Positions 1 to 63,135 of a stretch of DNA of 63,135 nt are shown piece after piece (the first letter of the stretch is position 1; each line of letters begins with the position of its first letter). A program made the position numbers and the translations under genes. Under the pieces are notes generated by a model that worked only from the letters and a program-made list of their open reading frames with translations, was not told the DNA's origin and ran no database searches. Location of the stretch: NCBI GenBank assembly GCA_016946835.1, contig JACVTC010000279.1, positions 1-63,135 of the forward strand, written 5' to 3'. Source of the DNA: Neocallimastix lanati (nom. inval.). Its lineage: Eukaryota > Neocallimastigomycota > Neocallimastigomycetes > Neocallimastigales > Neocallimastigaceae.

Positions 1-505
1 AGTGATTGGTTTTACTTAATTAATGCGATGATCGAAATGGATAGAATATCGATCAAAAACTTATCTAGGTTATTTTGTCTAATCTTTTCCTAGATAAGAG
101 ATTTGTTAATATTAGAAAAAACATTTTGTTTTTAACCTAATTTTTAAAAAAAAAAATATAAATAAGGCTTTTGAGTTCTTTTTGAGAAATCAAGAATTAT
201 TACTATAACAATTATAATATAACAATTATAATATAATAATAATAATAATAAATATTTTATATTTCTAATTTAATAAAGCTTGTTTTAATAAAACAAATTT
301 AAAAAACAAAACAAATAAATATTTTTTTTCAAAAAATCTTGTGAATTTTAATATTAGTTTATTATAATAAATTCTTCACCATTTTAAAAGATAAATATAA
401 TTATCTTTCTATTTCTCTCAATTTAATAATAATTTTTACTAAAGTTATTATTAATTTGTAGTTAATATTTTAATTAAAATTAATTTTATAATTAAATTAT
501 TACAA
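1..505 (-). repeat. LTR-like dispersed repeat X, divergent copy 1
   Basis: The first 200 bases closely match 4010-4210 (shared words such as ATGGATAGAATATCGATC, TTATCTAGG, CTTTTCCTAGATAAGAGATT). The match fades further right but is recoverable again near the end, where both copies finish at TTACAATGT. Read on the minus strand the repeat starts TGTAA-like, as fungal LTRs do, so a solo or remnant LTR is a reasonable reading. The left end is cut by the window edge. Direct repeat seen; LTR identity inferred. Confidence 0.5.
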
Positions 506-1057
506 TGTAAAACGTTTATTTAATATATATTAAAATAACAAATAATAAATAAGATAAATACTAAGATAACTTAACATCTCTCTATCAGAGTTATTATTTA
601 AAAAATTATTTTTAATTATAATTAATTATTTTTGACACTTAAGAATATAGCGAAACATTATTTAACTCTACTCTTTAACAGTAACAGGACTTACATTAAG
701 CTAATTTCTCTATTTAAAATAATTATTTTTATTTATTTAATATTTAATATTTGTTTTAACAATTTTTGTTAATAGTAACTTTAACTCGTTACGGTTACAG
801 GTACAATTATTTTTATACATGTAAATAAATGAATGACTGATAAATTATATAATTTAACATAATATACTAATCATTTAATAAACTATCTATAATTTATAAC
901 TAATAATAAAATAAATTAAAAAATATAATAAAATTTAATTTACGAAATTAAGGAAAGAATTTTTTTATTAGCTAGAAATTACTAACTGTTTGTAGATACG
1001 TTACGTAATCAAGAGACTATCATAGGATAGGCTTCATGTTACTATGTATCTGTTACA
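506..1057 (-). repeat. LTR-like end (3' LTR of the gypsy remnant)
   Basis: It aligns by eye with 3048-3606 through shared landmarks: AAGATAA-TTAACA-CTCTCTAT, TATAGCG-A-CA, CGTTAC-GTTACA, CTGTTT-AGATACGTTACGTAA, GGATAGGCTT and ATGTATCT-TTACA. Divergence is high, so the element is not young. On the minus strand it begins TGTAACAGATAC and finishes TTTTACA, giving TG...CA termini. Confidence 0.6.
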
Positions 1058-1340
1058 AGGCCTTTCCCAATGAGCAAGCTACTAATGATTGACGTTAGCA
1101 ATAAACTAGCCAGAGCTAAAAAGGGTTTCAACGCTCTTACATGGAGCACTGGGTACATGTTTGAAAATGGCTAGCGGATAATATTGAGCCTGTAGTTTTT
1201 GTTATTCTTCTCAAGGCCTATTACTTTAAACGGTCCTGATTTTCTTGTCACTAACTTATAAAACGGCTCGCATCATAATTCTCTTACTTCCTCAACCATA
1301 CTTTATCTAGCAATCTGTATCTGGGGGAGTAGCACAAAAT
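1058..1340 (-). pseudogene. Ty3/gypsy pol C-terminus, degenerate
   Basis: Minus-strand translation from about 1260 down to 1060 gives KLVTRKSGPFKVIGLEKNN, then NYRLNI, then after a stop NMYPVLHVRALKPF. The GPF-VI / -YRL / -hPVfHV-LKPf series is the standard end of Ty3/gypsy integrase (GPF/Y-type module), just before the 3' LTR. At least one in-frame stop (TAG after NII-R) breaks it. Family assignment rests on motif recall; the location next to the LTR supports it independently. Confidence 0.75.
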
Positions 1341-3047
1341 ATTTTGTTGAAGAAATCTCTCATATTTTTCTTTTTTCGGAAAAATAGTTTCTAGAATGAA
1401 AAAGTATAAAAAGTTCTTAGAATAAGATTTTAATTGATTAAAATGAATCATATGATAAAAGTAATAATAAAATTTATAAAATTGGGATTTTCTAATAATT
1501 TCCGACTAAATAAATTAACCGAGAAAATCCATGAAATTCTATAATTTTTTGTAGAATGAAAATTATAGAAAATATTATTAATATTTATTTAAAATAATAA
1601 TTTGTAAAATAAGTCGAAGTCACAATCGAACCCATGTAGTATTTGTCATAGTCACTGCAACCAACCACTAGACTATTATTCTAATTTCTAAATGTAATGC
1701 TAAAGAATAAAATAAAAATATGATAAATTTAATTATTTTCAAATAATTAAGTAAAATATTACTTTATTTAATTTTTAGATTTTTTTAACCTTAATAAACT
1801 TTTCAATTAAACTTTTTAATAATTAAAATAATATTAATTAAATTAAAATAAGTTATTAATTGTTTATTCTTAATATTTTAAAAATATATTTGTAATATTA
1901 AATTATACTTTACTTTGTTTATTTAAAAATAGTAAAATTTCAATTAAAAATAATAACTTTTTAATTAAAGTATAAATAACTTTTTTTAAATTACACTTTA
2001 ATAATTATATATATATTTTTAATATATAAATAAATATTATTAAGAAATTTTAATTAATTAAATAATTAAATAATTTATATTTTTATAATTAAAGCTTAAA
2101 TTATAAATGAATTATAAAATGAATGTAATTTTCTTAATAAAAATAAAAAAAAACCATATAAGAAAAAAAAAAAAAAAAAAAAAAAATAAAATATAATTAT
2201 TATTATTATTCCCTGAACCTTACCAGTAATGGTAAAGAACGAACATATAATGGATTATTAATTAGAATTTCAACTTATTTTAGAATCCATTATATTGTTT
2301 TTTACTTAATATTACTTTACTATATTTTCTATACTAAATTATTTTATAAATATAATTTTTTTTTATTAAAAGTTTCTAAAATATTATTAATAATTCTATA
2401 TTTTTATTATTAATATCAATATCTATAATTTAACCTTAAATTTTATTATTTTATTAAAGTGTTTATTATCAATTTTAATATTTTATTTTTATTTTCAAAT
2501 ATATTATTATATTATTATTATATTATATCAATATTAAAATTGTATTCTTTTTAGTATTTTATTTTATTATTAAATTGATTATTTAATATTTTTATTCCCC
2601 ACAAATAAAATCAAATCTTAATTGATTAATAATAAATATATTAGAGTTTTTAAATTTATTTTATATAAAATATAAGAATATTATATTAATATTCTTGATT
2701 AAAATAACTTTATTTTCTGTAAAATCTTTTTAAATTTTGTTTGTTTCTTTTCGTATATATTAAATAATTCAGTTTTAGTATATGAAAAATAATATAAAAT
2801 TATATAATGAAAATTTATTAAAATAAAAATACTTATGAATTAGTTAATTTAAATTAATATAAAATTTTAATTAATTAGTAATAGTAAATTATTTTTTTAA
2901 AATATGATAATAAAATGTAGAAAGGCTTTACATATTTATTTTTTTCAAAAAGTATAAATAAGTGAAGTTTTTCAATAATTAAAATGTAGACAGAAAAAAA
3001 AATAAATAAATAATTAAATAAAATTCTAATAAAATCCGAACCATAAC
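1341..3047. other. AT-rich interior of the gypsy remnant, no gene seen
   Basis: Mostly A/T homopolymer and AAT/TTA runs, including a 27-base poly-A near 2160. A 71-codon minus-strand frame at 2875-3090 is low-complexity and partly inside the LTR, so it is not called. The only structured island is the tRNA-like stretch at 1605-1682. Just left of the right-hand LTR the minus strand reads TGGTTCGGATT, which could be a primer-binding site; this is tentative. Confidence 0.5.
1605..1682 (-). other. tRNA-like relic with A- and B-box motifs
   Basis: The minus strand carries an A-box-like TAGTCTAGTGGTTGG (1661-1675) and a B-box-like GGTTCGATT (1624-1632) at tRNA-like spacing. TAGTC can pair with GACTA around the D arm. 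The T stem and acceptor stem do not close properly, so this is not a convincing functional tRNA. It may be a dead tRNA gene or the head of an old tRNA-derived SINE. Confidence 0.4.
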
Positions 3048-3606
3048 AGTAAAAGGTACGTTTATTATTAACTAAAATAACGAATAACAATTAATTTTTA
3101 AAGGCTAAGATAATTTAACACCTCTCTATTCGAGTTGTTAATAATAAACACTATATTAATTATGCTATTAACTAATTATTCTATAACACTAGAGTATAGC
3201 GCAGCACTTTATAACTTCTATCCGTTATTAGTTACTGGGCTTACACAGGGTAATATATATTTATTTATTAATTAAAATTTTATTTATTAATATTAATATT
3301 TATTATAACAATATACTTTAATAGTAACGCTAGTGCGTTACAGTTACAAGTTCAATTATTATTTATAAATGTTAGTAAATTTATGATTGGTAAATAATTT
3401 AATTTACTTAGTTTACTAATCACAAAATAAAAATATACTTAACTAAGTATTTAACTATATAATTAACTATAAAATAATAAAATTTAATGTACGAAACAAC
3501 TAAAAGATTTTATTTAATTAGCCAAAATTAATAACTGTTTAAAGATACGTTACGTAACCAAAGAACTATCATTGGATAGGCTTAAAGTTACCATGTATCT
3601 ATTACA
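3048..3606 (-). repeat. LTR-like end (5' LTR of the gypsy remnant)
   Basis: Partner of 506-1057 (landmarks given there). The minus strand begins TGTAATAGATACATGG. The far end is mutated (CTTTTACTG instead of a clean CA). It contains the palindrome GTTACGTAAC at about 3550, also found in the other copy. Confidence 0.6.
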
Positions 3607-4009
3607 CTAAAATGTGTGTAAGAATCTATAATTATTTGCTAACAAATAATTATATTTTCTTAGTTAAGTTATTATAACTATAACTTTATTTAATTACATA
3701 TAATATTTATTCATTAAATTTATTTAATTTAATTTTAAATATTCATTAATTTAACAAATTTTATTTAATTAATTTTAAAAAATATATTAACAATATATTA
3801 ATTTCTCTACTGTAACTAATGTATTCTGTATTGTATTCTGTATTTTATAATGTATTCTGTATTTAATTAACTATTTAATTTTATATTTTTTATATAAGCA
3901 TAAGTTATATGATCGAAATATCTTTTATTATTTTATTCTTTTATTTTCGATTATTAGATTAGATTGGAAAATCGGTTAATTAAGATTTTTCCCAATTACA
4001 TTTTAGAAG
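3607..4009. other. AT-rich spacer, no gene seen
   Basis: Contains a short tandem ATGTATTCTGTATT-type repeat at about 3820-3870 and a direct partial match leading into repeat X. No open frame of note. Confidence 0.4.
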
Positions 4010-4446
4010 TAATCGGTTTTACTTAATTAATGCGATGATCGATATGGATAGAATATCGATCGAAAACTTATCTAGGTTTTTCTATCTAATCTTTTCCTAG
4101 ATAAGAGATTTGTTAAGATTATAAAACCCTTTCTTATTTAACCTTATTTTCATAAAAAAATATAAAAACGGCTCTTGAGTTCTCTTTGAGAAATCAAGAG
4201 TTATTATTATAAGAAAAATAAAAAAAATATAATAATAAAAAACTCAATAAAATAATTATTAAACTTAATAAAATTTAAAAATCTTTTTTAAAAAAATTTT
4301 ATATATATACATCTTTTATACGTGTTCTCCTCAACTCTTATAATAAACTCGACTTTTAAGGTAAAATTCTCAATTTATTAATATTTTAATTAATAAATTG
4401 AAGATAACAATTTTGTTATAAGAAATTATAATAAAATTGTTACAAT
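4010..4446 (-). repeat. LTR-like repeat X, copy 2 (left arm of inverted pair)
   Basis: From ATGGATAGAATATCGATCG (starting at 4044) to GTTACAAT (about 4445) this is the reverse complement of 5327-5722 with few differences. It is also a direct repeat of 1-505. One notable difference between the arms is a small local inversion: TTGAGTTCTCTTTGAGAAATCAA here against TTGATTTCTCAAAGAGAACTCAA in the partner. Confidence 0.75.
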
Positions 4447-5326
4447 GTGATAAATAATGAAATTATAAAATTATAATAAATAATAAATAATAAATACTTA
4501 TTTAATTTAACTCAAAATTAATTCTTTTAGAAGTCCCGAAATCAATTTATGAAAATTAATTAAAAGAAATAAATGAAAATAAAAAATAATAATAATTTAA
4601 TTAATTATTAACAATATTAATTAAAATTAAAATAAATTAATAATTAATATTCTTATAAAATTATAAATAAACAAAATAATAAACAATTTTAATAAATTGT
4701 AAATAATAAATAAACAAATTTATAAACATTTCAAAATTAAAATTAAATAGTTGAATAATCTTTAAATTGCCTTTTATTTAAAATAATTAATATTTTATTT
4801 ATTTTATCACTCAACTTTTATAAACAAATTTTAATTAAAACTTGTTTATTTTAATACTTTATTCGTAAATATTTATAATAATTATTTATTTTATTTATTT
4901 AATTGTTTATAAATGTAAATAGTTTAAAATTATTGAAAAATATAAAAACATGTAAATATTTCTTATAAATTATTCTTTATTATTAATAATTTCAATAAAT
5001 TATTTTATTAGTTTATTAATTGTTAATAATCAAATTTTTATTATTAAAATTTAAATAAATTATTATAAATAATAAATATTTTATTTTATTATTTTATTAC
5101 TTTTAATAATTATTTTTCTATTATTAATTTAAATAAAAATTAATAATTAAATAAATAAAAATTAATATTAAAATAAAACAATTTTTTTTTAATAAACAAT
5201 TTTGTGTTCTAATAAACTATATTTATATTAAATTTCTTAAATTTTTCTTAGTATTTATACCTTTATTCGCTTCTACAAAATTTAATTTTTGTAGATTAAA
5301 AATATTCAGTATAAATCAAATGTAAT
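4447..5326. other. AT-rich spacer between inverted repeat arms
   Basis: 880 bp of AAT/TTA-rich DNA without a supportable gene. It would form the loop of a cruciform between the two 400-bp arms. Confidence 0.5.
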
Positions 5327-5722
5327 GTAACAATTTTATTATAATTTCTTATAACAAAATTGTTATCTTCAATTTATTAATAATAATATTAATAAATTGA
5401 GAAATTTACCTGAAGTGAGTTTATTATAAGAGTTAAGGAGAACACGTTATTATAAAAGATATATATATATATAAATTTTTTTTAAAAAAAAGATTTTTAA
5501 ATTTTATTAAGTTTAGTAATTATTTTATTGAGTTCTTTATGATTATATTTTTCTTATAATAATAACTCTTGAGTTCTCTTTGAGAAATCAAAAGCCTTAT
5601 TTATATTTTTTTATGAAAATAAGGTGAAATAAGAAAGGGTTTTCTAATCTTAACAAATCTCTTATCTAGGAAAAGATTAGATAGAAAAACCTAGATAAGT
5701 TTTCGATCGATATTCTATCCAT
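5327..5722 (+). repeat. LTR-like repeat X, copy 3 (right arm of inverted pair)
   Basis: Starts TGTAACAATTTTATTATAAT and ends ATCGATATTCTATCCAT, a near-complete reverse complement of 4044-4445. The last about 35 bases present in copy 2 are missing, so this copy is truncated at 5722. Confidence 0.75.
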
Positions 5723-6519
5723 AAAATATTAATATCGAAAGTTCATGATTGTATTTGATGTAATGTAATATAATGTATAATAATTATATAATAAATAGAG
5801 TAAAGAAAGATTAATAAAACAAATAATCAATTAAAATTTTTTCGTATAAAATTATATTATTTTCCTGTCATTATTATATATATATTAGAATATATTGTTT
5901 TTTTATCATTCCCTACAATCATTCCTAAATAAAAATAAAATATTTATTTTTATGTAAATAACGTATCAATTCTCAGAAATATACTAAATTAAAATAATAA
6001 CTAATTTTAGTATTTATTTATTTAAAGTGAATTAGAGAAAATTAAAATAATTATATTAATAATTTTATTTAAAATAAATGGAATTAAAAAATATTATAAT
6101 AACTACGATTTTTAAAATCGGAAAAAATAAAATTGAAAATAAAATATTTTTAGAAAAAAGAAAATTTTTAAAATTACCGTTTAACTTTTTTTTTCTTACT
6201 AATTATTTATAATAATTATTTATCTAAAAATAGAAAATATTAAAATTAAATTTAAATTTAAATTGAAGTATGCTAATGTAGAGGATTAATTAATTTAAAG
6301 TATATTACATAAATTGAATTAATATTTTATTTCTGTTAAAGGTATTTTAATTTATTTATTTAATTATTCACTAACCTAAATATAATTTATTTAATTAATT
6401 ATTATTTATTCATTTATATACTTTTATTCTGGGTTTTAATTATAAATATTTAATAACAAATTTATTAATTTTAATTAATCTATTATAGGATTAATTTAAT
6501 GACAGTACAAATATCATAG
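5723..6519. other. AT-rich region, no gene seen
   Basis: Nothing beyond A/T-rich low-complexity sequence. Confidence 0.4.
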
Positions 6520-7277
6520 GTTCTTGTCATTGTTTCCTCCAGAAATCATTACTCCGGATGGTTAACAGTGGCACAAAATTGTTCATAAATGAATCTTTGA
6601 TATTCTTCTAATACTGGGTTGTAATACTTGTCTTAATACTTGTTTTTATCAATGTTATCAGCATCAATCAAATCTTGGGAATTATCTTTTCTAGTAACTA
6701 AGTATTGAGAATTTCCTTTATATTTTTTTGAAATTAGAATTTTGATCATTTTTATAGACGGAATTATCGTAGGATTGTTAGAAATTAATATGGAAAATAT
6801 GAAATATATTAGGAAAAGGTGAATTTTGAAGATCCAGACAGAAATCAATTTGTTATGTTTAACTCTGATAATTTTAAATTAATCATAGCTTCGAATTTAA
6901 GGCTTATAAAATAGAAGTGGATTAAATTTGACAGACTTCAACCAGACTAGGTCGAATAGTTGGTATTGGACTGTAGGGTTGTCAATTTTCTTGTCCTTAG
7001 TGTTTAAGAAATTTTCCATTTGAATGGCTAATATATGCTTAAGATTAGCCAGGTTATGAGCGAAATTGGCAATATTGGGATCCGTTCTTAATGAATGGAC
7101 AAAACCAGTGGTCTAAGGATTGGCATATAACTGGTAATTGTATAGAACTAAAAAAGGAGTTTGAAAAGTAGAAGTATGTATTGAATTATAGTAGTAAAAT
7201 TTAGCTAAGTACAACCACTTGATCCAGGAGTCATTGTCAAAATCTTTTAAAAAACAAGGAAGGTATTGCTCCACGTA
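6520..7277 (-). pseudogene. Ty3/gypsy integrase end with chromodomain-like tail, degenerate
   Basis: Reading the minus strand from about 7270, the translation shows EQYLPCFLKDFDNDSWIKWL followed by LAKFYYYNSIHTSTFQTPF. This matches the integrase stretch DW---LPLAEFAYNNS-H-STG-TPF of Ty3/gypsy elements. Further on comes TVQYQLFDLVWL (the usual -YKVGDLVWL). The part down to 6540 gives KKYKGNSQYLVTRKD, IDADNI and LEEYQRF, resembling the C-terminal chromodomain of chromoviruses. Several stops and frame changes interrupt it, so it is dead. Its 5' side ends at about 7277, where a fragment of the PD-(D/E)XK gene family begins, suggesting breakage at that junction. Confidence 0.72.
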
Positions 7278-7326
7278 ATTTCAAGTTCATTGCTCCTTTT
7301 CCTTTCAGCTCCTGATTCTGTTGTTG
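7278..7326 (-). pseudogene. Fragment of the PD-(D/E)XK gene 3' end
   Basis: The stretch TTTCAAGTTCATTGCTCC followed by TTTTCCTTTCAGCTCCTGAT repeats 7542-7590 and resembles 10705-10750, the end of the related genes. The following 170 bases match the 3' flank of the intact copy (about 10490-10640). A short duplicated gene end lies just downstream of copy 1. Confidence 0.6.
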
Positions 7327-7514
7327 ATTACTTATTTCTTACAATTTTTATTAAATAAATTTATTAATTATTATATTATAAAATTTTTATTATATATAAA
7401 AAAAAATTTATTTACTTTAATCATTTTTTCATATATAATTTACAATTTAAAAGTTTTTTTATTATTTTAATAGTATTCGAAATTAATTATTTTATGGTTT
7501 ACTACTACTACCCC

Positions 7515-8914
7515 TCAATCTTTTATTTTTTCTAATAATTTCAAGTTCATTGCTCCTTTTCCTCTCAGCTTCTGATTCTGATGTTGATAATAATTTTATT
7601 TTGTTATTGTATTCTTCTATTACGCAACTATATTTTACTTTTTTCTGGTCGTAATTTATTCCAATTAATAAAATATTTCTATAATATCCTTTTTTTTTTA
7701 AACCATTATAATATTTTTTTTTGATGTATTTGATTAATAGCTTCTTTTGCTGTACTATTCACTTTTAATTCAATTATTATAATTTCTCCATTTACTTTAT
7801 TTTTTCCTTTGGGGAGAAAAATAATATCCGCTCTTCCGTGACCACGGGGTGATTCTTCTTCAATATCATACTTCGTCCGAGCATTAAAATATGAATAATC
7901 CATAACACGTTTTAAATTTCCATGATCTAGTTTATCTTCAATAATAATTTTTTCCATGTGTAATTTATCTAAAATTTCACACATTCTTTTGACATTTTTA
8001 TGTAATGTCACTTCTAACATTTCATCCGAATTCTTTATCATATTATAGAAATATTGCATATCACTTTCTTTATCGTTTAAAGCCTTTATAAATTCTTCCT
8101 TCAATTCTTTATTTGGAATGGATATTTTTCCATTATAGTATGTTAAATATCCAAAAGTAACCATTTTTGAATAAAATATTTCCTTTACATGTTCTTCTTC
8201 TTCTGATACTTTTCGGATATCTTCTACTCCATAATTTTCTAATTGAATTTCAATTTCATTACCATTAATCAATTCTAAAATATCTTCTTTTACGCCAACG
8301 ATATCATAATTAATCATTTTTTTCAGCTCATTTAAGCTTTGTGTTTGTGACCAATAATTTTCAATGATATTCAAATTTAATGCTTGAATAACTGACCATG
8401 TATTAAAAATTTTTTCACCATTATACGATTTATATCCATTATACCAGCTTTTTAAATTTTCAAAGGTTAAATTTTTATTTTTTCACATAGCTTATGAATT
8501 TCTTTTTCCGTAAATCCAAAATATTTGTAATAATTTTTATCATTTATCATAGTATATTCCGAAAAACATTTTAATGAAGACTGAGATAATTTCTTCGTAA
8601 TTGCTGTTATTCCTGTCATAAAAACAAAGGCTAAATAGGAACGATCTTTAATTAAATACCTTAAAAAAATAATATAATTATCGTGTTCTTCAACTGAAAA
8701 CTTTTTATTTGTAATTATGTAATCCCATTCATCAATAATAAGAATGAACTTTTTATTTGTTTCAAAATATAATTTTTTTAAATTTACTACTACATCATCA
8801 TCATCATATTTATTTAATATTTCAGAATTAGGATACAGTTCTTCAAAATCTGTTTTTAATTTCATATTAATTGAAGATTTAAATTCGTTTAAAGTTTCGA
8901 AAGAAAAAACATTT
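7515..8914 (-). pseudogene. AAA-ATPase-like / PD-(D/E)XK protein, broken copy 1
   Basis: Very close relative of the intact gene at 10638-12416. Two frames remain: 8467-8865 (DEWD Walker B-like motif and sensor region) and 7706-8374 (nuclease half, with HGRADIIFLP and IIIIELK). A single frame change near 8465 separates them. A second one near 7706 (ends IHQKKIL) costs the last stretch. The 5' end is missing: homology stops at about 8913, inside the codons for KNVFSFETL (residue about 116 of the intact protein), so the PRRFGKT P-loop is absent. What follows (AGCGATATGGA...) is also found upstream of copy 3, marking a deletion or rearrangement junction. Confidence 0.88.
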
Positions 8915-9125
8915 AGAGCGATATGGATTCTAGTACTCCTTGCTTGTTTAATGGTTCTTTTTTTAGCATTGGCGCTCCTGATAACAGTGTTTTTATGTTT
9001 ACTAAATAGGAACCATTGGTGATTCGTTTAAGAAAGAAGCCGTTGTTTTCTCAAGTAATTGATTCCTGATATAGCATCAGTGTTAATCAGATATCTACAA
9101 AGGTTATTCTATGAGGTTTTATTTT
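8915..9125. repeat. Repeat R, copy next to gene copy 1
   Basis: Shares a long colinear match with 14530-14765: AGCGATATGGA-T-TAGTACTCC, TTGGCGC-CCTGATAAC, GTGTTTTTATGTTTA, GAACCA-TTGTGATTCG, GTTTTCTCAAG and CTGATATAGCATCAGTGTT. It has a tract of varying T length. No coding potential was recognised. It always lies on the upstream side of a gene copy, so it may be the ancestral 5' flank or a small mobile element. Confidence 0.65.
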
Positions 9126-9842
9126 TATTTCTTTTATTTTTGTGTCCTCAACCATGAAAGAGATTAAAAATTTTGGAACTACACAATAATAATAATAATA
9201 CAACTCCAAAGTTTCAACATATCCAATTTAAAACAATATAAAACATCGGGTTCACTTTCAACAGTCTTCCAGTATTTCAATTTACAATCTTCGAACTATA
9301 AACCAGTTTAGAAAGGATAACCATAAATTATCATCATCAGAATCATAGAAAACTGTAATTAGTACGCCTGATAAAGGCTATTCCTTTTCCATCAACCTTC
9401 CATGGACCTGGAAAAACAGTCCATATCATTGTGGATATTTTTTTATTTAATTAAATTTTATCTTTGTTAATGATTTGCTAGAAAAATTTTTTAATTTTTA
9501 TTATTAAAAACTCAATACTACTTGCCTTTTATTTATTTATTATTTTAATAAAATGCTTAAATATTTCATAAAATAAAAAAATTTTTTTTTTTTTTTTGAA
9601 CAATCACAAACGTTACTTTATTTTTATTTATTACACAATTTATAATATATAAGTTTATAAAGATTATAAAAAATTTAAGAAAAAAAATAAAAAAGAAAAT
9701 ATACTCATAAGATAAAATAATGAAAATACTGGAAATATTAAAATATGATCGAGCTTTGAATGTACGACAAAGGTTAGTGATTAGTTAAAGTCATTCACTT
9801 TACTGAAATTTGTAAGAATGTAAAAGTTTGGAATTGAGTTTT

Positions 9843-9883
<41 letters not shown>

Positions 9884-10387
9884 TCAAGAACCGTAATATA
9901 TGAGAATTTATTATTATTTGTTTTTTTTTGGAGTATTTCTTAAAGAGAAAAAATTAAACTAACATTTTATTTCTTATTAAAGAATCAAATTATTTAGGTC
10001 TGATGATACCATTTGAATTAGTAGAGTCCTATAATATTTTGGTTAAAATTTTTAGAAAGGATTTTAAATCATACAATAATGAATAAAAATATAACTATAA
10101 TTGTTGCAATTTAATAATTCCTCTTTCTTAAGAGCTGAAAGAATGGATACCGAATTTCATTCATCAGTGAAATTCCTCTTACATATATTTTGAAATAACA
10201 AAAAAAGACAATTAGTAAATTCACTGTACGTAACTGCTTGGTATTTTCCAAAATTATTGAAAAATATAATACAATTGATGAAAATAAAAATATCAAAAAA
10301 AAAAAAAAAAAAAAATAAATAAATAAAATAAAAAACACATAATTTAATTTTATTTCAAATGGTTTATTTTATTTTTTGACTTCTATG

Positions 10388-10436
<49 letters not shown>

Positions 10437-10487
10437 AATATAATATAATCAATTAAAAAAAATTTTATTTATTTCTAAAACATTTGA
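9126..10487. other. Intergenic region with long poly-T and poly-A tracts
   Basis: No gene supported. It holds a poly-T of about 40 (from about 9843) and a poly-A of about 43 (from about 10388). A less AT-rich patch at 9170-9450 has no recognisable protein. The 75-codon frame at 10111-10338 is poly-F and is not called. From about 10490 the sequence matches 7330-7500, the common 3' flank of the gene copies. Confidence 0.5.
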
Positions 10488-10637
10488 TTAGTTATTTCTT
10501 ACAACTTTTATTAAAAAATAAATTATTAATTATTATATTATAAATTTTTTTTTTATATATAAAAAAAATTCATTTACTATAATCATTTTTTTATGTATTA
10601 TTTACAATTTAAAAATTTCTTTATGATCTTAAGTGTA

Positions 10638-12416
10638 TTATAAATTAATTTTTTTAGGGTTTACGACACTACTTCTCAATCTTTTATATATACCATCAGA
10701 TTCAGGCTCATTTCTCCTTTTCCTTTCAGCTTCTGATTCTGATGTTGATAATTTTTTCATATTTATATCGTATTCTTCTATCATGCAACTATATTTTCCT
10801 TCTTTTTGGTCGTAATTTATTCCAATTAATAGAACATTTCCATTGTATCCTTTTTCTTTTAAATTATTATAATACTTTTTTTGATGTATTTGATTAATAG
10901 CTTTTTTTGCTGTACTATTCACTTTTAATTCAATTATTATAATTTCTTCATTTACTTTATTTTTTTCTTTGGGAAGAAAAATAACATCCGCTCTTCCGTG
11001 ACCATCGGGTGATTCTTCTTTAATATCATACTTCGCTCGTGCATTAAAATATGAATAATCTATAACACGTTTTAAATTTCCATGATCTAGTCTATCCCCA
11101 GGGCTAATTTTTTCCATGTGTGATTTATCTAAAATTTCACACATTCTTTTGACATTTTTATGTAATGTCACTTCTAACATTTCATCCGAATTCTTTATCA
11201 TATTATAGAAATATTGCATATCACTTTTTTTATCATTTAAAGCTTTTATAAATTCTTCTTTCAATTCTTCATTTGGAATGGATATTTTTCCATCATAGTA
11301 TGTTAAATATCCAAAAGTAACCATTTTTGAATAAAATATTTCCTTTACATGTTCTTCTTCTTCTGATACTTTTCGGATATCTTCTACTCCATAATTTTCT
11401 AATTGAATTTCAATTTCATTACCATTAATCAATTCTAAAATATCTTCTTTTACACCAACGATATCATAATTAATCATTCTTTTCAGCTCATTGAAACTTC
11501 CCGATTGTGACCAATAATTTTCAATGATATTCGAATTTAATGCATGAATAACTGACCATGTATTAAAAATTTTTTTACCATCATACGATTTATATCCATT
11601 ATACCAGCTTTCTAAATCCTTAAAGGTTAATTTTTTATTTTTACTACATAGCTTATTAACTTCTTCTTCAGTAAATCCAAAATATTCAAAATATTTTTTA
11701 TCATTTAACATAGTATATTCCCTAAAACAATTTAGTGTAGATTGAGATAATTTCTTTGCAATTGGTGTTATTCCTGTCATATAAGCAAAGGCTAAAAAAG
11801 AATTATCCTTAATTAAATACTTTAAAAAATTAATATAATTGTTGCGTTCTTTATCTGAAAACTCTTTATTGGTGATTATATAGTCCCATTCATCAATAAC
11901 AAGAATAAACTTTTTTTCTGTTTCTAAATATAAATTTTGGAAATTAACAACTATATCATCATCATATTCATTTAATACTTCAGAGTTAGGATATAGTTTT
12001 TTAATATCAATTTTTAATTTATTATTAATTGAAGATATGAATGCGTCTAAAGTTTCGAAAGAAAAAACATTCTTTGATAAGTCTAAATATATTGTATGAT
12101 ATTTTCCTTGATATTCTTTATATTGTTTAATTTCGTTTTCTTTCTCTATAATATCAGAACTTTTTCCTTTGGATACTTTTAATTTATCAAATATTTCTTT
12201 AGAATCAATACTTTTACTATAATACATTACTAACATCGCTGCTATTGAAGTTTTACCAAATCTTCTTGGTTTTGTAATACACACATATTTTTCAGAATTT
12301 CTATTAATTAATTTATTAAAATCATTTATTATATTTGATTTATCTATAAAATATTTTTCTTCAAGTAAACCTTTAAATGTTTCACGCATATCAATGTTAT
12401 CTATAACTAACCCCAT
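10638..12416 (-). CDS. AAA-ATPase-like / PD-(D/E)XK nuclease-fold protein (DUF1703 family), 592 aa
   Basis: Intact single-exon frame starting ATGGGGTTAG. The N-terminal half is an AAA-ATPase-like domain (PF09820 type) opening with the family signature (MRETFKGLLEEKYFIDKS). It has a P-loop variant KPRRFGKTS at residues 49-57, the Walker B-like ILVIDEWDYI at 171-180, and YMTGITPIAKKLSQS at 212-226. The C-terminal part is a PD-(D/E)XK-like (PDDEXK_9/DUF1703) domain: GHGRADVIFLP at 472-482 supplies the Asp and IIIIELK at 492-498 the Glu and Lys, followed by QIHQKKYY. The last 35 residues are basic with KRRNEP and KRLRSS, possibly nuclear targeting. The family is widespread in Bacteroidetes and Firmicutes and greatly expanded in anaerobic gut fungi. 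Biological function is not established; an ATP-driven nuclease or mobile-DNA role is speculation. Broken relatives lie on both sides, so this is the surviving member of a local cluster. Length fits the family. Confidence 0.93.
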   Translation of the reverse strand: MGLVIDNIDMRETFKGLLEEKYFIDKSNIINDFNKLINRNSEKYVCITKPRRFGKTSIAAMLVMYYSKSIDSKEIFDKLKVSKGKSSDIIEKENEIKQYKEYQGKYHTIYLDLSKNVFSFETLDAFISSINNKLKIDIKKLYPNSEVLNEYDDDIVVNFQNLYLETEKKFILVIDEWDYIITNKEFSDKERNNYINFLKYLIKDNSFLAFAYMTGITPIAKKLSQSTLNCFREYTMLNDKKYFEYFGFTEEEVNKLCSKNKKLTFKDLESWYNGYKSYDGKKIFNTWSVIHALNSNIIENYWSQSGSFNELKRMINYDIVGVKEDILELINGNEIEIQLENYGVEDIRKVSEEEEHVKEIFYSKMVTFGYLTYYDGKISIPNEELKEEFIKALNDKKSDMQYFYNMIKNSDEMLEVTLHKNVKRMCEILDKSHMEKISPGDRLDHGNLKRVIDYSYFNARAKYDIKEESPDGHGRADVIFLPKEKNKVNEEIIIIELKVNSTAKKAINQIHQKKYYNNLKEKGYNGNVLLIGINYDQKEGKYSCMIEEYDINMKKLSTSESEAERKRRNEPESDGIYKRLRSSVVNPKKINL

Positions 12417-12876
12417 TTTTTTTTTTTTTTTTTTTTATAATTTATATATATTAATTAGAAACTCATTAATAAAAGAATAAGTACATTAGCAAAAAAAAAA
12501 AAAAAATAAATAAATTAAATAAAACTTGTTTTATTTGTATATATTCGCTACTTTTCAAATAAAAATTAAAATATTAATAATAAACTATTTTTTTATTGAA
12601 ATAATTTAATTTTCTTATAAAATAATAAAAAATATTAATAATATATATTAATAATCAAACAATATCAAATTAAAAATTGAATATAAATAAAGTATTTATT
12701 ATTTTTAGTGTTTTTTACCAATCATTTTTTTTTTTTTCTTTTATTAATTAAATACGTAATTGTATAAAATTTACGTATTAAAATAAATGTATTAAAAATT
12801 TTGGTATATTAAAAAAATTAATGAAATAAAAATTTTATTTTGGACAATGTTTTATTTAATTTTTTAATTCATTCCA
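12417..12876. other. Upstream region of the PD-(D/E)XK gene, AT-rich
   Basis: A 19-base poly-T run touches the start codon (poly-A just upstream of the ATG on the coding strand), followed by A/T-rich DNA. Such poly-A/T tracts are common fungal promoter elements and may exclude nucleosomes. No other feature seen. Confidence 0.45.
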
Positions 12877-14185
12877 TTATAATAACTTCTTTATTAACTT
12901 TAATTTTAAGGAAAGAGTAAATTTTTTTTTGGAATTTTTTTTTTTTTTTTTTTCCAAAAAAAAATTTACTCTTTCCTTAAAATTAAGATTAACTTCAACA
13001 ATGTATTGCTTTATTTGAGCATGAAAATAAGCATAAACTATTATAACTAATTTTAAATTTATATAATCAATTGTATCCACTATACAAATTTCTTTCAGGT
13101 GTGATTTTTTAAAATTTTACACATTATTTTTACATATTTATTTAACGTCACTTTCAACATTTCATTAGAATATTCTATTAAATCTTAAAAAATTTGCTTA
13201 TCACTTCTTTTTTATAAAACGTGTATAAATTTTTTTTCCAATTCTTTATTTGAAATGTTTCTCCATTATAGTATGTTAAATATCCAAAAGTAACTATTTT
13301 TGAATATAATTCATCTTTATATAATCATAATTTTATAATTTTTCTTGGAATCATCTACTAAATTAATTTCTAATTTATTTTGAATATTATCCTTTTCATA
13401 ATTATTTATTTTTTATTTCAATATTATTTTTATTAATTAATTTTAAAATATCATCGAATACACTAACAATGTCATAATTATTTATTTCTTTCTCATCGTT
13501 GTAACGCCTTGATTTGATACAATGCTATTCGAATTTAATGCACATAGACTAAACATGGATTAAAAGTTTTTTCATTATTATAAGCTTTATGTCCTTAATG
13601 CGTACGCCCTAAATCTTCAAAGGTTAATTCTTTTTTTTTATTGCATAGATCTATAACTTTCTCTTACGTAAATCTAATATATTGATAATATTTTTTATCA
13701 TTTAATATTATATATGCCATAGAACGATTTAATGTGGACTCAAAAATCCTTAGCAATTGTTACTATTCCTATCATATAAGAATAGATTAAATAAGAACTA
13801 TCTCTAATTAAATCCTTTAAAAAAATAGATAATCATCGCTTTCTTTATTTGTAAGCTTTTTACTCCTAATTATTCATCAATAACAAAAACAAATTTTTTA
13901 CTGGTCTCTAAATAATAATTAGTTAAATTTGTATATATTCATTTGATATTTCAGAAAAAGGATATAGTATTTCAATATCTTCTTTCAGTTCTTCATTAAT
14001 TGAAGGTAAATAGTTGTTTAAAGTTAGGAAATAATTAACATTTTTTAATAAATCTAAATAAATAGTGTGAAATTTTCCTTGAAATTTTTTATACTGATTA
14101 ATTTAGATTCGTTTGGAAACCTTTAATTTTTCAAATATTTATTTGGAATGCATACTTTTAATTTAATACGTTACTGATATTGTCA
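12877..14185 (-). pseudogene. AAA-ATPase-like / PD-(D/E)XK protein, broken copy 3 (ancient)
   Basis: A heavily decayed relative in the same orientation. Matches to the intact copy include CACAT-TTTTT-ACAT-TTTATTTAACGTCAC (about 13120-13155), the TCCATTATAGTATGTTAAAT word at 13262, TTTATGTCCTTAATGCG (WYNGYKS region), the ATTCATCAATAAC word (DEWD region, about 13870) and SID-K-IF at about 14150. The nuclease region is represented by a short frame at 12877-13080 (YAYFHAQIKQYIVEVNLN against YSYFNARAKYDIKEES). Many stops and frame changes. The P-loop region is missing beyond about 14185, where a poly-T run begins. Much older than copy 1. Confidence 0.75.
12900..12986. repeat. Perfect 33-bp inverted repeat with 21-nt spacer
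   Basis: Arms 12900-12932 and 12954-12986 are exact reverse complements (TTAATTTTAAGGAAAGAGTA followed by A/T run and GG; partner starts CC). The spacer is AA plus about 19 T. Extruded or transcribed, this forms a strong hairpin. It sits inside the decayed gene copy and has no counterpart in the intact gene, so it arose there, probably by a local fold-back duplication. Confidence 0.9.
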
Positions 14186-14529
14186 CTGTTTAATTTTTTT
14201 TTTTTTTTTTTTTATAACTCAAACTTGATTTGCTTTTTATTTATTATATGAATTAGATAATAATATATTATTATATTATTATCTAATTTGTATATAAAAA
14301 AATATAAAAGTATAGAAAAAAAAAATAAATTATAAAATTCAAAAAATTAATAATGAAAATATATGGATCACCGAAAATGGTATAGTGTATTATTCTAAAA
14401 AAATAAATAAGAAATATACATTAATTTCTTATTAAAATTCATTAATCAAAATAAATTTTAAATAGCGAAATTAATGAATTTGACTTTCCAAAGAGGAATT
14501 TTAATTCCTTTTGGTAGCATGACCACATA
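14186..14529. other. AT-rich spacer, no gene seen
   Basis: Poly-T at about 14192-14212 and a palindromic TAGATAATAATATATTATTATATTATTATCTA at about 14255. Otherwise featureless. Confidence 0.4.
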
Positions 14530-14765
14530 AAGCGATATGGACTTTAGTACTCCATGCTTGTTTACCTGTTTTTTTTTTTTTTTTTTTTTTTAGAATTGGC
14601 GCCCCTGATAACTGTGTTTTTATGTTTAATAAATTGGAACCAATTGTGATTCGAAACAGTTATACATTATTTTGCTTAAAAAAGAAACCGCTGTTTTCTC
14701 AAGAAGTGGGATTCCTGATATAGCATCAGTGTTTATCAGACATTTTATCCTACTCAGTTTTATTA
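14530..14765. repeat. Repeat R, copy upstream of gene copy 3
   Basis: Second copy of the sequence at 8915-9125 (landmarks given there), here with a T18-20 run and an extra segment (CAGTTATACATTATTTTGC). Placement upstream of another PD-(D/E)XK relic supports the view that repeat R was part of the duplicated gene unit. Confidence 0.65.
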
Positions 14766-14982
14766 TTATTTCTTTTTTAAATTAAAATAAAATGGCTCAT
14801 ATAATTTTTTTGAAAAAATTATTATTAAAAAGGGGAGAGCGCGTTTCGGAACCGCACGTGAATATATATAATCCACATGTTTTTTGAGATGGCGTATTAT
14901 ATATAAATTTTTTTATAATTTTTTTATATAAATAAATAATTAAATAATAATTAAATAAATATTTTATTTTATAATAATTAAT
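14766..14982. other. Short unique island, no gene seen
   Basis: A brief GC-richer patch (GGGGAGAGCGCGTTTCGGAA at about 14831) stands out from A/T-rich DNA. No matching inverse copy was found downstream of the transposase, so it is not assigned as a terminal repeat. Confidence 0.3.
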
Positions 14983-15170
14983 TTAATATATATTTGATAA
15001 TAAAAAATAAAAAAATAAAAAAATAAAAAAATAAAAAAAATAAAAAAATAAAAAAATAAAAAAAATAAAAAAATAAAAAAAATAAAAAAAATTAAAAATA
15101 AAAAAAAAATAAAAAAAATAAAAAAGATTAAAAAAATAAAATACAGAAAAAATAAAATAAAATATTTTCA
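14983..15170. repeat. A-rich AAAAAAT microsatellite
   Basis: Irregular runs of AAAAAAT, AAAAAATA and similar. The minus strand lacks stops and gives a poly-F/Y frame of 62 codons that is not a gene. Confidence 0.8.
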
Positions 15171-15320
15171 TTTTTATTTATATTTATTGCTGTAATTTTT
15201 TATTATATAAATAAATAAATAAATAATAATTAAATATATATTTTATTTTATAATAAAAAAATAAAATAAAAAAAAGAAAAGATAAATATTTTTTTAGTAA
15301 TTTTCTTGAAATAAAATAAA

Positions 15321-15590
15321 ATATTTTCATATTTATTTATATTTATAACTGTAATTTTTAAAAAAATTGAAAATACATATTAAATAAAAAATAAAAAATA
15401 AATATTTCATATTTATTTATATTTATAACTGTAATTTTTAAAAAAATTGAAAATACATATTAAATAAAAAATAAAAAATAAATATTTCATATTTATTTAT
15501 ATTTATAACTGTAATTTTTTAAAAAATTGAAAATACATATTAAATAAAAAATAAAAAACAAATATTTCATATTTATTAATACTTATATTA
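15321..15590. repeat. 80-bp tandem repeat upstream of the transposase
   Basis: The word CATATTTATTTATATTTATA followed by ACTGTAATTTTT recurs with 80-bp spacing (starts 15328, 15408, 15488, then a partial copy at 15568). A related divergent unit is visible at about 15165. It ends right at the transposase start codon at 15597 and may be a terminal or subterminal part of the element, as MULEs often have long repetitive ends. Confidence 0.85.
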
Positions 15591-15596
15591 AAAATT

Positions 15597-17046
15597 TTGA
15601 TGGAGGGAAATCTAAAAATTGATATAAGTGAAACAAATCGAGGAAAAGAGCAAATAATTATAGATCGAAAATTTAAATATAATTTTTCAAAATTAAAAAA
15701 AGATAATACAAAAATATATAGGTGTACAGAATATAAAACATTAAATAAATGTAAGTCTTTTATTATTTTAAATGATAATAAAGAAGTTTTAAATTATGAT
15801 TCTTCACATAATCATCCTGGTAATGAAATTAATGCATCCAAATCATTAATATAACATAAAATTAAAGATGAAATAAAAAAAAGTTTGATTCCTTCTGATA
15901 TAAAATCAAAACGCATATTTGATAAAATTTCTCAAAAAATAGGTTATATATGCCCAGAATATAAAACAATTAAATCCCAAATAACAAGATATAAAAACAA
16001 ACAATTATTTCCTAATGTAAAAACATTTGATGAAGTTCCTAATGTATCTGAATATTATAAAACAATAAGAGGTGAATACTTTATGATATTCAAAAATTCT
16101 AATATAATAATTTTTCAATCCCCATTCCAAGCAAAATTATTTATGGAGAATAAACATATATTTGCTGATGGTACATTTTTAATAGCTCCAACTAATAGTT
16201 ATCAAGTATTCATTACCAGAACTTATGTTACAGAATTAAATTGTTTTTACACTACTTCCATGTCAATATTAAAAAACAAAGAACAAACAACTTACGAAAT
16301 ATTATTTAATGAAATAAAAAAAATATAATTAAATATAATACAAATATTAATTTCTCAGAAAAAATTTTTCATTGTGATTTTGAAAAAGGAATATCTAATG
16401 CAGTGGAAAATATTTTTCCCAATATAAATATTAAATATTGTTTTTGGCATTATAAAAGATTATTAATGACAAAAAAAAATAAATTATGTTACAAGGAAGT
16501 GAAAGATCATAATATTTTAAATACTTATTATAAAGCGATTTCAAATTTATGTTTTATTAATATTGAATACATACCTGATATTTTTAATAAAATTAAAAAT
16601 AAATGCATGAGATATAAATCTACCTGTTCCCAATTTTTGAATTTTTTAGATTATTTTGAGAAAACATTTCTAAATATCTATAATATAAAATATTGGAATT
16701 ATTACAATAATATAGACCACATAACAAATAATGCTTCAGAATCTTATAACAGTTATTTAAAAAATTTATTTGTAAAAAAGCCTTCATTTTATAAATTAAT
16801 ATATACAATACAATTTGAAGAATTTAATCTTACTATGATTACCATATGAGAATTAAAGGAATTTGGAGAAAAAAAAGAAGAATATCAGAAAGGGTCGATG
16901 ACATTAATATTTTAGTTGAATATTATAAAAATATGGAAGCCGAATTAAAAAATATTGGATGTAGTAAAAATGATATCATCGAAAATTGGTTTAATTGTTT
17001 AATTAGATTGAATAATGAAATCATTAATTTTAATAAAACAAAATAA
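15597..17046 (+). pseudogene. MULE (Mutator-like) transposase with FLYWCH-like zinc finger, broken
   Basis: Four consecutive pieces make one transposase. 15597-15851 has a FLYWCH/WRKY-GCM1-like finger: YRCTEYKTLNKCKSF then SSHNHPG (C-x-n-C, H-x-H). An in-frame TAA at 15852 separates it from 15855-16328, which has the MULE core start (FADGTFLIAPTNSYQVFITRT, catalytic Asp in ADGTF). A frame change in the A-run near 16315 leads to HCDFEKGISNAV and FPNINIKYCFWHYKRLL, the second catalytic region and the C-x-F/W-H motif typical of MULEs. The end of this segment has NNASESYNSYLKNLF. A further one-base shift near 16848 opens the last 66 codons. The family is abundant in gut fungi. No terminal inverted repeats were identified. 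With one stop and two shifts it is probably inactive, though A-run shifts could be sequencing errors. Confidence 0.85.
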
Positions 17047-17874
17047 AAATAATTATTAAAATCCTTTCAAAATCATAATTACAATTAATTGAAAATTAAA
17101 TTTTTTTATTTAATAAGAAATTCAATATTGCAATTTATTTAATATTTATTGATAAGGTTAGCTTAAAAATATTAAAAAAAATTTTTTTTATAAATTTATT
17201 TTAAATATTTTTTACTTTATTAAATATTATTAAATAAAATTAAAAGATGTCTTTATTATTATATATTAGTATTATAAAATATTAAAAATATGAATGTATT
17301 GCATTTCGCATTATTTTTATTTTATATTGTAGTAAATTAATAAATAAATAAATAATTTTTATAAAAAAAACCAATTATTAAATTAATATATTTTTTAAAA
17401 ATATTTTAATGTATATTTCATATTTTTAATAAATATTCAAATATATATTTTAAATATATATAATGATATTTAAGTATTATAATACTTATAAAAAAAAATA
17501 ATTTATATTTTAAATTATTTCTATCATGCTTTCTAAAAAAACTTTACTATTTGTAAAAATAGTAATGATCTTTTTGTTAGTTTATTAGATTTGTATAATA
17601 TAAATATCTAAAATAATTTATTTATTATTTAATAGAAATTTATGTTTAAAAATGTTATTGTTATTATTACTATTACTAAAAAAAAGGTTTAATTTAATAT
17701 TTATAATTAAATTTTCAAATAATCTTTCCTTATCAAGTTAAATATTATGCTCCTGAGTAAAAAAGATTTTTGTATTTTATAAAATTTATTTAAAATATTA
17801 GATAAAAAAATATTAAAAAAGAAATAAGAATTTTAAAAAGAATATTTAAAAATAAAATGAAAAAAATATAGAAT
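17047..17874. other. AT-rich region downstream of the MULE, no gene seen
   Basis: No supported feature. An imperfect ACTATTTGTAAAAATAGT hairpin lies at about 17546. Confidence 0.4.
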
Positions 17875-18153
17875 GTAATAATATAGAAGTACAAGTATAT
17901 AAAATAAAATATAATAAAATAAATAGATGAAATATAAATATGAAGTACAGAATGAATAAAATAAAATAAATATTTGAAATATAAATATGAAGTACAGAAT
18001 GAATAAAATAAAATAAATAGTTGAAATATAAATATGAAGTACAGATTGAATAAAATAAAATAAAATAAAATAAATAGTTGAAATATAAATATGAAATACA
18101 GATTGAATAAAATAAAATAAAATAAAATAAAATAAAAAAATTAATTGAATTAT

Positions 18154-18166
18154 AATAAAAATACAA
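18154..18166. repeat. Target-site duplication, left
   Basis: AATAAAAATACAA, identical to 18611-18623. The TACAA end makes chance identity within the array unlikely, though the AATAAAA part is common locally. Confidence 0.8.
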
Positions 18167-18610
18167 ACATAGACTTGCACATATGGGTACCCATCTCCCA
18201 TATGGCCATACAGTTATTAATTAACTGTAAGGTGATGAGTTATTGGCATACTGTATCAGCTTCGCCGCTCTCAATCGTCGTTACACACTGCCCGGAGATG
18301 CATTCCTAACGTTCCTACATATATCTCTAATGACCACGAGCATCAGAACGGAACCATTAACTCCTCCCTAGTGGGTGTAATCATTGGCGATTGGAAATTT
18401 TACAATCATCAAGGTCTATGCTTCAATTCAAAGCGTAGTATCAGGGTTGGGTGAAATAATCATCTGAGGGAAAGCCTTATGGACATCACGTGTGGTCTCA
18501 TGATATCCCAGGATAGAAACCTCGTCCGATTATTTGGTGCCATGCCGAGGATTCGAACCCCGCCCTCTACAGTGACCTGTATCGTCCTAACCGACTGGAC
18601 CAACATGGCT
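18167..18610 (-). mobile_element. tRNA-derived SINE (about 444 bp), minus orientation
   Basis: An island of ordinary base composition sits inside the AAATA array, flanked by a perfect 13-bp direct repeat (AATAAAAATACAA at 18154-18166 and 18611-18623). Read on the minus strand it starts with a tRNA-like head of 75 nt (18609 down to 18535). The acceptor stem GCCATGT pairs with GCATGGC, the D arm GTCC pairs with GGAC, and the T arm is CGGGG-TTCGAAT-CCTCG. An encoded ACCA follows. The A box (TGGTCCAGTCGG, 18591-18602) and B box (GGTTCGAATCC, 18549-18559) are intact, so RNA polymerase III promotion is plausible. The anticodon arm is reduced to TACAG-GTCA-CTGTA with a 4-base loop, so this is not a working tRNA. 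About 365 bp of unrelated body follow, ending in CATATGG/GGGTACCC palindromes without a poly-A tail. Mobilising partner unknown. Confidence 0.85.
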
Positions 18611-18623
18611 AATAAAAATACAA
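18611..18623. repeat. Target-site duplication, right
   Basis: Identical to 18154-18166 and directly adjoining the tRNA-like 5' end of the SINE. Confidence 0.8.
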
Positions 18624-20810
18624 GTATTAATAAAAATAAAATAAAATAAAATAAAATAAAATAAAATAAAATAAAATAAAATAAAATAAAATAAAATAAA
18701 ATAAAATAAAATAAAATAAAATAAAATAAAATAAATAGTTGAAATATAAATATGAAATACAGATTGAATAAAATAAAATAAAATAAAATAAAATAAAATA
18801 AAATAAAATAAAAATAATATATATAGATGAAATATAAATATGAAGTATAGAATGAATAAAATAAAATAAATAGTTGAAATATAAATATAAAGTATAGATT
18901 GAATAAAATAAAATAAATAGTTGAAATATAAATATGAAGTACAGATTGAATAAAATAAAATAAATAGTTGAAATATAAATATGAAGTACAGATTGAATAA
19001 AATAAAATAAAATAAAATAAATAGTTGAAATATAAATATGAAGTACAGATTGAATAAAATAAAATAAAATAAAATAAATAGTTGAAATATAAATATGAAG
19101 TACAGATTGAATAAAATAAAATAAATAGTTGAAATATAAATATAAAGTACAGATTGAATAAAATAAAATAAATAGTTGAAATATAAATATGAAGTACAGA
19201 TTGAATAAAATAAAATAAAATAAAATAAAATAAAATAAAATAAAATAAAATAAATAGTTGAAATATAAATATGAAGTACAGATTGAATAAAATAAAATAA
19301 AATAAAATAATAAGTTGAAATATAAATATGAAGTACAGATTGAATAAAATAAAATAAAATAAAATAAATAATTGAAATATAAATATGAAGTACAGATTGA
19401 ATAAAATAAAATAAAATAAAATAAATAGTTGAAATATAAATATGAAGTACAGATTGAATAAAATAAAATAAAATAAAATAAAATAAAATAAAATAAAATA
19501 AAATAAAAGAAATAAAATAAAATAAATAGTGAAGTAATATAAAAGTATAAAGTATTAATAAAAATAAAATAAAATAAAATAAAATAAAATAAAATGAATA
19601 GTAGAAACATAAATATAAGTACAGATTGAATAAAATAAAATAAAATAAAATAAAATAAAATAAAATAAAATAAAATAAAATAAAATAAAATAAATAGTTG
19701 AAATATAAATATGAAGTACAGATTGAATAAAATAAAATAAATAGTTGAAATATAAATATGAAGTACAGATTGAATAAAATAAAATAAATAGTTGAAATAT
19801 AAATATGAAGTACAGATTGAATAAAATAAAATAAATAGTTGAAATATAAATATGAAGTACAGATTGAATAAAATAAAATAAAATAAAATAAATAGTTGAA
19901 ATATAAATATGAAGTACAGATTGAATAAAATAAAATAAAATAAAATAAAATAAAAGAAATAAAATAAAATAAATAGTGAAGTAATATAAAAGTATAAAGT
20001 ATTAATAAAAATAAAATAAAATAAAATAAAATAAAATAAAATGAATAGTAGAAACATAAATATAAGTACAGATTGAATAAAATAAAATAAAATAAAATAA
20101 AATAAAATAAAATAAAATAAAATAAAATAAAATAAAATAAAATAAATAGTTGAAATATAAATATGAAGTACAGATTGAATAAAATAAAATAAAATAAAAT
20201 AAATAGTTGAAATATAAATATGAAGTACAGATTGAATAAAATAAAATAAATAGTTGAAATATAAATATGAAGTACAGATTGAATAAAATAAAAAAAATAG
20301 TTGAAATATAAATATGAAGTACAGATTGAATAAAATAAAATAAAATAAAATAAATAGTTGAAATATAAATATGAAGTACAGATTGAATAAAATAAAATAA
20401 ATAATTGAAATATAAATATGAAGTACAGATTGAATAAAATAAAATAAAATAAAATAAAATAAAATAAAATAAAATAAAAGAAATAAAATAAAATAAATAG
20501 TGAAGTAATATAAAAGTATAAAGTATTAATAAAAATAAAATAAAATAAAATAAAATAAAATAAAATGAATAGTAGAAACATAAATATGAAGTACAGATTG
20601 AATAAAATAAAATAAAATAAAATAAATAGTTGAAATATAAATATGAAGTACAGATTGAATAAAATAAAATAAATAGTTGAAATATAAATATGAAGTACAG
20701 ATTGAATAAAATAAAATAAAATAAAATAAATAGTTGAAATATAAATATGAAGTACAGATTGAATAAAATAAAATAAAATAAAATAAAATAAAATAATTTT
20801 TTTGAATAAA

Positions 20811-21098
20811 TAAACATAAAACATAAACTTATAATTATAATATGAAAATACGTAAATCATATATAAATCATACTATATAATTATAAATTATATATTAAAT
20901 ATATTAATTTATTATTAATTTTTAATATAAATACTTAATAAATATATAAACAATTAAATAATATTCAGATACTTAGGAATTATGAATATTAGTAATAAAT
21001 TTATTAAATAAATCAAAATTACTTATTTTTATTTCTAATTTATTAATATACTTAATAAAATTAATACAATAAGAAAATAGTATATATTTATTAAAAAT
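20811..21098. other. AT-rich spacer between satellite and unknown gene
   Basis: No feature seen. It would hold the 3' untranslated end of the unknown gene. Confidence 0.4.
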
Positions 21099-21655
21099 TT
21101 ACCCTAGTTTTAAGTTATATGTATTATATATGTTATTATCACTTAAATAATATAAAAATGATGGTAATGCTATTCTATTAATGGTTGTATAATCATCAAA
21201 TTTAAAAAAATCTTTTATACTATAAAGTATTGTTTGCTCCTCTTTATTCGGGTTATCATAAAAGTTATTTGTTTCATTGTTAAATAAATAATTATTAATC
21301 CATTTTAACCATTTAGATATTATTCCAGATTTAAAAACCATCTCATTATAATGACAGTAATTAATATTATTTAATGTATTATATATATAATTACTGGAAT
21401 AATTCGAATTTAGTAAATAAATGCCCATTGTTAATGCAAAAAAGTTCTTATTTTCGTTATCTATTTCATAAAGTTCATTATTTGTTAATTTAATATTATA
21501 AAAATTATGATATAAATCATTTAAATTGTTTATTTTGTTTCTTTCTTCTTCATTATCACTCTCTGCATTTTCCGAATCTTCTTCGTTATCACTATCTTCA
21601 CTTTCTGAATTTTCTTCATCCTCATTTGTTGAAAAATTATTAATAATTAAACGTT
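21099..21655 (-). CDS. Segment 5 of the unknown gene (C-terminal, about 183 codons)
   Basis: The frame is open from about 21655 even though its first ATG is only at 21428. It starts with an acidic linker (NEDEENSESEDSDNEEDSEN), then NLNDLYHNFYNIKLTNNELY and KSGIISKWLKWINNYLF. It ends NTYNLKLG followed by TAA. Continuous upstream openness is the main argument that this is the gene's C-terminus and not a separate small gene. Confidence 0.58.
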
Positions 21656-22735
21656 ATATTTATAATTTAACCCTGCATCATAAAATTCTATTATACTTTC
21701 TAAAAAACGTATGTATTCATTTGAATACTCATAATCAACTAATAAATTCGGAATTACATTATATTCGCTATGATTTTTTAAATTAATTTTAAATTTATAA
21801 ATGTTATCTTCAAAACAAAATGTATATTTTAATATATCTAAGATAAAGTCATATGCATAACTTGAACGTAATTTTTTATAATATTCATTATATATAATAT
21901 TAAAATCGTTTATTTTTAATTTTTTATAGTTCGATTTTTTATACCTAATATTAAATGTTTTAAATTTTTTATATACACAATAAAGTATTTTTCTTGTTCT
22001 AAATTGGTCTTCAAGAATATCAAAATTTTGTTTATAAAGTGAATTTTTTTCAATAGTTAACGTTCTATTATTAAAACTGTTTGAACTATCAGAACTATTA
22101 GAACTATTAGAACTATTAGAACTATTAGAACTATTAAATTCATTATAGGAAGAATCATCACTTTCACTTAATAAAATTGGGGTTGACCTTTCAGAATCGT
22201 AAATAAGGTTAGGGCTGTAAAAACTTTTGCCATCATACTCAGCATCCTTATAATATTTATGTTCGTTAATAACATTCCAACTTAATATTTCGTGATTTAG
22301 ATCATAATCAATATCATTATATTTATCTTTATAAATTTTTGTATGTAATTTTCTATTTTTATATAATACTATTGATAAATTTTTAAAAAATGTATCATAC
22401 TTTATTATATTATTATTTAATATTATTTGATTATATGCATTTGTCAAATCATTTCTATTAAAATAACGTTTAATTATATAATGATACTTTTTTTTATTAT
22501 TTTTAAATGGATTTATCATTCTAGTGTTTTCATTTTCACTAACAGCAAAATAATAATAATTTTTAAAAAAATCAAAATTTATTTCCGTATCTTCATTAAT
22601 TTTATTTATATATATATTTTTAATGTAAATATAGTCATTATAAAATAGTTTATCCAATTTATTGTAAATATAACTAAAAAACAAATTTATGTTATTTTTA
22701 AATAAATGATATATTAAATCTTTATTAATTTTTTT
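21647..22735 (-). CDS. Segment 4 of the unknown gene (about 360 codons), Ser/Asn repeat
   Basis: Largest piece. The methionine-initiated part is 21647-22684. It has FYNDYIYIKNIYINKINED early. In the middle lies a low-complexity NSSNSSNSSNSSNSSDSSNS stretch (codon repeat at about 22085-22135) that could vary in length. After it comes DILEDQFRTRKILYCVYKKF, and near the end ECNV-type segments and RFLESIIEFYDAG. It stops at AACGTTTAA; a one-base shift continues into the acidic part of segment 5. Confidence 0.62.
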   Translation of the reverse strand, partial: KKINKDLIYHLFKNNINLFFSYIYNKLDKLFYNDYIYIKNIYINKINEDTEINFDFFKNYYYFAVSENENTRMINPFKNNKKKYHYIIKRYFNRNDLTNAYNQIILNNNIIKYDTFFKNLSIVLYKNRKLHTKIYKDKYNDIDYDLNHEILSWNVINEHKYYKDAEYDGKSFYSPNLIYDSERSTPILLSESDDSSYNEFNSSNSSNSSNSSNSSDSSNSFNNRTLTIEKNSLYKQNFDILEDQFRTRKILYCVYKKFKTFNIRYKKSNYKKLKINDFNIIYNEYYKKLRSSYAYDFILDILKYTFCFEDNIYKFKINLKNHSEYNVIPNLLVDYEYSNEYIRFLESIIEFYDAGLNYKYNV

Positions 22736-23190
22736 TTGATTTTATTGAAAAGCTTCTACTATTTCTTATTGAATGAAACAATTCTTTCAACACAAAATAA
22801 TCAAAATAAAAACGATTTAATTTATATGAAAATATTTCTTTAGAACTTATTTTATTTACATTATAGGCGTTTTCATTTATTTCTTTAAAACTTATATTTA
22901 ATGTATAACATAAATTATAGATATCACTATATAATTTGTATGCGTTCTTATTATCAATGAAAAGTATTTTTGAAATACATTTTGAATCATTAAAATTATT
23001 CAATATGTTAAAAAAACCACTAAAAGAAAACTTCTTATTAATTTTGATTATTATTTCTTTTAAATCATTTAAAAAAATTTTTAATTCTTCTAAATTATTT
23101 TTTTTTTGCATATTAAATGAAAATAATACTATAATTTTTAGGTTATTTTCAAGATCTCTCTTTTCACGGTAAAAAAAATTTATTTTTTTT
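22725..23190 (-). CDS. Segment 3 of the unknown gene (about 150 codons)
   Basis: Methionine-initiated part is 22725-23111 (MQKKNNLEELKIFLNDLKEI), but the frame is open upstream to about 23190. Helical, with KELFHSIRNSRSF near the end. The stop follows an A9 run; shifting one base continues into segment 4 (INKDLIYHLFKNNINLFFSY). Confidence 0.6.
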
Positions 23191-23742
23191 TGATTTTATA
23201 TTACCATCGATGTTAAAGGTAATTCTTTCGTTGTTATATTCATACAACGATAATATTTTATTAATTCTAGGTGAATAAAAAAATAATAAAATTTTTAATA
23301 TAAAAAATTTAAAAAAATCATCTCTTATAAATATTTCATAATAAATATAATTATCCTCTTTATTAGATTTAAGATATTCTTTAAATGCTTCCATATTTGT
23401 TTTTTTAATAAGATACATTATTTTACTTTGCAATATAGAGTCATTAATAGAATTTCTATTTTTTAATTCAAAAAAATTATCCAATTCTTTGCATAGTTTA
23501 TCCAAATATTCTAATATACTTTTAAAATACTTTTTAATATAGTTATCAGAATCTTGTTTATACAAGGAATTCACTCTCGTAAAAAGAACTTCATATTTTA
23601 CACTATTATAGTATTTATTTTTTTTTCTATAAGGACATCGAATAGAATTCGGTTTATCTTCTTTTGCAAATAAAATATCATTTTCAAATTTATCTTTAAA
23701 TATGGATTTAAAAAGATTTATTGTATAGTAATCTATATTCAA
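23164..23742 (-). CDS. Segment 2 of the unknown gene (192 codons)
   Basis: Opens NIDYYTINLFKSIFKDKFEN and is predicted mostly helical (KKYFKSILEYLDKLCKELDN). It ends in SKKNKFFLP after an A9 run. A one-base shift there gives an open frame (FFYREKRDLENNLK) into segment 3, so the stop at 23164 is probably not the natural end. Confidence 0.6.
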   Translation of the reverse strand: MNIDYYTINLFKSIFKDKFENDILFAKEDKPNSIRCPYRKKNKYYNSVKYEVLFTRVNSLYKQDSDNYIKKYFKSILEYLDKLCKELDNFFELKNRNSINDSILQSKIMYLIKKTNMEAFKEYLKSNKEDNYIYYEIFIRDDFFKFFILKILLFFYSPRINKILSLYEYNNERITFNIDGNIKSKKNKFFLP

Positions 23743-24533
23743 AATAGTTTTATAATAATATATATATTATACAGTTTATTTATATTATATTTTTTTAAGA
23801 TAGTATCATTATTATTTATATGGTTTAAGATAAAATCAATTTCAGAAAGAATTTCTTTAGTATACCCAAACTTATAATTATTAACATGCTTAACATTTTT
23901 CATTTTACTGAAAATAAAATCTTTATCTTCACTAATATCTTCTACAAAATATCCTTGACATAAAATAAAATCAATTTCATCTTTATTTTTTAGATATACT
24001 TTTAAAAACTTTCTATTGGTTTTAGTATTTGCTAGGATTATAATATTCTCAGGAAAAGAGTATTCTTTAGCTTCTTCTTCTTTTGTCATTTTTTCTGTAA
24101 TAATATTACTATAAATATCAGTTTTTTTAACATATTTCCAGTATTTTTTTATCCATTCTATATTATAATTTTCAATAAAATCATTAAGTGCATTTAAATG
24201 AATTTCAAAAAAAAAGTCACTTTCTTCTTCCAAATTTATATCTTTTTTCTCAGCATAAGATTTCAAAATCAATTCATAAAGATAATGTTCTAAATTAGCA
24301 TTATTATTTTCATTTTCAAGTAAATTTTCAATATTCGTTGTTCTTATTTCCAATTTAAAGTCTTCGACCGAATACTTTTCAGAATATTGAAAAATATATT
24401 CTCTCAATATTATATTTTTAATTTCAAGTTTTAAATAGTATGTATACAATTTAATTATAAATAAAAAATTAATATATTTATTATATTTTAAGTAGACAAT
24501 TACAATAATATCTGCTCTTTTTAAAAAAGTCAT
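23739..24533 (-). CDS. Segment 1 of the unknown gene (N-terminal, 264 codons)
   Basis: Begins MTFLKRADIIVIVYLKYN. It contains an acidic linker (NLEEESDFFFEIHLNAL), then PENIIILANTKTNRKFLKVY, which looks like a mixed alpha/beta fold. Function unknown. It runs out of frame at an AT dinucleotide run near 23755. The next frame reads YYYKTILNIDYY straight on into segment 2. Confidence 0.6.
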   Translation of the reverse strand: MTFLKRADIIVIVYLKYNKYINFLFIIKLYTYYLKLEIKNIILREYIFQYSEKYSVEDFKLEIRTTNIENLLENENNNANLEHYLYELILKSYAEKKDINLEEESDFFFEIHLNALNDFIENYNIEWIKKYWKYVKKTDIYSNIITEKMTKEEEAKEYSFPENIIILANTKTNRKFLKVYLKNKDEIDFILCQGYFVEDISEDKDFIFSKMKNVKHVNNYKFGYTKEILSEIDFILNHINNNDTILKKYNINKLYNIYIIIKLF

Positions 24534-24556
24534 ATCGTTCCAAAATCAATACATAT

Positions 24557-24568
24557 TTAGGGGTTAGG
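24557..24568 (+). repeat. Interstitial telomeric tract 1
   Basis: TTAGGGGTTAGG directly followed by TTTTAAAC, the head of element A1. Same strand orientation as the terminal telomere. Confidence 0.88.
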
Positions 24569-25234
24569 TTTTAAACGTTATAATTTTATTTAATAAAATT
24601 AATCAAAATAGTTAATACATTATTAATGTATATATAATTTAAGAAAAATCATTATTGATTTTCAAGAAGTTTAATTATTAAACTATTCTAGCGACTATTA
24701 TTATTTTAAACAAATAATAATAGAAAATAAGATTTTTATTTTAGATATTAAAATCTATTCTAAGATTTTTAAACTATTCTATTTGTAACAAAGAATTCTA
24801 TACTATTCTAGAGAATTATTATTAAGAAAATAATAATAATTATAGCAAGCGAATAATAACTTTAAATATTAAGTAATTATTATTGTAAAATAATAATTAA
24901 TACAATCTTTAAGAATTAATATTATTATAAAAATAATAATTAATACATGAGTTTATAATTATTATGAGAAATAATAATTAATACATGAGTTAATAAATAA
25001 TACATTTTAAAATAGAAAATTATTATTATTATGAAAATAATAATAATTAATACATGATTTTATAGAAGATTATTATTATGAGAAATAATAATCAAACAAT
25101 TTTGATTAAAAAATATTGTTATTATATAAATAATAACAATTATACATAAGTTTATTAAATAGATTATTATAATAATAAAATAATTAATTATTAAATAAAT
25201 AATAATTAATTAAAAGTATTGTTAATTATTATAA

Positions 25235-25680
25235 CAATCATAGAGAATAAAGAAAATACATCCCAAGAAGGTAAGGTCGGAGAACCGAGAACCAAAAAAA
25301 GGGATCCAAAGAATCCAGAATAACCCAAAGAATAGACAAGAGAACTAAAAGACAAGAACTCTGAATCAAAGGAGTACCCTGGAGAATAAGCAAACGAGAA
25401 TCCAACAACCAATCAAGTAACCAGAAGAATAACCGAAAGAGAATCCAGCAAACCAACAAAGAGTAAACCGGAGAGTTCAGCAAGACAACAGAAATCCTGA
25501 AAACCAAAAGGAACCAAAAAATCATTCCAAAAGGAAACCGGAGAGATTACATTCCAGTAATCAAAAGTGAGAACCGGAGTTTAAATCAAAAAGAGTCCAG
25601 CTAACAAAAGTGTCAACTGGAAGAGTTTAAAGACATTCCAGAAAACAGGTTAAAAAACCTGAATTCTGGGCGAATTATTT
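25235..25680 (+). other. Purine-rich, GC-richer conserved block of element A (copy 1)
   Basis: About 445 bp with far more G and C than its surroundings and a strong strand bias: A and G dominate, T is scarce on +. It has recurring words: AACCGGAG (three times), TCCAG preceded by AA/AT/AG (five times), GAGAATCC and CAAAAGGAACC. By eye it is identical in all three A copies. Minus-strand frames of 68 and 95 codons exist but overlap each other and are F/L/S-rich, as expected from the skew; the + strand has repeated stops. Coding is not supported. It may be an RNA-producing unit, promoter or protein-binding array. Confidence 0.6.
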
Positions 25681-26219
25681 AAATATATTTTATTTTATTT
25701 TGATATAATGAATATTGCAAACGAATACTCATTAATACGGAAAAAATATTTTAAAAAAAAACAAAAGATATTTATACTCTAAATTTCTTTATTATTAAAA
25801 AAATAAAACAAAATATTATAAAATAAAACAAAATATTATAGGTCCACTTTTAATTTACATTTTAATACAAAGGGATTTATTCTTTTATTTAAAATAATTT
25901 ATTTATATTAATAAAATAAAATAAAATAAAAAAACGGATTCATAAAAATTTATTTGTTTTTAAAATAATTTATTTATTATTTTGTTTTATCAAAGGGATG
26001 ATGCAAATATAAAAACAATATAATTATAAAACTATTATTTTAAACAATATTTAAAAATAAATAAATAATGACAATAAACAATAGAACAAACGCTTTTATT
26101 TTATATAATATAAATTTTTAATTAATAATTTCAAATAATTTCGTAAAACTAAATTAAAATTATTTTTTAAAATTTAAAACTGATTTAAAAGTAATTAATT
26201 TTATATAAGTTTTTCATAT

Positions 26220-26349
26220 TTTATAAATTTAAAAAAAAATAATATATATATATATATATATTTTTTTTTTTTGCTTTGCTTCTTTTTTTTCTTTTTTTTT
26301 TTTTTCTTTTTTTTTTTTTTTTTGGTTATATAGTAATAAAAATCTAATC

Positions 26350-26380
<31 letters not shown>
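26220..26380. repeat. TA / poly-T / poly-A low-complexity tract of element A
   Basis: (TA)n, then T-runs interrupted by GCTTTGCTTC and single C, then GGTTATATAGTAATAAAAATC and poly-A. Present in A1, A2 (about 55700-55885) and A3 (about 57655-57815) with different run lengths. A2 has a duplicated GCTTTGCTTC block. Confidence 0.8.
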
Positions 26381-27129
26381 TTTAAATAATAATAATTTAA
26401 ATATTAAACAAAAACTAATAAATAAAATATTTTAATATAGTTATTTAAAAATTAATAATTAATTAAATTTCATAATTAAATATTAATAAATTATAGTTAT
26501 AATACAATGAAAATAGCATTAAAAAAAATACTATTTGTTATTTATAAATTAAACATTAATCCAATCAATATATATTAATATAAATATTAAAATTATCATA
26601 TTAAAATGAAAATTTTGTATAAATTTTATTATTAGTTATATATATTGATATTTTGGTATTTTTTAGGTATTATATTTATTATCTATTATATAATTTATTT
26701 TATTATTTATAATTTTAATAAATGTTTATTATTATTTATGATTCTTTAATATTTATAATTTTAATAAACGTTAATAATTATTTATTTATGATTCTTTAAT
26801 TTATAATTTTAAAAAACGTTAATAATTATTTATTTATGATTCTTTAATTTATAACTTTTAATTATTTTTTTTTTAATAATTATTTTTAAAAATAAAAAAT
26901 GGGTTATCCATATTTTAAAGTAAAACTTTTTTAAAATAAATTTAAGACATTTAAAATTATAAGGTCTTTAATAAAAAAAAGATAGTTATACTCATTTCAT
27001 GACCTTTTTTTAAATAAATAATTTTTGAAAAAAAATTAATTAATTTACATATAATAAAAAAATACTTCTTCCCATAATGTTTAATTTTTTTTATTTTATT
27101 TAATTTTTTTATTTTATTTTTTTTTTTTT
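26381..27129. other. AT-rich part of element A1, no gene seen
   Basis: Matches 57815-58420 in A3. It contains a short tandem repeat (TTATTTATGATTCTTTAATT, three times near 26735-26855) that is present in fewer copies in A3. Confidence 0.5.
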
Positions 27130-28288
27130 TAATAAAAATGAAAGAAAGAAAAAACCATAATAAAAAATATTATTTTTTCTATCTTTCTAAAATTTAGCCT
27201 TTTAATAAGCAAAAAAAGGATAACAAAAAAAAATTCTTATATTCTTTTATTTTTTTTTCCTTTCTTTCTTTCTTTCGTATTTTTTTTTAAATAAAAAACA
27301 TATATATTATTGTTTTTAATTTTCTAAAATTTTAGCCTTTTACAACTAAAAAAAGAAAAAAAAATTCATCTCCTCCCTCTCATCACTTTTTTTTTATTTT
27401 TATTTTATTTTATTCTTTAAAAAAAATAATTAAAAATAAAAATAAAAAATTAAAATAAAAATGAAGGAAAAATATTTTTTCTTTTTATCTTTCTAAAATA
27501 GAAAAAAAAAATTTCCTTCTTCCATTTCATCATTTTTTAATTTTTTTTATTTTTATTTTTATTTTATTTTTTTTTAAAAATAATTTAAAATAAAAATAAT
27601 AAAAAAATTAATAAAAAAAAAAAAAAAAAAAAAAATATTTATTTCTTTTATCTTTCTAAAGTAGAAAAAAAAAAAGAAAAAAATTTCCCTCTTCCTTTCA
27701 TCATTTTTTAATTTAATTTATTTTTTTTTAAAAAATAATTTAAAATAAAAATAAAAAAAAAAAAATAAAAAAAAAAAGAAAGAAAAAAGAAAAATATTAT
27801 TTCGTTTATCTTTCTAAAATAAAAAAAAAAAAAAAAAGAAAAAAATTCCCCTCTTCCTTTCATCATTTTTTAATTTTTTTTTTTTTAATTTTATTTTATT
27901 TTATTTTTAAAATAAAAATAAAAAAAAAAAATAAAAAAAAAAAAAAAAGAAAGAAAAAAGAAAAATATTTATTTCTTTTATTTTTCTAAAATAGAAAAGA
28001 AAAAAGAAAAAATTCCCCTCTTCCTTTCATCATTTTTTAATTTTTTTTTTATTTTTATTTTTATTTTATTTTTAAAATAAAATAATTTAAAATAAAAATA
28101 AAAAAAAATTAAAAAAAAAAAAGAAAGAAAGAAAGAAAGAAAAATATTTATTTCTTTTATTTTTCTAAAATAGAAAAAAAAAAAAAGAAAAAATTCCCCT
28201 CTTCCTTTCATCATTTTTTAATTTTTTTTTTTTATTTTTATTTTTATTTTATTTTTAAAATAAAATAATTTAAAATAAAAATAAAAAA

Positions 28289-28328
<40 letters not shown>

Positions 28329-28560
28329 AAGAAAGAAAAATATTTATTTCTTTTATTTTTCTAAAATAGAAAAAAAAGAAAAAGAAAAATTTTCCCCTCT
28401 TCCTCTCAACATTTTTTAATTTTTTTTTTTTTATTTTTATTTTTATTTTATTTTTAAAATAAAATAATTTAAAATAAAAATAATAAAAAAAATTAATAAA
28501 AAAAAAAAAGAAAGAAAGAAAGAAAAATATTTATTTCTTTTATCTTTCTAAAGTTAAACT
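27130..28560. repeat. About 175-bp tandem repeat of element A1
   Basis: Unit order: TATTTCTTTTATCTTTCTAA, A-run with GAAA, TTCCCCTCTTCCTTTCATCA, T-run, TTTTATTTTTAAAATAAAAT, A-run, and GAAAGAAAGAAAA. About seven to eight units with variable homopolymers. Each unit can fold on its TTTTAAAATAAAA part. A3 (58430-59739) carries the same type of array. Confidence 0.85.
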
Positions 28561-28720
28561 TTTTACAAAGTAAAAAGCTTGCAATAAGAAAAAAAAAATT
28601 AAAAAAAAAAATAAATATTATCTATGCACCAAAAATAATTATTATCCCAAAAAAAAACCCACAATCAAAAATTTTATTTCGCTATTTAAAATTTTAATAA
28701 TTATATAATTTTATTTTATT

Positions 28721-28754
<34 letters not shown>

Positions 28755-29400
28755 CCCATCACATAGATAAAAAACCAAAAAAAATGACCACCCCCTTAGC
28801 AAAAGCGGGTTTTATTTGTCAAAGTAGAAAAATTTTTCTATTTAAAAATCGATTGGTCCAAAAAAATTTAAATTTTTAATTTAATTATAGATTTATATTA
28901 AATTAATTATAAAATAAAATTTCGGATATGCCATTTTTTTAAAAACTTAATTTTTTAAATTTTTTAATCAAAATTTAATTTTAAAGCTGAAAAGAAAAAA
29001 CTTTTTTTTTTTTTTTAATTATTATATTAATATATAGATAAAAAATAAATATAAAATATTAATGAACAATATTTAATTATAGTTTATTTTAGAGTACATT
29101 AGATGATTAATTTTTTTAAGGAATAAAAAAAAATAAAAATAAATACAAATATTATTTATGCTAAAAAATAAAATCAAATAGTATTTTATTAAACACAATA
29201 TAATTAATCTACATTTAGGATTATAAAAATATTTAAATCTTTAACTATAAAAATTATTAAATAATTAAAAAATAAAATAATATCTAATGTACATAACCAC
29301 GAATAAATTATATAAAAATAATTAATAAGAAATTAACAATTAAAATAATTTATAAATATATATATTTTTTTATTTTATTATTTTTTTATTTAATTTTTTT
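28561..29400. other. AT-rich region with poly-T, no gene seen
   Basis: A 35-base poly-T at about 28720-28755 and a small GC-richer patch (GACCACCCCCTTAGCAAAAG at about 28786). Nothing else. Confidence 0.4.
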
Positions 29401-29404
29401 TTTT

Positions 29405-29765
29405 TTGTAGCATTTATTTATTATTTATTATTTATTATTTAATTATTTATTTATTATTTATTATTTATTATTTATTATTTATTATTTAATTATTTAATTA
29501 TTTATTATTTATTATTTATTATTTATTATTTATTATTTATTATTTATTATTTATTATTTATTATTTATTATTTAATTATTTAATTATTTAATTATTATTT
29601 ATTTATTATTTATTATTTATTATTTAATTATTTATTATTTATTATTTATTATTTTTTATTTTTTATTACTTATTTATTACTTATTATTTAATTATTTATT
29701 ATTTATTATTTTTATTTATTATTTTTATTTATTTTTTTATTTATTATTTATTATTTATTTATATA
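29405..29765. repeat. TTATT/TTATTTA microsatellite
   Basis: Irregular tandem (TTATTTA)n and (TTTAATTA)n for about 360 bp. Confidence 0.9.
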
Positions 29766-29984
29766 TAATTTTTATTTACTTATTTCTTTTTTTATTTTAT
29801 TAAAAAAAAAGGAAAAGAATAAATTATTATAAATAAAAAAAATAAAATATATATTTAAAATTAATATTAAATATTATTATTTTATTTTATAAAAAAAATA
29901 AAAATATATCTTTAAAATTAAATAAAATATTAAATATATATTTGATTTAATTTATGATACATTTTGAAATACAACTTTCTCTTT

Positions 29985-30690
29985 AGAAATTTTTAGGTCA
30001 AAAAAATTTTTTTTGGTTATTGAAAAATTTAGGGTCAAAGAATTTTTTAGGTCAAAAATTTTTTAGGTCAAAAAATTTTTTTGGGTTATTGAAAAATTTA
30101 GGGTCAAAGAATTTTTTAGGTCAAAAAATTTTTAGGTCAAAAAATTTTTTTGGGTTATTGAAAAATTTAGGGTCAAAGAATTTTTTTGGGTTATTGAAAA
30201 ATTTAGGGTCAAAGAATTTTTTAGGTCAAAGAATTTTTTAGGTCAAAAAATTTTTTGGGTTATTGAAAAATTTAGGGTCAAAGAATTTTTTTGGGTTATT
30301 GAAAAAATTTAGGGTCAAAGAATTTTTTAGGTCAAAAAATTTTTAGGTCAAAAAATTTTTTTGGGTTATTGAAAAATTTAGGGTCAAAGAATTTTTTTGG
30401 GTTATTGAAAAATTTAGGGTCAAAGAATTTTTTAGGTCAAAAATTTTTTGGGTCAAAGAATTTTTTTGGGTTATTGAAAAATTTAGGGTCAAAGAATTTT
30501 TTTGGGTTATTGAAAAATTTAGGGTCAAAGAATTTTTTAGGTCAAAAAATTTTTTTGGGATATTGAAAAATTTAGGGTCAAAGAAAATTTAGAGTCAAAA
30601 AATTTTAGGTCAAAAAATTTTTTTGGGTTATTGAAAAATTTAGGGTCAAAGAAGATTTAAGGTCAAAGAAATTTTTTGGGTTATTGAAAT
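29985..30690. repeat. GGGTTATTGAAAAATTTAGG minisatellite
   Basis: Two interleaved modules: a 36-bp GGTTATTGAAAAATTTAGGG-TCAAAGAATTTTTTTG and a 17-bp GGTCAAAAAATTTTTTA, in irregular order, about 25 modules. Both strands are partly open (LKNLGSKNF on +, TLNFSITQKN on -), which is a periodicity effect. GGGTTA occurs in each long module but the unit is not telomeric. Confidence 0.92.
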
Positions 30691-31474
30691 TAGTGGATAT
30701 ATAAAATATAAGTAAAATTAATAATAATAATCAATAAATATTTATATTATATTTTGATAAAAAAAGTAATAAATGTAAATAAATAAAATAAAATGTTATT
30801 TATTATTTTATTATTTTTATTTCAAGAGGTACATAACTTTTAATATTATTACTATTTTTTATTATTCATAATTATTATTAATAAGATGAATATTTATTTA
30901 AATATTAATTATTAAATATTCATTCTTTAATAAAATAAACATTTAAGAAATATTATTTAAAAGATATATTATTTATTGTACTACCATTTTTATTTCAAGA
31001 ATTATTAAGCTTTAAATATTATATATATTTATTTAGTATATTAATATTTATTACTAACAATATTTTTATAAAGGATTTTGAAGATTAATATTTAATTAAT
31101 CATTTAGTATTCAAAACATAATAAAATAAACCTATAATGATAAAAAAGAAAATATAAAAGTACTTTTTTATAAAAAAAATAATGTCAAAACTTTATAATA
31201 ACATAAAATATGTATTTTAATAATTTTTATAAAAAATAAATAAAATTAAATAATTTTTCTTAATTATTAATAATAATTTTTTAAATATAATATTTTTTTA
31301 TATATATTTAAATATTAAATATTTTTTAAATCAAAAATAAAAAGAATAAATAATTAAAGGTCACTCACTTTACAAATAATTTCTTTTTTATAGTAATTAA
31401 ATGATATATTTTTATAGTTCTAATATAATTATTTTAAAAGAAACTAAATTATATATTTCATTTTTTTTATTTAT

Positions 31475-31517
<43 letters not shown>

Positions 31518-32130
31518 GATTTGAGACTTAGATATTTTATTTAAAAATTAATAAAGATTCAAATTTTATTTAAATAATATAATAAAAAGGCATATAATAA
31601 TATATTATTTGAAAATACAATATTACTTGTTTATGAAAAATTAAAATTTATTTTTTTTTTTTTTGTTTGTTTTTTTGTTTTTTTGTTTTTGTTTTTTTTT
31701 TTTTTTTTTTATTTGTTTGTATGTGTGTGTGTGTGTTTCAAAAAATAGTGTTGAGATTTAATGGTTTACAATTATTGAAATAACTAACGAACAAATTAAA
31801 ATTATATTATAAGATGCTTATCAATTAAATGTATATTTCATTAAATGTTGAACCCTTCACAACTAAATTTTCAAGATATTCAAATATTTGTTTAAACTTA
31901 GGGTTATTTTTATTAAATTATTAATAATACATATAGATAGTTTTGAGATTTGAAGTTTTATAACTTTTTAAATTTTTAACGAATAAATGAAAATAATATA
32001 TCACTAGATGCACAATAAATAGGGTTTTATTATATTAAACGTTGAATTCATTGCAACTAAATTTTAAAATTATTCAAGTATTTTTTTAATTTTTTCAAAA
32101 ATTTTATAATTAATTTTAATTATTAACCCT
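30691..32130. other. AT-rich region with poly-A, T-rich and (TG)n tracts
   Basis: A poly-A run of about 35 (31480-31514), TTTTTG runs and (TG)n at 31640-31738, and two related blocks at about 31740 and 31930 (GTTGAACCC/GTTGAATTC with CACAACTAAATTTTCAAG-like words). No gene. Confidence 0.5.
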
Positions 32131-32139
32131 GAAATAATA

Positions 32140-35100
32140 TTGTATATACGATGAAATAATTCATGAAATAGTAAACCTAGAATAAAATAAATTATATCAT
32201 TAGAAAAGCTTTTTTTTTCGCTAATTTTAAATGAAAATAAATTGTTTGTAACTTCATTTTTAAAAAAAAAAAAATTTTTTTTTTTTTTCAGTATAATTTT
32301 TATAATAAATTTTTATAATAAGCATGGATCAAGTTGGATATATAGGTTGAAATAACTCATGAAATAGTAAACCTAGAATAAAATATATTATATCATTAGA
32401 AATGCATTTGTTTGCGTTTACTTAAAATGAATATAAATTATTTGTAACTTCATTTTTAAAAAAAAAATTTTTTTTTTTTTTTTTTCAGTAAAATTTTTAT
32501 AATAAATTTTTATAATAAGCATGGATCAAGTTGGATATATAGGTTGAAATAACTCATGAAATAGTAAACCTAGAATAAAATATATTATATCATTAGAAAT
32601 GTATTTGTTTGAGCTTACTTAAAATGAATATAAATTATTTGTAACTTCATTTTTAAAAAAAAAATTTTTTTTTTTTTTTCAGTAAAATTTTTATAATAAA
32701 TTTTTATAATAATCATGAATCAAGTTGGAAATATGGGTTGAAATAACTCATTAAGTAGAAAACCTAGAATAAAATAAATATATCATTAGAAATGCATTTG
32801 TTTGCGTTTACTTAAAATGAAAATAAATTATTTGTAACTTCATTTTTAAAAAAAAATTTTTTTTTTTTTTTTTTAGTAAAATTTTTATAATAAATTTTTA
32901 TAATAAGCATGGATCAAGTTGGAAATATGGGTTGAAATAACTCATGAAATAATAATCTTAAAATAAAAATAAATATATCATTAGAAAAGCTTTTGTTTGC
33001 ACTTACTTAAAATGAAAATAAATTATTTATAACTTCATTTTTAAAAAAAAAATTTTTTTTTTTTTTTTTCAGTAAAATTTTTATAATAAATTTTTATAAT
33101 AAGCATGGATCAAGTTGGATATATAGGTTGAAATAACTCATGAAATAGTAAACCTAGAATAAAATATATTATATCATTAGAAATGTATTTGTTTGAGCTT
33201 ACTTAAAATGAATATAAATCATTTGTAACTTCATTTTTAAAAAAAAAATTTTTTTTTTTTTTTTCAGTAAAATTTTTATAATAAATTTTTATAATAAGCA
33301 TGGATCAAGTTGGAAATATGGGTTGAAATAACTCATGAAATAATAATCTTAAAATAAAAATAAATATATCATTAGAAAAGCATTTGTTTTCGCTTACTTA
33401 AAATGAAAATAAATTATTTGTAACTTCATTTTTAAAAAAATTTTTTTTTTTTTTTTTTTTCAGTATAATTTTTATAATAAATTTTTATAATAAGCATGGA
33501 TCAAGTTGGATATATAGGTTGAAATAACTCATGAAATAGTACTCTTAGAATAAAATATATTATATCATTAGAAAAGCACATATTTGCGCTTACTTAAAAT
33601 GAAAATATATTATTTGTAACTTCATTTTTAAAAAAAATTTTTTTTTTTTTTTTCAGTAAAATTTTTATAATAAATTTTTATAATAATCATGAATCAAGTT
33701 GGAAATATGGATTGAAATAACTCATGAAATGGTAAACATAGAATAAAATATATTATATCATTAGAAATGCATTTGTTTTCGCTTACTTAAAATGAATATA
33801 AATTATTTGTAACTTCATTTTTAAAAAAAAATTTTTTTTTTTTTTTTTCAGTAAAATTTTTATAATAAATTTTTATAATAAGCATGGATCAAGTTAGAAA
33901 TATGGGTTGAAATAACTCATGAAATGGTAAACATAGAATAAAATATATTATATCATTAGAAATGCATTTGTTTTCGCTTACTTAAAATGAATATAAATTA
34001 TTTGTAACTTCATTTTTAAAAAAAAAAATTTTTTTTTTATTTTTTACTAAAATTTTTATAATAAATTTTTATAATAATCATGAATCAAGTTGGAAATATG
34101 GGTTGAAATAACTCATGAAGTAGTAAACCTAGAATAAAATAAATTATATCATAAGAAAAGCATTTGTTTTCGCTAATTTTAAATGAATATAAATTATTTG
34201 TAACTTCATTTTTTAAAAAAAAAAAATTTTTTTTTTTTTTTCAGTAAAATTTTTATAATAAATTTTTTTAATAAGCATGGATCAAGTTGGAAATATGGGA
34301 TGAAATAACTCATGAAATAGTAAACCTAGAATAAAATATATTATATCATTAGAAAAGCTTTTTTTTCGCTAATTTTAAATGAAAATAAATTATTTGTAAC
34401 TTCATTTTTAAAAAAAAATTTTTTTTTTTTTTTTCAGTATAATTTTTATAATAAATTTTTATAATAAGCATGGATCAAGTTGGATATATAGGTTGAAATA
34501 ACTCATGAAATGGTAAACTTATAATAAAATATATTATATCATTAGAAATGCATTTGTTTGCACTTACTTAAAATGAAAATAAATTATTTGTAACTTCATT
34601 TTTAAAAAAAAAATTTTTTTTTTATTTTTTAGTAAAATTTTTATAATAAATTTTTATAATAATCATGAATCAAGTTGGAAATATGGGTTGAAATAACTCA
34701 TGAAATAATAATCTTAAAATAAAAATAAATATATCATTAGAAAAGCATTTGTTTTCGCTTACTTAAAATGAATATAAATTATTTGAAACTTCATTTTTAA
34801 AAAAAAAATTTTTTTTTTATTTTTTACTAAAATTTTTATAATAAATTTTTATAATAATCATGAATCAAGTTAGAAATATGGGTTGAAATAACTCATGAAG
34901 TAGTAAACCTAGAATAAAATATATTATATCATTAGAAAAGCATTTGTTTTCGCTTACTTAAAATGAATATAAATTATTTGTAACTTCATTTTTAAAAAAA
35001 AAAAAAATTTTTTTTTTTTTTCAGTATAATTTTTATAATAAATTTTTATAATAATCATGAATCAAGTTGGAAATATGGATTGAAATAACTCATGAAATAA

Positions 35101-36850
35101 TAATCTTAAAATAAAAATAAATATATCATTAGAAAAGCATTTGTTTTCGCTTACTTAAAATGAATATAAATTATTTGTAACTTCATTTTTAAAAAAAAAA
35201 TTTTTTTTTTATTTTTTACTAAAATTTTTATAATAAATTTTTATAATAATCATGAATCAAGTTAGAAATATGGGTTGAAATAACTCATGAAGTAGTAAAC
35301 CTAGAATAAAATAAATTATATCATTAGAAATGCATTTGTTTTCGCTTACTTAAAATGAATATAAATTATTTGTAACTTCATTTTTAAAAAAAAAAAAATT
35401 TTTTTTTTTTTTCAGTATAATTTTTATAATAAATTTTTATAATAATCATGAATCAAGTTGGAAATATGGGTTGAAATAACTCATGAAATAATAATCTTAA
35501 AATAAAAATAAATATATCATTAGAAAAGCATTTGTTTTCGCTTACTTAAAATGAATATAAATTATTTGTAACTTCATTTTTAAAAAAAAAAATTTTTTTT
35601 TTATTTTTTACTAAAATTTTTATAATAAATTTTTATAATAATCATGAAACAAGTTGGAAATATGGGTTGAAATAACTCATGAAGTAGTAAACCTAGAATA
35701 AAATAAATTATATCATTAGAAAAGCATTTGTTTTCTCTTACTTAAAATGTAAATAAATTATATGTAACTTCATTTTTAAAAAAAAAATTTTTTTTTTTTT
35801 TTCAGTAAAATTTTTATAATAAATTTTTATAATAAAGATGGATCAAGTTGGAAATATGGGTTGAAATAACTCATGAAATAGTACTCTTAGAATAAAATAT
35901 ATTATATCATTAGAAAAGCACATATTTGCGCTTACTTAAAATGAAAATATATTATTTGTAACTTCATTTTTAAAAAAAATTTTTTTTTTTTTTTTTCAGT
36001 AAAATTTTTATAATAAATTTTTATAATAATCATGAATCAAGTTGGAAATATGGGTTGAAATAACTCATGAAGTAGTAAACCTATAATAAAATATATTATA
36101 TCATTAGAAAAGCATTTGTTTTCGCTTACTTAAAATGAATATAAATTATTTGTAACTTCATTTTTAAAAAAAAAATTTTTTTTTTTTTTTTCAATAAAAT
36201 TTTTATAATAAATTTTTATAATAATCATGAATCAAGTTGGAAATATAGGTTGAAATAACTCATGAAGTAGTAAACCTAGAATAAAATAAATTATATCATT
36301 AGAAAAGCATTTGTTTTCTCTTACTTAAAATGAATATTAATTAATTGTAACTTCATTTTTAAAAAAAAAATTTTTTTTTTATTTTTTACTAAAATTTTTA
36401 TAATAAATTTTTATAATAATCATGAATCAAGTTAGAAATATGGGTTGAAATAATTCATGAAATAGTAAAAGTAGAATAAAATATAATATATCATTAGAAA
36501 TGCATTTGTTTTCTCTTACTTAAAATGAAAATAAATTGTTTGTAAAATCATTTTTAAAAAAAAAATTTTTTTTTTTATTTTTCAGTAAAATTTTTATAAT
36601 AATTTTTTTTAATAAGCATGGATCAAGTTGGATATATAGGTTGAAATAATTCATGAAGTTCTAAGCTTAGAATAAAATAAATTATATCATAAGAAAAGCA
36701 TTTGTTTTCGCTAATTTTAAATGAATATAAATTATTTGTAACTTCATTTTTAAAAATAGATATTTTTTTTTTAATAAAATTTTTATAATAAGCATGAATC
36801 AAGTTGGATATATAGGTTAAAATAATTCATGAAAAAATAAGTATATAATA
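32140..36850. repeat. About 195-bp satellite array, roughly 23-24 units
   Basis: Unit landmarks in order: CATGGATCAAGTTGGATATA, GGTTGAAATAACTCATGAAA, TAGTAAACCTAGAATAAAAT, TATCATTAGAAA-GCATTTG, CTTACTTAAAATGAA, TTATTTGTAACTTCATTTTT, A(7-13)T(9-18), CAGTAAAATTTTTATAATAA. Unit starts at 32323, 32520, 32714, 32908 and 33104 give 194-197 bp. The edge units (before 32323 and after 36600) are more diverged. The A-run/T-run junction forms a short perfect hairpin in every unit. Nucleosome-sized and AT-rich. Confidence 0.95.
34660..35835. repeat. Higher-order dimer within the 195-bp satellite
   Basis: Units with AATAATAATCTTAAAATAAA and a TTTTTTACTAAAA junction alternate with units having GAAGTAGTAAACCTAGAAT and the TTTTCAGTA junction. 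The pair repeats about every 392 bp (TTTTTTACTAAAA at about 34825, 35213, 35605), three times. Confidence 0.75.
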
Positions 36851-37125
36851 AAAATGAAAATATCATTAAATATTTAATATTAGAAATATTTAATTTATAA
36901 AAATTTAAACTCTTAATTATTAATATTTAAAGCTGATAATTAAAAAAAAATACCTATTCATATGTAATAAAATATTATTTATAATTAGATATATAAAAAA
37001 AATATAAATTTAAATATTAAATAAATTTAATTTAAAATATTAATGAATAAATATTAATTATATAAATAATTAAATATTTTAATAAAAAAAAATATTTTTA
37101 TTTTATAGAATAAAATAAAGCATAT

Positions 37126-38650
37126 TTAAGCCATATATGTCAAAAAAAATAGCGAAAAAACTTTTTTCTTTAAAATGCAAAAATATTTGAATATTTTATT
37201 CATAATAAGCAAAAGTATTTTCAGATTAATTTTTTTTATATAATTATTATTTAAAATAAAAAGTTTATATAAGTGGATGTATATTATGTTTATAAATAAA
37301 TCAACTATACATATTAATGAATAAATAATTATAAAATAAATAAATAAATAATTTAATAAACAAATTCTTTTATTTTTGGTAAATAAAAAAAATTTGCTCA
37401 AACCGTATATGTCAAAAAAAAATAGCGAAAAAACTTTTTTCTTTAAAATGCAAAAATATTTGAATATTTTATTCCCAATAAGCAAAAGTATTTTCAGATT
37501 AATTTTTTTTATATAATTATTATTTAAAATAAAAAGTTTATATAAGTGGATGTATATTATGTTTATAAATAAATCAACTATACATATTAATGAATAAATA
37601 ATTATAAAATAAATAAATAAATAATTTAATAAACAAATTCTTTTATTTTTGGTAAATAAAAAAAATTTGCTCAAACCGTATATGTCAAAAAAAAAATAGC
37701 GAAAAAACTTTTTTCTTTAAAATGCAAAAATATTTGAATATTTTATTCATAATAAGCAAAAGTATTTTCAGATTAATTTTTTTTATATAATTATTATTTA
37801 AAATAAAAAGTTTATATAAGTGGATGTATATTATGTTTATAAATAAATCAACTATACATATTAATGAATAAATAATTATAAAATAAATAAATAAATAATT
37901 TAATAAACAAATTCTTTTATTTTTGGTAAATAAAAAAAATTTGCTCAAACCGTATATGTCAAAAAAAAATAGCTAAAAAACTTTTTTCTCTAAAATGCAA
38001 AAATATTTGAATATTTTATTCATAATAAGCAAAAGTATTTTCAGATTAATTTTTTTTATATAATTATTATTTAAAATAAAAAGTTTATATAAGTGGATGT
38101 ATATTATGTTTATAAATAAATCAACTATACATATTAATGAATAAATAATTATAAAATAAATAAATAAATAATTTCATAAACAAATTCTTTTATTTTTGGT
38201 AAATAAAAAAAATTTGCTCAAACCGTATATGTCAAAAAAAAAATAGCGAAAAAACTTTTTTCTTTAAAATGCAAAAATATTTGAATATTTTATTCATAAT
38301 AAGCAAAAGTATTTTCAGATTAATTTTTTTTATATAATTATTATTTAAAATAAAAAGTTTATATAAGTGGATGTATATTATGTTTATAAATAAATCAACT
38401 ATACATATTAATGAATAAATAATTATAAAATAAATAAATAAATAATTTAATAAACAAATTCTTTTATTTTTGGTAAATAAAAAAAATTTGCTCAAACCGT
38501 ATATGTCAAAAAAAAATAGCTAAAAAACTTTTTTCTCTAAAATGCAAAAATATTTTAATATTTTATTCCTAATAAGCAAAAGTATTTTTGGATTAATTTT
38601 TTTTATATAATTATTATTTAAAATAAAAAGTTTATATAAGTGAATGTAAA
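37126..38650. repeat. About 273-bp tandem repeat, 5.5 units
   Basis: CCGTATATGTCAAAAAAAA recurs at 37403, 37676, 37950, 38223 and 38497 (spacing 273-274). A diverged first unit starts at 37131 and a diverging last one follows. Internal units are almost identical, so they were homogenised recently. Because 273 is divisible by three, minus-strand frames of 87 and 182 codons appear; they are hydrophobic, repeat per unit and break whenever the A-run changes length, so they are not called genes. Confidence 0.95.
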
Positions 38651-38917
38651 AATATAAATAAATAAATTTATTTATTAACATTAATGAATGTAAATTAATA
38701 ATATAAATAAATATTTTAATATAAATATTAATGAATATATTAATATATTAAATAAATATTTTGACATATCTATTAATGAACATGTATTAATAATATAAAT
38801 AAATAATTCAATATAGTTATTAATGAATATTTATTAATAAAATAAATAAAATAGGGTTATGAGTTGCATTTCGGATAACGTGGCTTTTTAAATTTAAATA
38901 AATTAAAATGGAGAGAT
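38651..38917. repeat. AT-rich stretch ending in dispersed repeat GGGTTATGAGTTGC
   Basis: 38849-38895 (AAATAGGGTTATGAGTTGCA, then TTTCGGATAACGTGGCTT) is repeated at 39806-39855 (AAATAGGGTTATGAGTTCCA). Confidence 0.7.
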
Positions 38918-39202
38918 GTGCTTTTCACAAAATGTGGCTTAAAATATTTTTATTATTTATTATTTATTTATTGTATTATTATAATTATTTATTATATTTA
39001 TTATTTGTTATTATATTTTATATTTATTATTTGCTGTTGTTTATTATTTATTATTATTTTTTATATTTATTATTTCCTATTATTTATTATTTGCTATTAT
39101 TTATTATTTATTATTTATTATTTACTAGGGTTATTTATTGGTTAAAAAAATATATATTGTGGCAATTAATTAAAAATATTTAAGCCACATTGTGAAAAAC
39201 AC
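38918..39202. mobile_element. Foldback MITE-like element 1
   Basis: Terminal arms are inverted: GTGCTTTTCACAAAATGTGG-CTTAAAATATTTTT (38918-38951) against AAAAATATTTAAGCCACATT-GTGAAAAACAC (39172-39202). They flank a (TTATTA)n microsatellite of about 200 bp. Just outside lies ATTGCGAAATGCACATTTGC, related to the ends of element 2. No transposase. Confidence 0.6.
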
Positions 39203-40501
39203 AATTGCGAAATGCACATTTGCACATTCATAAAATTGCATTTTGAAAATGTGGCTTTTTAAAGTTTTAAATAATTAATTAATAAATAAAAGTTAGGGTC
39301 AGAGATTTTTTAATTTTTATATTATTAAGTTATTAATAATATAAATATTATAATATATATTAATGAATATATTCTACTATTTTAAATAAATATTAATAAA
39401 AAATTATATAAGTGTATGTATATAAAGTATATAAATAAATTTAATTGTAAATATTAATGTATATATATTAATTATGTAAATAAATATTTTAATAAAAATA
39501 TTAATGAATATATATTTATATACTATAAATAAATATTATAATGTATATTAATGAATATTTATTAATAATACAAATTAATATTATAATATATATAAATTAA
39601 TATTTAATAACAATATAAATAAATATTTATATATATATATAAATGAATATTTAATAACAATATAAATAAATATTTTAATATATATATTAATGTATATATA
39701 TTAATTTTTTAAATAAATATTTTTATATATCTATTAATGAACATGTTTTAATAACATAAATAAATAATTCAATATATATATTAATGAATATTTATTAATA
39801 AAATAAATAAATAGGGTTATGAGTTCCATTTCGGATAACGTGGCTTGTTAAAATTTAAATAAATAAAATAAAATTTAAAAATCTCTAACCCTAATATTTA
39901 TTTATTATTATTTAATTTTTATTTCTTTTTATTTTTTTTTTTTTTTTTTTTTTTTTTTATTTCTATTATTATTATTTATTTATTTTAAAAAATAGTTATA
40001 TAAAAAAAAATATAAATCAATAAAAAATATTTTAAATAAAAAATATACATTTATATATAAAATTTAAAAAGGTTTATATATATATTTAAAATATAAAAAA
40101 TTAATTATATTTAAATTTTAAAAATCCTTATAAATATCTTTAAAGTTATATTTAAAACTTAAAAAGGTTATATATCTTTTAATTATAAAAAAAAATATTC
40201 CTTAAATATTCTTCAGAAATATAAATAAAAGTTTTAAAATAAATTTTCTTTAAATGTTTATTAATTATTTAAGGTTAATAAAACAATTGTGACAGAATTC
40301 AGATAATTCTTTTCGTTTGATAATTAACCTGTAATTTATTATAAATTGGTATTTTCATTACTTAATTTAATTAAATATTTAAACTATCATTTAATATTAT
40401 CATTTCTTAGTTCTTCCAGTATCATCAAACATTGTTTACATCATAAGAAAGTTTATTTACTTATTTTTTTTTTTTTTTTGTTATTTATGATTTAATTGAG
40501 G
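39203..40501. other. AT-rich region with AATAT repeats, no gene seen
   Basis: Contains ATATTAATGAATAT-type dispersed words, the second GGGTTATGAGTT copy, and an inverted pair (AAAGTTAGGGTCAGAGATTT at about 39290 against AAATCTCTAACCCTAATAT at about 39877). There is a poly-T run at about 39929-39958. Confidence 0.5.
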
Positions 40502-40776
40502 ATAGTGCATTTCGCAATGTGGCGTATTTTTGTATTTTACTATTTTTTTAATAATATAATAAATAATAAGTATTCTTTTTTCTTTTTTATATATAATTTA
40601 TTAATATTCCATTGTAAAAATAAGTTTTTATAAAAAATAATTTTTAATATTTCTTTTGAAATAGTAATTATTTTTATATTTATTTATGATTATATAGAAT
40701 ATCTTAAAAATGTATGGCTTTATTTTTTTAAATATTTAAGCCACATTACAAATCAAATTATTGTGAAATGCACTAT
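40502..40776. mobile_element. Foldback MITE-like element 2 (275 bp)
   Basis: Begins ATAGTGCATTTCGCAATGTGG and ends with the inverse (AAGCCACATTACAAATC, then ATTGTGAAATGCACTAT). TA at both tips could be a TA target duplication, as in Tc1/mariner-type MITEs. The family is shared with element 1 through GTGCATTTCGCAATGTGGC. Confidence 0.65.
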
Positions 40777-40989
40777 ATTCGAATTACTTGCATAAATCCC
40801 ATTTTTTTTGTGATACTTTATTAAATATATGTTTAAGTTTATACTGAAAAGAATTGAACTTTTTGCCGTTTCATCTTAAATTTTATTTTCTTCAATTGAT
40901 ATAGATGTATTAAATTATTTTATTTTATTTTATTCTTTATTATATTTTATTTTGATTTATTTTTTATTTTATTTTATTTTATTTTATTC

Positions 40990-41095
40990 TTTATTATATT
41001 TTATTTTGATTTAAGAGCGTCGACGCCGTACCGGTATGGCAGTTAATCATACACCCATATTACTATATGGGGAAGACCAAAGTCTTCAGTCTATA
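40990..41095. other. Small GC-richer island in A/T DNA
   Basis: GAGCGTCGACGCCGTACCGG followed by TATGGCAGTTAATCATACAC and a small hairpin (CCCATATTACTATATGGGG). Composition resembles the SINE body at 18.2 kb and the CCATA...TATGG hairpin is reminiscent of its 3' end, but no clear homology was seen. Possibly the tail of another short retroposon. Confidence 0.35.
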
Positions 41096-41249
41096 AAAAA
41101 AAAAATATTAAATTCTTTTAGGGATGATTATTTAAGCATTCATATTTAGGGGTTTTTATTTTTTTTAACATTTAAAATAATGAAAGATTTGCATTTATAT
41201 AGTTTTATCATATATTATATTTAGGAATTAACTTTTTTTTTTTTTTTTT

Positions 41250-42535
41250 AAATAAATATATTTTAACTATTTTAATAAATATTTTGATATATATTTAAAT
41301 GAATATATAATAATTATTTAAATAAATATTTTGATATATATATTAGTGAATATATAATAATTAATTAAATAAATATTTTGATATATATTTAAATGTATAT
41401 ATAATAATTATTTAAATAAATATTTTGATATATATATTAGTGAATATATAATAATTAATTAAATAAATATTTTGATATATATATTAGTGAATATATAATA
41501 ATTAATTAAATAAATATTTTGATATATATTTAAATGTATATATAATAATTATTTAAATAAATATTTTGATATATATATTAGTGAATATATAATAATTAAT
41601 TAAATAAATATTTTGATATATATTTAAATGTATATATAATAATTATTTAAATAAATATTTTTATATATATATTAGTGAATATATAATAATTAATTAAATA
41701 AATATTTTGATATATATATTAGTGAATATATAATAATTATTTAAATAAATATTTTGATATATATATTAGTGAATATATAATAATTATTTAAATAAATATT
41801 TTGATATATATATTAGTGAATATATAATAATTATTTAAATAAATATTTTGATATATATATTAGTGAATATATAATAATTATTTAAATAAATATTTTGATA
41901 TATATATTAGTGAATATATAATAATTAATTAAATAAATATTTTGATATATATTTAAATGTATATATAATAATTATTTAAATAAATATTTTGATATATATA
42001 TTAGTGAATATATAATAATTAATTAAATAAATATTTTGATATATATTTAAATGTATATATAATAATTATTTAAATAAATATTTATATATATATATTAGTG
42101 AATATATAATAATTAATTAAATAAATATTTTGATATATATATTAGTGAATATATAATAATTATTTAAATAAATATTTTGATATATATATTAGTGAATATA
42201 TAATAATTATTTAAATAAATATTTTGATATATATATTAGTGAATATATAATAATTATTTAAATAAATATTTTGATATATATATTAGTGAATATATAATAA
42301 TTATTTAAATAAATATTTTGATGTATATATTAGTGAATATATAATAATTAATTAAATAAATATTTTGATATATATATTAATGAATATATATTAATTACTA
42401 AAATAAATATTTTGATATATATATTAATGAATATATATAATTAATTAAATAAATATTTTGATATATATATTAATTAATATTTATTAATTACTTAAATAAA
42501 TATTTTGATATATATATTAATGAATATTTAAATAA
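41250..42535 (+). repeat. About 47-bp satellite array, forward orientation
   Basis: Unit AAATAAATATTTTGATATAT-ATATTAGTGAATATATAATA-ATTATTT, with a variant ATATATTTAAATGTATATAT. The two types alternate in blocks (higher-order pattern around 41300-42110). The last units (TTAATGAATAT) drift toward the form found in the array at 46.1-47.4 kb. Confidence 0.92.
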
Positions 42536-45500
42536 AGAATAAAATATAAAGATAAAATAAAATAAAGAATAAAAAAAAAATAAAATAAAATAAAGAATAA
42601 AATAAAGATAAAATATAATAAAGAGAAAAAAAATAAAACAAAAAAAATAAAATAAAATAAAGAATAAAATAAAAAATAAAATAAAATAAAGAATAAAATA
42701 AAGAATAAAATAAAAAATAAAATAAAATAAAGAATAAAATAAAAATAAAGAATAAAATAAATCAAAATAACATAAAATGAAATAAAGAATAAAATAAAGA
42801 ATAAAATAAAGAATAAAATAAAGATAAATAAAATTAAATAAAGAATAAAATAAAAAAAAAAAAAATAAAATAAAGATAAATAAAATAAAAAAAAAATAAA
42901 ATAAAAAAAAAAATAAAATAAAACATAAAGAATAAAATAAATCAAAATAAAATAAAAATAAAGAATAAAATAAATCAAAATAAAATAAAATAAAGAATAG
43001 AATAAAATAAAATAAAGAATAAAATAAAAATTAAAATAAAATAAAAAAGAAATAAAGAATAAAATAAAGAATAAAATAAAGAATAAAATAAAGAATAAAA
43101 TAAAATAAAAAATAAAATAAAAAAAATAAAATAAAACATAAAGAATAAAATAAAATAAAATAAAATAAAGAATAAAATAAAGAATAAAATAAAGAATAAA
43201 ATAAAATAAAAAATAAAACAAAATAAAATAAAATAAAGAATAAAATAAATCAAAATAAAATAAAATAAAGAATAAAATAAATCAAAATAAAATAAAATAA
43301 AGAATAAAAAAGAAATAAAATAAAATAAAGAATAAAATAAATCAAAATAAAGAATAAAATAAAATAAAAAATTAAAATAAATCAAAATAAAGAATTGAAT
43401 GAAATAAAAAATTAAAATAAAATAAAATAAAGAATTGAATAAAATAAAATAAAACATAAAGAATAAAAAAAATAAAATAAAACATAAAGAATAAAATAAA
43501 ATAAAGAATAAAATAAAATAAAATAAAATAAAAAATAAATCAAAATAAAATAAAATAAAATAAAATAAAATAAAATAAAATAAAATAAAATAAAATAAAA
43601 TAAAATAAAATAAAATAAAATAAAATAAAATAAAATAAAATAAAATAAAATAAAATAAAGAATAAAAAAGAAATAAAATAAAATAAAGAATAAAATAAAT
43701 CAAAATAAAGAATAAAATAAAATAAAAAATTAAAATAAATCAAAATAAAGAATTGAATGAAATAAAAAATTAAAATAAAATAAAATAAAGAATTGAATAA
43801 AATAAAATAAAACATAAAGAATAAAAAAAAATAAAATAAAATATAAAGAATAAAATAAAATAAAGAATAAAATAAAATAAAATAAAATAAAAAATAAATC
43901 AAAATAAAATATAATAAAGAATAAAATAAAATAAAATAAAATAAAAAATAAATCAAAATAAAATATAATAAAGAATAAAATAAAATAAAATAAAGAATAA
44001 AATAAAATAAAATAAAGAATAAAATAAAAAAGAAATAAAAAAAAAATAAAGAATAAAATAAAAACGAAATAAAAAAAATAAAGAATAAAATAAAAAAAAA
44101 ATAAAGAATAAAATAAAATAAAATAAAGAATAAAGAAGAAATAAAATAAAATAAAGAATAAAATAAAAAAGAAATAAAAAAAAATAAAGAATAAAATAAA
44201 ATAAAATAAAGAATAAAGAAGAAATAAAATAAAATAAAGAATAAAATAAAAAAGAAATAAAAAAAAATAAAGAATAAAATAAAATAAAATAAAGAATAAA
44301 GAAGAAATAAAATAAAATAAAGAATAAAATAAAAAAGAAATAAAAAAAAAATAAAGAATAAAATAAAATAAAATAAAGAATAAAATAAAATAAAGAATAA
44401 AGAAGAAATAAAATAAAATAAAGAATAAAATAAAAAAGAAATAAAAAAAAAATAAAGAATAAAATAAAATAAAATAAAGAATAAAATAAAATAAAAAAAA
44501 AAATCAAATAAAATAAAATAAAGAATAGAATAAAATAAAATAAATAATAAAATATAAAGAAATAAAATAAAACATAAAAAATAAATAAAAAATAAAATAA
44601 AAAAAAAAAAATCAAATAAAATAAAATAAAGAATAGAATAAAATAAAATAAATAATAAAATATAAAGAAATAAAATAAAACATAAAAAATAAATAAAAAA
44701 TAAAATAAAAAAAAAAATAAAATAAAATAAAGAATAGAATAAAATAAAATAAATAATAAAATATAAAGAAATAAAATAAAACATAAAAAATAAATAAAAA
44801 ATAAAATAAAAAAAAAAATAAAATAAAATAAAGAATAGAATAAAATAAAATAAATAATAAAATATAAAGAAATAAAATAAAACATAAAAAATAAATAAAA
44901 AATAAAATAAAAAAAAAATAAAATAAAATAAAGAATAGAATAAAATAAAATAAATAATAAAATATAAAGAAATAAAATAAAACATAAAAAATAAATAAAA
45001 AATAAAATAAAAAAAAATAAAATAAAACATAAAGAATAAAATAAATCAAAATAAAATAAAATAAAGAATAGAATAAAATAAAATAAAGAATAAAATATAA
45101 AGAAAATAAATAAAAAAAATAAAATAAAACATAAAGAATAGAATAAAATAAAGAATAAAATAAAATAAAATAAAGAATAAAATAAAATCAAATAAAATAA
45201 AAAATAAATCAAAATAAAATAAAATAAAGAATAAAATAAATCAAAATAAAATATAATAAAGAATAAAATAAATCAAAATAAAATAAAATAAAGAATAAAA
45301 TAAATCAAAATAAAATATAATAAAGAATAAAATAAATCAAAATAAAATAAAATAAAAAATAAAATAAAATAAAATAAAGAATAAAATAAAATAAAATAAA
45401 ATAAAGAATAAAATAAAATAAAATAAAGAATAAAAAAGAAATAAAATAAAATAAAGAATAAAATAAAAAAGAAATAAAAAAAAATAAAGAATAAAATAAA

Positions 45501-45675
45501 GAATAAAATAAAAAAGAAATAAAAAAAAATAAAGAATAAAATAAAATAAAATAAAAAATAAAATAAAATAAAATAAAATAAAATAAAATAAAATAAAGAA
45601 TAAAATAAAAAAGAAATAAAATAAAATAAAGAATAAAAAAGAAATAAAATAAAATATAAAACGAAAAATAAAAAC
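42536..45675 (+). repeat. AAATA / AAAGAATA pentamer array with longer duplications
   Basis: 3.1 kb of (AAAAT)n with AAAGAAT, AATC and AACAT interruptions. It includes a roughly 100-107-bp unit (AATAATAAAATATAAAGAAA-TAAAATAAAACATAAAAAAT) five times at 44500-45015, a roughly 90-bp unit about four times at 44090-44450, and a roughly 250-bp segment repeated with a 357-bp offset (43300 and 43660). The minus strand is stop-poor, giving false frames up to 496 codons. Confidence 0.95.
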
Positions 45676-46080
45676 ATTTAATGACTATTTTTTTTTTAAG
45701 GAATATATTATTTTTAGCAATACTTTTTTTATTTAAAAGAATAATTTTTTTTAAATAATATTTTATTCTTTTAAATAATATTTTATTTGAAGTTTATTTT
45801 AAAGTATCATTTTTTTTTATTATTAAGAATATTTTTTTTTTTTTAGGTATAGGTACTTTTTTTAAATACAAATATTTTTAAGACTTTTTTAATTTTTAAA
45901 TATAAGAATATATATATATTTTATTATTTAAATATTTTTATTGAATATTTTATTTTATATTTATTTATTTATTTTTTTTTAAAATAAAAATAAATAAGAA
46001 AAAAAAAAAAAAAAAAAAAAAAAAACTTTAATACTAATTTAACATTATTTATTAAAACTGCTTATTTATTAATTCAATTA
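45676..46080. other. T-rich junction between opposed arrays, no gene seen
   Basis: Poly-T and poly-A runs (A28 at about 45997). It separates the forward 47-bp/AAATA pair from the reverse pair. Confidence 0.5.
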
Positions 46081-47395
46081 TTAAAAATTTCCATATTCAT
46101 TAGTATATTAAAATATTTATTTATATTATTAATATATATTCATTAAAATATATAATAAATAATTTATTTATATTATTAATATATATTCATTAAAATATAT
46201 AATAAATAATTTATTTATGTTATTAATATATATTCATTAAAATATATAATAAATAATTTATTTATATTATTAATATATATTCATTAAAATAGATATTAAA
46301 ATATTTATTTATATTATTAATATATATTCATTAAAATAGATATTAAAATATTTATTTATATTATTAATATATATTCATCAAAATATATAATAAATAATTT
46401 ATTTATATTATTAATATATATTCATTAAAATATATAATAAATAATTTATTTATGTTATTAATATATATTCATTAAAATATATAATAAATAATTTATTTAT
46501 ATTATTAATATATATTCATTAAAATAGATATTAAAATATTTATTTATATTATTAATATATATTCATTAAAATATATAATAAATAATTTATTTATATTATT
46601 AATATATATTCATTAAAATATATAATAAATAATTTATTTATGTTATTAATATATATTCATTAAAATATATAATAAATAATTTATTTATATTATTAATATA
46701 TATTCATTAAAATAGATATTAAAATATTTATTTATATTATTAATATATATTCATTAAAATATATAATAAATAATTTATTTATATTATTAATATATATTCA
46801 TTAAAATAGATATTAAAATATTTATTTATATTATTAATATATATTCATTAAAATATATATCAAAATATTTATTTAAGTAATTAATAAATATTCATTAATA
46901 TATATATCAAAATATTTATTTAAGTAATTAGTAAATATTCATTAAAATATATAATAAATAATTTATTTATATTATTAATATATATTCATTAAAATAGATA
47001 TTAAAATATTTATTTATATTATTAATATATATTCATTAAAATATATATCAAAATATTTATTTAAGTAATTAATAAATATTCATTAATATATATATCAAAA
47101 TATTTATTTAAGTAATTAGTAAATATTCATTAAAATATATATCAAAATATTTATTTAAGTAATTAATAAATATTCATTAATATATATATCAAAATATTTA
47201 TTTAAGTAATTAGTAAATATTCATTAAAATATATATCAAAATATTTATTTAAGTAATTAGTAAATATTCATTAAAATATATATCAAAATATTTATTTAAG
47301 TAATTAATAAATATTCATTAATATATATATCAAAATATTTATTTAAGTAATTAGTAAATATTCATTAATATATATATTAAAATATTTATTTAAGT
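46081..47395 (-). repeat. About 47-bp satellite array, reverse orientation
   Basis: Units such as ATTTATTTATATTATTAATA-TATATTCATTAAAATATATA are the reverse complement of the 41.25-42.5 kb units (ATATATTAATGAATATA, ATATTTTGATATAT). Two or three subtypes (ATATAATAAATAATTT, AGATATTAAAATATTT, ATATCAAAATATTTATTTAA-GTAATTA) occur in blocks. Confidence 0.9.
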
Positions 47396-47960
47396 AATTA
47401 TTTTATTTTTTTTATTCTTTATTTTATTTTATCTTTATTTTATTCTTTATTTTATTTTATTTTTTTTATTTTTTATTTTATTTTTTTTTATATTCTTTAT
47501 TTTATTTTATTTTTTAAATTTTATTTTATTTTTTTATTTTTTATTTTATTTTTTTTTTTATATTCTTTATTTTATTTTATTTTTTTTATTCTTTATTTTA
47601 TTTTATCTTTATTTTATTCTTAATTTTATTTTATTTTTTTTATTTTTTATTTTATTTTTTTTTATATTCTTTATTTTATTTTATTTTTTATTATATTATT
47701 TTTTATTTCTTTTTTATGTTTTATTTTATTTCTTTTTTATTTTATTTATTTTTTATTTTATTTTATTTTATTTTTTATTTTATTTTATTTATTATTTTAT
47801 TTTATTTTTTATTTTATTTTATTTTTTATTTTATTTTATTTTATTCTATTCTTTATTTTATTTTATTTATCTTTATTTTATTCTTTATTTTATTTTATTT
47901 TTTATTTTATTTTATTTTTTATTTTATTTTATTTTTTATTTTATTTTAATTTTTATTTCT
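47396..47960 (-). repeat. TTTTA pentamer array (reverse of the AAATA array)
   Basis: (TTTTA)n with ATTCTTTATTT and ATCTTTATTTT interruptions, the complement of motifs at 42536-42700 (AAATAAAGAAT, AAATAAAGAT). Joins directly to the reverse 47-bp array. Confidence 0.9.
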
Positions 47961-48290
47961 TATTTTATATTTTTATATTACAATTTTTTTATATTCTGAT
48001 TTATTTAATTAGAAATTGCTTTAAAGAAAATATTTTATTGTATTAAAAAAAAAAAAAAAATAAATAATTTATTAGTTAAAAATTAAAATAATAAATAATT
48101 AATCTTATAAATATTAATAACTATTAATTGAATATATATAAATTATTTGATGGATGATATAATCCATTAAATTAAAAATTTAATATTATAAATAAATTTT
48201 TATTAAACATAAAAATATATCAAAACAATTTTTTCTTAAAATATTATTTAATTTTAATATGATTAACATAAATTAAAGATAAATTATCCT
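47961..48290. other. AT-rich spacer, no gene seen
   Basis: Nothing beyond A/T-rich DNA and an A16 run. Confidence 0.4.
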
Positions 48291-48980
48291 ATGATAATTT
48301 CATTTTTTTATGTAAAAATCATTTATAGTTCATGTGGAAAACATAAATAAATGACAAAATAGCATATGATTTTTACATAATTTTATGTAAAAAACATTAA
48401 TTTTCATGTGAAAAACATAAATAAATGATAAATTATCATATGATTTTCAAATAATTTTATGAAAAAAAACATTAATTTTTCATGTGAAAAACATAAATTA
48501 AAGACAAAATATCATATGATTTTTACATAATTTTATGTAAAAAACATTAATTTTTCATGTGAAAAACATAAATTAAAGACAAAATATCATATGATTTTTA
48601 CATAATTTTATGTAAAAAAACATTAATTTTTCATGTGAAAAACATTAATTAAAGACAAAAATTCACATGATTTTACATAATTTTATGTAAAAAAACATTA
48701 ATTTTTCATGTGAAAAACATAAATAAATGACAAAATATCATATGATTTTTACATAATTTTATGCAAAAAAACATTAATTTTTCATGTGAAAAACATATAT
48801 TAATGACAAAATATCATATGATTTTCACATAATTTTATGTAAAAAAACATTAATTTTTCATGTGAAAAACATAAATAAATGACAAAATATCATATGATTT
48901 TATATAATTTTATGTAAAAAACAATTATTTTTCATGTGAAAAACATAAATTAATGATAAAAAAAATTAATGATGAAATAT
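48291..48980. repeat. About 76-bp tandem repeat, 8-9 units
   Basis: Unit: CATGTGAAAAACATAAATTA-AAGACAAAATATCATATGAT-TTTTACATAATTTTATGTAA-AAAACATTAATTTTT. Contains the perfect hairpin TTACATAATTTTATGTAA and CATATG. Units differ mainly in A/T run length and at AAGAC/AATGAC. Confidence 0.9.
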
Positions 48981-50670
48981 CAAATGATGATTTCTATAAT
49001 TTAATATAAGAAAACAAATAAAATTATATTTTATTTTTTTATATTTAATTGTAATTACTTTAAATTATATAATTATTAATAGATTAGTATGTTGTTTGAA
49101 TAATATTAATCAATATTAAAAATTTAAAAAATTTTTATATTTATATTTATTTTTTATTTTATATTTTATATTTGATTTTAATTTAATTTAAATTATTACT
49201 TAGATTTTAATTTACATTAGAATAAAGTTAATTAATTAAATTTATAATGATTAAATAATTAATTAAATTTATAATGATTAAAAAATTAATAACATATAAT
49301 TATGATATTATAAAATTTATATTTTTAATTTTATAATGATTAAATAATAAATAAAATAATAATATTTTTAATATTTTTACTTTTATAATGATTAAATAAT
49401 TAATAACATATAATTATAATATTAATAAAATTTTATTATTTAATAATGATTAAATAATTAATAAAATTTACTATGATATTAGAGAAATTTTTATTTTTAA
49501 TTAAATAATTATTAAATAATAAATAATATATCATTATTATTTATATTTTTAATTTGATAATGATTAAATAATAAATAAAATATACCTATAATATTATTAA
49601 AATTCACATTTTTAATTAAAATATAATTTTTAAATAAAATTTAAATTTATATCTTTATAATTAATTATATATTATATTGTGAAGTATATATAATTATATT
49701 GATAATAAATATTATTTGCAATATATTAAATTTTAAATAAAATATTACTATTTTTAAATAATAATTTACTTAATCACAATGATAGTATATAAATACACCT
49801 ATTATTTTATTAATAAAAATTTAAATTATATTATAAATGATATAAACAATTAAATTTTTAAATTATTAAAAATATTTATTTTATTTGTTTAATTATTAGT
49901 AAAAAAGAATAATAAGAATATTACATTATACATATGGAAACATTTATAATATTAAAATTTAATATAGAAGATAAAAAAAAAAATTTTTTTATATATTTAT
50001 ATAAAATAAATAAAAATATTTATTTTTTTTTTTAATTTAAAATTTTGTTATTTTTTGTTTTAATGCATAAATAAAAAAAAAAAAAAAAAGAAAGTTTATA
50101 TTAAAATATAATATATTTATTATAAAATTTTTTTTATATTCAGGTAAATATAAAAATTGAAATTTTTTATTTTTAATTAGTTCAGAATTATTTTATTTTT
50201 ACTATTAATATATAAAAAAATAAAGATAAAAATATTTATTTATATTTTAAATTAATAATTATAAATTTTAAAATTTATTAAAAAATATTTTTATGTAAAT
50301 AATTTATATTATTAAATTATGTTTTAAGTGGTAAAATGATATAAATTTATATTAATATATAAATCTAATTATTTTTTTAGAATATAAAATTTAAATGATT
50401 TTTCAATTTAAAGTTAGTTACTTTATATAAAAATTTCAATTAATATATAATATTAATTTAAATAAATTTAATATTTAATAGTATAATATTACTTCTATTT
50501 AAATTTAATATTAAATATTATTATATTATTATTAAAATATTTTATTTATTATAGTATATTTTTAGTAATTAGTATTAACATTTAAATATTATAATTTTGA
50601 TAGATTACTATAAATATTAAAATATTTCGTTTTTAAAAAATATAATTATTTGTATAAAATAATATATATA
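48981..50670. other. AT-rich region, no gene seen
   Basis: Includes a degenerate tandem TTATAATGATTAAATAATTAATAA-type repeat at about 49235-49600. It ends at telomeric tract 2 and so is the truncated right end of whatever element precedes it. Confidence 0.5.
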
Positions 50671-50686
50671 GGGTTAGGGGTTAGGT
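50671..50686 (+). repeat. Interstitial telomeric tract 2
   Basis: GGGTTAGGGGTTAGG followed by TTTTAAATTC, the head of element B1. Confidence 0.88.
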
Positions 50687-51016
50687 TTTAAATTCTTTTA
50701 TTTATTTAAGATTTACAAAGTATTACATGTATTTGATAAATATAATAATTACAAGAATAAAATATAATAATATAAAAATTATTTAAAGTATTTACTAAAT
50801 ATAACTATTATAAGAATTAATAAGTAATTTGAAATATTAAATATTATTACTAAGTTAAAATTAATAAAGATTTAACTAACTAATAAAATTATTTAATATT
50901 AAAATATTTAAAGTTTGATAAAAAATATAAATTTAAAGTTATTAAAATTTTGATCAAAAATAAATTTAAAGTTATTAAAGTTTTGATCAAAAGTAAATTA
51001 AAGTATTTAAAGTTTT
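50687..51016 (+). repeat. Subtelomeric element B1, truncated to about 330 bp
   Basis: Identical by eye to the first 330 bp of B2. It stops in AAGTATTTAAAGTTTTG, where B2 continues ATTAAAAAG, and is replaced by telomeric tract 3. Confidence 0.92.
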
Positions 51017-51030
51017 GGGTTAGGGTTAGG
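51017..51030 (+). repeat. Interstitial telomeric tract 3
   Basis: GGGTTAGGGTTAGG then TTTTAAATTC. Confidence 0.88.
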
Positions 51031-53481
51031 TTTTAAATTCTTTTATTTATTTAAGATTTACAAAGTATTACATGTATTTGATAAATATAATAATTACAAG
51101 AATAAAATATAATAATATAAAAATTATTTAAAGTATTTACTAAATATAACTATTATAAGAATTAATAAGTAATTTGAAATATTAAATATTATTACTAAGT
51201 TAAAATTAATAAAGATTTAACTAACTAATAAAATTATTTAATATTAAAATATTTAAAGTTTGATAAAAAATATAAATTTAAAGTTATTAAAATTTTGATC
51301 AAAAATAAATTTAAAGTTATTAAAGTTTTGATCAAAAGTAAATTAAAGTATTTAAAGTTTTGATTAAAAAGTAAAACGGACATACTAAATATGTCCATTA
51401 TCTAAAAAAGGAAAATATTCTAATTAACTATATCTAAGAGAAAATTTATGAAAATTTAACTAACTTAAAATTCGTATACTGAAATCCCATGAGGAATTTC
51501 AATATCTTGACTATCTCTAAAAGGAAATATTAAAATAACTATTATTAAGTATTAATATCTATAAGTAAATATATCTAAAATAGATAATTATTATAAGTAA
51601 ATAATTATATATGATAATTATCTAAGTATTATATAAGATATTAATCTAAGTATATAACTATAAAAAGTAATAATAAAAATATATAATTATATAATTATTA
51701 AAATAAATAATTATATAAATGAATAAAATATATAATTATAAATGAAATATAATTATATAATAAAATAAAAAATAAAAAATATAATTATTAAAATAAATAA
51801 TTATATTAGATAATAATAAAAATATATAATTATAAGAAAATAATTATATAAGTGAATAAAATATAATAAAATATATAATTATTATAAGCAAATAATTATA
51901 TAAGTGAATAAAATATATAATTATTATAAGCAAATAATTATATTAGTGAAAAAAAAAAAAAAATATATATAATTATAAAAGATATATAAGTATATAATAT
52001 AATAATAAAAATATATAATTATTAAAAGAAATAATTATATAAATAAATAATAAAATATATAATTATAAAAAGTATATAATTATATAAGTAAGTAAAAAGT
52101 ATATAACTATTAAAAGAAATAATTATATAAGATAATGAAAAAATATATAATTATTTAAAAATAAATAATTATATAAGTAAATAAAAGTATATAATTATAA
52201 AAGATATATAATTATATAAGTAAATAAAAGTATATAATTATAAAAGATATATAATTATATAAGTAAATAAAAAGTATATAATTATTTTAAGCAAATAATT
52301 ATATAAGATAATGATAAAGAAAGTATATAATTATTTAAAATAAATAATTATATAAGTAAATAATAAAAATATATAATTATAAAAGGTATATAATTATATA
52401 AGATAATAAAAAGTATATAATTATTAAAAGAAATAATTATATAAGAAAAAAGAGAAGTATATATAATTATTTAAAGAAAATAATTATATAAGAAATTAAA
52501 AAATATATAATTATAAAAGATATATAATTATATAATAAAATAAAATAAAAGTATATAATTATTAAAAGAAATAATTATATAAGATAATAAAAAATGTATA
52601 ATTACTTAAAGTAAATAATTATACAAGAAAAGAAAAGAAGTATATATAATTATTAAAAGAAATAATTATATAAGATAATAATAAAAAGTATATAATTATA
52701 AAAATATAAAATTATATAAAATGATAAAAGTTTATATAAAATTATATAAAATGATAAAAATTTATATAAAATTATATAAAATGATAAAAGTTTATAATTA
52801 TTATCTAAAGATAATAACTATAATAAAATAAGAGTTAATAATTAAAAAATAAAGGGTAAATAAAGTAAAGTAATTATTAACCAAAGTAAATAAAATAAAT
52901 AAAAAAAGGTAAGGTTGAAAGAATAATAAAGGTTATAAAAATATAATTATTATAATGAAAAAAAATAAAAGGTATTATATAAATATTTAAATTATTATGA
53001 AGACATAATAAAATAAGATATATATATATAGAGATAATTTATAAAAGATAATTTATAAAAGATAAAAATAAAAATAAAATAAAAAAAAGAATAAAAGAAA
53101 ATAAAAAATAAAATAATAATTATTCTTATGTTATTTATATATAATTAAATAAAAAGATTAAAAAAAAATAAATCTTTTAATAATTTATATATAAAGGGAA
53201 CACAAGAAAAATTTTTAATATAAATTTTTTAAATATAAATATAAAAGAAGAATTATAATAAAAATTATAGAATTATATTAAAAGTAAAATAAAAGGATAA
53301 CTATTGTAAAAGTTAAAAGGGTAAATAAAGAAAGGAAAAATTATAAAACTATATAATTAATAAAAATCTAATATGTAAATAAATAAAAAAAATATATTTT
53401 ATACTAAATAAAAACTATATATAAAATAATTTAATTCTTTAATAATAAATAATAAAATAATAATAAAAATTATTATAAAAA
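51031..53481 (+). repeat. Subtelomeric element B2
   Basis: 2.45 kb, near-identical to B3. After a unique-looking head (ATTACATGTATTTGATAAAT, then GTATACTGAAATCCCATGAG at about 51473) it is mostly the ATAATTAT palindrome array (about 51600-52800) and A-rich DNA. It ends at ATTATAAAAATT where B3 continues ATTTATTAAAAAATT, so B2 is right-truncated. No coding frame. Confidence 0.92.
51600..52800. repeat. ATATATAATTAT palindromic repeat array in B2
   Basis: Units of about 45-55 bp: AAGTATATAATTATTAAAAG-AAATAATTATATAAGATAAT. Two ATAATTAT half-palindromes per unit can pair. The counterpart in B3 is about 60310-61520. Confidence 0.8.
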
Positions 53482-53492
53482 TTAGGGTTAGG
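53482..53492 (+). repeat. Interstitial telomeric tract 4
   Basis: TTAGGGTTAGG then TTTTAAACTT, head of element C. Confidence 0.85.
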
Positions 53493-53994
53493 TTTTAAAC
53501 TTTGTAATTTTTATTAAAATTATTCGATTAGATAATACATTAATTAATGTATATATAAATTATATGAAATCATGACTACATGATTTTAAGTAAATTAATA
53601 CATTTTTAGTAAAAAAATAAAAGTTCGATAAAGTAAAAAAAAAGTATATATCTATAAAGTTTAGAATTTTAAGGAAGAGAAAAATTATTCTTTTAAAGTA
53701 AATGAATAATAAAAGTAATTCTAATAAAAGAATTTTTGTAATTATCTAAAAGAATATAAAGTTTTTATAATCTAGTAGAATATTTTAAAATAAAATTTAT
53801 AAAGAAATTAAATTTTAGTTTGTTCGTAAAGTAAGTATATTTAATTAAAACTGAAATCGTATGAAATATATTTATTCATTGATATATTTCATAGATTCAA
53901 TAATATCCTCAGAACTATAATCCATAGGATTTAATGGATTAATAGTTGTACTGAGAATATTAGGGGAATTGGATATTATAGTGTCACTATACAT
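53493..53994 (+). repeat. Subtelomeric element C (diverged relative of A)
   Basis: The head TTTTAAACTTTGTAATTTTT-ATTAAAATTATTCGATTAGA-TAATACATTAATTAATGTAT-ATATAAATT is clearly related to the A head (TAATACATTATTAATGTATATA) but diverged. About 500 bp remain before tract 5. Single copy in this window. Confidence 0.8.
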
Positions 53995-54026
53995 AGGGGT
54001 TAGGGTAGGGTAGGGTTAGGGTTAGG
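53995..54026 (+). repeat. Interstitial telomeric tract 5, longest
   Basis: GGGGTTAGGGTAGGGTAGGG then TTAGGGTTAGG. Includes two GGGTAGGG variants lacking one T. Followed by TTTTAAACG of A2. Confidence 0.9.
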
Positions 54027-55970
54027 TTTTAAACGTTATAATTTTATTTAATAAAATTAATCAAAATAGTTAATACATTATTAATGTATATATAATTTAA
54101 GAAAAATCATTATTGATTTTCAAGAAGTTTAATTATTAAACTATTCTAGCGACTATTATTATTTTAAACAAATAATAATAGAAAATAAGATTTTTATTTT
54201 AGATATTAAAATCTATTCTAAGATTTTTAAACTATTCTATTTGTAACAAAGAATTCTATACTATTCTAGAGAATTATTATTAAGAAAATAATAATAATTA
54301 TAGCAAGCGAATAATAACTTTAAATATTAAGTAATTATTATTGTAAAATAATAATTAATACAATCTTTAAGAATTAATATTATTATAAAAATAATAATTA
54401 ATACATGAGTTTATAATTATTATGAGAAATAATAATTAATACATGAGTTAATAAATAATACATTTTAAAATAGAAAATTATTATTATTATGAAAATAATA
54501 ATAATTAATACATGATTTTATAGAAGATTATTATTATGAGAAATAATAATCAAACAATTTTGATTAAAAAATATTGTTATTATATAAATAATAACAATTA
54601 TACATAAGTTTATTAAATAGATTATTATAATAATAAAATAATTAATTATTAAATAAATAATAATTAATTAAAAGTATTGTTAATTATTATAACAATCATA
54701 GAGAATAAAGAAAATACATCCCAAGAAGGTAAGGTCGGAGAACCGAGAACCAAAAAAAGGGATCCAAAGAATCCAGAATAACCCAAAGAATAGACAAGAG
54801 AACTAAAAGACAAGAACTCTGAATCAAAGGAGTACCCTGGAGAATAAGCAAACGAGAATCCAACAACCAATCAAGTAACCAGAAGAATAACCGAAAGAGA
54901 ATCCAGCAAACCAACAAAGAGTAAACCGGAGAGTTCAGCAAGACAACAGAAATCCTGAAAACCAAAAGGAACCAAAAAATCATTCCAAAAGGAAACCGGA
55001 GAGATTACATTCCAGTAATCAAAAGTGAGAACCGGAGTTTAAATCAAAAAGAGTCCAGCTAACAAAAGTGTCAACTGGAAGAGTTTAAAGACATTCCAGA
55101 AAACAGGTTAAAAAACCTGAATTCTGGGCGAATTATTTAAATATATTTTATTTTATTTTGATATAATGAATATTGCAAACGAATACTCATTAATACGGAA
55201 AAAATATTTTAAAAAAAAACAAAAGATATTTATACTCTAAATTTCTTTATTATTAAAAAAATAAAACAAAATATTATAAAATAAAACAAAATATTATAGG
55301 TCCACTTTTAATTTACATTTTAATACAAAGGGATTTATTCTTTTATTTAAAATAATTTATTTATATTAATAAAATAAAATAAAATAAAAAAACGGATTCA
55401 TAAAAATTTATTTGTTTTTAAAATAATTTATTTATTATTTTGTTTTATCAAAGGGATGATGCAAATATAAAAACAATATAATTATAAAACTATTATTTTA
55501 AACAATATTTAAAAATAAATAAATAATGACAATAAACAATAGAACAAACGCTTTTATTTTATATAATATAAATTTTTAATTAATAATTTCAAATAATTTC
55601 GTAAAACTAAATTAAAATTATTTTTTAAAATTTAAAACTGAATTAAAAGTAATTAATTTTATATAAGTTTTTCATATTTTATAAATTTAAAAAAAAAATA
55701 ATATATATATATATATATATATTTTTTTTTTTGCTTTGCTTCTTTTTTTTCTTTTTTTTTTTTTTTTTTTTTTTTTTTCTTTTTTTTTGCTTTGCTTCTT
55801 TTTTTTTCTTTTTTTTTTTCTTTTTTTTTTTTTGGTTATATAGTAATAAAAATCTAATAAAAAAAAAAAAAAAAAAAAAAAAAAGTTTTTTAAATAATAA
55901 TAATTTAAATATTAAACAAAAACTAATAAATAAAATATTTTAATATAGTTATTTAAAAATTAATAATTAA
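54027..55970 (+). repeat. Subtelomeric element A2
   Basis: First about 1.94 kb of element A. Truncated in TTAATAATTAATT, where A1 and A3 continue AAATTTCATAATTAAATATT. Shares GAATTAAAAG with A3 against GATTTAAAAG in A1, so A2 and A3 are the closer pair. Confidence 0.92.
54693..55138 (+). other. Purine-rich conserved block of element A (copy 2)
   Basis: Same as 25235-25680 by eye, at the identical distance from the element head. Confidence 0.6.
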
Positions 55971-55982
55971 TTAGGGGTTAGG
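55971..55982 (+). repeat. Interstitial telomeric tract 6
   Basis: TTAGGGGTTAGG then TTTTAAACG, identical to tract 1. Confidence 0.88.
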
Positions 55983-56648
55983 TTTTAAACGTTATAATTT
56001 TATTTAATAAAATTAATCAAAATAGTTAATACATTATTAATGTATATATAATTTAAGAAAAATCATTATTGATTTTCAAGAAGTTTAATTATTAAACTAT
56101 TCTAGCGACTATTATTATTTTAAACAAATAATAATAGAAAATAAGATTTTTATTTTAGATATTAAAATCTATTCTAAGATTTTTAAACTATTCTATTTGT
56201 AACAAAGAATTCTATACTATTCTAGAGAATTATTATTAAGAAAATAATAATAATTATAGCAAGCGAATAATAACTTTAAATATTAAGTAATTATTATTGT
56301 AAAATAATAATTAATACAATCTTTAAGAATTAATATTATTATAAAAATAATAATTAATACATGAGTTTATAATTATTATGAGAAATAATAATTAATACAT
56401 GAGTTAATAAATAATACATTTTAAAATAGAAAATTATTATTATTATGAAAATAATAATAATTAATACATGATTTTATAGAAGATTATTATTATGAGAAAT
56501 AATAATCAAACAATTTTGATTAAAAAATATTGTTATTATATAAATAATAACAATTATACATAAGTTTATTAAATAGATTATTATAATAATAAAATAATTA
56601 ATTATTAAATAAATAATAATTAATTAAAAGTATTGTTAATTATTATAA

Positions 56649-57094
56649 CAATCATAGAGAATAAAGAAAATACATCCCAAGAAGGTAAGGTCGGAGAACC
56701 GAGAACCAAAAAAAGGGATCCAAAGAATCCAGAATAACCCAAAGAATAGACAAGAGAACTAAAAGACAAGAACTCTGAATCAAAGGAGTACCCTGGAGAA
56801 TAAGCAAACGAGAATCCAACAACCAATCAAGTAACCAGAAGAATAACCGAAAGAGAATCCAGCAAACCAACAAAGAGTAAACCGGAGAGTTCAGCAAGAC
56901 AACAGAAATCCTGAAAACCAAAAGGAACCAAAAAATCATTCCAAAAGGAAACCGGAGAGATTACATTCCAGTAATCAAAAGTGAGAACCGGAGTTTAAAT
57001 CAAAAAGAGTCCAGCTAACAAAAGTGTCAACTGGAAGAGTTTAAAGACATTCCAGAAAACAGGTTAAAAAACCTGAATTCTGGGCGAATTATTT
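56649..57094 (+). other. Purine-rich conserved block of element A (copy 3)
   Basis: Same as 25235-25680 by eye, at the identical distance from the element head. Confidence 0.6.
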
Positions 57095-57659
57095 AAATAT
57101 ATTTTATTTTATTTTGATATAATGAATATTGCAAACGAATACTCATTAATACGGAAAAAATATTTTAAAAAAAAACAAAAGATATTTATACTCTAAATTT
57201 CTTTATTATTAAAAAAATAAAACAAAATATTATAAAATAAAACAAAATATTATAGGTCCACTTTTAATTTACATTTTAATACAAAGGGATTTATTCTTTT
57301 ATTTAAAATAATTTATTTATATTAATAAAATAAAATAAAATAAAAAAACGGATTCATAAAAATTTATTTGTTTTTAAAATAATTTATTTATTATTTTGTT
57401 TTATCAAAGGGATGATGCAAATATAAAAACAATATAATTATAAAACTATTATTTTAAACAATATTTAAAAATAAATAAATAATGACAATAAACAATAGAA
57501 CAAACGCTTTTATTTTATATAATATAAATTTTTAATTAATAATTTCAAATAATTTCGTAAAACTAAATTAAAATTATTTTTTAAAATTTAAAACTGAATT
57601 AAAAGTAATTAATTTTATATAAGTTTTTCATATTTTATAAATTTAAAAAAAAAATAATA

Positions 57660-57690
<31 letters not shown>

Positions 57691-57707
57691 TTTTGCTTTG
57701 CTTCTTT

Positions 57708-57745
<38 letters not shown>

Positions 57746-57773
57746 TTTGGTTATATAGTAATAAAAATCTAAT

Positions 57774-57817
<44 letters not shown>

Positions 57818-58429
57818 TTTAAATAATAATAATTTAAATATTAAACAAAAACTAATAAATAAAATATTTTAATATAGTTATTTAAAAATTAATAATTAAT
57901 TAAATTTCATAATTAAATATTAATAAATTATAGTTGTAATACAATGAAAATAGCATTAAAAAAATACTATTTGTTATTTATAAATTAAACATTAATCCAA
58001 TCAATATATATTAATATAAATATTAAAATTATCATATTAAAATGAAAATTTTGTATAAATTTTATTATTAGTTATATATATTGATATTTTGGTATTATTT
58101 AGATATTATATTTATTATCTATTATATAATTTATTTTATTATTTATAATTTTAATAAATGTTTATTATTATTTATGATTCTTTAATTTATAATTTTTAAT
58201 TATTTTTTTATTTTTTTTTTTTTTTTTTTAATAACTATTTTTTAAAAATAAAAAATGGGTTATCCATATTTTAAAGTAAAATTATTTTAAAATAAATTTA
58301 AGACGTTCAAAATTATAAGGTCTTTAATAAAAAAAAAGATAGATATATTCATTTCATGACCTTTTTTTAAATAAATAACTTTTTAATTATTTTTTATTTT
58401 ATTTAATTTTTTTTTTTTTAATAAAAATG

Positions 58430-59739
58430 AAAGAAAGAAAAAACCATAATAAAAAATATTATTGTTTCTATCTTTCTAAAATTTAGCCTTTTACTAAGTA
58501 AAAAAAGCGTAACAAAAAAATTCTTATATTCTTATATTCTTATATTCTTGTATTTTTTTTTTTTTTTTTTTTTATTTTTTATTTTTTTCTTTCTTTCTTA
58601 TTTTTTTTAAATTAAAAAATATATATATAATATTGTTTTTAATTTTATAAATTTTAGCCTTTTACAATTAAAAAAAGAAAAAAAAAATTCTTCTCCTCCT
58701 TTTCATCACTTTTTTTTTTAGTTTTATTTTATTTTATTCTTTAAAAAAAATAATATAAAAAAATAATTTTAAATAAAAAAGAAAGAAAAATAATTATTTC
58801 TTTTTATCTTTCTAAAATAGAAAAAAAAATTCCCCTTTCTTCTCAACATCTTTTAATTTTATTTCATTTTATTTTATTTTTTTTTTATTATTTAAAATAA
58901 AAATAATAAAAAAAAATTAATAAAAAAAAAAAAAAGAAAGAAAGAAAAATATTTATTTCTTTTATCTTTCTAAAGAAGAAAAAAAAAAAAAAGAAAAAAA
59001 AAAGAAAAAAATTTCCCCTCTTCCTCTCATCATTTTTTAATTCTCTCTTTTTTTTTTTTTTTATTTTATTTTCTTTTTAAAATAAAATAATTTAAAATAA
59101 AAATAGAAAAAAAAAAATAAAAAAAATAAAAAGAAAAAAGAAAAAAATTATTTCGTTTATCTTTCTAAAATAGAAAAAAAAAAAAAAAAAAAAAAAAAAA
59201 AGAAAAAAATTCCCTCTTACTTTCATCATTTTTTAATTTTTTTTTTATTTTTATTTTATTTTTCTAAAGTAGAAAAAAAAAAAAAAAAATTCCCCTCTTC
59301 CTCTCATCATTTTTTAATTCTTTTTTTATTTTTATTTTATTTTTTTTTTTTTAAAAATAAAATAATTTAAAATAAAAATAAAAAAAAAATAAAAAAAAAA
59401 AAAAGACAAAAGAAAAATATTATTTCGTTTATCTTTCTAAAATAGAAAAAAAAAATCCCCTCTTACTTTCATCTTTTTTTAATTTTTTTTTTTTTTATTT
59501 TTATTTTAAATTATTTTATTTTTAAAATAAAATATTTTAAAATAAAAATAATAAAAAAATTAATAAAAAAAAAAAAAAAAAAAAAAGAAAGAAAAATATT
59601 TATTTCTTTTATTTTTCTAAAATAGAAAAAAAAAAAAAAAAAAAAATTTCCCCCTCTTCCTCTCATCATTTTTTAATTTTTTTTTTATTTTTATTTTTAT
59701 TTTATTTTTAAAATAAAATAATTTAAAATAAAAATAATA
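58430..59739. repeat. About 175-bp tandem repeat of element A3
   Basis: Landmarks TATTTCTTTTATCTTTCTAA and CCCCTCTTCCTCTCATCATT recur about six times with variable spacing. One unit (about 59220-59330) is internally deleted. Confidence 0.82.
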
Positions 59740-59754
59740 GGGGTTAGGGTTAGG
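59740..59754 (+). repeat. Interstitial telomeric tract 7
   Basis: GGGGTTAGGGTTAGG then TTTTAAATTC of B3. Confidence 0.88.
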
Positions 59755-62663
59755 TTTTAAATTCTTTTATTTATTTAAGATTTACAAAGTATTACATGTA
59801 TTTGATAAATATAATAATTACAAGAATAAAATATAATAATATAAAAATTATTTAAAGTATTTACTAAATATAACTATTATAAGAATTAATAAGTAATTTG
59901 AAATATTAAATATTATTACTAAGTTAAAATTAATAAAGATTTAACTAACTAATAAAATTATTTAATATTAAAATATTTAAAGTTTGATAAAAAATATAAA
60001 TTTAAAGTTATTAAAATTTTGATCAAAAATAAATTTAAAGTTATTAAAGTTTTGATCAAAAGTAAATTAAAGTATTTAAAATTTTGATTAAAAAGTAAAA
60101 CGGATATACTAAATATGTCCATTATCTAAAAAAGGAAAATATTCTAATTAACTATATCTAAGAGAAAATTTATGAAAATTTAACTAACTTAAAATTCGTA
60201 TACTGAAATCCCATGAGGAATTTCAATATCTTGACTATCTCTAAAAGGAAATATTAAAATAACTATTATTAAGTATTAATATCTATAAGTAAATATATCT
60301 AAAATAGATAATTATTATAAGTAAATAATTATATATGATAATAATCTAAGTATTATATAAGATATTAATCTAAGTATATAACTATAAAAAGTAATAATAA
60401 AAATATATAATTATATAATTATTAAAATAAATAATTATATAAATGAATAAAATATATAATTATAAATGAAATATAATTATATAATAAAATAAAAAATAAA
60501 AAATATAATTATTAAAATAAATAATTATATTAGATAATAATAAAAATATATAATTATAAGAAAATAATTATATAAGTGAATAAAATATAATAAAATATAT
60601 AATTATTATAAGCAAATAATTATATAAGTGAATAAAATATATAATTATTATAAGCAAATAATTATATTAGTGAAAAAAAAAATATATAATTATAAAAGAT
60701 ATATAAGTATATAATATAATAATAAAAATATATAATTATTAAAAGAAATAATTATATAAATAAATAATAAAATATATAATTATAAAAAGTATATAATTAT
60801 ATAAGTAAGTAAAAAGTATATAACTATTAAAAGAAATAATTATATAAGATAATGAAAAAATATATAATTATTTAAAAATAAATAATTATATAAGTAAATA
60901 AAAGTATATAATTATAAAAGATATATAATTATATAAGTAAATAAAAGTATATAATTATAAAAGATATATAATTATATAAGTAAATAAAAAGTATATAATT
61001 ATTTTAAGCAAATAATTATATAAGATAATGATAAAGAAAGTATATAATTATTTAAAATAAATAATTATATAAGTAAATAATAAAAATATATAATTATAAA
61101 AGGTATATAATTATATAAGATAATAAAAAGTATATAATTATTAAAAGAAATAATTATATAAGAAAAAAGAGAAGTATATATAATTATTTAAAGAAAATAA
61201 TTATATAAGAAATTAAAAAATATATAATTATAAAAGATATATAATTATATAATAAAATAAAATAAAAGTATATAATTATTAAAAGAAATAATTATATAAG
61301 ATAATAAAAAATGTATAATTACTTAAAGTAAATAATTATACAAGAAAAGAAAAGAAGTATATATAATTATTAAAAGAAATAATTATATAAGATAATAATA
61401 AAAAGTATATAATTATAAAAATATAAAATTATATAAAATGATAAAAGTTTATATAAAATTATATAAAATGATAAAAATTTATATAAAATTATATAAAATG
61501 ATAAAAGTTTATAATTATTATCTAAAGATAATAACTATAATAAAATAAGAGTTAATAATTAAAAAATAAAGGGTAAATAAAGTAAAGTAATTATTAACCA
61601 AAGTAAATAAAATAAATAAAAAAAGGTAAGGTTGAAAGAATAATAAAGGTTATAAAAATATAATTATTATAATGAAAAAAAATAAAAGGTATTATATAAA
61701 TATTTAAATTATTATGAAGACATAATAAAATAAGATATATATATATAGAGATAATTTATAAAAGATAATTTATAAAAGATAAAAATAAAAATAAAATAAA
61801 AAAAGAATAAAAGAAAATAAAAAATAAAATAATAATTATTCTTATGTTATTTATATATAATTAAATAAAAAGATTAAAAAAAAATAAATCTTTTAATAAT
61901 TTATATATAAAGGGAACACAAGAAAAATTTATAATAATTTATATATAAAGGGAACACAAGAAAAATTTTTAATATAAATTTTTTAAATATAAATATAAAA
62001 GAAGAATTATAATAAAAATTATAGAATTATATTAAAAGTAAAATAAAAGGATAACTATTGTAAAAGTTAAAAGGGTAAATAAAGAAAGGAAAAATTATAA
62101 AACTATATAATTAATAAAAATCTAATATGTAAATAAATAAAAAAAATATATTTTATACTAAATAAAAACTATATATAAAATAATTTAATTCTTTAATAAT
62201 AAATAATAAAATAATAATAAAAATTATTATAAAAATTATTTATTAAAAAATTATTAAATTATTTTATATAAGAGAAAAAAAAATAAAATATTAAAAATTA
62301 AATGAATTAAAAAGTGCACTTTTAAAATAATTATTTAACATTATTTGTTTTTATTCTTTTAAAATAGTTTTAATAATTATTTTAAAAGTGTAAATAAAAA
62401 AAAGTCAATAAAAAATTTTTTAATAACAATAAATAAAAATATAAAAAAAAATATAATTATTTAGAGTTATCAAAAATAATGTAGTACAAAAAATAAAAAT
62501 AAATTTTTTTGTACCGCAAAATATATATAATAATTAATAAATAGATAAATATGAATTACCGTTATGATATAAAAAGATTTATAATAAATATAATTATTTA
62601 ATAAAAAAAAAATAATTAAATAATAAACCATAATGTATTTTGGATTATACATTAGGAGAAAAA
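59755..62663 (+). repeat. Subtelomeric element B3 (most distal)
   Basis: 2.9 kb, matches B2 over its whole length and extends about 420 bp further (62240-62663) to the terminal telomere. Differences from B2 include a 38-bp tandem duplication around AGGGAACACAAGAAAAATTT (61911 and 61949) and a shorter A-run at about 60676. The last part (TTTTTGTACCGCAAAATATA at about 62505) is seen only here. The 60-codon minus frame at 62470-62652 is not supported. Confidence 0.9.
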
Positions 62664-63135
62664 GGGTTAGGGGTTAGGGGTTAGGGTTAGGGGTTAGGGT
62701 TAGGGGTTAGGGTTAGGGGTTAGGGGTTAGGGGGGGTTAGGGTTAGGGTTAGGGGTTAGGGTTAGGGGTTAGGGTTAGGGGTTAGGGGTTAGGGGTTAGG
62801 GTTAGGGTTAGGGTTAGGGTTAGGGGTTAGGGGTTAGGGGTTAGGGGTAGGGTTAGGGGTTAGGGGTTAGGGGGGTTAGGGGTTTAGGGGGTTAGGGGTT
62901 AGGGTTAGGGTTAGGGGTTTAGGGGTTAGGGTTAGGGGTTTAGGGTTAGGGGTTAGGGGTTAGGGGTTAGGGGTTAGGGTTAGGGGTTAGGGGGTTAGGG
63001 GGGGGGGGTTAGGGGTTAGGGTTAGGGTTAGGGTTAGGGTTAGGGTTAGGGGTTAGGGGTTAGGGGTTAGGGGTTAGGGTTAGGGGTTAGGGTTAGGGGT
63101 TAGGGGTTAGGGTTAGGGGTTAGGGGTTAGGGTTA
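62664..63135 (+). repeat. Chromosome-end telomere, mixed TTAGGG / TTAGGGG
   Basis: About 472 bp, running to the window end. TTAGGG and TTAGGGG repeats are intermingled in no fixed order, with a few TTTAGGGG, GGGGTAGGG, GGGGGGTTAGGG and one G-run of about 10. Orientation (G-rich strand to the right) fits a right-hand chromosome end. Confidence 0.97.

What the first reader, a model, noticed from the sequence alone, without database searches (positions are those of the whole stretch)
24557..63135. Subtelomere built of elements that all start at the same base right after a telomeric tract
Seven internal telomeric tracts (24557, 50671, 51017, 53482, 53995, 55971, 59740) all have the orientation of the terminal telomere. 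Each is followed at once by TTTTAAA(C/T) and the head of an A, B or C element. Left ends are fixed; right ends differ in every copy and are cut by the next tract. This is what cycles of end truncation, telomere healing and re-extension by recombination within telomeric repeats would leave, like a stack of Y'-type elements but with three modules. A telomere-targeted mobile element (compare MoTeRs in Magnaporthe) is the alternative, but no reverse transcriptase is present.
Basis: partly seen in the sequence, partly recalled or inferred. Interest (0 to 1): 0.88.

Follow-up and report, generated by a model that had tools for sequence, protein, structure and literature searches.

The report
Telomere-targeted LINE retrotransposon arrays
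The end of this chromosome, probably from an anaerobic gut fungus, is stacked with broken copies of selfish genetic elements that attach, always by the same end, directly behind telomere repeats, and longer copies elsewhere in the same genome still carry the copying enzyme.

Summary
Seven internal telomeric tracts in the window, oriented like the terminal telomere, each end in GGGTTAGG and are followed at once by TTTTAAA and an A, B or C head. Genome-wide GGTTAGGTTTTAAA occurs 183 times against 2 for the reversed control; with one G more, 0 times. The mechanism offered is half right. Long C- and B-headed copies on other contigs encode a reverse transcriptase with an EEP (apurinic-type) endonuclease, on the strand whose RNA 3' end abuts the tract. 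A is a relative of C without such an ORF. So the fixed heads are most likely retrotransposon 3' ends and the variable right ends 5' truncations: two lineages of telomere-targeted non-LTR retrotransposons and a non-autonomous partner, probably in an anaerobic gut fungus. Junctions shared between chromosome ends, and microhomology at truncation points, show that truncation, telomere healing and recombination act as well. It works like MoTeR/FoTeR, but those have a restriction-like endonuclease; the endonuclease type here is that of TRAS/SART, on an isolated RT branch. New variant of a known kind.

The parts
24556..24568 (+). telomeric tract 1 (13 bp)
24569..26377 (-). element A1, 3' part (A-specific; head at 24569; RNA strand is minus)
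26378..50668 (-). element A1, long AT-rich 5' region; up to 49887 it is collinear with the region upstream of the RT gene in the long C-type copy of contig C126
50669..50685 (+). telomeric tract 2 (17 bp)
50686..51016 (-). element B1, truncated to about 331 bp
51017..51030 (+). telomeric tract 3 (14 bp)
51031..53481 (-). element B2, truncated to about 2.45 kb
53482..53492 (+). telomeric tract 4 (11 bp)
53493..53993 (-). element C, truncated to about 0.5 kb
53875..53993 (-). last ~39 codons of the 740-aa ORF of family I, by the 100% match of 53485-53995 to C126
53994..54026 (+). telomeric tract 5 (33 bp)
54027..55970 (-). element A2, truncated to about 1.94 kb
55971..55982 (+). telomeric tract 6 (12 bp)
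55983..59737 (-). element A3, truncated to about 3.76 kb, reaches into the region shared with the long C-type copy
59738..59754 (+). telomeric tract 7 (17 bp)
59755..62662 (-). element B3, about 2.91 kb, right end at the recurrent B end (first copy of a 37-bp repeat)
62663..63135 (+). terminal telomere, TTAGGG and TTAGGGG mixed

Best explanation
A, B and C are 5'-truncated copies of telomere-targeted non-LTR (LINE-type) retrotransposons. Family I (C head) and family II (B head) have long copies that encode an EEP endonuclease plus reverse transcriptase, and a second ORF. A is a non-autonomous relative of family I. Shown by sequence: fixed 3' end, fixed telomeric register, orientation of the ORFs, variable truncation at the other end, position next to telomeres. 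Inferred: the element RNA ends in ...TTTAAAA next to CCTAACCC; the 3'-OH of the TTAGGG strand at a chromosome end, or at a nick, primes reverse transcription from that RNA end; synthesis runs outward, often stops early, and telomerase caps the product. Truncation, healing and recombination between ends then reshuffle the arrays.
For: 183 base-exact junctions against 2 in the control, 0 in the next register. 58 of 59 junctions read GGGTTAGG before the head. Family I RT ORF of 1201 aa intact at 5 places, matches given as 100%, RVT_1 E 8.2e-31, N-terminus aligned with LINE EEP endonucleases, hhalign probability 98.2%; closest solved chains are 8c8j and LINE-1 ORF2p. Family II ORF1 of 806 aa and RT ORF of 1483 aa; the end of the RT match lies 4.26-4.29 kb from the B head at 7 places. 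RT genes lie on the strand opposite to TTAGGG, so the RNA 3' end meets the tract. Two families 49% identical in the RT share the same base-exact 3' junction. 10 of 10 telomere-bearing contig ends scored have a junction within 5 kb. Old copies inside contigs carry only about 9-12 bp of telomeric seed.
Against: No EEP family of Pfam was hit by the two RT proteins or two relatives; the endonuclease rests on one profile alignment of 4 against 11 sequences and on motifs. Units of 26-35 kb exist, long for one RNA. Multi-element blocks are shared between ends, so part of the copying is recombination. 8 of 69 heads lack the 14-mer (with two rows added). Truncation with healing gives the same kind of right end. 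No reads, no transcripts, no transposition seen.
Confidence: 0.86

Rival explanations
1. Y'-like stack without recent transposition: ends break, telomerase heals them, and the short new telomere invades an existing TTAGG|TTTTAAA junction on another end and copies all that lies beyond it. The RT genes are passengers.
For: C126 and C666 share a C-A-A block with identical junctions; C177 ends in two copies of an A-A unit. Elements are cut by terminal telomeres. Units up to 35 kb. Microhomology 1.71 against 1.02 in a simulation, n = 35, P about 6e-4, as telomerase priming would leave.
Against: Does not explain why RT ORFs, intact at 5 places for family I, always have their 3' end at the tract, why two families of 49% identity share the same base-exact junction, or single old copies inside contigs with a minimal telomeric seed.
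Confidence: 0.11
2. Assembly joins of repeat-rich ends.
For: Many short contigs (one search gives several lengths under 80 kb), several stretches near contig ends lie in AT repeats, and no reads to check.
Against: The same base-exact junction recurs 183 times, the first 100 listed on 38 contigs, next to different partners, and also in diverged copies inside long contigs.
Confidence: 0.03

Closest known systems
MoTeR1/MoTeR2 (Magnaporthe/Pyricularia oryzae)
   Same: Non-LTR elements behind telomeric tracts, 3' end with telomere repeats, 5' truncation, autonomous and non-autonomous partner sharing the 3' border, short stable tracts, truncation with new telomeres, break-induced copying, interior relics (passages of PMC7367193 and PMC8381367).
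   Different: MoTeR1 has a restriction-like endonuclease (passages of PMC12857005); here an EEP domain, two RT families and a second ORF.
FoTeRs (Fusarium oxysporum)
   Same: 3' ends next to TAACCC repeats, asymmetric junctions read as target-primed reverse transcription, tandem repeats in the 5' region (abstract and passages of PMC12857005).
   Different: Restriction-like endonuclease, group of MoTeR1, Cnl1, SLACS, CRE; elements of 4.3-7.3 kb.
TRAS/SART (Bombyx mori)
   Same: Two ORFs, endonuclease and RT in ORF2, telomere-specific (passages of PMC4700185, PMC7265360). That this endonuclease is of the apurinic type is recalled.
   Different: Cut sites C/T or T/A inside TTAGG, against a junction after TTAGG here; SART copies keep poly(A) tails, here TTTAAAA; at telomeres only full-length copies are reported, here mostly truncated ones. 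RT relation not tested for lack of references.
HeT-A/TART/TAHRE (Drosophila)
   Same: Elements on chromosome ends, 3' end towards the centromere, 5' truncation (recalled).
   Different: There they replace telomerase repeats; here telomeric repeats cap the ends and telomerase exons are found.
Y' elements (budding yeast)
   Same: Stacked subtelomeric units between telomeric tracts, spread by recombination (recalled).
   Different: Y' codes for a helicase and is no LINE (recalled); here long copies code for an EEP-RT protein.

Membership tests
Telomere-targeted non-LTR retrotransposon (functional class) | Reverse transcriptase of non-LTR type in long copies | tested here: met
   RVT_1 in both families; closest solved relatives include LINE-1 ORF2p and R2
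Telomere-targeted non-LTR retrotransposon (functional class) | Fixed 3' end next to telomeric repeats, variable 5' truncation | tested here: met
Telomere-targeted non-LTR retrotransposon (functional class) | Transposes into telomeric DNA | not testable with these tools
   needs isolates, reads or an assay
MoTeR/FoTeR group (restriction-like endonuclease) | Restriction-like endonuclease C-terminal to the RT | tested here: inconclusive
   An EEP domain is N-terminal; no model of the restriction-like domain was run, and a CPxC...H...C motif follows the RT (read)
MoTeR/FoTeR group (restriction-like endonuclease) | Autonomous and non-autonomous members sharing terminal sequence | tested here: met
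   A and the long C-type copy: first 71 bp 98.6% identical, and a shared upstream region
TRAS/SART (R1 clade) | EEP endonuclease N-terminal to the RT, plus ORF1 | tested here: met
   not hit by Pfam's EEP models
TRAS/SART (R1 clade) | RT in the R1 clade | not tested
   No R1, TRAS or SART reference in hand; in the tree both families, an Orpinomyces protein and a metagenome protein form a separate clade (support 1.0) among unnamed LINEs
TRAS/SART (R1 clade) | Insertion between C and T or T and A of the repeat | tested here: not met
   junction is TTAGG|TTTTAAA
Y' elements | Codes for a helicase | tested here: not met
   no helicase among Pfam hits of the 4 element proteins scanned; other frames were not scanned
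Y' elements | Spreads by recombination between ends | tested here: met
   shared blocks and junctions

The most novel reading that the evidence does not exclude
The 8-bp GGGTTAGG in front of the heads is templated by the element RNA itself (3' end ...TTTAAAACCTAACCC), so that these LINEs can start on a broken, telomere-less end and rebuild both a minimal telomeric seed and kilobases of cap: an element-borne chromosome-end healing system beside telomerase, used by two RT lineages and a non-autonomous partner. Hints: 58 of 59 junctions have this seed and most have little more (median 14 bp, against 79-470 bp at the five termini seen), also in single copies inside DNA that matches nothing else in hand; one A head is joined to a poly-T run without a tract, as if the RNA's AAAA end had annealed there.
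Probability: 0.25. Interest if true: 0.82.

Novelty: new variant of a known kind. Interest (0 to 1): 0.64.

Why it matters
The fungal telomere-targeted LINEs in the passages I read (MoTeR, FoTeR and their group) use a restriction-like endonuclease. An EEP-type lineage doing the same job in an early-diverging fungus would be a further independent origin of telomere targeting. The genome holds some 180 base-exact junctions, intact RT genes, non-autonomous partners and old interior copies, so target choice, end healing and recombination could be measured at the same ends in one organism. It also gives a reason why chromosome ends of this genome may assemble badly.

Tried and rejected
(1) RVT_1 over the whole genome: 5028 candidates, 150 scored, swamped by other retroelements; I did not relate the hits to heads. 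(2) Rfam on the window: 0 families at gathering score. (3) Structure prediction of the RT protein to show the endonuclease fold: switched off; a profile alignment was used instead. (4) RNA folding: no unusual structure in the 84-88 nt 3' ends of A, C and B (z -0.13, 1.23, 0.03); the recurrent B right end makes a hairpin (z -3.87). (5) A as a coding element: rejected; the longest frame that is not low-complexity in A2 is 102 aa, and it was not compared with anything. (6) The 12-mer as evidence: rejected as background.
Full report
WHAT IS THERE. The window is G000:C200:1-63135 of a 199-Mb genome in 762 contigs. Its last 473 bp are a terminal telomere of mixed TTAGGG and TTAGGGG. Inwards lie seven telomeric tracts of 11-33 bp in the same orientation, each followed by TTTTAAA and one of three heads: A (24569, 54027, 55983), B (50686, 51031, 59755), C (53493).

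HOW FAR BEYOND CHANCE. GGTTAGGTTTTAAA: 82 + 101 hits; reversed control 2 + 0. GGTTAGGGTTTTAAA: 0. TTAGGTTTTAAA alone is background: 140 + 155 against 232 + 236. Searches with the first 351 bp of B, 374 bp of A and the 502 bp of C scored 40 candidates each, so they give lower bounds; the main hit of nearly every copy begins at the first base of the head, the exceptions being C58 (base 2), C35 (2), C168 (6) and C666:869162 (15). On contigs below C269, where the list is complete, 61 of 69 heads have the 14-mer directly in front; one search printed 61 of 67 because I had left out two C-type rows, both without it. In the sequence I hold there are 62 14-mer junctions. I dropped three as chance (C1:2839614, C9:643406, C67:359424: no head similarity) and kept C65:117688, which only partly resembles B. 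Of the 59, 58 read GGGTTAGG before the head; tracts run from 8 to 33 bp with one of 116, median 14 (the C239 tract is undercounted because of one irregular repeat). Of 46 distinct contexts of exact A, B or C head bodies, found without asking for a tract, 45 have GGGTTAGG. Terminal tracts at the five ends seen: 79 bp (C126), 244 (C57), about 400 (C666), about 440 (C177), 470 (window). Longer interstitial tracts do occur: C57:4915 (116 bp), and a run of four repeats lies about 130-160 bp behind the A head C269:29866.

WHERE. In the listed part (100 of 152 places), ten contigs up to C269 bear four perfect repeats at an end: C57, C126, C131, C141, C177, C185, C191, C197, C200, C269. All 10 have a junction within 5 kb of that end and in the telomere's orientation. 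C212, whose run lies 1.49 Mb from its start, is left out; contigs after C269 were not scored. Copies inside contigs (for instance C1:3776089, C14, C22, C24, C102) have diverged heads behind DNA that matches nothing else in hand, with about 9-12 bp of telomeric seed.

WHAT THE ELEMENTS ARE. The long C-type copy on C126 holds, on the strand opposite to TTAGGG, an ORF of 1201 aa (C126:31139-34738) and, nearer the head, two overlapping frames (374 and 364 aa) that match a 740-aa ORF intact elsewhere. The 1201-aa protein has RVT_1 (E 8.2e-31). Pfam's EEP models do not hit it, but its N-terminus aligns with LINE EEP endonucleases (hhalign probability 98.2%, GDFN and SDH motifs included). Its best solved relatives are 8c8j (named RNA-directed DNA polymerase) and LINE-1 ORF2p. 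Matches over its full length with no stop stand at C126, C175, C299 and twice on C191 (given as 100%). The 740-aa ORF matches over its full length, at 100% and with no stop, at 14 places. B-headed long copies hold a second family: at C297 an ORF1 of 806 aa, then an RT ORF of 1483 aa, 49% identical to family I. The end of its RT match lies 4.26-4.29 kb from the B head at C507, C297, C497, C175, C177, C5 and C126; at C1 4.95 kb and at C58 13.5 kb. A has no such ORF, but its first 71 bp are 98.6% identical to the C126 C-type head and from 26378 on it follows the region just upstream of the C126 RT gene. So A looks like an internally replaced, non-autonomous relative of family I, comparable with MoTeR2. 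The window's C copy keeps only about 39 codons of the 740-aa ORF, which is why a reader of the window alone saw no reverse transcriptase.

HOW IT WORKS (inference). In these long copies the RNA 3' end is the head, on the centromere side, next to CCTAACCC. That is what results when the 3'-OH of the TTAGGG strand primes reverse transcription of the element RNA and synthesis runs towards the chromosome end. Early stops give variable right ends: 53 spacings between neighbouring junctions on 12 contigs (65 of the 100 listed places used) run from 40 bp to 35.2 kb. The two families share TTAGG|TTTTAAA exactly while the rest of their heads aligns poorly, which fits a functional 3' end better than one copied recombination junction.

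WHAT ELSE ACTS ON THE ARRAYS. Truncation and healing: elements are cut by terminal telomeres in the window and on C57, C126, C177 and C666. Of 37 distinct truncation contexts with a longer reference in hand I dropped two (one inside a telomeric array, one doubtful alignment); the other 35 overlap the tract by 1.71 bases on average against 1.02 in a simulation with random breakpoints and registers (P about 6e-4). Recombination: C126 and C666 share a C-A-A block with identical junctions, and C177 ends in two copies of an [A 2.34 kb, A about 0.1 kb] unit. Module exchange: the long C-type copy of C126 is 81-90% identical to four other C copies in the 3' part, 98% to one on C750, while its RT protein match is given as 100% at four other places. 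One B right end recurs at 11 places by exact pattern and in a diverged copy on C97; a long B copy reads through that point into further copies of a 37-bp repeat, and the site can form an RNA hairpin (z -3.87). RT stop, promoter or preferred healing site: I cannot tell.

ODD FEATURES. In family I the ORF1-like gene lies 3' of the RT gene at all five intact RT copies; on C126 that gene is split into two frames. Family II has the usual order. The two ORF1s are related (32-33% over parts). Both families continue upstream into AT-rich tandem repeats. Truncation points lie along the family I region, so it belongs to the copied unit, but whether it is ever in one RNA is unknown. FoTeRs too have repeats in their 5' region.

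ORGANISM. The closest relative with a source name is an Orpsp1 protein (65% identity over 51% of the query); that this code means Orpinomyces is recalled. With 7-21% G+C in 5-kb bins this points to an anaerobic gut fungus; no tool names the genome. Two stretches over the cut-off for the telomerase RNA-binding domain lie at C106 (28.5 and 27.4 bits against 25; the first has stops in its open frame), so telomerase is probably present. In a tree of RT domains both families, that protein and a metagenome protein form one clade (support 1.0) on a long branch.

WHAT IS IN PRINT. Searches for Neocallimastix with telomere (6 papers listed, none on this), Neocallimastigomycota/retrotransposon/telomere (15 of 5,487 listed), telomere-targeting elements with apurinic, TRAS, SART, fungi (12 of 19), anaerobic gut fungi with chromosome-level or telomere (10 of 1,722) and fungal telomere-specific LINEs (20 of 27) listed nothing on such elements in anaerobic fungi. 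The listings are cut and only open-licence papers are held, so this is weak evidence. Papers: PMC12857005 abstract, outline and passages; passages only of PMC7367193, PMC4700185, PMC7265360, PMC8381367, PMC10088271.

VERDICT. Observation confirmed; interpretation partly supported; a telomere-targeted LINE system with an EEP-type endonuclease. Confidence 0.86 in the retrotransposon reading.

Noticed in passing
window 7706-12434, minus strand: ORF of 598 aa (10638-12434) with AAA-ATPase_like and PDDEXK_9 domains, and a second ORF (7706-8482) with PDDEXK_9.
   Followed up: partly
window 15855-16849, plus strand: Two overlapping frames; the second (16313-16849) has a MULE transposase domain, the first no Pfam hit.
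   Followed up: partly
window 21099-24545, minus strand: A run of five minus-strand frames of 156-364 aa that ends just before the first telomeric tract; the two scanned have no Pfam hit.
   Followed up: partly
G000 C57:3626 (L061): An A head joined directly to a long poly-T run, with no telomeric tract.
   Followed up: partly
window 62625-62665; 11 places in the genome: Recurrent right end of B at the first copy of a 37-bp repeat, with an RNA hairpin of z -3.87.
   Followed up: partly
G000 C212:1486026-1486316: Runs of four perfect TTAGGG repeats 1.49 Mb from the contig start, in left-end orientation: possibly an internal telomere relic.
   Followed up: no
window 18633-20796 and about 42500-48000: Long AT-rich tandem arrays, open over hundreds of codons by composition alone.
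   Followed up: no
G000 C106:51156-51495: Two stretches over the cut-off for the telomerase RNA-binding domain.
   Followed up: no
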